From Bryum argenteum (taxonomy: Eukaryota > Streptophyta > Bryopsida > Bryales > Bryaceae): DNA of 64,000 nt. The translations under genes and the position numbers were made by a program. This document shows, piece by piece, positions 1-64,000 of this stretch; position 1 is the first letter of the stretch, and the number at the start of each line of letters is the position of its first letter. The notes beneath the pieces were generated by a model. That model had not been told where the DNA came from. It worked only from the letters and a program-made list of their open reading frames with translations, and did no database searches. The stretch covers positions 23,929,001-23,993,000 of the forward strand of contig CM073321.1 of the NCBI GenBank assembly GCA_037043015.1. Reading direction: 5' to 3'.

Positions 1-235
1 TCGCCCGAGCCGACGTCCGGACCGAAGGCCGGTCACCCGGGACCGAAGGCCGGTTACCTGGAACCGACGGCTAAACCGAAGGCCGGACTGAAGGCCGGTC
101 ACCCGGGACCGACGGCCGAACCGAAGGCCGGACCGGTGGCGCGACGGCCGGTCGCCCTCCCCGACGGCCGGCCAGCCGAGCGGTCGGTCGGGCCGACGGC
201 GAGCTGGAGGACCGGTCGACGGGGTGGTTCAACCA
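1..235. repeat. GC-rich tandem repeat tract
   Basis: Short imperfect units built on 'GACCGAAGGCCGG' and 'CACCCGGGACCG' repeat from the window edge to about position 200, then fade into related GC-rich sequence. No reading frame is credible. The tract continues to the left of the window, so its full length is unknown. It resembles in style, but does not match, the GC-rich repeats of the foldback structure near 17.5-19.9 kb. Confidence 0.7.
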
Positions 236-299
236 ATGAACGCACCGCGATGGTCATTTACCCTTAGTAAAAAGACCAGAATCTCTAAGTCACGGGCGG

Positions 300-1249
300 T
301 CCCCAGACCCTTGCCGGACGTCCGGACGCTGTGACATCCCTGAGGAGAATGTCGTGCAAAACATCTTCATAGACATTCCAGTAAACGTCTACGCAGATAT
401 TCATGCCTGATCGTAGTTATGGTAAGTTGAACATCGTGTTAGACATCTGACTAGATATGACTTGTCAAGGGGTTCGACGAGGAATTTTCGTTGCCATGTA
501 AATAAAGCGTTGTAAATAACTTTTTTAATCTATGTCCACGTGTTTTTTGAGGATTAAATATCCACGAAAATATTTTTACTTTGAAATTCTATTTTTCGGC
601 ACCATTGTTAATTTATAGATAGTATATTTTATTTATAATAATTTTTAAATATTTAAATATTTTTAAATCATAAAAAAAAACAAAATTATAATAACCTAAT
701 TTACTTGAATATAATACAAATTTACAAAATATATTTTTTATTGGAATATAATTTTGTATTTTAATGTTTTAAAAAATAGACCAATGAAAAAATAGTGAGA
801 ATACCCTGAAATTAGTGATTTCAATATTGCCACATCATATAATGATTTAATATTAAAAAAATAAGAAAATAAAAAAAAAAAAGTGTAATGTTTTTTTTTT
901 TTCATTTTTGAAACCGCTGCCCATTCACCTACTTTTTTAACATAGGAAATGGTTTTCACCTTCTCCACCGGTAACTTTTAGTCGTTTTTACCTTGCAAGT
1001 CGAAAATCGCTTATCAGCGTGGCAACTTGATGTCTTCGGCGATGTCTAGTCAGACATCTAGAAAACTTAGACGTTTCGACCAACATCCCCAGACATCCCG
1101 GTTACGACGTCCTCAGAATCTCTAAGACATCATATTATACATCCAACAAATCGGGATGTCCTCTTAGACATCAAAGTATCAACGCAAACATCCTCACGCG
1201 TTTTGGATGTCTAGTTTAGACATTCAAAAAACAGGGTTTTCTAATAGTG
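300..1249. mobile_element. CACTA-type transposon terminal fragment
   Basis: The sequence ends at 1249 in TTTTCTAATAGTG, which on the other strand reads CACTATTAGAAAA, the standard end of plant CACTA (En/Spm) elements. The 200 bp inside that end carry many copies of GATGTCTA/TAGACATC in both orientations, like CACTA subterminal repeats, and a second cluster lies at 345-470. The middle (500-950) is very AT-rich with no convincing gene. I see no matching left end in the window, so this is either a long element starting before position 1 or a truncated copy. Confidence 0.55.
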
Positions 1250-1516
1250 CATTGTCACCCTGTTGCATCAGAATCAGTTTAAAGGGCCGCCAGATCAAGG
1301 TGATCGTGGAAGTATCGGAGGATGAAGTGCATTGACTCTGTCGCCTCTTCATCTGACTGGTCCCCTTCACTGGGCTCGATGTTCCAACCTTCCTTGTTGG
1401 CCATCATCAAGATTGCTTATCTGTGTTTGACATAGGGCATGGGTGGCGGGACTACATGCAAGCGAGGGAGGAATCGTGGGAAGTGGCGGTGAGAGTGGAG
1501 ATTGTATGGTCCTAGC

Positions 1517-1847
1517 CAAGGTTGTCAAACTCGGCAGGCACCTCGCCTGCCCAACTTGCCGCCCGATTGAGTTGTGGCTTGCCCGAGAGGGTCAAACGGC
1601 TGTTGACTTTTAGTTTAGGTAAAAAAACGACGATGTGGCAAGGGTTTAGGTGAAAACTAAGCCACTTGGCCGCCTCGTGCGGGCCGCGTGGAACACCAGA
1701 CACGTTTTTTGCTTCAAATTTTGTTACCCACGAAAAATTACTCACTCCCTACAATCAAGGTGGGCAGGCATGCCTACTTGTCCGGGACAACTAGTTCGCC
1801 TGGTTTGCCCGCCCAATCACCTAAACGTGCCCGGTTTGACAACCTTG
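1517..1847. mobile_element. hAT-like MITE (331 bp)
   Basis: The ends form a 14-bp perfect terminal inverted repeat, CAAGGTTGTCAAAC on the left and its complement on the right. The flanks GTCCTAGC (1509-1516) and GTCCTGGG (1848-1855) match at 6 of 8 bases, consistent with a diverged 8-bp target duplication. An 8-bp duplication and a CA-starting end fit the hAT superfamily. There is no coding capacity. Confidence 0.6.
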
Positions 1848-3799
1848 GTCCTGGGCCATGGGTAAGTACCATCCGGATTTTGTTGTATCGTAAAGCGCTC
1901 CGGAGTGGCATGCCGTGGGGGAGATAATACTGGTAAGTGTTGCTGCGGTGAGGCTGTTTGCGTGTATTGTCATGGAGATGGATAGGGAGTGTGGTCATGC
2001 TCCAAGAATGTCTCGGGTATGTCTCTCCCTCCTTCTGGAATTGGTATAGCTTTTCCACGATGGTATTGTCCATGGGTGGTTCCGTAGGTTGTTCGCCCTA
2101 GAAATTAGCTTCCCCTGGCAACGGTGTGGTTTGCTGTCCGTGGTGTTCCTTGTCTTGTTGTTTATGCTGGGACCGCTCGTTCTCCTCCTCGTGGTTGTTC
2201 GAGATGCCTTGCAGTTGGGACCGTGACTGGGTATTGTGTGTTGATCGTTGTGGTTGTGTCTCCTCTTCCCCTCCTTGTCTCCCATGAATGCTTCGCCCTG
2301 ACTCTCCCAGTTGTTATCTGAAGAATCTAGCTCCAAAGCAGCGAAGGACTCATCCATACACTGGTCGAGGAATGTCGTGGGAGGGTGGCTGATGCTAGCA
2401 GTGTTACTAACAGCAGCTGGTAAGTTGTTGTTGCAATTACCTTTACCACGTTATGTGTCCACGCCACCTTGTTTGCCTTGAAGTTTTTCTTGGCAGTGTC
2501 AGTCTCCCTTTGTAGGCAATGCATTGCGTCCATGTCTACGAGGTGCGTGGGTTGAGCGGTGGGTATGAGGGCCAATTCTACTGTCAAGGCTTTTCACTTC
2601 TGTAAGAGCTCAGAGGTTTGATCTTCTAACTTTTGGATGCGCTCTTTGTCCTTGATGCTTTGCTCCTCTTGGTTACGGTATTTCTTCGTAGCCGCTTGCA
2701 ACTCCAAATCCCTCATTTCTAACTGTAAGTAGAGGAATGTGATCTTTCCTTAGAGCTACTACTCCTGCAGCCGGAATTCTTCTCGCAACACCTCCACGTT
2801 CTTCCTGGCCGTGGCATGTGCATTCTACATGGCTTGGGTCGCGTGGCACTTCTGCCGAGCCTCCGCCTCCTTTTACTTCACCTTGGCTGCTTGCTGCTGT
2901 TGTTCCGTGGTGTGGAGGAAGTTGAACATTTCCTCCACACATACTTCCATAGTGCGCCGCTGCTCATCAAATTTCTTTGCGGAGGGTCCGAGGTTTAGTG
3001 CCGCGGAGATACTCGCTACTTCCACGTTGTGTACGTCCGTGGCGTGTCCCCCCTCGATACACGGGCCCTTGCCGGGGTTTGGCACTGTGGGATTGTGCCG
3101 AGCTGCACTGGCTATCTCCCTTTGTACGTCAAAGAAAGTTCCCATGGGCCACGGTGAATGGACAATCCTGTAGTGGTCCAGGAAATGACCAATGTAGTGG
3201 GTAAGAAACGGGGCAATGGGGCTCTTATACTTATCACTCCGAACGTGGTTTCAAATTTGTTGGACCGCGTTCTTGTCAACCAGTGTACCCCACTTAATCT
3301 TTTCTCCAGAATTGGCCATGAGCAACAACGTGAGTTGGTCGGGATGGACTACATTGCAGTCATTCCTGAAAAAGACATGACTCAACATTCCGCGGATTCT
3401 GCCAAACCACGACTCGAGCAGGTTGGAGTTGTTCCGCATGATCACATAAACGTCGAATTTTCCGTCGTCTCGCCTCGTATACCCCTGGGTGTAAACCGTG
3501 GTATCTGGTTGTGGGAAACAACTGTGCTCTTTTCAAACCGAGGCTCCTTGTCCATCCCACCTACAGTACAAGTACAAGTATATTGGAGAGTAAGTCACCC
3601 GCACCCCTTCCATGACCCCAACCATCTCCTTGTTGCTAGAATCCTCCTCTTGTCGCTCCCGCATGGAGATGATGAACGCCTTGCAACGGCCGAAGTCGAT
3701 GTGTTTGCGGAGGTGGTGGGCGTACTTGAAAAGGCCCGCCTCCGTGAGCCAATCCACGTGTAGATGCTTCTTCTACTCCTTGATCTGGCCTGGAACATG

Positions 3800-4766
3800 C
3801 ACTGCTAGAAAATTCAGCGTCCAAATCAACATAAAAATGTTGAAATTTTCAGTTGATTCGGACGCGTTGATCCGGACATTGATCAACACAAACGTGTTGA
3901 TATTATCTGTTGATTCGGTCAAGCATAATTTATTAGATTAAAATTAAAATTAAAACAACTAGGTGGAGCCCACCTCAAACCCAACCGCTGCACAAGTGGG
4001 GCCTATCTCAAACCCCTCCGTCGCCCGAAGTGTCGGGGGCCGGGTTCGAATCCAGGACCTTCCAGCTCTAAATCCACGTCCTCTGCCACTACACCACCTA
4101 AGTCCATGTATGCACATGAGTGTTTTAAATTTGTACTTATAGAGAAACTGCCCCATTGGCTATTAATTTGCCTTGTAGAAACGTTTTTTTTTTCAAAATT
4201 TTTTTTGCACTATTTCATGTAGGTATTTTTCTACATGTAGAGAAAATTTCGAAATTTTTTGAAATTTTTTTTTTCTTTTTGAGGCTGGGGCGTCTTTTTA
4301 CTGCCCAACAGACTTTGAATATTTTTCACGATGTAGATAATTTTTTTTTTTCAAAAAATTTTTATGCTCTATTTTGTGCAGGTATTTTTCTACATGTAGG
4401 AAAAATATCAAAAAAAATTGAATTTTTTTTCTTTTGAAGAAGTGAGGATGCCCCGAAGCATCTTTGTTTTTCATTTTGCATTTTAATCAATGTCAGAGAA
4501 AGATTCAAAAGATGTCCAAAGATTCCAAAGATTCTGGAAGATTCCAAAAAATAATCCTAAATCATTTCATAAGATTCCAAAAAGATTCCATATTTGATGA
4601 AATTTTGTTGATTCAGTCATTACACTACTCAAATCAACAAAATATATGTAGCAAACTGTTGATTTCTATGAAAAGCTCAAAAATCAGTGAATTTGGTCAA
4701 TGCAGTGCCCCAAACAACAAAAATCAGTTGATTTTATGTTGATTCGGTCACAGTTTTCTAGGAGTG
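3800..4766. mobile_element. Non-autonomous CACTA element (967 bp)
   Basis: The left end reads CACTGCTAGAAAA and the right end, on the other strand, CACTCCTAGAAAA. Subterminal GTTGATTC and AATCAACA motifs repeat in both orientations at each end, typical of CACTA elements. Flanking triplets ATG and ATA are a near match to the expected 3-bp duplication. Inside are a tRNA-derived SINE-like segment (3958-4110) and a duplicated T-rich block (4181-4270 and 4343-4432, sharing 'GTATTTTTCTACATGTAG'). There is no transposase gene. It interrupts the minus-strand coding tract. Confidence 0.7.
3958..4110 (-). mobile_element. tRNA-derived SINE-like segment
   Basis: On the minus strand a tRNA-like head shows an A-box-like GTGTAGTGGCAGAGGA (complement of about 4080-4095) and a B box GGATTCGAACCC (complement of 4044-4056), about 35 bases apart, followed by a body with two similar units ending in 'CTCAAACCC' on the plus strand. 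The acceptor stem does not fold as in a working tRNA, so a SINE is likelier than a tRNA gene. It lies within the CACTA element. Confidence 0.5.
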
Positions 4767-5576
4767 ATAGAGTGGATCTTTGTGTCGATTGCTTTTGTCT
4801 ATGTCGTCCGCTGTGAGAGGATTTGCACACGAAAATGACAATACCAGCCACGGAATTTGTTGAGGGTACTGCCCAGTCGGGGAGCCAGAAGGCGAAAAAC
4901 TGGCTAACGCTCGAGGGAAGAGGTGGGGTGTACACACTTTGGCGCAGCGGAAATACGGACGACTGTAAGCTTTCCCAGGGACAGTCCGCGGTATTTGAAC
5001 CCTGCGTGGCGGCGGAACACTGGTAATAGTAATGATGGATGTGGCCATGGGGACAATATTACTGGATATAATACCTATGTAGTGGAGTGACGGCGCCTTG
5101 ATGTACCCCTGGTTTATCATCATGATACTAACTACTCCGTCCTTGGGATAGTCATGATTACGGTGGATGTCATCATCGTGGTCGTGTGTAACATGGATGT
5201 AGCTAATGTATGCACATGGAACATCCATGATAACTCTATATGGCCATGGCGTGCCGCCTCGTTGCGCCTTGGGCGGCTAAGTCTGAAGGCGTTGGTGCTT
5301 TAATCCCCGGCTGTTCTTCCATGGATTCCGAGGCCTGTACCTCATTGCTGACTCCATTGTTGTTCGTGTTGCCCTCCACGTGCGGCGTTCCCTGAGAGGC
5401 TGTGCCGTCCTTGCTACCACCTCAGGTGTCCCGCCTTGTACTTGTGTTGTTTGTCCGGAGCTGTTCGTAGCGCTGAGACTTGAACTCAGCCATTTCCCCC
5501 TCCTCGGAATTGTTGGTTACCTCGTTGGCCTCGGCTTCTAACGTGGTATGGATGTCCTGTGAGCTCACCACCATGG

Positions 5577-8109
5577 TCATGTAAGGGTTTTTATATGGTA
5601 TTGCTTCAGTTTAGTCAAATTAACGATGGTTGCGTGGGCGTCACAGTTTGTATCCTTGACAAGCAGTACCGTATTGTTGGGCAGCGTTAACTGCACTCGG
5701 TAGGGGCCATGCCAAATTGACTTGAACTTGGAGCATTTCAACCTCGGATCCCTGTGGCACCATAGGACTTGATCACCTTTCCGGAAGAGTCTAAGAGGTT
5801 GTGTGCCTTCAAAAATGCTGGGATGCAAGGTTTTGCTAGTGTAGAATGTGCGTGGTGGCTATTGTGCGGATTTCTTCCAGGTGATGGAGATCTTGCATGC
5901 ATGCTGCCAATACTCAATGAGGAGTGTAATTGCGTTGTTGCAGTGTTTGAAACGTGGGAACTACATATTCCGCAGGTAACAGGGGTTGTGTCCCGTAGAC
6001 CATCTCGAACGGACTCGAGTCGGTGGTCGACGCGGTATGCCCATAAGGCTGCAGGTAACAATCATCCCATTATGTTTGATTGGCTTGAACAAACCTCTTC
6101 AGCATGTTAAGTAGAGTTTTGTTTGTGGATTCAGCTTGTCAGTTTCCCTGAGGGTAGTAGATTGTATTGGTCCGGTATTTAATCATGTGGTTGTCGAGGA
6201 GATCCCATATGATTGTATTCACAAAATTAGTTTCCTGATCGGAAACTATTTCTGTTCGGCATGTGAAATTTGTGATGATATTTTTGTATATAAACGTGGC
6301 TGTTACCAACGCGGTATTAGTGTGCAGTGGTTTTGCCCCCACCCATTTGGAGGTAAAATCCTTAGCCACGAGGATGTATTTGTATCCTTGCCACATTGCG
6401 GGTCTGATTGGTCCCACGAAATCCAGTCCCCACCATTGAAAGGGACCCAAGGGTGAGATTGATTGCAACGGTACTTTGTCTTGGTACTGAAAGTTCGTGG
6501 TGGAAACTTGGCAGGCGTGGCAGTTTTTAATGTAGGCATATACATCTGTTGCGGCCCTAATTACTCTCAACTCTTTTTTCTTCAAGTAAGCCTTACTTGG
6601 TAGCGGAATCACGGCTCACGATAGCAACCGGCCACAACTTAGCTAACACTGCACATGCCAAGCACACACAATGTTAGCACCATTTCTAGTCAAGGTGTCC
6701 AACCCCCCTTGACTCCCCCAACTCATTACCCGGAACCCGTAAACCGGAACTCCCACAAAACACATGGGCATGCCACTTGGTGGCACTAGGCGGCCTTCCA
6801 CAAATGTCCAAGCTCCCAAGGGTGGCACTACTCACCCTCGGAGCTAACCGCCCTTGCATGTTGTCCAACTCCCTACTAGTCCCCTTCCATTCATGTCTAC
6901 ACTCTCCCTTCAATACACTATCGGAAACCGGCACTACTTTTCACGGGAACTAGTTTGGAGCGGGACACTTTTCCAACCCTTTAGATGCATCCCATAGTGC
7001 CCAAGGTGCGGGAGTGAGGCCCCATCTCAAGCCTCACCCTTTAGAGCCACCCCGGCTCTCCTTGACACAATGGGGAAGTGAGGGAGACCACCCCTCCTCA
7101 TAGTACTCTCTGGAGTCTTTGGTAGGCCCCCCCCCCTCTTGTGTTGAGGGGCCTTCCGTGACACACTTTCTTTTTGGAAGATCACCCCTTTTTGCCTTAG
7201 TCTCAAAAACGGGCCGTAACTTCTCCTCGGGCTAGCTCCTAGCTCAGGTATCCAAATGGGACGTGCAAGCCCATTTTCGACATCTTCTCTTTGAGTAGAT
7301 ATTGATGGACTACCTAGTTGCCTCAATCGGGTATGTCCCCAGGGAGATATGCCCCTCTGAACATTCAGTGTCCCGGGAGGCAACATTCCCGAGTCCCGAA
7401 GTCCCGACCACTTTGAGGAGCCATATCTCCTAAACTATTGCTTTGCTCATCATGAGCCTTAGCAACCTAGAAAGCCCTTGTCATTAGCTTTCCAGCAACA
7501 TGCAACATGCCGCCCTCCACGAAGGTCGACACATTGAGTCACGAAAGGCAACACTCCTGAGTCCCGGGGTGTCCCGGAACGCTCCAACTTTAGAGAGCCA
7601 TATCTCATGACTCACAATTCCAAATCGCGCGTTCTTTGGACCCATGGCTGCGTGCTTGGACAAGGTTTTCAACCATGTAAGGCACACCACCAAGTTTGTC
7701 CCGAGCACGACGCCATTGCGTGCTGTTTGCTCGGGACTCCCCTTGGTTACTTCACCTTGTCTCTTGCCAAGCCCGGGACGTCACTCCTGGGGTCCTCTTG
7801 GCTCACCATGGTGCTCGGACATCCTTTTGAAAGGGATGTGACAACATCCTTCTGGGCTGTCGGCCACGAATACTTGGCGGCAAACACTTTTTTGATGGTG
7901 GTGTCACGGCCTTGGTGTCCTCTCGCGGGTCCATCGTGGAGGTGGCATATGATCGCCCGTTGTTGTTCTGTGGGTACGCATAGCCGGATAACGTGATCTG
8001 ATTCCGGCTTGTACAACTCGCCTTGTACCATGGTATATGATAGGGTAGTTTTGACAAAACTAAGCCGGCGAGAGCCTATTAGGTTGGTCAGGGTGATCCC
8101 TTTGGTCAA
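5577..8109 (-). mobile_element. Ty3 remnant: integrase region (split by solo LTR)
   Basis: An H-x-H zinc-binding segment (HDGPARGHQGRDTTIKKV) lies at about 7850-8000. The core, with WWGLDFVGPI and the downstream SDQETNFVN block, lies at about 6140-6540. The C-terminal GPY-type segment (WHGPYRVQL) lies near 5700. The 1.3-kb gap between the first two parts is the nested solo LTR. No chromodomain is visible. Confidence 0.8.
6547..7843 (-). mobile_element. Solo LTR (1297 bp)
   Basis: The segment begins TGTTGC and ends TGTGACA on the plus strand (TGTCACATCCC on the minus strand), giving TG...CA ends. It is flanked by an exact 5-bp direct repeat ACATC at 6542-6546 and 7844-7848. No internal coding is convincing. 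It is a solo LTR left after recombination of a second LTR retrotransposon that had inserted into the Ty3 integrase region. Confidence 0.85.
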
Positions 8110-8130
8110 GTAACGGAGGATGACGATACG

Positions 8131-8907
8131 CTAATCCTTGGGGTAATCAATGGTTATGGCTACCGCGTGGATATATGTCTTATTAAATGAATCATCGATT
8201 CCCTCCGTGGTGGCGTTGGTAACCCTAGATAAGTAGTCTACAACAATGTGTCGCTTCCCCGAGACGTACACTACTTTGAAGTCATATTCTAATAAGATCA
8301 TGATCCATCGGGCTACCTTGCCTGTAACCAATGGTTGATTTACCAGGTAAGACAAAATATGATGGTCTACCATGAACCTGAATTTCTTCCTGAGGAGATA
8401 ATGCTTGAATTTCTTGAGTGCATAAATCATAGCCAAGGCTTCCCGTTCCGTCGTGGAGTAGTTTCATTCAGCCTGATTTAATAGTCGACTAACATAGGCG
8501 ACTGGTTGGTCGTGTTTGCCGTTGATATTTTGGGCCAACATGACGCCCATAGCGATGTTCGAGGCATCTGTGTGAACGTGGAATGGTTTTGACCAATCCA
8601 TGGCCATCAGAATGGGTGCGTTGGAGTATGCGTACTTGAGTTTTTCTAACGCTGCCTGAGCCTCAGGGTTCCAATCCCGGAGGTATGTGTATTTAGAGTG
8701 GTTCAACGCGGTGATTGGTGCACTGATGTGTGCCAGCTTTTTAACGTAAATCCGATTGCATTGTAACAATCCAAGGGGTCGTTGTACACACTTTTGATCC
8801 TTGGGTGGTGTCATGTCCAGGACATCGCAGATTTTCTTGGGGTCGGGGAGCTTGCCATACTTACAGACTATATATCCAAGTATGACTCTAGCAAAATATG
8901 AGGACAT
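8131..8907 (-). mobile_element. Ty3 remnant: RNase H region
   Basis: Typical blocks of Ty3 RNase H are visible: PFHVHTDASNIAMGVMLAQ, the palm-connection segment before it (PEAQAALEKLK), MAMIYALKKFKHYLL, and FMVDHHILSYLV. Part of the fossil element at 5577-10646. Confidence 0.85.
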
Positions 8908-9750
8908 GCACTTTTCGGCGTTGAGACTGACCCTGTTGGTTTGGCATGCGTGGAAAATTTATCAGAGGTGAGTAACGTGGTCATGTATCTTCCTGTAGAT
9001 TGTCCCATCATCCAAGTAGATTCTAAATAATTTTTTTAGATACGGTCTAAAAATCAATTCCATCACTAGTTGGAATGTCATTGGGGCATTCTTTGCCCCG
9101 AATGGCATATGTTTGAATTAATATGGGCCCCATTTCGTAGAGAAAGCAGTTTTGCTTTTATCTTGCTTTGCCATGGCTACTTGGTAATACCTTGAGAAGC
9201 AATCGAGGAAGGAATACATTTTGAGGCCAACAACTTTGTCAATGATCTCCTCCATGTATGGTAGAGGATAATGGTCGTTTTTTGTGGCTGCGTTGAGTTT
9301 CCCAAAATCCACGCAGATACGTAGGGTGCCATTCTTCTTGGGATTGATCACCATGGGTGATAGCGACGGCGCGGCATCCACGAGAGATATGAACTTAGTG
9401 TGGAGGAGTTTGTCCAGTATGGCTTTCATTAGTTTAGGTTCATTTGATAGCGCCATTGTTGTACCGGGGCGTCGTGGTTCCATGCAAAAACATCCCGGTA
9501 TTTGTGGAATAGTGCTATAGCTGCATGTTTGATGGACGGGGTGCGTCAACGTTGATTTTTATGTACTTGGGTGTTTCCGTGGGTCCCAAGTTTACTAACT
9601 CAGCCCTTTTCTTGGCCCCATGGATCCATCTAGTGATGGTTTCGGGGTACAGTGCCCACTTAGGAGAGATGGCGTTTATGACCACCGATTCTTTGACTTC
9701 CTTGGAACAATGTACGGGAATGTCCATTCTCTCCTCATCCGGTATCAAAC
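8900..9750 (-). mobile_element. Ty3 remnant: reverse transcriptase region
   Basis: Recognisable Ty3 reverse-transcriptase blocks include NPKKNGTLRICVDFGKLN and the following YPLPYMEEIIDKV and FLDCFSRYYQVAM segments. Part of the fossil element at 5577-10646. Confidence 0.85.
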
Positions 9751-9924
9751 TTGCTAGGTGTATCTGAGCTACGGGGATTAGATCAGGGTGTACATGAAGG
9801 ACGAGGGCTTCCTCTTTGCTGGTCAGTCCGTTGGACCAGCTGGTACCTGCCGTGGTTCAAATGTGGCTTACCGTAGCCCTGGTAAGGCAACTATCTGGAT
9901 ATGACCACGGTTTTTCCATGAGCT

Positions 9925-10404
9925 CTATGCGAATTTGGGTTCTCGCCCAATGCTCCAATCGCGGACTGCGTTCATGTCATGTAACCACGGTCTTCCTAAG
10001 ATCACCGGAAAATTGCTAGTGTGGGGCATTTCAATAACCACGAACGTTGCCGGTGTTGATACTGAATGTGTTGTAATACCTACCATGGTGAGGATTCCTA
10101 AGGGTGTGATAGGTGCATCATTTACCATTTGCAGTATGAAAGGTGCGTTTTGTGGTTGTGGCAATCCCAACAGTTTACGGAGGTGGTTGCTCATGACATT
10201 CACCCGGGAACCTCCATCGACTAAAACGTTAGTAAATGTATGTCCTCCTAACTGCAAGTGTATGACTGGAGCGTTGGTGTCGAGTGTTGTGGAATTTACC
10301 TCAACGACCTTGGAACAACATTCTGTCTTCGTGACAGCGTTTTGTAGTAAGTAATGTTGTAACTCGGGGTGGGAGAGCGTGATTTTCACGTTAGTTTCAT
10401 TCAC
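9925..10404 (-). mobile_element. Ty3 remnant: aspartic protease region
   Basis: The segment shows the retropepsin-like motif LVDGGSRVNVM, where family members usually have D-S/T-G-A/S, and a later ILGRPWLHDMNA, the typical flap-distal I-L-G-R-x-W-L motif of Ty3 proteases. It belongs to the fossil element spanning 5577-10646. Confidence 0.7.
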
Positions 10405-10574
10405 TATGTCTTGTATGAATTCTTCCGTGAAATTGCGTTGTGTTGTGACGAGGTCTCCAACTCCTTTTGTATGTCCATCCGCAAATGTATGCTGTCGCTC
10501 CCAATGATTGACGGGAATGGTTTTTGATATTCAACTACATGGTTTGGAGACGTGGGTGTGCAAGGTGGTGTCGG

Positions 10575-11115
10575 TGCGTGCGGTGAGCAGTGAGTGGTGA
10601 GCAGTGAGCAGATTTTCACGAGCAATGGGCAGATTTTCAAGAGCAATGATCAGATTTTTGAGTGGAAATTCAGCAGAGTACATCGAAATCATCAATATAG
10701 AAGGCGACGGCTATAGGGTCGTGGGTTCATTGCATAAACCGATGACCGTGTGAAGAATTTATCGTTTGTGGCCGTAGAGGTGGTCGCCAATGAACTGGAA
10801 TGGTATGGCTCGTCCTCACTTCGCGCGGGGGCGAGTGCACTGTGCAAGCGGGGGCGCGTTCCACACACAGGCGCGCCCGCCGTGCTAGACATGGTGCGCC
10901 GTGGCATGCAAGGAGGGTGTGCAAGGGGTAAGATACCTGTGACGGGGTCATGCTTCTGACGGTGACGTTAGTCATTAGAACGAGGGTAGAAGTTGAACAG
11001 AGTGAGAGTGAGAGAGGTGAACAAAGTGAGACTGTGAGAGTGAGCGAGGGTGAACAGAGTGAGAGTGAGCGAAGGTGAACAGAGTGAGAGTCAGCGAGGG
11101 TTGAAGTTGAACAAC
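10575..11115. repeat. Short tandem repeats (GTGAGCAG and GTGAACAGAGTGAGAG types)
   Basis: At 10575-10660 variants of GTGAGCAGTGAGCAGATTTT repeat; the complement of a similar block occurs near 17150-17210. At 10990-11110 a roughly 30-bp unit, GTGAACAGAGTGAGAGTGAG followed by CGAGG or AGAGG, repeats four to five times. No gene is supported in 10650-11300. Confidence 0.7.
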
Positions 11116-11308
11116 AAAACGAAACTCAAGATAAGGTGGTGCATCCAAAATGTTTGTGAGCTATGTTCATGATTAAGGAAATCTGAAGTCACAACATTTA
11201 CTTTTAAAAGTGGGATGTTGGTTAAACCACTCTGGTAGTCTAGACACCAAAGGCTTTGACGTGGACCTTCGTGAACAAGAACTACTAATTTCGTACCAAG
11301 ATCCTATC

Positions 11309-14300
11309 CTAAATCCCTGCAAGCAGTACGGGCTTTATCTCGTTGAAGCTTAAGGTGGGGGCGGTCACGAGGTGGTCGTCTTGGAGTCGGAATCCACAAA
11401 CCATGCGGAAAATGTAGCATAGGTGCTTGCAGTTGTACCATCCTCCACGCCCTTTGTGGTGCACTGCCATATCTGTGAAATCAATACAAGTGCAGCTAGA
11501 GAATGATCCTATCGTAAGCTTGTACTCCGCTGCCTCTGATCCGCTGGTTGATTTCAATCAATGACTGCTCCGATACCTGGGTTAGGAATAAGGGTGATCC
11601 GAGCCATCTCTGCGTGTAGAAGCGTTGCCAACTCCCACCTTGCGAGCTGCTTCCCCGAGTTCTTACGAGTGACGAAATGCTTGCAGGATTTGTCGTTGCG
11701 CACCGTCATGTACTTATCTGGTTGTGTTGGGATTGGGATGCTTTCAATTTGATCCGCAATGGCAATGTTATATCCAAACTGACGCTCCATCGGCATTGGT
11801 CGTTTTTATTGTAGCTGGAATCCCGCTTGTTGAAGTGCCAAGACCTCACGCATAGTTAGATTTGTTCCTTTCTGAACAGGCCAAACCGTTGGGACATGAA
11901 GAATTAGATCCGTAATCCACCTTCTGCGGGGGCCTTTAGCACACCTGTTCAGATCATCTGCACAGAAGTAGAAAAATTGCTTGACGTCGAGGTTCTTCGG
12001 GCGATAGTGACGAGTCCCATGGAATGTAGGTCCTGGGCCTGCTGGCCCACTGATCTTCTGCTGGCATTGCTTTTATGTGCTCCGGTTTCCAATACAAGTC
12101 GGATTGCTATTTGCAGGAACACAACGGATATGCAATTTTCCTTTCTCACAATCATCTTCTTGGACTTCAATGACATGCACAATGGGTGCAGTTGGAACTG
12201 GCGCAACCGCTGGAATATCATCCACGTCTTTTGAATAGGAGTAGAAAGAGATCCTTGAGAGCGTGTTCTCCTTTTGGAGTGCTTTGGCTGAGAGAAGTTA
12301 ACCTTGTCAAACCGATGAGAATTGTCATCAGCACCAGGTTGCGTTTCCAAACGCCTTTCACTTGATCCAAAAAATTCCTCGCCAACATAATCAGGGTCCG
12401 CAACCAGGAAGTCCTTAGCACTGGGGATGGCTTCCATGGCTTTGTACATTGTATTCAGATTCCACTTTGATGTGCGAGCCTGAAGAGCAGCACCTCCTTG
12501 TCCGGTCCAGTTCCACCGCGGTTACCGTGTAGAAAAGCGTTGTAATGTGTGCATTGCATGAATGCCCTGACATAATCGTCCATCGATGCTTTTAAAATAT
12601 CCTGAACGTCTTTACCGGACTGTTTTGACCACGCAGATGTGGATGGTTTCACCAAATTGCACATTGGCATTTGACTTTTTCTTCATCAAGAAGGTCCCGC
12701 ACAAAGTCAAATTAGGTCATTTGGATTTTGTTGGAAATGGAAAACCAACTATTACGTAAATCTAAACAAATGCGAGTACAAAAATATGTGAATCGTGTAG
12801 GAAAATGAATTATGGGAGTGGCGGTACAAGGGAGGCATGTCTACAGAGTAGAGGTATGAGAAGAATGGAAAGTGCCCCAGTGGATGGTACGTCGAGAGAA
12901 ATATTTAAGCATATCACGTAAAACAAAAGTTAAAGCACGCTTACAAGATCCATGAAGCCTCCCCCATTGCCTATAACGAAAATGCCACCGCGCCGGCCAG
13001 GACTCCATGGCTGGCAAATTTGAATCTGTAACAGCTTCACTTGACACCTACCACGACCGAATTGCAAGGTAGCGTGTCTCGGCCTCGTCCATATTGATTG
13101 CATCCTTATATTGTATCTGATTCGCTTATGCTCATCGCGGAGCACCGAGGTTACGTATAAGTTTGTTACTGTGCATGCATTTTGTCCGTGGAGTAGACAC
13201 GATCTCTCCTTCTCTTTTATGGGGGCGCGATCTTGTCTCCGCCCCGTAAATCTCTCGAACAACGTTCGATTGGCTTTAGCGCCGTCACCATAAAACCTTT
13301 GAAATTGACGTTGGCGACATCATGACGCGCCATAACTTTGTTAAGCATCCTCCAAAGAAATGATTGTGCGTCCTTAGTCTCGGATTGCATGTCGCAAATG
13401 GCAATTGTCATCACCTTGGTGTGTTGTGGTGTAACCCGCCCCGTAACAACACCGTAGCACTCTCCACTATTGGTGTGTTGGTGTGACCATGATCCCCGTA
13501 AGACCGGTGCGACCCTCTCTAATAACACGGTGTAGCTCCGCACCGCAAGTGTGATAGTGTGACCCTAAGCACTAAACCATAAAAACCCCATGGTTTGTCA
13601 AAAACTTCATCCGTCAATATCGCATCCATGGGGTGTCCGATCGCGGCGAAGCAAACCATTCCGGAATCCACAGGTCCCGGGCAACACCGTGGACGGACCC
13701 TCGTTAGCAAATTCCACCTCATTCAAGAGTCGTTTGTTTGGAGTTGCACATGTGGACGCATAGAGGATCTCTTGATTACGCAAAAAAATCTCAACCACGT
13801 TGTAGGGTACAGCGCGAGGATTCCGAAACCACCTCAAGTTTGAGATTTGGACGTAAGACGGATGAGCCATCTGCAGATGAAGTTTGGAATTCCAAAACTT
13901 CATCCGTCCATAACTCCTCCGTTTTAAGTCCGATCACGACGTACTTTACCGTTTTGGAATGGGCTCAACATAGGCTACAGCGTGGTTGCCTTGGATTTAC
14001 GGCCCTTACCCCATCCGGTGCCGGACCATAGCCTCTGACACTCACTTATGCCGCATCACGTAAACCGCATCACAAAAGAGTGAGTCGAACCGATTGAAGC
14101 CAATTTCGCCACTTCGACATGGTAACCAAGGCCTCCCGGATGAGCCCCAAACACGCAGATCGGTACCGATGGGTATAAAATGGATGTTTTCTTGACTTTG
14201 AAGCGGACGACATTGAAGCAGCGCCAGTCACGACACCCAATGGCACCTAAGACCCCAGCCGGTACCCGACAGGGTCAAGAAGAAGAATCTTGCATCTCCT

Positions 14301-14320
14301 CGATGATATTCTGTCGCGCT
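11309..14320 (-). pseudogene. MULE-like transposase/SWIM-finger gene, decayed
   Basis: On the minus strand the order is: a segment near 13200-13420 with KVMTIAICDMQSE and NVNFKGFM, which resembles the MULE-type transposase core of SWIM proteins; a K-E-R-S-C-L-L-H segment near 13190; and at 11330-11530 a SWIM zinc finger with C-x-C (SSCTCIDF) then C-x-H (NCKHLCYI). The pieces lie in different frames, so at least three disruptions are present. The MULE part is split by a solo LTR (13422-14119). It could be a Mutator-like transposase or a domesticated relative. Tail sequence after the SWIM finger is not visible. Confidence 0.55.
13422..14119 (-). mobile_element. Solo LTR (698 bp)
   Basis: The segment begins TGTTGTGG and ends TTCGACA on the plus strand; on the minus strand it starts TGTCGAAGTGGCG, a common LTR start. 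The flanks TGGTG (13417-13421) and TGGTA (14120-14124) match at 4 of 5 bases. It lies inside the MULE-like gene. It is a fossil solo LTR of a family different from the one at 6547-7843. Confidence 0.7.
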
Positions 14321-14425
14321 TGTCATGCCTACTATTGGCAACTCTGCCCCTATCGAGTACCCGTTGGGGACTTTCGATTGATTTTTTCTTCATAGCTAGG
14401 ACAAGATCATCAATGCAGACGAGGT

Positions 14426-15297
14426 AAGTTTGCCTAATACTTTCGCTAAATCTTCAAATATGATAACGAAAACCTTTGTTGAATGTCCTTGTATTTATAA
14501 ATGTCAAAATTAAATGGAGAACTATTGATCTGTATTTCCCATCGGGTACCCAATAGGGTATTTCTATTCAATTTGTTGCGATTCTAAAAATAATTTGAAG
14601 TTTTTCTAGGTGAATTTGCAATCTGGGAAGGAGTCTGGCGCTTGCTGGTGTCCAAGGACCCTCACTTGCCGCAACCCGGCGTGTGGCGCGCGACTTGAGG
14701 TAGGTGAGGGCTGCGTTGCAGTCAGGTGGGGGTCGGGTGGCCGATGGGGTCTTGGGACCCGCACTCGCCCCACCGCGGAGCCTCAACGCCAGAGGCCTGG
14801 GTTCGCCCCTCGGGGACACGTTCGCCCCTCCCAGCGATAATCGGCCATGTAGGTGGGGTCGGGTGCGGATGGGGTCGGGTGCGGATGGGGCCCCGCCCGC
14901 TCACCTACTCCCGACCCTAGCGCCGCTCTGGGCCGCATCCTTACTCCCCTACACGGCTGGCGTGGGGGGGTCGGGCGCCTGATGAGGTCCCGCGACCCGT
15001 AGGGACTTTACCATGCTGGGGCTTTACCATGCTCCTACCAGCCGTCGAAGGCAGCGAAGGACGCGTCGAGACAAAGCGAAGGGCGCGTCGCGACAGAGCA
15101 TACCGAGGCGACAACATCAAACCCCAACTTTGACATTGCGCCTTAGAACTATTAATCACCTTATGAAGCAGCAACCATTGTCTGCCCTCCCTGGAATGAG
15201 TTTCATCAAATGAAGGCAGATGATATAGGATAAGATTTGTAACTCATTTTTTGTATAAGTTTTCTTGACTATTCTTCCGTTTCTGTGTTCAAACAGA
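14426..15297 (+). other. Possible intron with GC-rich low-complexity block
   Basis: A good donor (GAG/GTAAGTTT) at 14426 and an acceptor (TTCAAACAG/ATG) at 15297 would bracket this stretch as the first intron of the plus-strand gene that follows. Within it, 14620-15010 is a GC-rich tract with repeats of GTGCGGATGGGGTCGG. I see no gene inside. Whether an exon really precedes 14426 is uncertain. Confidence 0.35.
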
Positions 15298-16780
15298 TGA
15301 GTTTAGTCAGTTGGAAGGGGAGTCGGCTTTGAAGAACACAACCTTCGCCACACCGGCACCTAAGAATCGACCTGCAACTCGATCAACGCATACAAATGAC
15401 GTGGACGATGCTGATCGACTAGCAAAGATGTCATTGACCTCGAGGCTGGATAAGGGCAAAGGTCCCACTAAGGTGAGCGTCGTTGAACGCGGACGGCCTG
15501 CTGAGGAGTCGCGCTCTTTTGAACAAATAGTGGTTGAGGGTGGACATCCCGATGAAGGACCCCAACCAGCTGAGGAGAGTTTGGTGGATCACGATAGCAT
15601 TCCCTTGATAGAGGCTGAGGTCGAGGAGAGATTAGACAGTCTTGTAAGCCAGGAGGCTGTTCACACTGGATCCCGGATAGACGCGCTTCGTTTGAAGCCC
15701 AAACAAAATTCACCTCTGAACATTCCTCTTTGTAGGCTGAAGGTACTGACAGCTGTAAGACCAGCAATGAAGAATGATATCGAACTTCTTCAAAGTTGAT
15801 TTGAATATGAAGGATACATTGAGGGCGCGACTGTCTTCTATGTTGCATTAGAAGATGACAACTCCAAGTCCCATGACGTGACTGAGGAGGAGATGCTGTC
15901 GTGGAGCGACAACTGGCGTGCTGTTAACGACGAGTTTGAAGCGAAATTGAAAGATGGTCCAGTTTTGCAATAGTTCTCGAACAAAGTGTTTAATGTTTGG
16001 GATGGTAATCACCGGTTGCAGGCTTGGCTACCAATCATCAACAGAAAGCACGCTCATGACATTGAGTGGCATTTTTCCGTTGATTGCATCATTCTGGACG
16101 TCAGGGGTAGAGTTATGGACACGCTTATGATCTTGTATGACATAAATCAGTAAGTTTCTACCTTCATAATCCTTTCAACCATTTCAATTTGAAATTTAAG
16201 TCAATCCGTTTTCTCATTTATTGCTTCTTTGTTGATGGATTTTCGCGCAATCAATCAAAATGACCATGTGAAAGAGAATCTTGTGCATAAGATATATCAA
16301 CTGTATGCAGTTGGAAAAAGCCTCTTGAATATTTCAAGGGCTTGGTGTCAGAGGCTGATTATAAGAAAGTAGAGACCAAAAGTGTTCGGACTTGGTTTTT
16401 GCTTACAATTCCTGGGCTTACAAACTTCCTCTACCGGGTTAGTTATCACATATGAGTCCCTGCCAACATATACTTTTGTAACGCCACTAATACACCTTTC
16501 TTGTGAAATGCAGAGTGATATATCAAAGGCTGCTAATACTGTAGCAAAGAATTTCGAGAAGATGTTTCCAAATAGGGACGAATGGATAGGGCACGGGATT
16601 AACGAATACATCCACAAGCATGTAAGAGTCAAGAAAGGTACTTTAGAACGGGAGCTGAAGAAGCTTCTTCCAATTTGTGATGAGAAGTACAAAGGTAACT
16701 TCATTGAGAAGGTGAAGGAGCATTACGAGACCTTCCATCTCTCCGAGATGCTCATCGAGAAGCAGGGCCCCAAGTCATAA
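15298..16780 (+). pseudogene. ParB/Srx-like gene of the GNHR type, decayed
   Basis: The first part (15311-15799) is acidic, low-complexity linker. After one in-frame stop at 15799 and another near 15972, the segment at 15985-16150 reads VWDGNHRLQAWLPII and then WHFSVDCIILD and LYDINQ, matching the G-x-H-R box and following helix of the ParB/sulfiredoxin-like fold. A donor (CAG/GTAAGTTT) follows at 16151. The next exon (about 16252-16370, NDHVKENLVHKIYQLY) lacks a clear AG acceptor. An acceptor (GAAATGCAG) at 16512 opens a last exon ending at 16780. Role unknown: ParB-fold proteins bind or cleave DNA or nucleotides. It is more distant from the P and Q ParB-like genes than those are from each other. 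Confidence 0.5.
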
Positions 16781-16799
16781 TACTAAGGTCGCAATTCTA

Positions 16800-17550
16800 G
16801 GGACCCACCTTTACGTAAATTATATTATACATTAATAAAGTCAGCCCTGAATTTCTTATTTACGATATATATATGACGTCAGCCCTAATTTCCAGAAAAC
16901 ATAGTATGAGATGTTCCAACTTAAAACCGTAACATTTCACGGCCATAGGCACCCTAAAGGCTAAAGCACGGTTATACACACTCCTTCTCCAAAACTCTTT
17001 GTCATCAAATCGTTACATAATCCACCCAAATTGGAGCAATGTCTAATTTATTCTAAGTAAATTAAAGGACCCTCATAAGTGGTTCAAATAATTTGGCCCA
17101 AACTGAGTCAAAACTTCCTTCTAAAAATGGAAAATCGCTTAGGAAAATCTTCCCACTGCTCATAAAAGTCTGCTCACCGCTCATGGAAATCTGCTCACTG
17201 CACGCACCGTAGCAATCCTGCGTGGGTGTGGCTTTGGACCTCGTGGTGACCGCGGATGCGGTTATTGTGGAGACATTGGTTTTCGTCCCCTAGACTTCAG
17301 TTGACGTCACTCCACCTCTGCGATTGGCCGTAGAGTTGCCTCCAGACATTCCCAAGTTGTCTTATGAGACACTGTCGAACGTCAGACAGACACGACATGT
17401 CAGACAGACATTGAGCCTCAGAAAGTCTTATAGAATCTACAAAATCTTTTTTTACAGAAAAGTTACCATTGATTTACCCTGTCCACGTTCAATCCTACTT
17501 GGCTGCCACGTGGCCTGTACAACTAAACAATACGATGCGCGACTGCGCCA
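16800..17550. other. No gene seen
   Basis: Mostly AT-rich non-coding DNA. At 17150-17210 there are TCTGCTCACCGCTCAT-type repeats that complement the block at 10575-10660, suggesting a shared, unidentified repeat. The frames here show no family signature. Confidence 0.5.
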
Positions 17551-17559
17551 CATAGGACT

Positions 17560-19900
17560 GGACCGGCGCTCGCCTCGTCCTGGACCAGCGGTTGCCCTGT
17601 CCACTGCGAGTCGAGGCGATCGTCCGTCGCCCCTGAGCGACCGACGTTCGCACGTGGGCAACCGACGTTTGCCCCTGGGCGATCGACGTTCGCCTCTCGG
17701 CAATCGACGTTCGCTCCTGGGCGACCGCCAATACAGCCGATGGGCGAACGTCGCTCAGAGGGTGACCAACGGTCTACCTGATGGGCAAGGACAAAGTGTC
17801 CGCGTGCCTATTTGTACCACTCATGTTGGGGCGACCGCCGATACAATCGATAGGCGAACATCGGTCAATGGGGCGACCGCCAATCCAGCTGATGGGCAAA
17901 CGTAGCTCAGAGGGCGACCCGCGGTCTACTTGATGGGCAAGGACCGCCGGTCGCCCATGGACATTTTGAACGAAGGACATGAACTTTGAAGAGCCATAAA
18001 TTTTTCATTTAAACTTTGTTTTCAACGAAATTACTTGGGTTGGGTCCCAAATTAAGTCTAGTTTATGTCGTAAAAATTGAAGACCCATGCAATTAATTAT
18101 GAAAAAATGGCATGCATTTTAGTGAAGGGAGTATTTGTTTTTTGGGTTTCTAAACATTTGGCATGTCTTACCATTGCAAGCCTATTATGTGACATCAAAA
18201 ATGTTTTTGCATGATTTTTATTTACTTAAGTGTGATCTTTAGATGCATCCCACAAACTTTATAGTTGGAATTATTTTGAACCAGATAATATTAGTATTGG
18301 CTTTGCAATGATATTTCAACGATGAAAAAAGTGAAAAAGTGAATGATTTTTGAAGAGATAGATCTCCTTCAACCACGGTTAGATTTTGAATTTATTTTTT
18401 AGAATGGATTCCAATTATAGTCTTGTATTGGTGATAGAAACCTCGATCCATTTGAAGATATATTGAAGATAAGGTAGAATTTGAGTGCAAGGGGTCTAGT
18501 TTTGGACTATATTAATTACTTTGTAAAATATTTGGCAGTTTTTATCATTGCAAGGCTACTATTTGAGCCATAGGGAAGTGCAAGATGTAAAGAGAAATAG
18601 AGAGGGAGAGTAGTTTTTATACTTTTCTTATGAAATTTATATGAAACATAATTAGAAGTTTTGGACTATAAGAGGAAGGTAAGTAGTTTCTGTTGAATAC
18701 CTGAGATTTTTTTTAAATTTGTTGAAATGGGGTGTCTGTATAAAAGGAGGGAAGAGATAATTCAATAATGATAAAAGCTGCCAATTATTTTACAAAGTAA
18801 TTAATATAGTCCAAAACTACATCCCTAGCACTCAAATTATACCTTATCTTCAATATATCTTCGAATGGATCGAGGTTTCTATCACCAATACAAGACTATA
18901 ATTGGAATCCATTCTAAAAAATAAATTCAAAATCTAACCGTGGTTGAAGGAGATCTATCTCTTCAAAAATCATTCACTTTTTCACTTTTTTCATCGTTGA
19001 AATATCATTGCAAAGCCAATACTAATATTATCTGGTTCAAAATAATTCCAACTATAAAGTTTGTGGGATGCATCTAAAGATCACACTTAAGTAAATAAAA
19101 ATCATGCAAAAACATTTTTGATGTCACATAATAGGCTTGCAATGGTAAGACATGCCAAATGTTTAGAAACCCAAAAAACAAATACTCCCTTCACTAAAAT
19201 GCATGCCATTTTTTCATACTTAATTGCATGGGTCTTCAATTTTTACGACATAAACTAGACTTAATTTGGGACCCAACCCAAGTAATTTCGTTGAAAACAA
19301 AGTTTAAATGAAAAATTTATGGCTCTTCAAAGTTCATGTCCTTCGTTCAAAATGTCCATGGGCGACCGGCGGTCCTTGCCCATCAAGTAGACCGCGGGTC
19401 GCCCTCTGAGCTACGTTTGCCCATCAGCTGGATTGGCGGTCGCCCCATTGACCGATGTTCGCCCATCGATTGTATCGGCGGTCGCCCCAACAGGAGGGGT
19501 ACAAATAGGCACGCGGACACTTTGTCCTTGCCCATCAGGTAGACCGTTGGTCACCCTCTGAGCGACGTTCGCCCATCGGCTGGATTGGCGGTCGCCCCAC
19601 TGACCAACGTTCGCCCATCGGCTGTATCGGCGGTTGACCCAACAGGAGGGGTACAGATAAGCTCGCGGAGACTTTGTCGTTGCCTATCAGGTAGACCGCC
19701 GGTCGCCCTCTGAGCGACGTTCGCCCATCAGCTGGATCGGTGGTCGCCCCACTAACTGATGTTTGCCCATCGGTTGTGTCGGCGGTCACCCCAACAGAAG
19801 GGGTACAAATAGGCTCGTGGACACTTTGTCTTTGCCCATCAGGTAGACCCTCGGTCGCCCTCTCAGCTACGTTCGCCCATCAACTGGATCGGCCCTTTTT
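17560..19900. repeat. Foldback element: long near-perfect inverted repeat with GC-rich tandem ends
   Basis: The arms are about 17710-18565 and 18755-19600; the sequence at 17774-17980 recurs inverted at 19336-19542 with only a few changes. The spacer is about 190 bp. The inner parts of the arms are AT-rich. The outer parts are GC-rich tandem arrays: a roughly 24-bp unit (GGCGACCGACGTTCGCC) on the left at 17620-17730, and a roughly 150-bp unit repeated three times on the right at 19515-19900. This is the structure of foldback transposons. Frames on both strands in the arms are by-products of the repeats, not genes. Confidence 0.8.
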
Positions 19901-20254
19901 GCAATCGGGAATTTTTCCAGCTATGTTGCATGCCAGTCCATAAAGATTCGTATCAGCGCTTAGTGGGATGAGATGAGGATGAACATTGGATAGGGGAGGG
20001 GTAAAAAAGCCATGTAGTTTTTAATGTACTCCAACCGTCCTAAAGATATTGTTCAACTTGTGTTTAATCAGCAATATTAAGCTCAAATAAATTGTTTTTC
20101 ATTATTTTGTGTTGTAAACATGCAAATCCTTGAAGCGTCTTTCCCTTCATGTATTTTTGAATTTTGTCACCGTTTTGCAAGTTTAACTTTTGGTACCGAA
20201 ACCATTGCCATTATTTGAGGTTTTTTTAGGAGGCACCGGTGAAGCTTCGTATTC

Positions 20255-20460
20255 GGTCCTTAACTTTGGTGTTGTCTCACCGTCGCTGAAACTTTACTGT
20301 CTCACCATCGCTGGAACGATGTTGTCTCACCGTCGTTGGAACGATGTTGTCTCACCGTCGTTAGAACGATGTTGTCTCACCGTCGCTGGAACGATATTGT
20401 TTCACCGCTGTCTCACCGTCGCTGGAACAATGTTGTCTCACGGTCGTTGGAAAGACCTTC
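20255..20460. repeat. 25-bp tandem repeat
   Basis: About eight imperfect copies of a 25-bp unit built on GTTGTCTCACCGTCGCTGGA and ACGAT lie in a row. Open frames across it result only from the unit length. The flanks (19930-20255 and 20460-20828) are AT-rich with nothing recognisable. Confidence 0.8.
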
Positions 20461-20828
20461 AATAATGCAATTAATCCATAACAACGGATATTTAACTAAT
20501 TATGGACATTTTCACGAATTATGGACATTTGATCTCTAAAAATACCTTTAAAAAAACTAAAACGACAACAAATATTGGCTAAAAATGAAATCAAAAGAAG
20601 GAACTTCAAACAATATAAGCAATATACTTATGAATTTAAAATGGTATGGGCAACAATTAAAAATAGATAGATTAATACACAGATAAATACATCTAAAACA
20701 CACACATAATTATTTAAAAGCATTCATAATATAACAAATCAATACAAAATTAGTGACAAATAAGACTAAACATGAAAAAAAAAGAAATACAGGCTACAAG
20801 CCGATGCCAAAACATGCTCCACAAGTAC

Positions 20829-21047
20829 CAATACACCCTAAACCCTTAACCCAAAACCCTAAACCCTGAACCCTAAACCCTAAACTCTAAATTCTAAACC
20901 CTAACCCCTAAACCCTAAACCCTAAACCCTAAACCCTAAAACCCTAACCGTAAGCCCTAAAACCCTAAGACCCTAAACCCTAAACCCTAAACCCTAAGCC
21001 CTAAACCCTAGACCCTAGACACAAGTCCCTAGACCCTAAACCCTAGA
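20829..21047. repeat. Interstitial telomeric repeats (CCCTAAA)n
   Basis: About 220 bp of the plant telomere repeat CCCTAAA and close variants (CCCTGAA, CCCTAAG, CCCTAGA) runs in one orientation. It degenerates at both edges. The first P-type palindrome starts within 20 bp of its right edge (21064). The orientation is that of a left chromosome end whose chromosome continued to the right. Confidence 0.9.
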
Positions 21048-21063
21048 CCGATATCTCATAGAA

Positions 21064-21944
21064 AGTATCGGAGGGCAGTCGATATGATGAAACCTCATGG
21101 TTATCATGTGGTATCAGAGGGCAGCCGATATGATGAAACCATGAGGTAAGAAACACACATGTAAGAAGCGAGATTAATTGAAAATGCGGCGGGTGCCCAA
21201 AAGCATATCGAACAGAGTGTGGCATAACAAAATTGATGAATGTAATCATACCAAATTAGTATAGAGAAAAAACGTACAAGTTTTAGAAATTCCATATGAC
21301 CAAAGATACTAGCATGCTAAGTGAGTGGTGTATCGGCTGGCAGCCGATAAGAATCCAATACACCGCCGGCTATGCCAACTACTGTGAGTTGTCATGGTAG
21401 CTAGTAACTGATCTAAAAGAATGTCTGTGTAGAGTATGTCGGCCGGCGGCCGATAACTGCTGCCACGCAGCAGTGATTAGTGATCCTTATCTGCATCTCC
21501 CTGTTGCGCGGTTTTAATCTCTGTCGTGCAGTAATGTCGCGGAAGCTCACGATTATTACATGGAAATGAGTATATGACGGCCAGCAGAAGAATACGGCTT
21601 AGATGCAGCTGCATGTCACAGTCTCCAGCGCCACGAAGCTGTCCAGCATCATAACAATATCGCTATAGTGAGACCGCAGAACAGGAACCATCCAGAGATG
21701 TACATTGAAAATTTGTCGGCCGGCAGCCGATACCGGGCGAAGGCACCTGAAAGGCCAGATCACCATTGGCTTGAAGCAGTGAATCATGACAAGCATCTCC
21801 ATGCAGCACTACGAAAATATGTCGGCCGGTAGCCGATACCGGGCGAAGGCATCTTCACGTCCAGATCACCATTGGCATGTCGAAGTACAAATCACCAGCA
21901 TCTTATGCAGCACTACGAAGATATGTCGGCTGACAGCCGATATA
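21064..21944. repeat. P-type palindromes, cluster 1 (7 copies)
   Basis: Seven copies of the interrupted palindrome TATCGGCCGGCAGCCGATA or close variants lie near 21064, 21110, 21331, 21436, 21712, 21819 and 21921. Spacing is irregular. They lie downstream of the element P DUF7869 gene, in the last non-coding kilobase of element P visible on this side. Confidence 0.85.
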
Positions 21945-21961
21945 ACCAGGTACAGTGCAGT

Positions 21962-22998
21962 TCAGTTCTCAGCATCATCTTCGCACACCATAACAGCACT
22001 TGCGGCTTCAAGGTTTGCAAGTGCAGCAGCGGCGGATGCATCAAGAATGACGTGAGTAGTAGGTGGCCTATTCCTGGCATGGGAGGGCATTCGATGTGAG
22101 AATAAAACGATGCTGACGTTGATAACTTGGGGGAGACAAGGCTCCCTGTGCCAACGGCGCGACCAGCACTCCCTAGCAACCAAGGACTTGGCCTCCTTCT
22201 TTGATCGCATTGGAGTCCACCATTCCACCTTAAAGTTCTTGTAGTTAACTCCCGGCGAAAGCTCGACACATTCTAGAACACGACCAAGCCACACATGAAG
22301 GTAATGGTTATCGCAAGGACGACAGAGAACAAAATCACCAAGGAGAACGTCCCTGAACAGATTAAACTTCATGAACGTCCCAGAACGGCCCTTTGCTCAA
22401 CCACAGTATGGGTAAGGGTCGGGATCATCCTTAGGTGTAACATCTTGCGAAGATGACAGAGGAAAACCAGATTGTGATTCCAGACGAGCATGATCACAGG
22501 ACCAGTCAGAAAGCGGCTAGAACCCCTCGACGAGGGACGCGGACGCAAGCGGAAGTGGTGAGTTGATCTCCGCGTTGATTCGCTCCTTGTACCCAACGGA
22601 TCCAGCCATCTCTTCACAGTATCTTCTATTTCAAGCCATGCCCATCTTCCAGAACTCGATGAACTTCGAAATACCGTTTCTAATGAAACCCTGCTTCTCC
22701 TTGCACTCTGAAGCGCAAGCTTGCTCCTTCTCTGAATTCAACTTTCGTGGATTAACGTCCGTAACCCTCCATAAAGGCTTGAATGGTACAGGACGTGGAT
22801 CACCAGAAGGAACCCGTGGTCTGCCGTGAGAGTCCTGAGTCCACATCTTGATAGGAGGACCCGGAGAGAGCCAAGACAAATCAGTAGATTGCTTCTTGTA
22901 CCTCATGACCGGCCAACCACGATCCGGTCCCTCCTCCTCAACAAAGAACTTGAAGAGATGCATATCACCGAGTCCAACAATCTTGTTAACACCATCGT
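21962..22998 (-). pseudogene. Element P DUF7869-family gene, 3' part
   Basis: Coding resumes at 22998 with DGVNKIVGLGDMHLFKFF, which continues the DUF7869 exon exactly (the decayed copy at 62.9 kb has the same order without interruption). It proceeds through VTDVNPRKLN and FIRNGISKFIEFWKMGMA, changes frame, and ends in a segment GDFVLCRPCDNHYLHVWLG (22340-22290) that parallels GYFVALRPCGTDGRPFWLG of the element Q protein. This C-terminal block has the look of a small BAH- or Tudor-like barrel, a guess from the pattern. The coding sequence ends near 21962. Confidence 0.65.
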
Positions 22999-23001
22999 GA
23001 T

Positions 23002-25433
23002 ATGTGAGCCTAAATCCCGGTGACCCGGTTTTTAAGCCACAAGTTTGGGTCGTGGGGGTGGAGTGCAACAACAATTAACCTTCCAAGCAATGTTTCTTTG
23101 AATATTCCCTACAACTTCAGCGCATCATTCAAATTTGTACCTAGCCCTAACTTAAGTTAAACTCCTTTCTTAGTTTGCATATGACCCCATCACACATGAA
23201 AAGTAATGAGTAATTAAACGTGCAATTCTTTGTTTGGTCGCAGATTAGGTTTGATTGGAACTTTTTGGGCAGCGCTTCCGCGCTCAACCCCAAATTTCTA
23301 AATTTTTACTTAAGTTTTGCCAATTCAGCCCTAAAAAGGGCAGCGCTTCCGCACTGCTCTTGCACAGTAAATACTAGTACACGAAGACCTCAAACAATGA
23401 TTCAAGCAAGACATATAGAAATATTCAAGCAAAGAAACAACCCCAATCACAAGTGCAAACAATGTTAAAATAGGTCAAAACTAACATTTTTTGGAGCAAT
23501 GGATGTTGCCATTTTTAAGATAAAGTTTACAAACTCTATGTATTCAATCCACAAAACTTAGCAAAGAAAACAATGCATAAAGAGCAAAATGAAGAAGGAT
23601 GAGCTCCCTCTATATTAGCACCCTGTCTACCCTCCGTAATGTCATGGAGGGGACAGGGCATTGGCGAGCCGCGCTCTCTTGACGGTGTCGTCGAGGCTGG
23701 GCTGCGGCGGTTGAGCTGCTGTCTCGCTCCTTCGATGCCGATGCTGGCCTTGGTCGTCGTTGTCGGTACCGCTGCCGGTGCGGTTCGGTGCTGGGCCGAA
23801 TCAGCTTCCCGATCACGTGGATGCCGTCTTATTGCCGGCTACCGATCCCGCCGTTGCTGTTGGCGGATCTGCCACCCTGCTGTACTCCGGCACTTTGCCG
23901 GCGATGATCGCCTCCCTGTTGTCGGCCGTCGGTGCGGCGAGTCGGCGTTGACTGCCGTTCCCCCTTGCTGTCGATCCTCCACCTCCTCGGTAGTTGCCGG
24001 TGCTGTCGATGATGGTGGTCGGCGGAATACTGCCGATCGGCCTTCCTCGTCCTGCTGGTACCGATCGGGTTGGCTCTTCCCGAACTGCCTTCTTCCGCCT
24101 GCTCGTCGTTGCTGAAATTCAAAGGCCGCTTTCTCGAGCGCCCGAACTGGTCGTTGCCAGCTTGATCTCGTCGCTGCTGTCGTTCGCCTTTGTCGTGTCG
24201 TCCTGCTGCTGGTGCGCCGATGCGGTCGTCTCGATGGAGATCAGCCGTTGCTGGTTGTTGAATGGGCTGTCGGCCCGATGTCGATGCCGACGCCGCTCAG
24301 GTGTTGTTGTCGGGACTTCCGCCGACCTCCGCCGGTGCTGATCGCTTCGGCTACAACGCCGCGCCTCCCCCACGCCGTTGCTGTCGATACTCTCAGCAGA
24401 TGCTGGCGACCGCTACAACAAGGCCAAACTCCAGATCATCTGCAGTTTCGTCCAGGGATAGAAGGCGTCAATCAAATTGCCATCCTTCTCCGAACTGTGG
24501 CGGTCGATGCCGCCTTGCTGCTGGATCTTTGTGCCGACGGCTGGCTTCGTCGTCGCCTTCTTCCACAATCTGCAGCCTCGATCTTGATCGGCTGCGCCGG
24601 CGTCGCTGCCGTGTCCGGTTCCGATCTTGCTCCTCGTGCTAGTGGTCTTGGCCCGGCGGTTGAACTGCCGGCAGTTCCTTCGCCTCGTCAATGTCGATGC
24701 TCCGCTTCTAGCCGTTGCCAGCCTTCGATCTGTTCGTTCCGGAGCTGCTTCTACAACCGCCACCCTCCTCGTCGGTGGCGAGGCTCTATCGTCTTCCTCG
24801 TTCCGTGCTCAGATCTAGACTCACGAAAAACAGTCACACGCCAAAAAATATCTCTCCCTCTTAATAACTCATGACAAAACCCAAAAGACTAACTATTCAA
24901 AAATCACACACACGCTTCTTTCCTTCAACAACATTACACAACACATGACCAAAAACTAATGCTAGATCTTTTCTTGTACACACACACTTCCCAAAACATG
25001 CACACTTCCTTCTCCCAAAAAAACTCTAACCCTAACTCTCCTTCCTCTCCCTAGTCGTGCACTTGGATGTGGTAGAATTTCATCCGGTTCAACCGGATGA
25101 AACTTTGTTCATCCAGCATTTCATCCGCAGGGTTTACTAATTCCCTAGTTTATTAACTAGGAGGAATCTTGAGCATTTATGAATAATGATAAAGTAATAA
25201 ACCATGACCAAAAACATGTCATAAAACTTTGACGCAAGTTAATATTACTAATTTAGAATAGAATAAACAACCACCGGGCCATTTAGGCAAGACCCCTCCA
25301 ATTATCATAGAAATTCCGGAAACCGAAGGAATTAGCCTAAATGTCCCAATTGGGGATTTCGAACATAAAAATATTGGTCTAATGCTTGTAGATAACATTT
25401 CGTACAAGCGTGAACCGTTTCGACGGTTCACAT
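23002..25433. mobile_element. Unclassified 2.43-kb insertion in the P DUF7869 gene
   Basis: The insertion is flanked by GAT at 22999-23001 and 25434-25436; one copy restores the reading of the DUF7869 gene seen in the 62.9-kb copy. The ends are ATGTGAGCC and GGTTCACAT, a 9-bp terminal inverted repeat with one mismatch; a 4-bp TGAT duplication is equally possible. The right end is a perfect hairpin, GTGAACCGT-TTCG-ACGGTTCAC (25410-25431). The middle (23600-24830) is GC-rich and open in several frames on both strands, with repetitive composition (R/Q/S-rich on the minus strand) and no recognised domain. Family unknown; no transposase seen. Confidence 0.6.
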
Positions 25434-26139
25434 GATGGTAGTCCTTGACATAGGATTTGAAATCTGCCACCTCCTGGACAAATTCAGGAATAAAAGCCTC
25501 GGTCTTCTGGGAGTCCTTAAAAGCCTTCATGAGATCTGCAACAACGTAGGTGATTTTCCTCTTGATAAGCTTGGACAAGTAGCTAAAATGAGCATCAATG
25601 TCCTCGTGGGTATGTCCAACTACTAGGAATCCAACAGTGACTTCCTTGAATATGCGCCTCGCAGTAAGCAAGGAACAGAAGGCCATAACGAATCCGTTCT
25701 TGTTGTCTTTGGCAGAGTTATCAAGCTGTAAGAAAAGCTTCCTAGGAAGAGGAACCGCAGGGCGACCAGAGAGCGGTGGGTCCATGGCGACCCTGGTGGA
25801 AGGCGGAATCGAAGAGAAACATCTCGATTTGCCATGGAGCAGCGCCTCGAAGAAGGTATTCTGCGGAGGTGTCGGAAAGAGCACCTTTGAGTCGCGAACA
25901 TGTGGTCGTTCAAGGGCGTAGAGGACCCGACAGAGCGAGGATATAGTAAAATTAGAATCACCAGGCCAGAGAGCAGTAGAATAGTGCGCATAGGCACCGT
26001 CACCGTGGCCGTGAGTTAGCATCCCCGTGACCGAAATGGGTATCTGACCAAGGCCTGCGGTAGCCTTCGTGATCCTCTGCATCCTCGGAATGGCGGTCTT
26101 CGTCGTGTCCATCTTGTCATGAATAATGCACAAAAACTC
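25434..26139 (-). pseudogene. Element P DUF7869-family gene, DUF7869 domain
   Basis: This exon segment opens with the continuation SEFLCIIHDKMDTTKTAI and is uninterrupted. It includes VTGMLTHGHGDGAYAHY, then LFLQLDNSAKDNKNGFVMAF and VVGHTHEDIDAHFSYLSK, the two signature blocks of DUF7869 (D-N...K-N and V-G-H-T-H-x-D-I-D). The spacing of acidic residues recalls an RNase H-like transposase core, but that is inference. The frame ends at KDYHH, where the 2.4-kb insertion begins. The local coding sequence is well preserved, so the element was probably not very old when interrupted. Confidence 0.8.
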
Positions 26140-26143
26140 AGAT

Positions 26144-26168
26144 AACCCCGTATTTGTTATATTTGGAA
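26144..26168 (+). repeat. Element Q left terminal inverted repeat
   Basis: Starts AACCCCGTATTTGTTATATT and continues TGGAA. It pairs with 43373-43397 with three mismatches. A shorter shared motif, CTCCCAAA, follows some 18 bp further in on each side. Confidence 0.85.
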
Positions 26169-26599
26169 CATTTTCATCTCCCAAATTAAAACAAGATAAC
26201 GGATGAAGCCAAAATCAACATTTAGAGGGGTTTCACTGTATGCATATGTACCTTGAATTTACTAATTTCCATTATATTTGGAGATGATATGAGACCTCTT
26301 GAATCTTAGAAAGTATGTTTATCTTAAAAAAAGTTTCCAACCATACATATATTTGATAAGATATATTTAAAGATAAACATACCAACAAAAGATAATTTTC
26401 TTTCAATTGATAATAATGACGGAGTCAACTTGTACAATCTTCTTATACAAAATAAATATATTGAATATGGATAGTAAATTGCACAAAAATAGAATACTCT
26501 ATATACTAAATATCAAAGCAATATATATGCCAATACTAAGTTTAAGTACTAAAACACCTACATCCATAATAAATACTATATACTAAAAGACTACTATTG

Positions 26600-29472
26600 A
26601 GAAGATGAAGCAAGCTCCTGCAAAGAAGCCTTGATGATTTCAACCTACTTCTTGGGTATCGTAATAATTGCGTCTATACCTTCACCGCTTTCCTCGTCAG
26701 AATGCGTAATTCTTGATTTCCAAGCAGTGAAAATAGCATCTGTAGGTTGCGATGATACATCTACACCTTTCTCAACAGTCCAACGAAGCTTTCTATTTGT
26801 ATCCCAATTTGTGTAATTCTTCAGAGTTTCATTGGAGCGTGACATTGGACGGAAGAACTGGATGTCGACCGTATTGGGTAGGTCTAGGTTTGAATTCGGA
26901 TCAGACATTGCTCGCCCGAGCCAGAAGGGCCGGCCATCGGTGCCGCATGGACGTAGTGCAACAAAATAACCCTTATAAAGGTCACGTCCAACTCGAAATG
27001 AAGGAGCAGGACGATCACGTTGCTGGCCAACGAAATGCTCATCGTCGTCGTACTCTTCGCGCACATTCCCTTCTAAAGTAAACTCATCTTTCATAGCATG
27101 TGCAAGTCGAGTTGCCGGCCAAAAACCATGTTGTAATGGTAATGGTTCCTCCAAACTTGACGGAATCCCATCATGCGACAATGCAAGTACATCCATGGGT
27201 ATACAAAGAGCATCTTTCACGCCGCTCCAATAATATGAGAGAGGCTCGTACAATCTCCGCGATTCCATTGACTCACGTGACAATCGTTCCCAATGATCAA
27301 CAAAGCCAGAAATCCCTTTCACCACCTCAGACAAATGACGCATCTCGTTTGGACGCATAGCATCCGGTTCACCACGTGGCCATAATGATCAACCTTCAGA
27401 ATCCTCCTTCCACAATTTAATACCAGCATTATCACCTCTAGGCAGCCATTCCTCGTCGTGACAAAAAATCTTGTACTTCATTACGGGGCATCCACTTGGA
27501 TCCATGTAAAACTTGAATTGATGCGCCTTCGTATGTCCCACCAATACTTCATCGCCGTCTAACATCCACTCTTCAATGAATTTCTTGAAGTTCGGAACCT
27601 CTTGAACGAGGTGTGGAATAACTGGAAGTTTCTCAATCCTCATAAAAGATTTCATGCGAAGAGGGATGGTAGGATAATCCTCCTTTCGCAACGCCATGCT
27701 CCAAAGCCCAAATAATGCATCTATGTCATCATGAGTGTGACCAACGAGCATAAAATTTACATAAATCTCTCGAAATACTCATTTGGCTACCAAAAGGGAC
27801 CAGAAACTGAAGACGAATCTATTCTTGTTATGACTCACAGCATTATCCATTTGGACATTCAAAATTGGAGGCAAAGGCTTTGCTCGAACTAAGATGTCAG
27901 GAATAGGGCCTAATGGATCCATACACACCTCTGAACCTCGTAAAAGAGCAGTATACAATGGATGCGATGGGGGCTCTGTAAAGAGTAGTCTAGATGAGGA
28001 CTTAGGTGCAGCTCCAGATCCCGCAGAAGTTTTGCAAATGAGCCGACCGTATAATTGGCATCATGTGAGTAAACATCTAGTCCATAATGAGCGTATCGCT
28101 TGTCAACATGACCATGAGCAAGAATTCCCGTAACTGCAAGAAGTAACTTCATGAGTCCGTCTAAGTTCTTCACCTTATGAGACAAGGCAGGTGATGTTGT
28201 TTTAGAGTGGTCCATCTTGTCATGCATAATGGTCAAAACATCTTGAGGCGACTCCTTAGACCTAAAGCGGTTGAGGTAGTACAAGTCTCGGTGCGCATAC
28301 GCGGAATCTAAGTGCACATTCAACTTCCTCGACCATATAAGCGATGACTGTGTACCGGGAAGAGTGAGCTTCATCAATGATTGTAACTCATCACACTTGG
28401 AGCAACGCGCGAAATTGTCCCCCGATCTTTTGGCATAGTATTCAGGATAGCTCAGGCGGCGAATCTTACTAAGGTTTGAAGTTGACACCGGCGGAAGCCC
28501 ACACTCTTCAAGGTGATGATCAAGAAGAGGAATTTGGTCCTTCCACTTAAAACTTGAAGGAAGTACCTTGGCAACAACCTTCTCTCCTCATGGAAGGCTC
28601 CGGGACTTGTGAGGCATGTGATCGGCATGTCTATCAAGTATTGCCCCTAAGACGGCAGAAGCAACAATCGTATGCCTCCTAGGCTTCCGCAAGCCCGTGT
28701 TCCTGTATAACTGGGCCTCATGCCCATCAGCTGCACTTTGGGCCTTGCGATAAAACGTACCGTTGCTCACGCCCATGATTTTCATCCACGCAATTGAACA
28801 AACATCGTTATCCTCTAGAGTGACTACATTTTGCCTTTCAGCATTTCTATGGAACTGCCTATGGACATCGAGTTTGACGTGATTCTTGAACTACACAGTT
28901 GTCTTGTCGTACATGCGACATCTGAGAACCTTAATCTTCTCCCTTGGGTATAGTTGTACACAATTGTGCCTACAGCAGGTATTACATGCGACCGCATTGA
29001 TTGATTCCGCTGTCATCAGGAACTGTGCTTTGCGCGAAACTGGAGTAGACTCATCCCTTGAAGAATTATCATACGATCGAGTTCGAGATGACCCCTGCCG
29101 CCGACTATGTTCCCGGACCCATCTGTTGTAAACATCTTGCTGACTATGGTCAAAAAGACTAACACCGTCTAAGAGAACTTGCTGGATGAGCCAGGACTTG
29201 AAGGAATATATCCAGTCGTCTGGATCCTCGACCGCAACAAACAAAGTTGAAACTTGCACCACAACTAGGGAATCACCGAGTAGGCCATTACAATCAGGTA
29301 CAGCGCCAGATCGTAGATTTCTAAGTAAACCCTCAGCGATTCTGAGTCCTTCGGAATCAAGCATTGCAACAGTCCTCCCTGTCCAGAGTCGCGGAGGAAC
29401 AACTTGAGCAGCAAGTAAACCAGGATTCATAGGTGCATCGACGAAAGCGTCATCGTCTGAACAAACATCCAT
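26600..29472 (-). pseudogene. Element Q DUF7869-family gene
   Basis: The ATG at 29470-29472 (MDVCSDDDAFVD) directly follows a splice-acceptor-like ATTACAG, so an upstream exon may exist. Segments in order: a cysteine/histidine cluster ACNTCCRHNCVQLYP (about 28960); AWMKIMGVSNGTFYRKAQ (about 28770); CSKCDELQSL (about 28390); VTGILAHGHVDKRYAHY; the DUF7869 blocks MDNAVSHNKNRF (about 27845) and LVGHTHDDIDALF (about 27740); and a C-terminal GYFVALRPCGTDGRPFWLG domain (about 26970). In-frame stops at 28891 and 28588, plus at least one frame change near 27910 and another near 27370, make it a pseudogene. Its role is unknown; as the only gene with an RNase H-like pattern, it is the best transposase candidate. 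Confidence 0.75.
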
Positions 29473-29552
29473 CCTGTAATATATACACAAGGTTAAAACC
29501 TATTCGAACAAAAACATGGACAACTTCAGGATAGTATGAGAAAAATTTATAT

Positions 29553-30859
29553 TCAATTCAGCTCGAGCCAAGCTAAACTGACTAAGAGAAAACAGTCTAC
29601 AGTTTAGCTCGAGTCGAGCTAAACAGCATCAAGTAATATATCAATCAGTTTAGCTCGACTCGAGCTAAACTGTCTCACGGACAGTGCCTTGTAGGAGTGG
29701 TAGTACTAAACCGCACTTTGGATCAGCTGTACACCAGCTGAACTGATTCTACAGATACATACTACAGTTTAGCTCGACTCGAGCTAAACTGTCAATACGA
29801 ACGCATATAGCAGTTTAGCTCGAATCGAGCTAAATTGTAGCTGGCACCAACCTCCACAGTTTAGCTCAAGTTGAGCTAAACTGCTGCAATTCTTAAAACT
29901 AAGTCTAATTACAAAGCAGTTCATGGTTTAGGGTATAAGGTATGACTTACCAAAATGTAGTTATACTAAAATTAACAAAAGACCACTAATAAAACAATAA
30001 AGCAAACAAAAATCCGTCAACAGTTTAGCTCGACTCGAGCTAAACTGTAAAGTAACGTGCCAACTACAGTTTAGCTCGAGTCGAGCTAAACTGTAGTTGG
30101 CCTGTACTCTACAGTTTAGCTCGAGTCGAGCTAAACTGCTGCAATTGTTCACACGAAGTCTAGTTTACGACGCAGTCCATGGTTTAGGGTATAAGGTCTG
30201 ACATACCAAAATGTACTTACTCAAATTAACAAAAGACCACTAATAAAACAATAAGGCCTACATAGATTCAGTCAGCTATAGTTTAGCTCGAGTCAAGCTA
30301 AACTGTACAGGCATTTGTCCACTACAGTTTAGCTCGACTCGAGCTAAACTGTAGCTAGCACGGCCCTTGACAGTTTAGCTCGAGTCGAGCTAAACTATGG
30401 CTAGGACGAGTCTTGACAGTTTAGCTCGAGTCGAGCTAAACTGCTGCCCATATTAAAATGAAACCTTCTTTTTTGACGCAGTTCACGGTTAAGGACGAAG
30501 AAATAAGCTTACCAAAATCACATTACACTCTAATCGACACGAAACTTGCCTAAACAAGCAACAAAGACTACATAGACCGTCTACAGTTTAGCTCGACTTG
30601 AGCTAAACCGTAGTCGACACATGTGTCTACAGTTTAGCTTGACTCGAGCTATACTGTAGATGTTACGTTAGTTGACAAACAAGTTATCAACAAATACTTA
30701 GTTACGACGCAGATACAGGTTGAAGGTTAAAGCTTTGTTAAAATGACTTAAAATACAAAGTATAGATACTGTGGTAGCTTAAACCGTGCAGTTCAGCTCA
30801 GTCGATTTAATTTGCTCAAACCGCGAAAGCTGCAGTTTAGCTCGACTCGAGCTAAACTG
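29553..30859. repeat. Q-type palindrome array (about 16 copies)
   Basis: Copies of a 27-bp palindrome with arms CAGTTTAGCTCGA and TCGAGCTAAACTG around a single central C or G lie near 29553, 29600, 29645, 29764, 29811, 29857, 30021, 30067, 30112, 30279, 30324, 30370, 30417, 30584, 30631 and 30833. Many are perfect. They sit in larger units of about 255-305 bp (compare 29880-30005 with 30135-30258 and 30440-30575), so the array grew by segmental duplication. It fills the space between the divergent DUF7869 and ParB-like genes, where a shared promoter would be expected. Confidence 0.95.
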
Positions 30860-31084
30860 CAAGTAGTACTAGGAAGGATAATCTAAGCTTCATGGATATC
30901 CAAACCATCAACTAACACACTCCCCCTTCACAGTCAGGAGAAGACAAGAGTTTAAGAGACGCTTCAACACTTCTTCAAACTTAGGCCATCGGATATTGAC
31001 GAGGACGATGGCGACGACACGAAGCAGCTGGACTGCTGGGAATTCAAGGATCCATCCAAAGTTGGATCTTGGTCTGCGAGATGT

Positions 31085-31368
31085 TGTAAGAGTCTAGCTG
31101 TCAAAACAAGCAAAAACTACAAAAGAAATATATTGATCCAAGACTTAGGTTTACAATGAATAAGAGTCCCTTATATACTAATCACTTGGCTCAACTGCCG
31201 AGGCTATACTTTAGCTGTACTGCCGAGACTATACTTTAGCTCTACTGCCGAGGCTATACTTTAGCTCTACTGCCGAGGCTATACTTTAGCTCTACTGCCG
31301 AAGTTCTATTTATAAAATTAATAGCGAGTGAACATCCGAGCTTATCAACGAGGCCTTGGCCCATGACA
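31085..31368 (-). mobile_element. Chromovirus 3' LTR (284 bp)
   Basis: On the plus strand it begins TGTAAGAGTCTAGC and ends CCCATGACA. It contains about four to five copies of a tandem unit, GGCTATACTTTAGCTCTACT followed by GCCGA. The matching LTR lies at 36430-36737. Confidence 0.9.
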
Positions 31369-31414
31369 AATGCCTCCTCCTCCTCCTCCTCTGTCTTTGA
31401 TGAATTAACAAGTG

Positions 31415-32970
31415 TCATACAAGAGAATGTGCCCAAGGAATATCGAGTACCAGGCACGCGCGCAACAAGCGCTCGTAATCGTCTAAGGCCATGACATTTT
31501 GTAATTGGCAAAGAGGTTCCCAAGTAGGCTCCGGCCATCCTGTCCACTTTACAAGTAGTTGCCAACCGCGCCCACGACGTCGATGTTGCAACACTCTTTC
31601 AACAGCATACTCGTCCTCGCTAGTGAATGTCTCGAAAGCGGGATTGCTCAAAACAACACCGGGCTCATTATCATGAGGTAGTTGGGAAGGCAACGGATCC
31701 TCAGCTGCCTTCTTCACTAAACTCACATGAAAAAACAGGATGAATACCGACGGCGGTGTATTCAAACGAACCGCATGTGTACCTACGCACTCCAATACAC
31801 GATAAGGAAGAGCAATCCAATCAAGCTTCTTGATTGGCCGGGACGTGTTGATGTTCTTCAACTTCAACCACACACGATCACCCGGACGAAAATCCTCGGC
31901 CACCAAGCGTCGTATATTTGAGCGTTCTTGAGTCTCTTGCGCAATGGCCATTGCCGTTGTTGCGATTCACTTGAATTACGCCGATGCTCAACAAGCTTGC
32001 GTCCTTTTTTCCGGTGACAACGAAGAACTGCCTCCTCGGGTATAGTAATATTCATGACCGAATGATGATAACCGTGAGTCATAAAAATGCAGACATACCT
32101 ATAGATCGCGACACACGATTATTCAACGCCATCATCGCGATCGGCAAGAATCGAAAAGCCCAATCTTCTTGCTCAAATGTCGTGAAAATACGAAGATATG
32201 TTTCAAGCTCTTGATTCGCCCTCTCTGTTGCACCATCTGTCTCCGGATGGAAAGTCGCCGACAACCGACGCGCGTAATCTTCATCAATCTGCATACTTAC
32301 GCCCAAAGCGGACTAACAAATTGACTACCACGATCCGACACAACTGCTGCAGGCAATCCGTGATCTTTGAAAAACTTGCTCTAAAAGTTTGTGAGCCACA
32401 TCAAGTGCACGAATTGTCTTCATAGGCACAAAGAATGATAGATTTGGACAAACGGTCATCACAACCATGATATTTGTCGATCATTGCTTGGTGCCAATCC
32501 GTAATAAAATCAATGGAGAGCTCGGTCAAATCCGTGCGGAATTGGCAAAGGTTTTAGCAACCATTGCTTCGCTGCTCCCGCCAAATCTTCGATTTTCACA
32601 CACGTTGCGATTCCGCATAAATCTCCGAACATCTTGTGTCAACCCAGGCCACGTATATTCACGTGCAATCAAGTCACGCGCGTACCCTCACGACTGGATG
32701 TCCCGCTAGTGGTGAATCATGAGTAGATTGGATCAAATGCGTCCGAAGAGGTTCGTGCGCCGGAATCCATATTCGCCCACGCCAACGCAATCGATGACCG
32801 AATCTACGTAACACTCACTAATCGTGATAGGTAAGCCCCATTCTTTAGGTAGTCGGCGCTCACCATCCATAACCGCCTTTCGCATCTTCCAATAACGATG
32901 ATTTGTTTGCAGGGCAACATCCCATAATGCAATCATCTCTGCGTCAGTATGCAATGGACATATGGGACGC
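31415..32970 (-). mobile_element. Chromovirus integrase with C-terminal chromodomain
   Basis: Integrase-core sequence (FHPETDGATERANQELE) lies near 32190-32260 and a GPY-like segment near 31830. The C terminus (31450-31620) is a chromodomain: YAVERVLQHRRRGRGWQLLV then KWTGWPEPTWEP. The chromodomain defines the chromovirus clade and is known to guide integration to heterochromatin. Fossil; broken. Confidence 0.9.
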
Positions 32971-32977
32971 GGGGTCA

Positions 32978-33706
32978 TTATCGACTCAGAGTGGCGAGCC
33001 TCTTTCTCGAATCTGCATCACCATCTGTGATCCATGCGGATTTAGCGACAACCTTCAAAGCGCCATCATCTCCGTCCAAAAGCTGATGATATCGATTCAT
33101 GATTCGATCATCATCTGCGTGTTGGGAAAGATCCTGTTCCCGACGAGAAAGTGCATCCGATTGAACTTGATCCTTGCCAGGCTTGTGCACGATCTCAAAG
33201 TCAAAATCATTCAACTCGTGGGCCCAACGCATTTGCTTCTCGCTCAAATGTTGCTTCTTCTGAAAATAAGCCAAATTACGATGATCTGAACTTACTTCAA
33301 AATGTTGGCCAACAAGTAATGTACGCCACTCGCGGATGCAATGTACGACTGCTAGCATTTCCTTGTCATGAATCGGATAATTGGACTCCGCTGGGCTGTG
33401 TTTCTTCGAGAAATAAGCAACCGCATGCCAAAGTCCGTCCACCTTTTGCATTAAGGTGCCACCAACAGCATAACCAGAGGAATCACATTCAATGGTTGTT
33501 TCCAAATCTGGAGTCCATTTAACGAGCACCGGCGCATGAATTAATGCCTCCTTCAATCGATCAAAGGCATGTTGACATTTCGATGTCCAATGGAAAGGTT
33601 GATCTTTCCGCGTTAGTCGAGTAAGAGGTTCTGCAATGTTAGAATATCCATCTATGAATTGTCGATAATAATTGCAGAAACCTAAAAATCCACGAACTCC
33701 TTTCAC
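32978..33706 (-). mobile_element. Chromovirus RNase H region
   Basis: Shows FLGFCNYYRQFIDGYS, TIECDSSGYAVGGTLMQ, YPIHDKEMLAVVHCI and SDHRNLAYFQKKQHLSEKQ, a complete set of Ty3 connection and RNase H blocks. Fossil; part of the element at 31085-36737. Confidence 0.9.
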
Positions 33707-33831
33707 TTTTGTTGGCGGCTCTCATTGACGAATTGCCTCAAGTTTCTTTGGATCACCGCAAACCCCAACCGGTCTTCACCAAATATCCAAGATACTTAAT
33801 AGTATCCGCTTCAAACTCGCTCTTATCAAAA

Positions 33832-34300
33832 TCAAGTTGAAGCCTGCGTTAGCAAGCTTACGGATGATCCCGAGAATCGCATCACGATGTTCTTTTGAGT
33901 ATCACTATAGATCACCACGTCATCAATATATACGGAGCAAAGATATATCCAATTCGTCGCGAAGTATCCAATTGATATATCGTTGAAAAGTTTGCGTGTG
34001 CGCCCGTCGGTCAAACGGTGTGACCAACCACTCATATAAGCCAAAGCGTGTTTTGAACGCCGTCTTCCACTCGTCACCTTCTTTCACACGTATCCGATGA
34101 AACGCAGAGATTACATCAACCTTGGAGATATATTTGGTGCAAAGAATGGATCTTAACGTCTCATCAATGCGTGGAATCGGATAGCTGTCCTTCCGACTCA
34201 TCTCGTTCAATCGCCGATAGTCAACACGTAATCGCAATCCTCCGCCAGGTTTCTTCACAAATATGACCGGAGCTGCCGCGGTGAATTACTTACGTGAATA
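33832..34300 (-). mobile_element. Chromovirus reverse transcriptase region
   Basis: Shows GGGLRLRVDYRRLNEMS, YPIPRIDETL, and a YIDDVVIYS catalytic box. Fossil; part of the element at 31085-36737. Confidence 0.85.
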
Positions 34301-34665
34301 AATCCATTATCCAACAACTCCGTAAGGGTCTTGCGCAAAACTAATAATTGATCCTTGGACATCGATCTGGCCGGCATGGCGGGGATGTCATCATTAGTCT
34401 TCCTTCAATAAGATTGATCTCGTGATCAACCCCTTTCCTATTGGGGCAACGACTTTGCATTTTGTCGATTAAAAGCGTCAATAATCGGCATGAGCGGTCG
34501 GGAGCATGTTGTGCCGGGTCCCTATACACCTTCTGTTGTAGTGCCTTCCGGATGTCAACCAAGTCGACACTAAAACCCCTACGGTTGTAACCTCTCGCAA
34601 AGTTTGAATCATCGATACACGTATCTCTTGCATTGGCTCCAACGTAATCGGTCGAGTCTTCACAA

Positions 34666-35076
34666 TCATCTTGAAAGGTTTTCGAATGCAAACCTCTTCT
34701 TTAGCAGTCGAACACTTGCATCATGTCGCTCCATCCAACCTTTTCCCAAGATTATATCATCTATCTGTCCTGGAATAACATAGGCAACAATCTTCTCCTC
34801 CATACCATCAATATCGGCCATAAAATTTGCAATTTGGCAAATCATAGGCCGCCTCTTCATTGTCGTAACTTGCTCCAAAGATCTAGGTTGAATAGATGAC
34901 GCATCCAACCCTCTCCGTCGAACAAATTGCTCGCATACGATTTGCAAAAAGCATTGGCATCCAGAATCACACAAAGCACGAGTAGATATAATTGAGTTTA
35001 TTAAAACATCAACATACATACCACCCGTGTCTAAAGTTTGTCTCCTAGATTCTTCAACTTTGACAACCCGCTCCAC
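34666..35076 (-). mobile_element. Chromovirus protease region
   Basis: A retropepsin-like segment with ALCDSGCQCFLQI, where the family has D-S/T-G-A, and IILGKGWMERHDA, the typical I-L-G-x-x-W motif. Fossil; part of the element at 31085-36737. Confidence 0.7.
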
Positions 35077-36250
35077 GCTCCGACCGAGTCTTATGCCGGA
35101 AGCGCTCGTTTTCCGACTCTACATCAGAGTCACAACTCTCCATCTCTTTGACCTCCTCTATCTTGACATTGCTCTTCTTTCTCACTGCGCGCACTATCGA
35201 AGTTTTGTCCGCGCTCTCTTTCTTCTTCTTCTCATTGCCTTCACCTTGCTTGGATAAACAGTCATTTGCACGGTGGCCTCGCTTCAAACATAAAAAACAG
35301 TGTCCCTCTTGGCGACACCGTTGTTGTTCCTCCAAAGTCAGACGTCTCCGAAGCTTGCTTATTTGGACTGTAGGCATCCAATCCATCTCATCTCCATCTG
35401 GCCATACGCGATTTGATGTCGCGATCGAGCCTAGCGACCCTTCCGATATTGCAAGCAATCAAGTTGAGAGCCGACCGCCAACAAAGCTTGGACAAACATA
35501 CCATAATCGATGTACGTCACAGTCCAATCATCGCGTTGCATCTCTCGAGTTGAGAGCACCGCGAAGATATCCTATCTTCACCATATCCGGAACCATGGTA
35601 AGTTGACTCTCACCAAGCTCCTTCTCAAACTTGGGCAAGAATGTTGCGAATGACTCCCTACCCCCGCTTCATTGCTTGAAGCCGATTCAATGCCTACACA
35701 CAGATGCATTCGGGTCGATGTATTTGTCAAGATGTTGAATAAAAGTCGCCGCATTGCAACCACGTTGATTTTGGTAGAAAGATACTACCATCATCTGCGC
35801 CTTCGCGTCCATCCTCGAAAACAAGTATGCGGCTTGATCTTGAGGTGTACCAAGTACAGCTCCAGCAATTCGAAGCTTGTTATCTGCTTCGACCTTTCAT
35901 ATCGGGTAGCCCTTGCGACTCCCTTCAAACTTTGAAATATCTGGCAATCGCTTGCGCAATGCGACGGCAGTTCCTCCATATTGTTGCTGCATCGATTGCG
36001 GCATCATCTGCGATGAAGACGGACCTCCTAAACTCGTGAATTGTCCAGCCGTTGGAGCCACCTGCGACTGTTGTGCAACCAACTGCTCGATAGCCAACTT
36101 CTCAGCTTGCTGAGAAGCTTGAAGTTGTGTGCGCAACCTCACGATCTCCTGTTGATAGTCTTCCGCCGTGATTTCTCCTTGCGCCTGCTGCTGCTGCTGC
36201 AAGATCTCATCATCGATCATCTGGGCGTTCTCCATCTCAAAAAGCAACAC
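35054..36250 (-). mobile_element. Chromovirus gag region
   Basis: A Q-rich N-terminal segment near 36000-36200 is followed by a zinc knuckle C-F-L-C-L-K-R-G-H-R-A-N-D-C near 35280, a standard nucleocapsid CCHC motif. Fossil; broken. Confidence 0.8.
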
Positions 36251-36429
36251 CTCTCAATCAACTCTTCAGGCTTCGCAAAGCCTTCAAATGCGTCCCGGTT
36301 CTGTGGCTATCTTCAATCACTACCACGAGGGTGGATAAGTTCCTCAATCTAATCAATGTCCTACTTTTGTCGTTTGAAAAAACAAGGGAGGATGAAGCCC
36401 TTCAGAAAATCAAGAGAAGTCTTGGATTA

Positions 36430-36737
36430 TGTAAGAGTCTAGCTGTCAAAACAAGCAAAAACTACAAAAGAAATATATTGATCCAAGACTTAGGTTTACA
36501 ATGAATAAGAGTCCCTTATATACTAATCTCTTGGCTCAACTGCCGAGGCTATACTTTAGCTCTCTGCCGAGGCTATACTTTAGCTCTACTGCCAAGGCTA
36601 TACTTTAGCTCTACTGCCGAGGCTATACTTTAGCTCTACTGCCGAGGCTATACTTTAGCTCTACTGCCGAAGTTCTATTTATAAAATTAATAGCGAGTGA
36701 ACATCCGAGCTTATCAACGAGGCCTTGGCCCATGACA
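36430..36737 (-). mobile_element. Chromovirus 5' LTR (308 bp)
   Basis: Same ends as the 31085-31368 copy, with about one more copy of the internal tandem unit and only a few base differences. The sequence next to it does not match the usual initiator-methionine tRNA primer site, so I leave the primer undefined. Confidence 0.9.
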
Positions 36738-38081
36738 GATGTATTCCGAATACTGCATTCCTTGCCCTCGTCGTGACCTACAAAGGAAATGTAGAAGACC
36801 CAATTTCCATCGACATAGACTCCAAGCTCACAGACTTCGACCACGAAACAGGGAAGGAAATTTTTTGCTACATTAACAACCTTTAAGGAGAAGGACAAGA
36901 AGCAAGCTTACAACTACACCATAATGATCGATATCAAGCAGACTGATTTTGACTTGGGCCAGTTAGTGGAGAGTTTAGAGCCGTCTAGTTGCGACGAAAT
37001 TAAATCCACATTGAAACAAGATATGCTTACTAAAGCATGGCAAACGAAACAGGGGGGGAGATCTGAAGGCCAAGCAGCTCGCGATCAAACTGCGATCTGT
37101 AGTCTCTGCTCTGACGCACGTTGACATTATGGCGAAGACTATACACCTGAAAGGGAAAGCTCCACTGGAGGGTTCTGGGCTGACTGCAACGGGGAGCAGC
37201 GTACAGAGCAGTACCCCAACACGCCCGCAACGTGCTACAAGGCCTACCCCAACAACCACCACGACTACAGACTCGCCTGTAATGAGGAGAGAAGCTCCCT
37301 TGAAGAAGTCAGCCGAGGCGAAGAAGAAAAAGAGCATGCTCATCCCCGAAGAGGATGCTTTAACGGCTTTGAACAATGCTATTCAATGCATTCCGAAGAA
37401 CGTTAATACCGTGGAGGAAATCAACTTCGAGAACGTCAACCTCATCTACCAGAAGTTCTTCACGGACTGTCAGGACTGTTTCGTCTTTCCTAAACCTGAC
37501 ACAAAGATAGAGGTCGACACGATGAGGATGATCAAGTCCCCTCCCCAATGGACCATTCGGGCATTCGAGAAGAAGGGCAAGACCGACTTGATGAATTTTC
37601 TCATCAATATGCCCGACAGGTCCCAGAAGCAAACGCTCTGCGTCATGCCAAAATTGGATGTGAAGCCCAACGACCTGGAAGATATGCAGGACTGCGAGTT
37701 TTGGATCATCAACGGCCAACACAGTGTTGCCGCCTCGAAGCAGATGCTTGAGTCCAAAGTCCCAGAAACAATTCGCAAAGACTTCTGGGTATGTTCAGCT
37801 TTCGTAGTTTGGACAAAGGATGAAGCAAAGCTCCGCAAGATATCGGCGTTTTATAACAGAGTGAACCACTTCACTCCATTTAAGCCGACATGGGCATCGA
37901 ACATCCTTGCCGCCCGCACTGTGTGGGAGAACTATGGGCGCCCAGCAAACAGACATGCAATAGCTGGGGTGGCGGATAAGCGTGTGCAAACAAAGCGAGT
38001 TCTGTCACAATTTGCAAATTTTGACGTAAGTATTACCTCATGTTGTATCACATCTCTATCATAGCAAATTGATCCCCGTAG

Positions 38082-38300
38082 CAGTTTAGCTTGAGTCGAG
38101 CTAAAATGTCATTGCAGTTTAGCTCGACTCGAGCTAAACTGTCGTTGCTGCTTATTAAACCCAACATCTTTACAACTGCTGAATTCCGGATGCACACTCG
38201 AGCTGGACTCGAGCTAAACTGTCGCTGCTGCTTATTAAACCCAAGATCTTTACAACTGCTGAATTCCGGATGCACACTCGAGCTAGACTCGAGCTAAAGT
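38082..38300. repeat. Q-type palindromes in ParB-like gene intron
   Basis: Intron 38026-38348 holds one imperfect copy (38082), one perfect copy (38116) and two diverged copies (about 38197 and 38277). The last two lie in a roughly 80-bp direct duplication starting CTGCTGCTTATTAAACCCAA. Confidence 0.85.
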
Positions 38301-39752
38301 TACCGCTCTCATACACTCTAACATCTTACATTATTTGTGGCATTGCAGAAATTTGTGGACTCCATTCGACATAGGTTCGTCATGATTGATGTCGCCAAGG
38401 CCCAAGTAGAGGTGAAGAAAAAGGTCTTGTCCCTCACGAATGAGCTAAAGATCATCACCTTCCCTGATGATCTTTGGGACCTATGGGCTGAGTTAATTGG
38501 AAGGTCGCCCAAGGGACCCTTATCGACCCCTACTCCTTGAGGCAGCTGTGTGACAAGCCAGGGTTCAAACCAGACAACGATCAAACCTTGTCGAGGGAAT
38601 TTTTTAAGAACCTCGATAACCTATCAGAGTCAGACCATAAAAAACTCTGTTCACATATGTTGAATAGGTCAAGTCCGTCACGGAAACTGGAATACCCAAA
38701 GGTTACTCTCAAACAACCAGTAACCCTTCTAGAAGATTGCTACTCCGTAAAGGAGTACGTTGAACGGTTGAAGCGTAAGGCGACCGCCCAGCTTCAGATC
38801 CACAAGATCAGGCCCCAACTCGGAATCTTCTAGAACAACGAGTTCGACGTGGATGCGTGGAAGAAATTCAAGAAAGACTTCCACGTCACGAAGGCCTCAA
38901 AGCGCGCACTCTTGGAATGGGGGATTCCTGATAAGTACTACGCAGATCAGAAGCAAACCCAGCACAGGAATACCAGCTGTGAAGATCTCTCTCCCTACGC
39001 GAAGAGGTTCTTCGAGGTGTTTCTGGAAAAGCGCGAAAAGTTTACTGGCCCTGTTGGTACTCTTATATTCCGTTCCTTCGAGCGCAAAACACCACAAAGG
39101 CTGAAAGATTGGCCTGAGAACAAATGACGAGAACCTGCACCCGAGATGAACGTCGGAATCATCAACTTCAGATTGGTTCCGGGTAGTTGTAGTTCCTCAG
39201 CTGATTCCTCGCTTGACCACCCATTCTTCGAAATGTTCATGGCAATCTTATCGTCCCAGAACAAGCCAGCTCTGACAGATGTTCCCTGCTGGTTATTTAT
39301 TTGCGGGGGTGAGAGTGAATACGCGCAAGTTGAGGCGTTCGCGACAAATCCTGCATTCTTCCCAGGGTCGAATTATAAGCTGATCCCGTCGATGTACTAT
39401 CCGTCCCCGCACGAACGGCTCGCTGGATACAACGCGAAAGCGAAGCAAGCCTCAGAGCCTGTGCGTCTTCTCTTCATGATCAGGGGAAATGTGAACCTCG
39501 CGCGTATGCCACAGGCCAAGTATCGCGCTCCAAAGCATGCGCTTTACGAGAAGCCGCGGAAGTAAAACGAGTCCTGGTATCACATGTACCCGATCGAGTT
39601 AAGGATAGATTTTTATTTACAGGTCATCCAGCTTTTCTGTCAGGAGCAGGAGAACATTTTTCTTGTCTACGCTGGCGGAAAAGCAGTCTGCGCAAGCATG
39701 GTAAGCTTTGCTGTAGTTAAGCTCGATTCTCCTCGCTCGCATAGGAATCCCT

Positions 39753-39843
39753 ACAGTTTAGCTTGAGTCGAGCTACACTGTAAGGCAGTTTAGCTCAAAT
39801 CAAGCTAAACTGTAAGGCAGTTTAACTCGAGTCGAGCTAAACA
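39753..39843. repeat. Q-type palindromes in second ParB-like gene intron
   Basis: Three imperfect copies at about 39753, 39785 and 39818 lie inside intron 39701-39921, spaced about 33 bp. The donor GTAAGCTTTG and acceptor CTTGTAG flank the intron. Confidence 0.85.
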
Positions 39844-40842
39844 GTCAAGCTTGTTTCCAAATCATGTCCGCTTTAATTACAGATGATTTCCGTTTTTAAA
39901 GCTGCACTGTTTTTCTTGTAGATGTTGTCTCTCAATGCCTACGCTATATTCGACGCCGAAGACAGAGAGGACATCGACCAGGCGTACGACGAAGGGCTTA
40001 CTCTAGATCCCACTGACTTCTCCGTGAACGGGTATTTCGTCGACAAAGTCGAGTTCCCGGAGGTTGGGGCCATGCTCTTGAAAGGCAAGCGCAAAGCTGT
40101 TGCGTCTTTGGATGACGAGGCCCTCGACGATGAGGCGGACGTCCATGACGGGGAGGACTATGGATCAAGCGGAAGGCAACTTCTCGGCGAAGGCAGCACT
40201 TACAGTCTTGGTTCCGGTGGAGATGATGAAGAGCAAGACATGGAAATTGACACGACCCCTCGGACACCGCAGGAGTCGCGTACCGCTCCCGGGCGAGGAG
40301 GAGGGAGAGGGAGTGCAAAGCGAAAACGTAATCCCATGTCGAAGGACTCACCCTCAAGTAGATTCAAGGCTGAGGAGAGTAACGAGTTGGCAGCACTACA
40401 GCGCAAGATTGAGGAGGAGACGGCACAGCGGAGGAAGTTGGAAGAGCTCCTTGCACAGCTGGAACACGAAAAGAGAGACCAGGAACGCCATGACATGATG
40501 ATGGAGATAATGCAGAATTTTACTGGCCGCAACGCATTAACTTTGGTGCGGACAATGGCAACCACTACTTCACCACATGCTGATCCTACTTCTCTGCAAC
40601 CACTCACGTCCCTGCCGCCTCCAACTACCGAGCCTTCCGTGCCTACGCCTTCCTATCCTACGCCTGAATTACATCCTGAGGGAGACGCGGAAGAAGAATC
40701 TACAAGTCCTCCTTCAACTTAGACTTTGGATCGAGTGTATAGTATTTAAGCTGTAAATGCCGGAAAACACATGTACATGTGAAATTTTATATCAAACTCT
40801 GAGACAATTTTTTGTAATTAATACATGCATTTACTATTTTGC

Positions 40843-40869
40843 AGTTTAGCTCGACTCGAGCTAAACTGT
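40843..40869. repeat. Q-type palindrome between ParB-like and HAD genes
   Basis: One perfect 27-bp copy lies between the stop of the ParB-like gene (40722) and the first recognisable exon of the HAD gene (40964). Confidence 0.9.
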
Positions 40870-40963
40870 TGCCCTTTTTCCTATCTGCTTCTTGTTGGCT
40901 CCCATATTATATTTCCTCCATCGTATTGTTCCCTGATTTCATGAATTTGTATTGCGCTGCCAG

Positions 40964-43111
40964 ATGTTATTTTGGATGAGGAAGCAATCGATGTTCCAGT
41001 CATGGATGATGTCACGCTTGAATGTCATCGCCATGAGCGGGTTCCACCGGTGGAGGACACACTTCAAATGCATGATGTCTCACATACTGAGAATGTTATT
41101 GTTGTCCGTGATGAGATAGATTGCACTGAGCAGTCACTCGGGTCAATGGGTATCCAAGTTGACTTAGAGGAGAGCAACTATGCTAATCAGGTATTTTCTG
41201 TTCCACAAACACTGCTCTCACCCATGCCATCGTTGCGATGTATTTTATGTTTCTGACCTTGAATTCATCGCACCAGTGACGAAAACTCCCCAGTAATTTT
41301 GTCGTGGTGCGCCGTTTTCATTTCAGGTCAATGAAGCATCGGTCAATGATTTAATTTCTAGAGAAGACATAGGTCCGATTCCAAGGAAATCCTCCGGTAC
41401 TTGGTTAAATGTTGTTCTCGACCTCAATGGTATCCTCTGCAGTTGTTCCCCATTTTGGGAAGCTAAAAAATACAGAAATCGTGACTTCCGTATTCACTCG
41501 GCCACGTTGCCAACCGAGGTGGAGAAGAAGCTTGTATGGGTGAGGCCCAACTGTAAGGATTTCCTCTCTCGGGTGGCATCGTTTGCTACCATTACGGTTT
41601 GGAGTTCGATGATGAAAACAACCACAGAAGCCATTTGTGATTTTCTGTTCAGTCCTATAAACCCTATAAGGCCACTACGAATTCTTGGTCAAGAAGACTG
41701 TGACATGATTCCCTTGAAATCTAATGGGAGCCGACCATTGTTCATGAAGGAACCCGGAACTCAAAAGTCTATCTTCCTTAAGACCTTGTCAGCTCATCTC
41801 CTCAATAGCTTTGATGGTTTTTATATAGAGGCTAATACGCTCATCATAGATGATAGTCCGGTTAAGCACGTGCTTAATCAGCGGGAAAATGTTCTTTTAC
41901 TACCATCTTGGTCTCACAAGGACAATAGGGCACACGAGGACTCTATTTTGTTAGATGAGGTTTTGCCGTATCTGTTAGATCTCCATGAGTTTGACGGTCC
42001 CTTAGCAAGTTTCGGGCATCGTTTCAATTTGGACGTGCCATGTTATATGATGATCGTGCATCATTAGATTTGTACAATGAAATACAAAATGCCTTAATAG
42101 AATGACAAATTATTTCGTTTTCTATTCTCTTGTAGTTCTGTTCCCTTTGGTTTAATTTTAATCGTAACTTAGAGTGTGAAGCTCTTCTAGACAGTAGATT
42201 TGTAGGACTTTTCATATGCTAGTAAATTTTCATTTTGTGAATATGAAGAGAATGTTTTCTTTAGTTTTGCTTAAAGTTATGTCTTGCATAAACTTTATGT
42301 ACACTGGATAATTGATGATTTGTTTGGCATATTGTTGAAATAGATTATGCAGGGTGATTGTCGTGCTTCTGTGGATTCTTTGATGAATGCTGCGGATTTC
42401 GGGCCTTCACTTCGGAGTAGAGGACGATTATTGCAGTCTGCTGAAATGGCTCAATCTACCATGGATTTTTCGACAATGGCGGTAGAAGATGGAGTAGTTA
42501 ACAGTCCTGTCACGAAGGCATCACCTCCGAAAGTGCAATCCGCTTCCCCCGTGTCGCTGCCAACGGTCAATCATATTGGTTCTCCTCTTTACATTACATG
42601 TACGCCTACGAAGCGTATGTTATACGACATTGACTTGGATATTTCTGAAGAAGTTTTTCTGAAGGTTTGTTTCTTCATCCCTTGAGAGCGTCCATTTTAG
42701 GCTTTAAGTTAACTGTTTGCAAGAACGATTAACTATTTGTAGATTTTCTGCTGTACAATCTATTTCATTTAACAATTCTTAGCCATTGGACTTATGTGCT
42801 ACCTATTACTCGTATGTATCCATTCGCTTGTTTACTTTTAAGAAATGCTATTCTTTTATTTTGTTCAGGATCGTGTTTTGGAGACTCCAAAAGCATGTCC
42901 TTCGAAGTCCACTGAACAAGGAGCAATGAAGCCTTCGTCAGAAAACCGCCGCCACTCGCTACCTAAGTCAAGCATTGAGGACCGGCGTCACAGAAGGCTG
43001 CAACGCCTTCTTCATAGTCCATTGATGCAAGACAATGATTCTAGCTGGACACGTCGACGTCAACGAGCATTCATCCAATCTTTTATTGTTGCTTATGGTC
43101 GAACTGCATAG
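40964..43111 (+). CDS. Element Q FCP1/NIF-like HAD protein gene
   Basis: Exons: about 40964-41190 (acidic leader; donor CAG/GTATTTTC), 41327-42066 (acceptor TTTCAG), then possibly 42353-42664 and 42870-43111. The main exon has WLNVVLDLNGILC, the HAD motif I with D-x-N-G in place of the usual D-x-D, then VRPNCKDFLSRVASFATITV and WSSMM (motif II region) and LIIDDSPVKHV (motif III/IV), the FCP1/NIF fold. D-x-N-G variants are known in plant NIF-like proteins. The frame reaches a stop at 42066, so either an undetected donor lies before it or the last two exons are separate. The last exon is R/K/H-rich (HSLPKSSIEDRRHRR) and is repeated in the element at 63312. I see no clear start codon in frame in the first exon. 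Confidence 0.65.
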
Positions 43112-43372
43112 TAGTTACATCTAGTAGCATCAGAAGTAATTATGTACAGAATTTGATAGTCATCACTCTTGTATGACATGTTTAGTGAATTATGATTGAT
43201 ATTTACAAGCGAATAAATGGAATATTCTTTTATTCCCATCCTTTGTTCAGAGCGATGTCTCTATTTGCATATAATCATATCATGTTTGATGCAAGATCTA
43301 GTACTTTATGCTTAACATTGATCGATATTTTAGATGATTTTCTTCTCTTAAATCTCCCAAAGTCATGCATAT

Positions 43373-43397
43373 TTCCCAATATAACGAATATGGGGTT
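43373..43397 (-). repeat. Element Q right terminal inverted repeat
   Basis: On the minus strand it starts AACCCCATATTCGTTATATT and continues GGGAA. About 50 bases from this end inward closely match the element end at 63312, showing that the ends are a family feature and not a chance repeat. Confidence 0.85.
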
Positions 43398-43401
43398 AGA
43401 T

Positions 43402-45858
43402 GGATTCTGAACAGACTGCGTACTCCAACCTGCGTAGATATTCCGGCAAGCACGTTGATAATTAAGATGACGCTCCTTGTCGTCGACAAGTGACTGCCAC
43501 TCATCGCAACCTCTTGGATATTTCGCTATGCATTCAACAAGAAAGTCACACTTGGTGCACTTGGAGAAGCTAGATCCAACGGCCTTGACGTCCACATTCT
43601 TAAAGTGAGATTTCCGGAGCTGACTAATAGTGGACTAAGAGACAGGCGCCATGTTACACTTCAGATTAACCTACAGATCATGATGCGAAAATACAGTTAG
43701 AAGAGGGGGAAGGAAAACATATCGGCCGGCAGCCGATAGGCAAAGAGGATGACAAGTACGAGAACGCATGTAGTACTGAATACTGAGTGTGTCGGCCGGC
43801 GGCCGATACACAGAACTAGAGCATAATGCACACATATAGTCGACTCCAGGAACAAAATTCGGGAAATGACGAAGTAAACAGGGAGAAGGAAAGTGAGAAT
43901 TTGGTAGCTTACATCGTTCACTTGGCCGCGCATGTGGTCCCAGCTCCTCGTGGAAGGGACAACTTTGAGGTTATCGACACGCTTGTTCCCGACGAGTCTG
44001 AACTCATTCGGCATCTGGTCAGCGTTCTCGTCAATGATCTTCATCAATGTCGCACGAGCTTGAATGGTTCGCGGCCGCGGTCGAAGCGTTCCTGCATTAC
44101 CATGAGAACCGCTAACGGACCCTGAGATAGCGGCTGCTTTGTAGACGTGGTAAGCAGATCGGGAGACACCGTGAATGATGAACCAGGCATTCTCCCAGAC
44201 ATCCACGCATTTGAGAGTAATGAACCTCCTACCACCGGGGGTGCGAACATTAAGCTGCTTCTCGACTGCATAAGCGATCTCCTTTCTGGCTTCAAAAGAG
44301 CAAGCATAGAATTTGCGGCGGAGGGTTCTCGTGGACTCCCAGGGGAATGTCTGACAGCATCTATCGTTGCAGCATTTCTAACCTGCAGAACTAACCTTTC
44401 GAACCTCGTCGTCGGAGGTTTTAAGTTTAGATTTGGACCCTGCCTTCGGATCCTTGGAAAGGATCCTTCAACGCATAGACCGAGGGCAGTCCAAGGGTTC
44501 CGAGGGACGCCTTGGAGACCAGGGCAGTCAGGGGTCTCCTTCCGACCAGCAGCTGAGCGGAGAATAACAATATCATAGAGAAGTCGGCCGCAGTCAAGCC
44601 TCGTCCGCGATAAGGGCCAACGCAGTATAGTCATTTGCAGGGCAGCGTCGTCCAACAAAAACATGACACCAACATCAGTATCTCCAAGAACATTCTCATC
44701 GCATGCTTCGTCTGGAAGGCAGACCTAAATCATTGCCCTACCAAAGAAGGATAGATCTTCATTCAGCAAGTCACAGCACTTGATTCTCCAAAGCGGTCGG
44801 TCAAGACAAGGAAGACCCGATTTGAGACCCACGTCAACATCACTGTCATTAGACGGTGGGGCTGTGTACCCAACTTCATCCGACGCTCCACGTCCTTCCG
44901 ATCCAACGCTGGGGCAAGGGGAGCGATGCTGGGGTGGTAAAGGGCTGTAGTTGATGTCGGGACATGTAGGGAGAGGAGGATCCTGATTCCCCACATGAGA
45001 GTCGGTGGAGGACCCACCATCATTGCTGCGCTCCGAAAAACCCTGCTCAGGAAACGGGTGGCCGGAACTGCCACAAAAATCGGTAGAGGGCAGGGAGTCG
45101 AATAGGTCCGCATTGTGATCCTCGACCTTGACCTTCTTCGAAGAAGGGGGTATCGGCTGGCAGCCGATAGGTGTGACAGGCGCCGTCATGAGTTGAACAG
45201 GTCGGACCTTATATCCACTCCAGAGGATGTTGTGCCCAAGACAGTCACCTAGGGTAGTGAAGGCTGGCTCCTCACAGTAGGCATTAATTCCTACAAAGTC
45301 TTTAGACATCTTTAAAAGCTGAACAACGACACAAAAGATGTGCGGGACGCGGAACCCCTCCCATGTTCCTTTCGGGGAGCACTCGACTATCAGTCCAACT
45401 CCAGCGCAGTGATGTGCAGACTGATCCACGTGCAGAAGCGCAACCTCCATGTTCACGGTAAGAGTAAGTAACTCTTCGATGGGCTTCTCTTCTATACTTT
45501 CAGGTATCGGCCGCCACCCGATAGGTTTCGGGACAGAATTTAATTCATCAATAAGAGGCCTCATATATAGCACCTCCCAGACGATTCTCTTACCAACGCA
45601 CTGACTAAGAAGCTTCAAATCATCCGTGGGAAATGGTATAATCATCTCGATATTACTTGCTATATCCAGAACAAGGACCTCCAGCAGGAAGGGTTACGAC
45701 GCATTCTTCTTGATAGCAGCGCGACCGGCGTAATACAGTCCAGCGTGGGTTTACGCGACAACGGCGTCCTTAGCTAGCGTCCATCTACCCGACCCACCAT
45801 TTCTAGTGAAAGAGTCAATCGGTTCAGTTTCCAAAACTGATGGCAGCAGACGCTTCAT
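43402..45858 (-). pseudogene. Element P DUF7869-family gene, 5' half
   Basis: An ATG at 45856-45858 (MKRLLPSVLETEP) opens a frame that runs to 44725 with two in-frame stops before residue 71. This N-terminal part has no recognised domain and ends in an acidic, P/S-rich linker. Further down, after changes of frame, come the segments WFIIHGVSRSAYHVYKA (about 44160), a 'DENADQMPNEFRLVG' block (about 43990), an intron holding two P palindromes (43719-43811), and a cysteine cluster FSKCTKCDFLVECI (about 43550) that probably binds zinc. The order matches the element Q gene. The frame reaches 43402, where element Q is inserted, and resumes at 26139. Confidence 0.65.
43719..43811. repeat. P-type palindromes in DUF7869 gene intron
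   Basis: Two copies, at 43719-43740 and 43790-43811, lie in a non-coding gap between two coding segments of the element P DUF7869 gene. They are the first P copies to the right of element Q. Confidence 0.85.
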
Positions 45859-46176
45859 TTCCGTGATCTTCAGGTTATCCTAATGCGAAAGTGGAAGGAG
45901 AGTATCGGCCGGCAGCCGATACAGTTACAAGTGCTAGAATGTGGAAGGCCTAAAATAGTATCGGCCGGCAGCCGACACAGCTACAAGTACTGGACTGTCC
46001 TACCGCGAAGAGTACACCACAGCGAAGGTAAAACTATAGTATCGGCCGGCAGCCGATACGGCTACGGGTACGGCTATAGAGAGGGTGAAAAAGTAGTATC
46101 GACTGGCAGCCCATACAGATAAGAGTTGAGTTGGACAGCTGGACTGCCAACACTGTATCGGCCGGCAGCCGATACA
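45151..46176. repeat. P-type palindromes upstream of the P DUF7869 gene
   Basis: Copies lie near 45151 and 45503 (both inside the coding region) and near 45902, 45958, 46040, 46096 and 46155 upstream of the ATG at 45858. The last five are spaced about 55-80 bp and face the ParB-like gene across the pogo insertion, matching the layout of the Q array. Confidence 0.9.
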
Positions 46177-46853
46177 GCTTCTAAGGTAGGTTGTCCTATT
46201 ACCAACCACTGCCCCAAAACCATTAGGTTGACTTGTCCTAATTCCGTCATAGTGAGATCTGAATGCCGAGAATTGTGCGACTCCAGCAAATTTAGGGTCT
46301 TCAAAAGGTTGGTTTTGGGATGCTGTGGAGTGCAATATGGGGTGGAGCCTAAATCGGGTTTACACGTTCCATGATGTTATAAATGATACCACTGTAAAAT
46401 TGGAAATGGTTAATATTGCGAACAATTTTTTTAAGTAAAGACTGACGGCTTATGGTTTTAAACATGACAACTTCAGATCCAAAAGTTTACGGCCAATTCA
46501 CAGTTGCCAAGCAGAATTCAGTGTCAGAAATGATGTACATTGTGCCCATGCTGGGACAAAAATACACCTAATCTAGCACATAATGAACACCATGAATCAA
46601 CATAAAAGATCTACCCTATAAACATGAATGCCATTGTGATTGTTCAGAAGGGAAGGGGGCATTCAGAATTGTGATTTAAGAGAGCATCTTTCAAAGGCAG
46701 CGAGGTACTTAGGCAACGAAGTTCTCCATCATGATACCTTAGTTCAAATTCTCATGCTTCAAGTATATAGACTCAAAGTGTACCAAAATGCTCTAACATT
46801 CATAGAATGTCTTATGTACATGTGACTTGCAGGTGGAAGAGTAAGGTGGCTGG

Positions 46854-49800
46854 ATGGCAGCCATTGACCTCGCAGCTGCAGACGGGTTCTCAACTTCGGA
46901 AGATGAATTTGAGCACAGAGATTTGGGGTATGACATAGGTGAAGGGCCACACATTCCAGCCGAGGAAGAGTTCTCCTGCAGCAATGACCGCGAAGAGGAT
47001 GATTGCCGAGTGTCACAAGTATGTGACTACAGTCCGCTAGAACTTGCACAACGTGCACACGCACGCGTGAGGGGGAACCGACTGAGCATACGTCCAAGAG
47101 GTGTTGCAAACTTGCCAAATGCTCCGAGAGGGGAAGCGCGAGGCACTGCGAACTCACATGTAAGATCAGATCACCTAAATCCAATCAAATAAGCATTTCT
47201 ACAATTTGAAAAATTCTCCAAGATTTTATGTGGCATGTGTTTTTATGGGGCATGTGCTTTCATGTAGCCTCTTGTTTTCATGGGGCATGTGCTTTCATAT
47301 AGCCTCTTGTTTTCAGTTGTCAGTTCAGGATCATAAGAAAACAATGAATCATAAAATTCTATCAAGAGTGAGAAATAGTATCAATTAGGATTTGCATCTA
47401 AAACGAAATTCACTTAACAATAGCAAATAGAAAAAAATGATTCGAACCAATTAAGCATTTTTACGATTCGAAAAGAAAAATGGATAATATAAACGCTCAA
47501 CGAAACCTGCTCGATTTGATATTAAATCAAAATAGTTTCCTTTCATAGTAATTTCCTTTCATAGCCGATTCATCAACGTTGAATTTCATGTGGCATGTGT
47601 TAAAAGTATGAGGAAAATAGGATCTGAGCTCAAACAAAATTATTTTAACAGTATGAAATAGAAAACAGTGAAGAGATCTTTTAAGTGTATTTGCTAGGTC
47701 ACGATCTATCAAATAGTATATGGAGTTCAATTGATCGCTACATGTACAGGCAACGCATAGTACTGCATGCTAGTGAACGTTTTGTTGTGAATGGAAGATT
47801 TGTTGATACCATATACTCTCCAGTGTTTATCATGTGATTTGTTTTCTTGAATCTAATTGGCGACATAAAAATGCTTAGAAAAGAATATTTGAAGAACTCT
47901 TAAGCTTACTATCATAGTTTGATAGGATTTTTTCATAATCTGGTAAAAATTAGAAATTATGCAAGGATCTAGAGTGGTTGGTTCTATGTACCTGGAAGGG
48001 AATGCCGGAATGGGTGTTTCAACCTTAGCCCATGAGAGGCCGTGCAGGCACAACAGACCGCTGTAGGACCGCAGAGGAGTCGGGACAACGGCATTTCATC
48101 ATCGCAACGAGGCCGGAGGCCTTTCTCTACTCGACGCGAAGGGACTATTGGTAGTTGGCAAAGGCAAGGTTCCATGGCCACGATCTCCGGGGTGCCTCTC
48201 TTCACGAACCAAGCTTCCGGGGGTTCTCGCCTGCAACTTGTCCTTCAGCTTGCCCCAACCCTCCACAACCCGGACCACCCCCCTGTCCGCCAACCACAAG
48301 TAAGAAGACAAAGAATTCGCAAGACTGAGAACTGGACTGATGATCAATTACGCAAAGCAATAGCGGATGTTGACGATGGCAAAAGTGTGAGGCAAGCCGC
48401 ACTTGAAAATCACATACCGTACTCATCGTTCCGTGACTGGTGTTATGGCAAGACCAGGAATCGCAAACGTGGTATCAAAGGCGTTCTCACTCCAATTGAA
48501 GAAGCCCAGATAGTTGAATACCTGATTATGATGTGCGATCGTGGATACGGCTTATCACCTAGCGCTTTAAAAATGAAAGTGTATGAGATAACAAAAACCA
48601 GATGGACACCTTTCAAAGATGGCATTCCCGGTAATGGGTGGATGCGTTGGTTCAAACACCGCCACCCCGAGCTAACTATTAGAGCTGCACAAGGACTTGA
48701 GAGTGCACGGGCAAAGGCGTTGTGCCCGGAGAATGTCCAATCCTTCTACAAGAACTTAGAGCAACTTTACGAAGAGCACAAGTATCCGCCCCAGCGCATT
48801 TGGAACTGTGATGAGTCCGGCGCCCAAGCAGGTAATGGTTATGTATCTTTCCCTAAAGCTTTTAACAACTAAAAATTTCAAATTTCAAATTTTTATAGGC
48901 TCTTACTCGAGTACAGGAAAATAAAAACAAACAAGAATCTCAAGTTTCATTACATCTTCATTATGAAAAAAAATCGAAAAGAATTGAAAAAATGGATTCC
49001 TTCTTCGAGACCCTATAGAAAATACTATCCATTAGAAAAGTGTGATAGGAAACGATTGGTGTAATAATTGCAATAGAAAAAGAAAAGAAAAAGGTGTTGG
49101 CAATGATCTAGTACGAAGAAATAAATTATTGCAATTGATTGTGAAAGAGGGCTGCTAAGTGATTCTAGTGCAAAGCAAAAGCAGGTGACAGCAAATATAG
49201 TATTTCACTTTTAAAAAATTAGTCTGTCTTCGATCAACTCAACATGGGAATGTGTATTTGAAATGAATTCGTGATTTGGAAGACCAATTCTCAATGCCGA
49301 AGTTCAAAAATGATTATGAGAATGGTCCATTGCTTGCAACTTCGGCAGCTGAAGGGACTTTTCCAGATCATGAATTTATTTGCTGGCAGAGAAAGTGTAA
49401 TTGTTAAGAACTACAGTCCTTTGAAATGCATTCAATGTGCTTTTACGCAAAATTTATGGTCATAGCAACGAAGTAGACAAAGAATTCAACACCTATTCAG
49501 GTGGCATGAATAGAGTGTCCAAAACTACATGAATGCTATTTTTTTATTTAAAAGATCATAAACTAGTTATACATGAAAGCAAGCAATACGTAGTTTAGAA
49601 GCACATGAGCATGCATGTAATGATGAGTTTGAGGGTAATAGGACTCACGAAGCCAAAATGCAGGGAAAAGTGGTGGAGGAATGGTGATTGCGAGAACTGG
49701 CGCCAAGCGCGTGCAATCGATCGATCCCAACCAGAGGGAGTGGTTGTCTGTCCTCGTTTGCGTTAACGCAACTGGACAAGCAATTCCTTCTTTCTACATA

Positions 49801-51414
49801 TTTCGGGGCAAAAGATTTAGAAAAAATTACATTCAACATTGTGAGGCGATCGCAACTATGTCAATGCAACCGAGAGCGTGGATGACCACTTACCTCTTTT
49901 CGGCCTGGATATCCCATTCCGTTGCTTCCATCCAACGCATGATCGGCATATCGCCCACGCAACGCCACTTGCTTGTGCTGGATGGACATAACATCCACGT
50001 TACATTAGAAGTTGCACGGGCAGCGAAGAGGGTTGGACTTGATTTAATCAGCCTGCCTTCGCACACATCACACGGATTACAGCTACTTGACGTGTCAGTT
50101 TTCAAACCATTCAAGGGGCATTTTCGTCAGTACCGAGACTTCTGGATGTCCCGCAACATTAACCAGCCAGCTGACAAAGAAATCCTAGCTCAATGGGTTT
50201 CTCTCTCTCTTCGAAAAGCCTTGTCAGAATCCAATATACAAAGTGGGTTCAAGGGGGCCGGAATATTTCTCCTCAATCCTCATGCAGTTGACAGCTACTT
50301 GGTGCCCTCAGAAACTTATACTCAAGAGAGGGAAACCAACCAAGGCAAACGAGGTTCTCAACGTACTGAAGTTGTAGAAGGGCAAAGGCTGACGGAAGCA
50401 CTAGCTGAGGCACTGGACAGTCGAAGTGACCATACAGGAGAGGGGAGCATCGAATTTTGCGAGATAGAAACCCTTGACGTCGAGGCTGACTTAAGCAGGC
50501 AACCTTCCTCTCAAACTCAGCATTATTTCGTGCATGCGGACCCCTCTGATCCTGCTGCAGCTGATGAAGAGGTAGCCAGTCTTGATCCCGACGTCTCACA
50601 ACCGGACTCCATCACACAATTTCTCCAGCTCCCGATTTTTGCACCAAGGGCAACCTCAAGGCGCACGGATCCTATAATAGATTTTGCCAAGTCTTTGATT
50701 CTCACAAGCTCGGAATATGAGAAGGCAGCGATGGGAGTCATACAAGCAAGGGAAAACGCAGCTCAAGAGAAGGAGAGACAAAAGCAAGAAAGAGATGACG
50801 AAAAAAAAAGAAAAGCTGCTGAGAGGGAGGAATCAAATGCAAGAAAGGCTGCAGCGAGAGAAGAGAGCCTACGCCTCAAAACACAACGCGCGGAAGAGAA
50901 GGCAGCAGCAGCCGCAGAGAAGGCTGCAGTAGCCGCAGAGAAGGCTGCAGTAGCCGCAGAGAAAGCTGCAGCAAAGGAGGCCGCAGCAGTAGCCAAGGCA
51001 GCACGTCTCTCCGAGGCAGCAGCAACACGGGCAAAGAAGGCCACAGACAGGGAGCATCGCGGAGCAAGCCGTTGCGCCGGAGGGGTCGCACAAGTAACAG
51101 AAGGACGTCAAGGCGGGGTAGAAATTGGAGCAGGAGTTTCAAGGGTGGAGCAACAAGGCAACTTCGGACCACATCTGTACCAACAGCCAATGTCACAAAT
51201 AGGAGCATACATGCAACACATGCACGGCACATCATTTCCAGAGCAGCACCCACCACACTTCTTCTTCCCTTCATCTTCCACCCTCCCTCCTCTTTCGCAA
51301 TTCGATAACGTTCCACAATCTGGAAGACCCATGGCACAATTCCAACAACCATTCCAAGTTCCTCCAATCTTGACACAATCACACCCTCCCTGGCAAAGTC
51401 ACAACGAGGTTTAG
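46854..51414 (+). CDS. Pogo-like transposase, three exons, about 946 aa
   Basis: Exons 46854-47159, 48048-48831 and 49664-51414 join in frame with GT-AG borders (CAT/GTAAGA...GTGCAG; GCAG/GTAATG...ATGCAG), giving 946 codons with no internal stop. N terminus: acidic. Exon 2: a pipsqueak-type HTH (WTDDQLRKAIADVDDGKSV, near residue 195) and a CENP-B-type HTH (LTPIEEAQIVEYLIMM onward). The catalytic triad is complete: D in WNCDESGAQAG (about residue 357), D in LLVLDGHNIHV (about 470) and D in GLQLLDVSVFKPF (about 506), a DD35D spacing typical of pogo. C terminus: a long charged A/E/K coiled coil with EKAA(V/A)AA repeats (about residues 700-820). It would bind the element ends and cut and paste the DNA. 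Start chosen as the first ATG after an acceptor-like TTGCAG; an earlier exon is possible. Confidence 0.85.
47160..48047 (+). other. Pogo transposase intron 1
   Basis: AT-rich, 888 bp, donor GTAAGATCAG and acceptor CGTGCAG. It contains two near copies of TTCATGGGGCATGTGCTTTC. A segment at 47530-47585 (TTTCCTTTCATAG) recurs in the 3' region at 51667-51705. No gene inside. Confidence 0.7.
48832..49663 (+). other. Pogo transposase intron 2
   Basis: AT-rich, 832 bp, donor GTAATGGTTA and acceptor AAAATGCAG. It interrupts the codon just after the first catalytic aspartate. No gene inside. Confidence 0.75.
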
Positions 51415-53861
51415 AATGGTGAACGGAAAATGAATGCACCTACAGTAGTGAGTGTATAAAAAAAATTTCTTTTCATGAGAGGTAGATGAAGTGTTTGAAG
51501 ATGTGCATTCAAAAAATTAAGAAAATTTTGTTTCTTGAACATCTTACATGCACTTGTATGTATCCTTCCTCATTAGCACAACAAAATGATAAATAAGCGT
51601 TTGTATACATGGGGAAATTGAACATTTGAAAACGATAGATGCAGGATTTGATTTTAAGAAATAAGAGTTTCCTTTCATAGCAATTTTTTTTCATCAACGT
51701 AAATGACACCAACTCAAAACAAAAAAAGATTAGGTGCTCTTTCTGGGCTTTTTGGTTTCTTTGAAACGTCATTTTCTAACTTTCTCTACTGATTCAGATT
51801 TAAGAAGAGCCGTTACTGAATAACAAAGTGAGGCAGATAGGATTGACTAACTCACACCCCTTAATCAATTGTTCTGGAAGAGGCAAATCCCACTACGAAG
51901 CGAAGTGCTGCAATAAGCACATCCAATGGCTACAATAAAAAATTATGGCAAGGACACACTTTCATGAAGCGAACAATGATGCAAAAATTCACTGGTTAAG
52001 TTGTAAGTACGTACTCCTACGCTCTTGGCAGTTAAAGTTGCATGGAGTGTGCAGATTCGTAAGATTCACACAATGTTGGGAATTGTATCCTCGCATTCGC
52101 TCACGTGCACCTGCCATTGCCATTGCCACCTGCCATTGCCATTGCCATTGCCATAAGACGCATAAAAATGCATTAGAAAACCCACCCTTTCAAAATGTAA
52201 AACCCTATTTAGTTGTAAGCCTGTTGCTAACAATAATATGACTCAAATTTCTTGTGTAGCAGGTAAATGGAAACTGGACGACTCCAAGTACCTCACCCAC
52301 CAGTTTAGGCTCGCCGCTCCCATCCAATGCTTCAACAGTCGTGTCGGCACCGATGATTGCAGGGAATAAACAACCAGCAGGGTTGCTTGAGCGTGCAGGG
52401 AGGCCGTTAGCAATGGAGTCCATAGGTAGGTTCGGGAAACTAAGAGCTTCAGCTACAACCTGGTCGTGGTCAAGCAACCTAAGAGCAATTGCATATTGAT
52501 CTCCTCTTACGAACCTTCAAGAACATAATAAAATTAAGAGAGCATGATCATCAATCAAGGAAGAAAATGGATCAGATTTGAGAACCCTCACGTTCACTTC
52601 TTACAAGTCTGTACAATAAACGGAGCATGATCATTAACCAAGAGATACCAGACATCTTCAAGAGAGAACACATAAGGATCAAGTACCCTCGTGTTATATC
52701 GATGGATCCAAGACCCAGTGATGTCCAGTGCTGCATCTTTCAGAGTTATTCCGATCAATGGCCTCCAATACATCTCTTGTTCTATGGAGAGCCATGTCCA
52801 TTGTAGCCATTGTTGCCTTTCTTTTGGATGTCAAATCGCACACCCGACCTTGGCGAGCGCACGTCAATCAAATCACAATTCCAAATTAAAAGATGCGCTA
52901 AATGTCTCGAAAGCGGCACCTGTTTGAGCAGCACATGTCTGAGTGGCACCTGTTCGAACCTAACATTACCAACAACGTCACGTTAGCATTTGTACCTGGT
53001 GACTAAATAAGTAATTGCTCCCAACAAGAGTTATGGAATGGATGGAAACCTCAAGCTTGATGGCACGAGCATTGAAAATATCGTGAGATTGCACAAACGC
53101 TGCTGATTCAAAGCAACCTTTCCTCGACTGATTCAGCCGATTTTTGCATGCTGATCACCTCCGATAGCCCCAGTACCACCAAGAGTAATGTGCTGCAAAA
53201 TTGAAACGTTAATTCTCATGGTGGCCGTCTCCCCCACGAGCAGTCCTGTGGCGGAGGGGGCCAAAGCAGTGAGCGCGAGCTCAGGGCCAGAAAGAGTCGT
53301 TGGTGATCGACACGCGAGGACCAGTGATGGAGGAGCGGGCGACCTGCACCCGTGGCATTGGCGATGTGCCCATGCGATTCCAGGCTGTATCTTAGATTAG
53401 GTTTGAGAGAATCCAATGCCAATTTTTAATCACGCAAGGGGCACCTTCCTGTGCACTGCAATACCGGTTTTCATTCGCAGTAAAGACACTTTTCATTTGC
53501 AGCAAAGACAGTTTTCATTCACAACATGATTGATTATAACCCACAGTGTTTTTCAGTTCATGCATCCTGTAGTGGGCGGTTTTGGGTTTGATCATGAGTA
53601 GAAAGTGGGACCAGCACATATTAATCATAGGAGAATAGTATATCAAGTATGGGCGAAAGGTTACTTTGCACTTTGGGATTTTGTATAAAATTGAGAAATG
53701 CAATTTATATGTTGCAATTTGTTGCAATCCCCATGAAATCCTATTTCAAACGCAGTCATAATTTTTGTTTGGATTTACCACTGCCAAATATAGGTCAGAT
53801 TGCTTAAGTGGTTGGTTATAGGACAACCTACCTTAGTACTGGTGTGGGGGAACGAGAACAC

Positions 53862-54130
53862 TGTATCGGCCGGCAGCTGATACAGCTTCCACGACTGGGT
53901 TTGGGGATCGAGAACACTGTATCGGCCGGCAGCCAATACAGCTTCCACGACTGGTGAGGGGGAACGCGAATACTGTATCGGTCGGCAGCTGATACAATAG
54001 ATCAAGAAATTTATAACGGCTGGACAGAAAAATATATCGGCTAGTCAGACAGAAAGGCCTAGGGTTCTGGTGATTAAGACCTAAATTATATCGGCTGATG
54101 AGAAGACGATATCGGCCGGCGTTGTTGTCT
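53862..54130. repeat. P-type palindromes right of the pogo element
   Basis: Copies near 53862, 53918 and 53976, and partial copies near 54033 and 54107. Together with 45902-46176 they form one array that the pogo insertion split. Confidence 0.85.
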
Positions 54131-54239
54131 GCAGATCTGAAAGCTACAGCTTGGGGATCCAAAATTAATCTGTAAAATTAACGCTCATAAACTGTGCATA
54201 CGCTCGAATATTCGACGCAAAAACAATGTAGAAATATCT

Positions 54240-54780
54240 AAAACAGAGAAATTAGCATGTTTAGGAGGGCGAGGCAACAGGACAGCATGAGGAGGAGAGC
54301 GAGGGGATAGGACAGCATGAGGAGGAGCGAGGGGACAGGACAGCATGAGGAGAGCGAGAGAGGGAGAGAGAAATGTGAAAAATGGGAGTGAATGGGTACC
54401 CTAGGCCTACTCCACTCAGGAAATGGCGCCCAAATCAAGAAAATTTCAAAAATCAAGAAAATTTCAAAAATCAAGAAATCAAAAAATTTGAATGGAGAGC
54501 GGGGGAGGAGCAAGCATTGATTCGTGACGTTTTGGCAACGGGCGGCCGAATCTTTTTGCGGGCAGCAGGCGGGCAGCAGGCGGGCAGGCGTAGGCAGACG
54601 GGTAGGGTCGCGGGCAGGCGCGCCTCCTCATGGAAAGCGACGCGACGGGTCATTTCAAGAGGGGGGGGGGAATACCTCCTTCCCCCCCCATATCTCCCTT
54701 ATTTGCATTCTCCCTCTCCACTCCTCTCTCCCTCCTTCGCGCACCTCTCCGCTCCCCTCTTTTCCGCGTTCTTGTTTTGT
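54240..54780. other. Non-coding purine/pyrimidine-rich stretch, putative promoter and leader
   Basis: GAGG-rich repeats (54260-54370), AAATTTCAAAAATCAAG repeats (54435-54480) and a CTC/TCT-rich tract (54660-54790) precede the ParB-like gene. No convincing gene; the open frames are compositional. It is the likely 5' region of the ParB-like gene. Confidence 0.4.
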
Positions 54781-54999
54781 CTCTTCTATTTTTGTCTCTT
54801 CTGTTTTTGGTATCCGACGGCGGCCGACACGGAGCTTGGCAGCCAGCCGACGCAGAGTGCAGCAGCAGTCGATACATGGAGTGTAGCACCCGATACACGG
54901 AGTGGAGTAGCCGATACGCGGTGTGCGCGAAACCCTAATCGGCTGATATCCGCGTCAGAGCAGCCGATACAACTCGTCAGCAATGGCAGAACCCGCAAG

Positions 55000-55762
55000 G
55001 TAAGCCTTCTGCTCTTCTCAGTTATTTGTATCGGCCGCCAGCCGATAGAAGTGTTTTATCGGCTGGTAGCCGATACAATCCTTTCTATCGGCTGCCGTCC
55101 GATATGTGTGTTCTGTATTTAGGCAGCATTTTTTGCTATATGTATCGCTCCCTCTCATTTATGTGTATCGGCCGCCAGCCAATACATCTGTGTTATCGGC
55201 TGGCAGCCGATACATGCCATTGTATTGGCCTGATTCATGCTAGATGCACTGATGTCGTACTTTATGTAGATTGTTATGCTTGATGTATTTTTCTTTATGT
55301 ATATTGTAATGACTTATCGGCCGGCGGCCGATATGGATAAGCATAACGGCCCGCAGCCGATATGCATAAGCATATCGGCCGGTAGCCGATACAAGCCTTT
55401 ATATCGGCTGCCGTCCGATATTTGTGCTCAATATTTAGGCGGCATTTTCATTTACATGTATTGCTGCCTCTTATTTATGTGTATCGGCCGCCAGCCAATA
55501 TATGTGTATTATCGGCTGGCAGCCGATACATGCCATTGTATCGGCCTTATACATGCTAGATGTATTGATATTGAATTTTCAGTATATTGTAATGACTTAT
55601 TGGCCGGCAGCTGATATGTATAAGCATATCGGCCGGCAGCCGATATGTGTAATCCGATTCTGCATGTTTGCTTTCCTGCTTGTGTTCTAGACTGCTTGTT
55701 AGCTGTACTGGTATGTATCGGCCGGCGGCCGACATGCTCTTACTTGCGCCTCGGTGATTCAG
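55000..55762. repeat. P-type palindrome array in first ParB-like gene intron (about 15 copies)
   Basis: Copies lie near 55027, 55056, 55086, 55165, 55193, 55314, 55343, 55371, 55399, 55480, 55510, 55595, 55625 and 55714, plus a partial at 55538; another precedes the gene near 54812. Two tandem units of about 310 bp (55027-55340 and 55343-55640) share both palindromes and spacer, so the array grew by duplication, as in Q. Neighbouring palindromes alternate between the two orientations of the asymmetric centre (CCGGCAG and CTGCCGG type). Confidence 0.92.
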
Positions 55763-56639
55763 GAAGCCGGGACTGCTGAAGAAGATGCTCGGGGACAGCC
55801 TCAGCGTCACTGACGTTTCAGTAGACGGAATTGTTCCGCATGCTGCGTGGCTGGCGTTTCCGATTATTGATGCTTGGGGCCTCCACTGGAAGGATTTGCC
55901 GTCGGGGAGGGTTGAGATCGTCTGCTCCGTGCTGATAAAGGGAAACATCATGCCGAGACACGGGTCCGTCTTGGCGGTTGAGAAGGTTGTTGGCAATCTG
56001 GAGAATGTGGACCTCCTCATCAGCCTTAGGCCCCCCGGCCAACCGGAAGGGGAGGAAGATTTTATCGCCATATCCTTGCCGTGGAATAAGTGCACGGAGG
56101 AAATCTGCGGAGCGACCTCTGTGAAGTACGGGATGTTTTTTGCTGGGTCATCTCCGGTGCATGTGGAGGAGTTTATGGATTCCTGGGAGATGGTCAGGGG
56201 GGCGCAGCAGGAGGCGAATAAGTAACTCGATGCAGCTGCGGTGGCCGCGGAGAAACAGAAGAAGAAGGTCCCTTCCGCTCGAAAGAGGAAGGAGTCGGGT
56301 GCCGCTGACAACGCGGTTGTCAGCGTAGGGGATCTTTTCGTCGTGGCTGGGGAGACCAGTCGCTCGAAGAAGAAGTCAGCATCCAAGGTTTTGGAGCTCA
56401 ATCTGGACGAGGCGCTTGAGAGAGGAAATCGCATGTCTACAAAGACAAGTGATGCCGAGATCGACGCCATCTACAAGGCGTTGGAGAAGGGCTTGAGCGC
56501 TTCATTCCCTTACAAGAAAAGGCGGATTGCAGGGGTAATTCCGTCGGAGAAGCTGCACATCGCACCGGACGAACTAAAGTACCGGAGGATCACGAAGGAA
56601 CCTCTAGGTCAGGTACAATTTGTTTTCTTTTTGCTTTCC

Positions 56640-58870
56640 TTATTTCTGTATCGGCCGCCAGCCGATACATTGTGCTCTTCTTTCATTATCTGTGATATTT
56701 TACTACTCCCTATCTGCACTTTAGTATCAGCTGCCGGCCGATACAGATTTCTGCTACTGTTCTGATGTCTTGCTTGTCTGTATCAGGTGAAGGCCATATA
56801 CAAAGGCTACGGTGCTATCCGGAAGAAGCCTGAGATTCACGGGATCCCTCTAAAGCGGAAACCCCTCGCAACGGATTCTGGTATGGATGCGGTCATGGAC
56901 TACATGCCCGCGGAGAACAACACGTACACCATGCCCGTCGGGAAGATAGTTCCATGGTGGGAGAACCCATCTACTCAGTGGTACATCATTGGGGGGCAGC
57001 ACACCGTCACAGCTTGCTGGGAGCTCGCGGACATATTTCCAAAGGGTTCGGATGCTCATAGGGAACTTTTGGAGTTTGAAGTCATCCCTGTCTGCACCAA
57101 GGATCCGCGGCAGCTAGTTCGTGTCTCCAACGCGCTCAACCTTAACATTGTGGAGAAGGTTGCAAGGGAGACGTTTCGTTCTTGCGCTGAGCTCGGGCGT
57201 GGGGCATGGATCCGAGCTGGTCGTCCGCTACCCCACCATAGAGGTGGAAAGAGCTCCAAGGAGTACGAGGTATGTCTTCTTCTCGGTATCGGCCGGCGGC
57301 CGATACCTTACTATTTTCTTCTTTCCTTGTCTTAATTGCTGTATTGTTTTGTATCGGCCGCCGGCCGATACAGTAAATGTTCATCTGTTACTGTTCTAAC
57401 ATTCCTTATTCGCTGCAGCTTGCCAAGACACAAGTGATGGCGCACTTCGTGTCCGAGAAGTCAACCAGTAAGCTGCCTCTCGTCTTCGCGGGTGACAACG
57501 CGTGGAATAGCTGGATCGAAGTTTTCAACGCTTGGGAGGCCGTAGAGCTGATCGCTGATGACGGCACTGAGCCTAATGTCGTTCCCCGCCTGCCACTGAC
57601 GGAGATCACAAAGTCAGATCTCGTTCCGACGCTTGGGGTACGGGACTCCGACCTCATCAGCCTCGCGAAGGAGATTATCGCGAAGAAAGTCTGCATCAAG
57701 TCAAACAGCAAGACAAAGGACATGCTTACGCTGCAGGACTGGTGCCGCGACAAGAAGCTCGACCGAGTTATTATGAATGAGCTCATGTGGAAGTTGAAGG
57801 GCCACCCACTACCCTGCAAGGACGCAAACTGGGTCCCTTACACGGATGAAATGTGGGACGAGTTAGCCCGCGAGAAGAACCTGACGCTGGATCTCGTCAG
57901 TAATATATGGACGGACCTGAAGAAGGTCACGGCAGGGAACGAGTGGCTAAATGGTCGTATGAATCCGATGAATCCCACCACCGATAAGTCGAAGAACGGA
58001 ATTGCGCCTGCGATCTTCTCCGAGATTTTGGAGACTTACACCACCGTTCACGTTGCGGGAGGGGGGGCGTCAACCAGGGACTCCCTCATTTACGTCTGCA
58101 AGAGTGCTGACGCCGTAAACGACGTCCTTGCTATGGTCAAGGACGCCACCCGCCATGCCGTTATCACTAAGGACCCCAAGGTATTTGTTCTTTTTTGCTA
58201 CACGCCTTGTGGGAGCCCGTTGTTGTCAGCCGGACCGAGCTGTTTGCTATCGTGAAGGCCGCAACCGTCGACACTGAGAGCGACGCGTTCGATCTGTTCG
58301 GGGATGAAGAAGAGGATGTCACCTCGATTAAGCCGAACATTCCGGTGCCTATGTTCTTTATCGGCACCTCGAAACAGCGGGATCTACTCGCTTCCATCTG
58401 GCGCTGTGCTACGGTGACGTGGGCTACGCATTCCGTTGACTACAAGCCCTCTGCGCGTGCTGGCTTCAAGAGGTTTGAGCTCGACGCTTCTCCGCTCGTC
58501 ACGTTGTCGATCACCTATCCGAAGATTGGGTCAGACGACAGCATCTTGAGGGTCTTCAAGAAATTCACTGGTATTCAGAAGCCGATCGACTGGTTCCAAG
58601 AGTGCCCGGAAGGAGTTCTCGACTGGAATGGTGGTTGCTGCGGAGTTGATCACGTTACGCTGGAGAAGTTCTTGAAACCAGTTCTCCGCTCGAAGCAGGC
58701 GACCCTCATCAATATATGGTGTAGTGGGAACATCACCGAGATTGCATTGGTAAGTTTCTCGCCTATTTTGTTTGGATTTCTGTATGTATCGGCTGCCGGC
58801 CGATACATTTCGGACTGTTGGTTTTTTCTTCCTGTTGGAGTGTCTGTAGTTATCGGCTGCCGATACATTT
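56640..58870. repeat. P-type palindromes in later ParB-like gene introns
   Basis: Pairs lie in each intron: 56648 and 56722; 57287 and 57351; 58786 and 58850 (the last shortened to TATCGGCTGCCGATA). Each pair is spaced about 65-75 bp. The adjoining exons of this stretch have none. Confidence 0.9.
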
Positions 58871-59195
58871 CTAACTTTCGGTTTTTTGTGAAACGTAGAG
58901 GAATGGCAGTCCAGTTTTGGAGTTCGTTCGGTCTGTGGAGGACGTTAGGATGGCGGAGGATCGTGTTAGGGGAATGAATCTGGACCGGGTCGTTTTCCCT
59001 ATTTCCTCTTCTGAAGGTAGCCCTGATGCTGGTAACCACCCAACCATGCAAAGAAGAGTCATATCGGCTGGAGGCCGACAGGATGATGGGGACGTTCTTA
59101 TGGATGAGGCGGCTGATTTGGACTCCGCACCTCAAGCGACTGCTGCGTCCGGATTTGATGTATCGGCCACCGGCCGACAGGACGATGAGGCCTGA

Positions 59196-59729
59196 TCTCG
59201 ATCACCGATGCAGCCGGCTGGATGTCCTATCACGCCGGGGAAGAACCTCAGCGCCTCTACCGCGAGTTCCGGCTCCCGTGGTGACTCTGTCCATGTCGAC
59301 CATTCGGTTGCCCGGGAAACCGATGCTTCGGCGGAACGGGACCTGGCTCCGCGTGATGCGGGAGGAGCATCGATGGAAGTGGACTTGCGGGATGAGCCTG
59401 TTGACGAGGTTATCACTGTCCACGTGAACTTGCAGTCCAGGAGCACTCGATCTTCCGGCCTTCACAAAGGGAAGCGTGCGGTCTCGCGGTCCTCAGCCGG
59501 CCGTTTAGCTGTCGGCTGCCAGCCGACATCTTCGGCACATGCAGCAGGAAGTGGTGGCCGCTCGCAAGCCCGCAAGCGCATTGTCGATTCAAACCCCAAT
59601 CCTGAGTTCTTCCCGCCCAATGCGGCTGCGCTGGACTCGCCGAACGAGGAGTTGTCTCCTATTCGATGTGCACAGGCTTCTCTAAAGCGGACCCGGCAAA
59701 CTGGAGGTTTGTTCCAGACGTCGGTGTAG
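59196..59729 (+). CDS. Low-complexity tail of element P ParB-like gene (or separate exon)
   Basis: An open frame in a different phase directly follows the stop at 59195. It is S/R/D-rich, with basic patches (KGKRAVSRSSAGR, RSQARKRIVDSNPN) that look like nuclear-targeting signals. The Q gene ends in a comparable acidic/basic tail, so this is probably the same C terminus after a frame change near 59190. P-palindrome-derived sequence lies inside the coding region at 59058, 59158 and 59508. Confidence 0.4.
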   Translation, partial: SRSPMQPAGCPITPGKNLSASTASSGSRGDSVHVDHSVARETDASAERDLAPRDAGGASMEVDLRDEPVDEVITVHVNLQSRSTRSSGLHKGKRAVSRSSAGRLAVGCQPTSSAHAAGSGGRSQARKRIVDSNPNPEFFPPNAAALDSPNEELSPIRCAQASLKRTRQTGGLFQTSV

Positions 59730-59812
59730 ATTTAGCTATTTATCCATATCTTCAGTACATTAGAATTAGCCGCAGTCTCCCGAGCAATGCGCTTTGTCTG
59801 AGAAGTTCAGAT

Positions 59813-59955
59813 TGTATCAGCCGCCAGCCGACACCTATAGTTCGTCGGTTGTCTACCGATACAGTTACTGAAATTCTCATTTTGCGTACTGCTTGGTGTA
59901 CATATATCTGGTTTTCCTTTCTGTTCATATAATGTATCGGCCGCCGGCCGACATG
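59813..59955. repeat. P-type palindromes upstream of the HAD gene
   Basis: Copies at about 59813, 59835 (diverged, TCGGTTGTCTACCGATA) and 59933 lie in the non-coding gap between the ParB-like tail and the HAD exon. Confidence 0.85.
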
Positions 59956-60014
59956 TCTTTGTCCACCTAGTTTTACTCTCTACGTTCTGATGTTGTTATT
60001 TGAATTTCTTATTA

Positions 60015-60594
60015 TCGCATTGCGGAGCACTATGGATCTGCGGGGACCTCTCCGCAGCGGTCTGCTCCCCTCGCGTCTGTTTCATCTGTACCTCCCATAC
60101 CTAAGGTACCTTGGAAATACTTTCTTCTTTTCGACATCAATGGGACCATTATGCACTTTCGTCCTCAGAAGATCATTCAGCAGAACGTTCTAATGGCCGA
60201 GGCTCGGATTGGGCCGGGTCTCAAGGAGCTTCTTGCTTGGTGTTTGGATAACAACTTTGAGGTGGTCTTTTGGTCCTCCGTTCAGGAGAAAAACCTGAAA
60301 TCTCGTCTCGAGTATATCCGGGACAGGGTTCCTACTTTCCCGGATCCCACTTTTGCTTATGGGCAATCCAAGTGCTTGATAAGTGCTTTCCAGGACCCTC
60401 AGAGGCCAGGTGTTCCTGTCTTTCTCAAGTGCATAAGGCACCTTCTTTCGTGTTGCCCTGAGTTAGTTGCGCGTGGAGCCATTGAGGAGAATATGCTTCT
60501 CATTAATGACTCCCCGTACAAAAACGTCCTCAATAATCCTTACAGCGCTTTTCACCCTGAAACGTTGGCAGTGACGATTGCGGCTCTAAGATAA
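60015..60594 (+). pseudogene. Element P FCP1/NIF-like HAD protein, truncated
   Basis: An open frame from about 60015 reads through KYFLLFDINGTIMHF (HAD motif I, again D-x-N-G), LKELLAWCLDNNFEVVFWSS (motif II region) and MLLINDSPYKNVL (motifs III/IV). The family's C-terminal cap-side segment and the basic last exon present in Q (to 43111) are missing; the frame stops at 60594 and unrelated DUF7869-type sequence begins by 60760. So the gene is cut off on its right. The start codon is not visible in this exon. Phosphatase activity is doubtful because the second catalytic aspartate is N in both copies. Confidence 0.7.
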
Positions 60595-60711
60595 ACACGC
60601 AAGTCCGGGTTGATGTTGCTTTACTGTAAGTGAATGTTACTACTGACATTCTTCGAGCTACTCTACATGACCACAACATTTCTTTGCGCCCCTCTTGAGA
60701 TATTTGTGGCG

Positions 60712-60739
60712 GTAATGACAAAATCAATTACCGCCCTTT
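60712..60739. other. Hairpin at the junction between HAD and DUF7869 sequence
   Basis: GGCGGTAAT and ATTACCGCC form a perfect 9-bp stem around a 10-nt loop, in the 160-bp unassigned junction between the truncated HAD gene and the next DUF7869 copy. Confidence 0.6.
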
Positions 60740-60759
60740 CATTTCTTGTAATAGTGCGG

Positions 60760-63311
60760 ATGCGCGCCTAGATCCTCATCTTCCTATTCTAGATCCGCCC
60801 CTAGAGAGGAATAAGTACTGCGAGCTATTGAATGAGGATTTCTCCTTGTTCGGGAAGGCAGTCATTCAAGTTTGTCTTCCAGATAAAGTTTGCGATGAGA
60901 ACCTTCTCAGCAATACATATGTTGGAGTAAAGTTTGTTTCTATGCACAAATCGTTGCAGTCGACGACAATGAAGTGGCCACTTTCACTAAGTCGACTTGA
61001 AGATGGTGAACTCCTCTCTCATATTGTGATATCTGCTCTGGAGCCGCTCTGAACACCAGTTTTGACTATTCCGAGCTGCAAGTTGTCCCTCAAATCTCTA
61101 TAAGTCTTTTCAAAGGAGAATCTTATCCTAAGATCAACGTACTGAATCCAAGCTCAAAATTAAGACCTTGGATGATGGGAATCGGAAGGTTGCTTTCCAA
61201 AGTTGCTACAAGAGTAGGTGTTGTCGAACATTTCCATGAGAATCTACGCAAATCCTTCGTTGCAAGTTCTACGCTTAGTTCTTTGAGATGAAAAGAAAGA
61301 CCGCGTATGCTGTGGAAATTCAAATTTGTATTCTTGCCGGAGGCGATAGGAAATGTATTACCTTTGAAAGTGTTGAGGTCTACATAAACGCGTGGTATAT
61401 CATTCATGGTGTCTCCAACTTTGCTTAACACGTTAACAAGGCTGCAACTATGGGTGGATTTGGTAGCGGTTCGCATGGTAATTCAGGAGCGCTTTGCCCT
61501 TGGCAGCATACCATTCAAGCCAGATAAACGCTGCAAAAGATTATTAACGAAGATGCCGACCAGATGCCGAACGAGTTCAGGCTTGTAGGAAATAAGCGAG
61601 CCGACGACCTGAAGGTTGTTCCATCTGCTAGCAGTTGGGACCACATGCACGAGCAAGTAAATCAAGTAAGTTGTTATCTCTCTCCTTTGTTATAACCTAT
61701 GTGTTGGCCGCTAGCCGATTCACTTATAATACGATCAGAAGTTGTTATCTGTATGCAAGTTTACTGTCCTAGTGGCTTCCAGCAGTCTTCTTGAGTATGG
61801 CATATTGTCCCCTCATGTGTCAATTGTCCGGCTACCAAGTACCGACCAATATGTTTATTTCATTATTGTCATAGACTCTTTATTCTTGTTGGTCGTCAAC
61901 GGATAGAATACGTCCATTAGGATGTTGACCTCCTCCTTTTTATTCACCTTTCACGTTAATCTTAAGTGCTTCCATAAGCCTGTCTCCCAGTCGACCATCT
62001 GTCAGCTTCGGAAGAACCATTTAAAAAATGTGGAGGTTAAAGCTGTTGGAAGGAGCTTCTCAAAGTGCATTGAGTGCAGTTTCCTTATAGAGTGCATCTC
62101 CAAATACCAAAGGGGATGTGATGAGTGACAGACATTCGTCAATGACTAGAACCGCCATCTTAATTACCAACGTGTCTGCCGCCATATTTATAGTGGTTGG
62201 AGTTCTCAGTCCTATCAGAATCTGTTAGAGTTTTTTTGCATAATCTTTGACAAGATAGATACAAAGAAAACTGCCATTCTGAGAATCCAAAGGATTACAA
62301 AGACCACTGCTGACCGCGGACAAATTCCCATTACTGTTACTGGCATGTTGACTCATGGCCACAGTAATGGTGCTTACGCGCACTACTCTAGTGCACTCTA
62401 GCCGGGAGATTCCAATTTCTCAATCTCTTCCTTCTATTGTGTATTGCGAGCGCTGGAGAAGCCACTAATATGTGAATCTCGAGAGCTATTTTCTACACCT
62501 CCACATATCAGCTTCTTCTAGGCTTTGCTACAAGGCAAGTCTAGGTGTTTTGCTTCTATCCCTCCTGCTACCAGAACACAATTCAATCCTCCACATCAGG
62601 TCATCCACTCGTCCGTCTTCCTCAAAAAAATTTCTTACAGTTTGATAATTTAGCCAAGCACAACAAGAACAGATTTGTGATGGCTTTTTTTAACTTTGCA
62701 ATCGCTCGCCCATATTCATTGAAGTCAATGTTGATTGCTTGATTGTTGGTTACATCCGAGAGGATATTGATGCTTATTTAAGTTACCTTTCCAAACTTAT
62801 GAAGAGATAGAATAGTTACGTTGTAGCCAATCTCATGAAGGCTTTTATGGACTCCCAGAAGACTGTTGCGTTTATTACTGAATTCCTTCAAGGGGTGGCA
62901 AATTTTAAATCTTATCTCAAAGACTTCCACCATGACGGTGTCAACAAGATTGTTGGACTCGCGGATATGCATCTTTTCAAATTTTTGGTCAAGGAGGATG
63001 GTGTCGATCATGGTTGGCTTGCCATGAGGTACAAGAAGAAATTGACTATTTCATCATTGCTTCCATCTGGTCCCCTAGTGAAAATCTGGATTCTAACAAC
63101 CTTAGAAGACTTCGAATTTGAGTTGGAGACCCTTCTCTTGTTCCTTTTGAGCCATTATGGGACGTTACGGAGGTTAACCCCAAGAAGTTGAACTTTGTGA
63201 AGGAGCACAACCATGCCTTAGAATGCAATTACGAATAGGGTTTCATCAAAAATGGAATCTCCAAATTCATTGAGTTCTAGAAGACCAATATGGCGCGCAA
63301 TAGACGATACT
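60760..63311 (+). pseudogene. Third DUF7869-family gene copy, heavily decayed
   Basis: Segments match the element P gene in order: CELLNEDFSLFGKAVIQVC (60815-60880), YHSWCLQ/HGVS-type sequence near 61400, DENADQMPNEF-type near 61550, HLKNVEVKAVGRSFSKCIEC (about 62020), VTGMLTHGHSNGAYAHY (about 62335), a degraded DN block near 62640, GYIREDIDAYLSYLSK (about 62755, where the P copy has G-H-T-H-E-D-I-D), and FKSYLKDFHHDGVNKIVGL (about 62905), ending near FIKNGISKFIEF (63240). More than ten stops or frame changes are present. The left part of the gene (before 60760) is missing. One probable P palindrome remnant lies near 61702. The right end is cut at 63312. Confidence 0.75.
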
Positions 63312-64000
63312 AACCTCGTATTCGTTATATTGGGAAATATGCAGGATTTTGGGAGATTGAAAGGGATTTATGAGGCCTAAAAGCTGTACAATTGGCGCGT
63401 AAATTGTACAATTTAAATGACTTGATAACCAAAATATGATAGGGAGATGCTATAAACGTGAGTTTCGCACATGTATTGAATGCGAGGTGTTGTTGGAAAG
63501 TGCAAATCGACACAAAAGCCATAGTATAAGAGGGGAGTTTGAGAATATTATTGAAATCTCCGAACTTTATATATGATAAATTACTCAAAGAGTAATTAAT
63601 ACATAGTTTATTCATTGTATTCAAAAGTAATTCAGCTATCACTACCTAAGGCGTTCCACCATATGCGATGATACGAGACTTTATGAACGCACGTTGACGC
63701 TGACGTGTCCATCCGTAATCATTATCTTGCATCATAGGGCTATCCAGCAGTCGTTGCAACCGTCGTCTTCGATTATCCTCGATGCTTGATTTAGGAAGTG
63801 AGTGGCGGCGCGTTTCGGAAAGGCTCCTAGTCGCTTCTAACTTTGAAAAGATGGCCGAACCTGTTGGCTATTGGAAGGAGATTAACAAGGAGATAAATTC
63901 TTCATTATTACAGCTCTTGCATCTCTAGTTGAAGAATTTTGCCTCTATCCGACTAGTCTCTTGATCATGCTCGTGCTACCGCGGATGATGGATCTAAGTA
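63312..64000 (-). mobile_element. Element Q2: third giant element, terminal part only
   Basis: The sequence from 63312 starts AACCTCGTATTCGTTATATT and stays closely similar to the right end of element Q for about 55 bp. The preceding TACT (63308-63311) would be its 4-bp target duplication; the partner lies outside the window. It is in the opposite orientation to Q. A HAD last exon on the minus strand (63646-63880) confirms identity. Between 63400 and 63640 the sequence is AT-rich and non-coding. Confidence 0.8.
63646..63880 (-). CDS. Element Q2 HAD gene, last exon (partial)
   Basis: On the minus strand an open frame reads HSLPKSSIEDNRRRRLQRLL and ends RAFIKSRIIAYGGTP with a stop at 63646-63648. 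It matches the last exon of the element Q HAD gene (43111) residue by residue at most positions, which supports that exon as real coding. The upstream exon border is not clear. Confidence 0.7.

Follow-up and report, generated by a model that had tools for sequence, protein, structure and literature searches.

Transposons of the Sola superfamily are described, in the available part of PMC10741241, as having 4-bp target-site duplications (TSDs), conserved aspartates, in some cases a length above 15 kb, and a moss host. Sola1-1_Ec32 of Ectocarpus is 21.5 kb long and carries a ParB and DNA-methyltransferase gene opposite its transposase, and the available part of that report treats the ParB-methyltransferase genes of algal giant transposons as puzzling accessory genes and gives no binding site for them (PMC12477816). 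The window analysed here, 64,000 nucleotides of the moss Bryum argenteum, contains three elements, P, Q and one that begins at position 63312, which are most likely giant Sola-type (Sola1-like) elements and not a new superfamily. The first-pass annotation had seen in them an undescribed transposon class, a view that finds no support here, as their features fit the published Sola superfamily; this membership rests on features, since the comparison was made with the published description rather than with a Sola sequence. The likeness to Sola1 comprises the 4-bp TSD, conserved aspartates (Sola having a DDD transposase), variable terminal inverted repeats (TIRs), the size of some elements (>15 kb) and presence in the moss Physcomitrella; the available parts of the two descriptions make no mention of palindrome arrays (PMC10741241, PMC9033089). 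Sola1-1_Ec32 is likewise giant, and its ParB-like gene and its transposase lie on opposite strands, but, according to the available part of its report, the ParB-like protein has 1104 amino acids with a predicted N4/N6 methyltransferase, whereas the second domain of the moss protein is degenerate or putative, and the moss elements add a NIF/HAD gene and palindrome arrays (PMC12477816). The string 'palindrom' is absent from the main text of the Sola1-1_Ec32 paper (PMC12477816).

P is a giant DNA transposon of 17,254 bp with both ends present (26144–43397). Its TIRs (left, AACCCCGTATTTGTTATATTTGG, 26144–26178, plus strand; right, 43363–43397, minus strand) and flanks were read directly, its ends have the form AACCCC...GGGGTT and are both common to copies elsewhere, and the TSD AGAT stands on either side (26140–26143 and 43398–43401). 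These borders replace the interval 21050–43400 originally assigned to P. A start at the telomere-like (ACCCTAA)n array (20835–21049) was rejected, as the array belongs to copies of Q. Joining the flanks of P restores an open frame (...STQSVQNPSEFLCIIHDKMD...) that belongs to the DUF7869 gene of Q, and P is therefore nested inside that gene. P itself contains a nested Gypsy-like LTR retrotransposon (31085–36741, minus strand; LTR pair 31085–31372 and 36430–36741, 90%) with an RT-like ORF recognised by eye at 32981–33721; this retrotransposon is outside the system.

The left part of Q (20483–26139) comprises the left end AACGGATATTTAAC, the telomere-like array and the 3' half of the DUF7869 gene. 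The end is set at 20483, the position at which the homology of two other copies begins; the right end of Q was searched for and not found. The array recurs internally in other Q copies, and a chromosome end as its source was rejected on that ground. The 3' half of the gene lies on the minus strand (21965–26139; pieces 21965–22396, 22634–23074 and 25222–26139), matches PF25273 at 6.3e-41 over 25222–26214 and is interrupted by a 2.4-kb insertion at 23002–25432; the 5' half, separated from the rest by P, follows on the minus strand at 43402–45693 (profile A2, 4.3e-32 and 5.4e-11). Further right are a nested pogo/Tc5-like transposase (48036–51414, plus strand; DDE_1 3.3e-20, HTH_Tnp_Tc5 2.4e-4, just below the cut-off) and a degenerate DUF7869 gene that belongs to a different Q-type element and runs on the strand opposite to that of Q (60699–63311, plus strand). 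The terminal repeats and target duplication formerly ascribed to Q are really two opposite-strand copies of the DUF7869 gene: 43403–43670 and 43920–44191 resemble 62222–61955 and 61658–61387 at 73–74%. The start of a third family element at 63312 was borne out; this related element, of T type, shows one end in the window (63312–64000), has a tail gene on the minus strand (63653–63815) and runs past the window. Its first 527 bases have at least 39 matches besides the window, whole or in part, at 90–100% identity, and the TIR of a copy of this third type, T1, is AACCTCGTATTCG.

By eye, 12 left/right pairs of P ends were noted, of which ten, including the window copy, were studied; the ends of the other two pairs are separated by 58 and 38 kb. 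TIRs of the type AACCCC(G/A)TATT(C/T)GTTA, with some variation, are present in all ten P-type copies. When the third-type copy is included, 8 of 11 copies have an exact 4-bp TSD, one more has a TSD with a 1-base slip and two have none. DUF7869, ParB-fold and NIF/HAD genes are found in the ten P copies and in the third-type element, the ParB-fold protein being without its core exon in one of these 11. P and Q carry the three genes in the same order and orientation, DUF7869 on the minus strand and the ParB-like and NIF/HAD genes on the plus strand, as first reported, and the proposal of a self-contained mobile system agrees with the TIRs, the 4-bp TSDs and the position of genes and palindromes within the ends.

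The DUF7869 gene of P (26648–29471, minus strand), the likely transposase gene, has decayed through stops and a frame shift; PF25273 matches the piece 27913–28587 at 1e-4 and profile A2 matches pieces at 7e-106 to 6e-34. An altered genetic code was rejected, as the in-frame stops correspond to sense codons in other copies. D417/D420, D542 and D584 are invariant in 22 of 22 DUF7869 proteins, and, judged from its sequence, DUF7869 would be a DDD transposase; a search with its predicted structure, a poor model (pLDDT 59), found no RNase H match. A different placement is offered by Lanisha, a superfamily of DNA transposons put forward by Maumus, McDaniel and Carey (2020), as cited in the available part of PMC12730594, where its transposases are given C(2)C and H(3-4)H motifs between the second D and the last E. 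The best homologs found here include Ceratodon V-chromosome genes, which fits such a membership. Two of the Lanisha authors also work on the moss Ceratodon. However, if D584 is the last catalytic residue, neither motif occurs between D542 and D584 in any of the 22 proteins, and extension of the stretch to residue 700 gives C(2)C in 0 and H(3-4)H in 10 of 22. Membership of Lanisha is highly improbable, and the identity was rejected on the missing CMC-type C(2)C motif.

The ParB-fold gene of P lies on the plus strand and opens with one or more exons encoding a PH-like N domain (36701–37121), followed by the ParB-fold exon (37129–38061; INGQHSVAAS), which was recognised from homologs and from a model of the homolog P0116. 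The predicted structure of P0116, which is 60% identical to the window exon, matches the N-terminal fold of ParB, Noc and KorB, and this modelled fold supports the ParB label given in the first-pass annotation. Unlike the bacterial ParB–parS, Noc and KorB systems, the moss gene is eukaryotic, contains introns and sits inside a transposon, and its product has GQHS in place of GERR, the CTP motif of bacterial ParB (profile A3 reads NGQHSV where a GERR-type motif is expected), and no recognised HTH, a search of the gene having returned no significant match (PAX at E 0.2 in 1 of 35). One homolog of the ParB exon is labelled uncultured Leptolyngbya, a cyanobacterial label that probably reflects moss contamination. 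The corresponding exon of Q (56766–57332, plus strand; GGQHTVTA) is the member of its trio detected only at E 0.0076 with profile A3, among 1036 ORFs.

The second large exon of P (38322–39763, plus strand) is frame-shifted and possibly encodes a degenerate methyltransferase-like domain (profile A1, pieces at 2.4e-46 to 9.9e-18). It bears on the proposal made for Ectocarpus Sola1, in the available part of PMC12477816, that a protein with ParB and DNA-methyltransferase parts binds to the transposon encoding it and methylates it. The strand arrangement is that of Sola1-1_Ec32 (PMC12477816, available part), and the exon has a weak SAM-motif match in the PRMT7 motif-I region (E 0.7), but domain searches gave no match to a methyltransferase family and P0034 has no PDB match at E 10. 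Enzyme activity of this exon is doubtful, as no catalytic motif was recognised by eye, and self-methylation is decidedly unlikely in the moss elements. A third exon (39922–40719, plus strand), acidic or coiled by eye, is present in 10 of 10 P-type copies including that of the window.

The NIF/FCP1-type HAD gene of P follows (41297–42064, plus strand; PF03031 7.2e-15, above the cut-off), together with C-terminal tail exons (42344–43108, plus strand) that all ten P-type copies, the one in the window among them, possess. The HAD gene of Q (60004–60591, plus strand) matches PF03031 at 2.8e-4, scoring 21.0 bits where the cut-off is 21.8. The catalytic motif of NIF/FCP1 HAD phosphatases, DxDx(T/V), is absent from both, reading DLNG in P and DING in Q. 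Genome-wide, 149 matches to the P HAD gene were scored; because only the best-scoring matches were listed, genome counts are lower bounds, and those for contig C1 are biased towards a C1 query. Among 127 listed ParB-exon matches, 110 are followed on the same strand by a listed HAD match 2–20 kb downstream (controls 1–6).

Each element has its own palindrome family, as the first-pass annotation had claimed, and the P-type and Q-type sites occupy separate locations in the window. The palindromes are odd, 23–27 bp long, and are located in promoters and introns. The 23 P-type sites all lie within 29555–40843: 16 upstream of the DUF7869 start, mostly 45–46 bp apart (29555–30858), three in the intron that follows the ParB exon (38083–38220), three in the next intron (39755–39843), and one upstream of the HAD gene (40843–40867). 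The 38 Q-type sites all lie outside P, to its left at 21329–21922 and to its right at 43718–61700, and one shuffle of the window contained none. As a part of Q, its palindromes were annotated over 43718–59955 to the right of P and 21329–21944 to the left. Exact P-type sites counted numbered 2885. None of 309 palindrome sites falls in 63 kb of coding DNA, defined as stretches matching P proteins in tblastn. Conservation of the palindromes could stem from gene conversion among repeats.

The claim that palindromes travel with the genes is supported by linkage in two divergent families with different motifs, but the counter-evidence named in the first-pass annotation, a gene set that does not stay together, was encountered in part: 85 of the 150 listed DUF7869 matches, those that begin at the start of the domain, lack a listed P-type HAD match within 30 kb (the count took in 148 of 149 HAD matches, one gene's second piece having been dropped, and 150 of 151 DUF7869 matches, one being unlisted). 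In another lineage, the ~3.1 kb upstream of a strong DUF7869 gene on C9 is free of palindrome arrays, and on both counts DUF7869 extends beyond the three-gene set. For the left end of Q the 19 strongest of 113 matches were used, the others being chiefly telomere repeats or fragments; at 7 of the 19 no strict Q palindrome was found within 40 kb.

The TnpA motifs of CACTA elements are transposase binding sites, and the palindromes could similarly be sites at which the transposase synapses the ends, as dense arrays of an inverted, family-specific motif would suggest. On the left, however, they are not subterminal, the first lying ~3.3–3.8 kb from the end, behind the DUF7869 gene, and they occupy promoters and introns; the array-free upstream region on C9 also speaks against this role, which is quite unlikely. 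On the right, the distance between the last palindrome and the end is ~2.5–3.7 kb across the ten P-type copies and 0.7 kb in T1. The palindromes could instead be ordinary sites of a promoter or an intron enhancer, used by an element-encoded or host transcription factor that is unrelated to the ParB-fold protein, since they adjoin element genes and odd palindromes of this length suit a dimeric factor. Their linkage to the ParB gene in both families, and the action of bacterial ParB on such sites, speak against this reading, which is unlikely.

VANDALs are MULEs, and no ParB fold is known in VANC. The moss elements nonetheless resemble the VANDAL/VANC system, as described in the available parts of PMC10398659 and PMC5735166, in having family-specific, tandem, noncoding motifs that vary between families and an accessory protein besides the transposase, although the moss motif is a long palindrome and that of VANDAL is short. 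VANC-like anti-silencing is the most likely role proposed for the ParB and palindrome system. The ParB-fold protein would load on the candidate palindrome sites, as bacterial ParB does on parS, and would act in cis over the whole element, so that element genes would be kept active against host CG methylation, as VANC does for Arabidopsis VANDAL; at the palindromes, the HAD protein may target chromatin or the transcription machinery. Because no two families share a palindrome, the effect is proposed to be confined to a family's own copies. Sola-like giant cut-and-paste transposons with a ParB-fold protein on palindromes and VANC-like anti-silencing are the best explanation overall, held at slightly less than even confidence. 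A eukaryotic parS–ParB system, in which a family clamp co-evolves with its palindrome, loads at the arrays, spreads and shields the element from CG silencing, is a more tentative possibility and rather doubtful.

The element type is probably known, whereas the array of candidate binding sites seems to be new. The two divergent moss families provide candidate sites whose sequences differ and which lie outside coding DNA, and sequence-specific binding and anti-silencing can therefore be tested directly in a tractable group of plants. If the proposal is true, a transposon would have put a bacterial partition fold to new use as a private controller of its chromatin.

The genome of Bryum argenteum was searched over 258.8 Mb in 25 contigs, with the window at G000:C1:23929001-23993000 (contig C1). 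Positions 26050-26400, aligned against reverse-complemented 43250-43420, revealed the ends of element P, which begins with AACCCCGTATTTG at 26144, finishes with CGAATATGGGGTT at 43397 and is flanked on both sides by AGAT. When the P flanks are rejoined with a single AGAT, an open frame results that continues the DUF7869 gene (likely transposase) of the enclosing element Q through its HDKMD motif; the start of P at 21050, as placed in the first-pass annotation, was wrong, that stretch being part of Q. The left end of Q lies at 20483 (AACGGATATTTAAC), exactly where the similarity of two other Q copies, L048 and L049, to the window begins, and the right end of Q was looked for and not found. The sequences near 43403-44191 and 62222-61387, previously read as terminal repeats of Q, are DUF7869 copies lying on opposite strands. 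The interval 60699-63311 is occupied by a degenerate DUF7869 gene of the Q type, and a third element, of the related T type, does start at 63312 as had been proposed. L048 and L049 both pass directly from 23001 to 25433, their matches overlapping by 4 bases at the junction, so that 23002-25432 is a later insertion; this 2.4-kb insertion in the DUF7869 gene of Q has its ends near TGTGA...TCACA. A telomere-like (ACCCTAA)n array at 20835-21049 lies inside the Q family, near the end of its transposons, and is common to copies on several contigs, with copies on C1, C2, C3, C5, C7, C9 and C10 matching into or across it. A pogo/Tc5-like transposase, its C-terminal half rich in A/E/R repeats, is nested in Q at 48036-51414. 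An inverted repeat at 17719-19597, with 831-bp arms (17719-18549 and 18767-19597) that are 98.6% identical, adjoins a 152-bp tandem array at 19372-19893.

Among the 40 left-end and 41 right-end matches listed, 12 correctly oriented end pairs were noted, and nine P-type copies besides P (E2-E10) were fetched. An exact 4-bp duplication, judged by eye, is present in 8 of 11 copies (ten P-type, including that of the window, and the T-type copy T1): AGAT in P, TTTT in E3, GTTA in E4, AAAG in E5, AAAA in E7, AGCT in E8, TGGT in E10, and ATTT on both sides of T1, which spans 19.67 kb of contig C8. E2 has TTAG with one extra T, and the flanks of E6 and E9 show no target duplication by eye. DUF7869, the second and third exons of the ParB-fold gene, the NIF/HAD gene and the C-terminal tail were detected by tblastn in all ten P-type copies and the ParB-fold exon in nine, being absent from E3 only; T1 possesses all of these components. 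The DUF7869 genes are broken in T1 and in all six P-type copies translated (P, E2, E4, E6, E7 and E8), and the stops in the gene of P are sense codons in other copies. C1 constitutes 17% of the genome yet carries 36/40 left ends and 41/41 right ends, as well as 115/148 HAD and 100/127 ParB matches, among those listed, counts that are biased by the C1 query; C1 may be a sex chromosome. T-type ends are spread over eight contigs, and HAD copies with open frames, at 90-93% identity, occur on several contigs.

Genome-wide, 127 ParB-exon matches were scored among 905 candidates, and the best 148 of 974 HAD candidates gave 149 matches, of which 148 places were used. Among the matches listed, 110/127 ParB exons have a HAD match 2-20 kb downstream on the same strand, at a median distance of 4159 bp and with 100 of the 110 pairs at 3-6 kb; shifted positions gave 2, 6 and 1 pairs, and the opposite strand 3. 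For DUF7869, 150 of 1812 first-look candidates were scored, giving 151 matches, of which 150 were used. A listed P-type HAD match lies within 30 kb of 0/85 listed matches starting at profile position 24 or lower, of 1/26 starting at positions 27-50 (in an arrangement unlike that of P), and of 10/39 starting at positions 53-54, six of them arranged as in P. For C9:10803869, a gene from the first of these groups, about 3.1 kb of upstream sequence contains no palindrome array, none being found by repeat search, and its weak inverted repeats number 4 versus 4 in a shuffle. Either DUF7869 is thus a larger family, the ParB/HAD/palindrome set being confined to one of its branches, or divergence keeps the accessory genes of the other branches from being detected. 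The proposal that the three genes travel together is contradicted in part, by the listed DUF7869 matches starting at position 24 or lower, none of which has a listed P-type HAD match nearby. Nine of the 150 listed DUF7869 matches (on C1, C2, C4, C5, C8 and C9) fall within open frames 1017-1125 aa long and are free of stops over the match, and so other DUF7869 branches look recently active.

P and T elements share as their unit a 27-bp odd palindrome, CAGTTTAGCTCGANTCGAGCTAAACTG, with a sharp loss of conservation right outside it (255 sites). At a threshold of at least 20 of 24 letters, the 11 elements contain 309 sites, with 0 in 63,371 coding bases, all 309 in the other 145,739 and 0 in shuffles; they are located upstream of both DUF7869 and ParB, within introns of the ParB gene and ahead of HAD, most frequently spaced 40-49 bp (116) and next 50-59 bp (47) apart. 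Exact 23-mers with the centre base free number 2885 genome-wide (reversed control, 0), and of the first 100 listed, which all fall between the start of C1 and 1.8 Mb, 91 have a listed ParB, HAD or right end no more than 20 kb away. In the array beside DUF7869, eight aligned copies exhibit 84% identity in palindromes and 66% in spacers, versus 91% in coding DNA. The two CpGs of the core carry C-to-T or G-to-A changes at 75/1236 versus 15/1236 at other C or G positions, the pattern expected if the copies are CG-methylated. Named homologues of DUF7869 and the second ParB-gene exon belong to two mosses, Ceratodon purpureus and Physcomitrium patens, in keeping with a moss host, and one ParB-exon homologue is labelled uncultured Leptolyngbya. 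Among public homologues, the reading frame enters the palindrome next to the exon (at most 1 mismatch) in 22/72 ParB-exon proteins (shuffle, 1), 7/36 second-exon proteins and 1/78 DUF7869 proteins (one shuffle each, 0 and 0); the palindrome is therefore kept at the same exons in other genomes. In six ParB-exon homologues (P0143, P0145, P0150, P0160, P0170 and P0172) the read-through terminates with QLESS or QLDSS, the residues expected from a palindrome that shares the GCTCGANTCGAGC core but has different flanks.

The Q unit is TGTATCGGCYGSCRGCCGATACA, and its strict 19-mer occurs 41 times in the genome. Inward of the best 19 Q left ends, 33/41 lie within 25 kb and 37/41 within 40 kb (controls, 0); 12 of these ends have a strict site within 40 kb and 7 do not. 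The two palindrome kinds are never intermixed in the window, in agreement with the earlier view that each element has its own family.

A review describes Sola elements as having a DDD transposase and 4-bp target duplications, as able to exceed 15 kb and as present in Physcomitrella (PMC10741241). The 21.5-kb Sola1-1_Ec32 of Ectocarpus is published as carrying a ParB and DNA-methyltransferase gene on the strand opposite its transposase (PMC12477816). These features fit very well, and the elements are therefore most likely giant Sola-type transposons, matched to Sola by published features. The word "palindrom" is absent from the main text of the Ectocarpus Sola1-1_Ec32 paper (PMC12477816), a literature search for DUF7869 returned nothing, and palindrome arrays with ParB-type genes were absent from the best literature matches, much subscription literature and Repbase lying outside the search. 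The best functional parallel is provided by VANC proteins, which bind tandem motifs specific to each family in the noncoding DNA of transposons and remove silencing (PMC10398659). The analysis establishes the anatomy, linkage, predicted fold and conservation of the system, in which the ParB-fold protein would bind the palindromes, and this binding may counter silencing.
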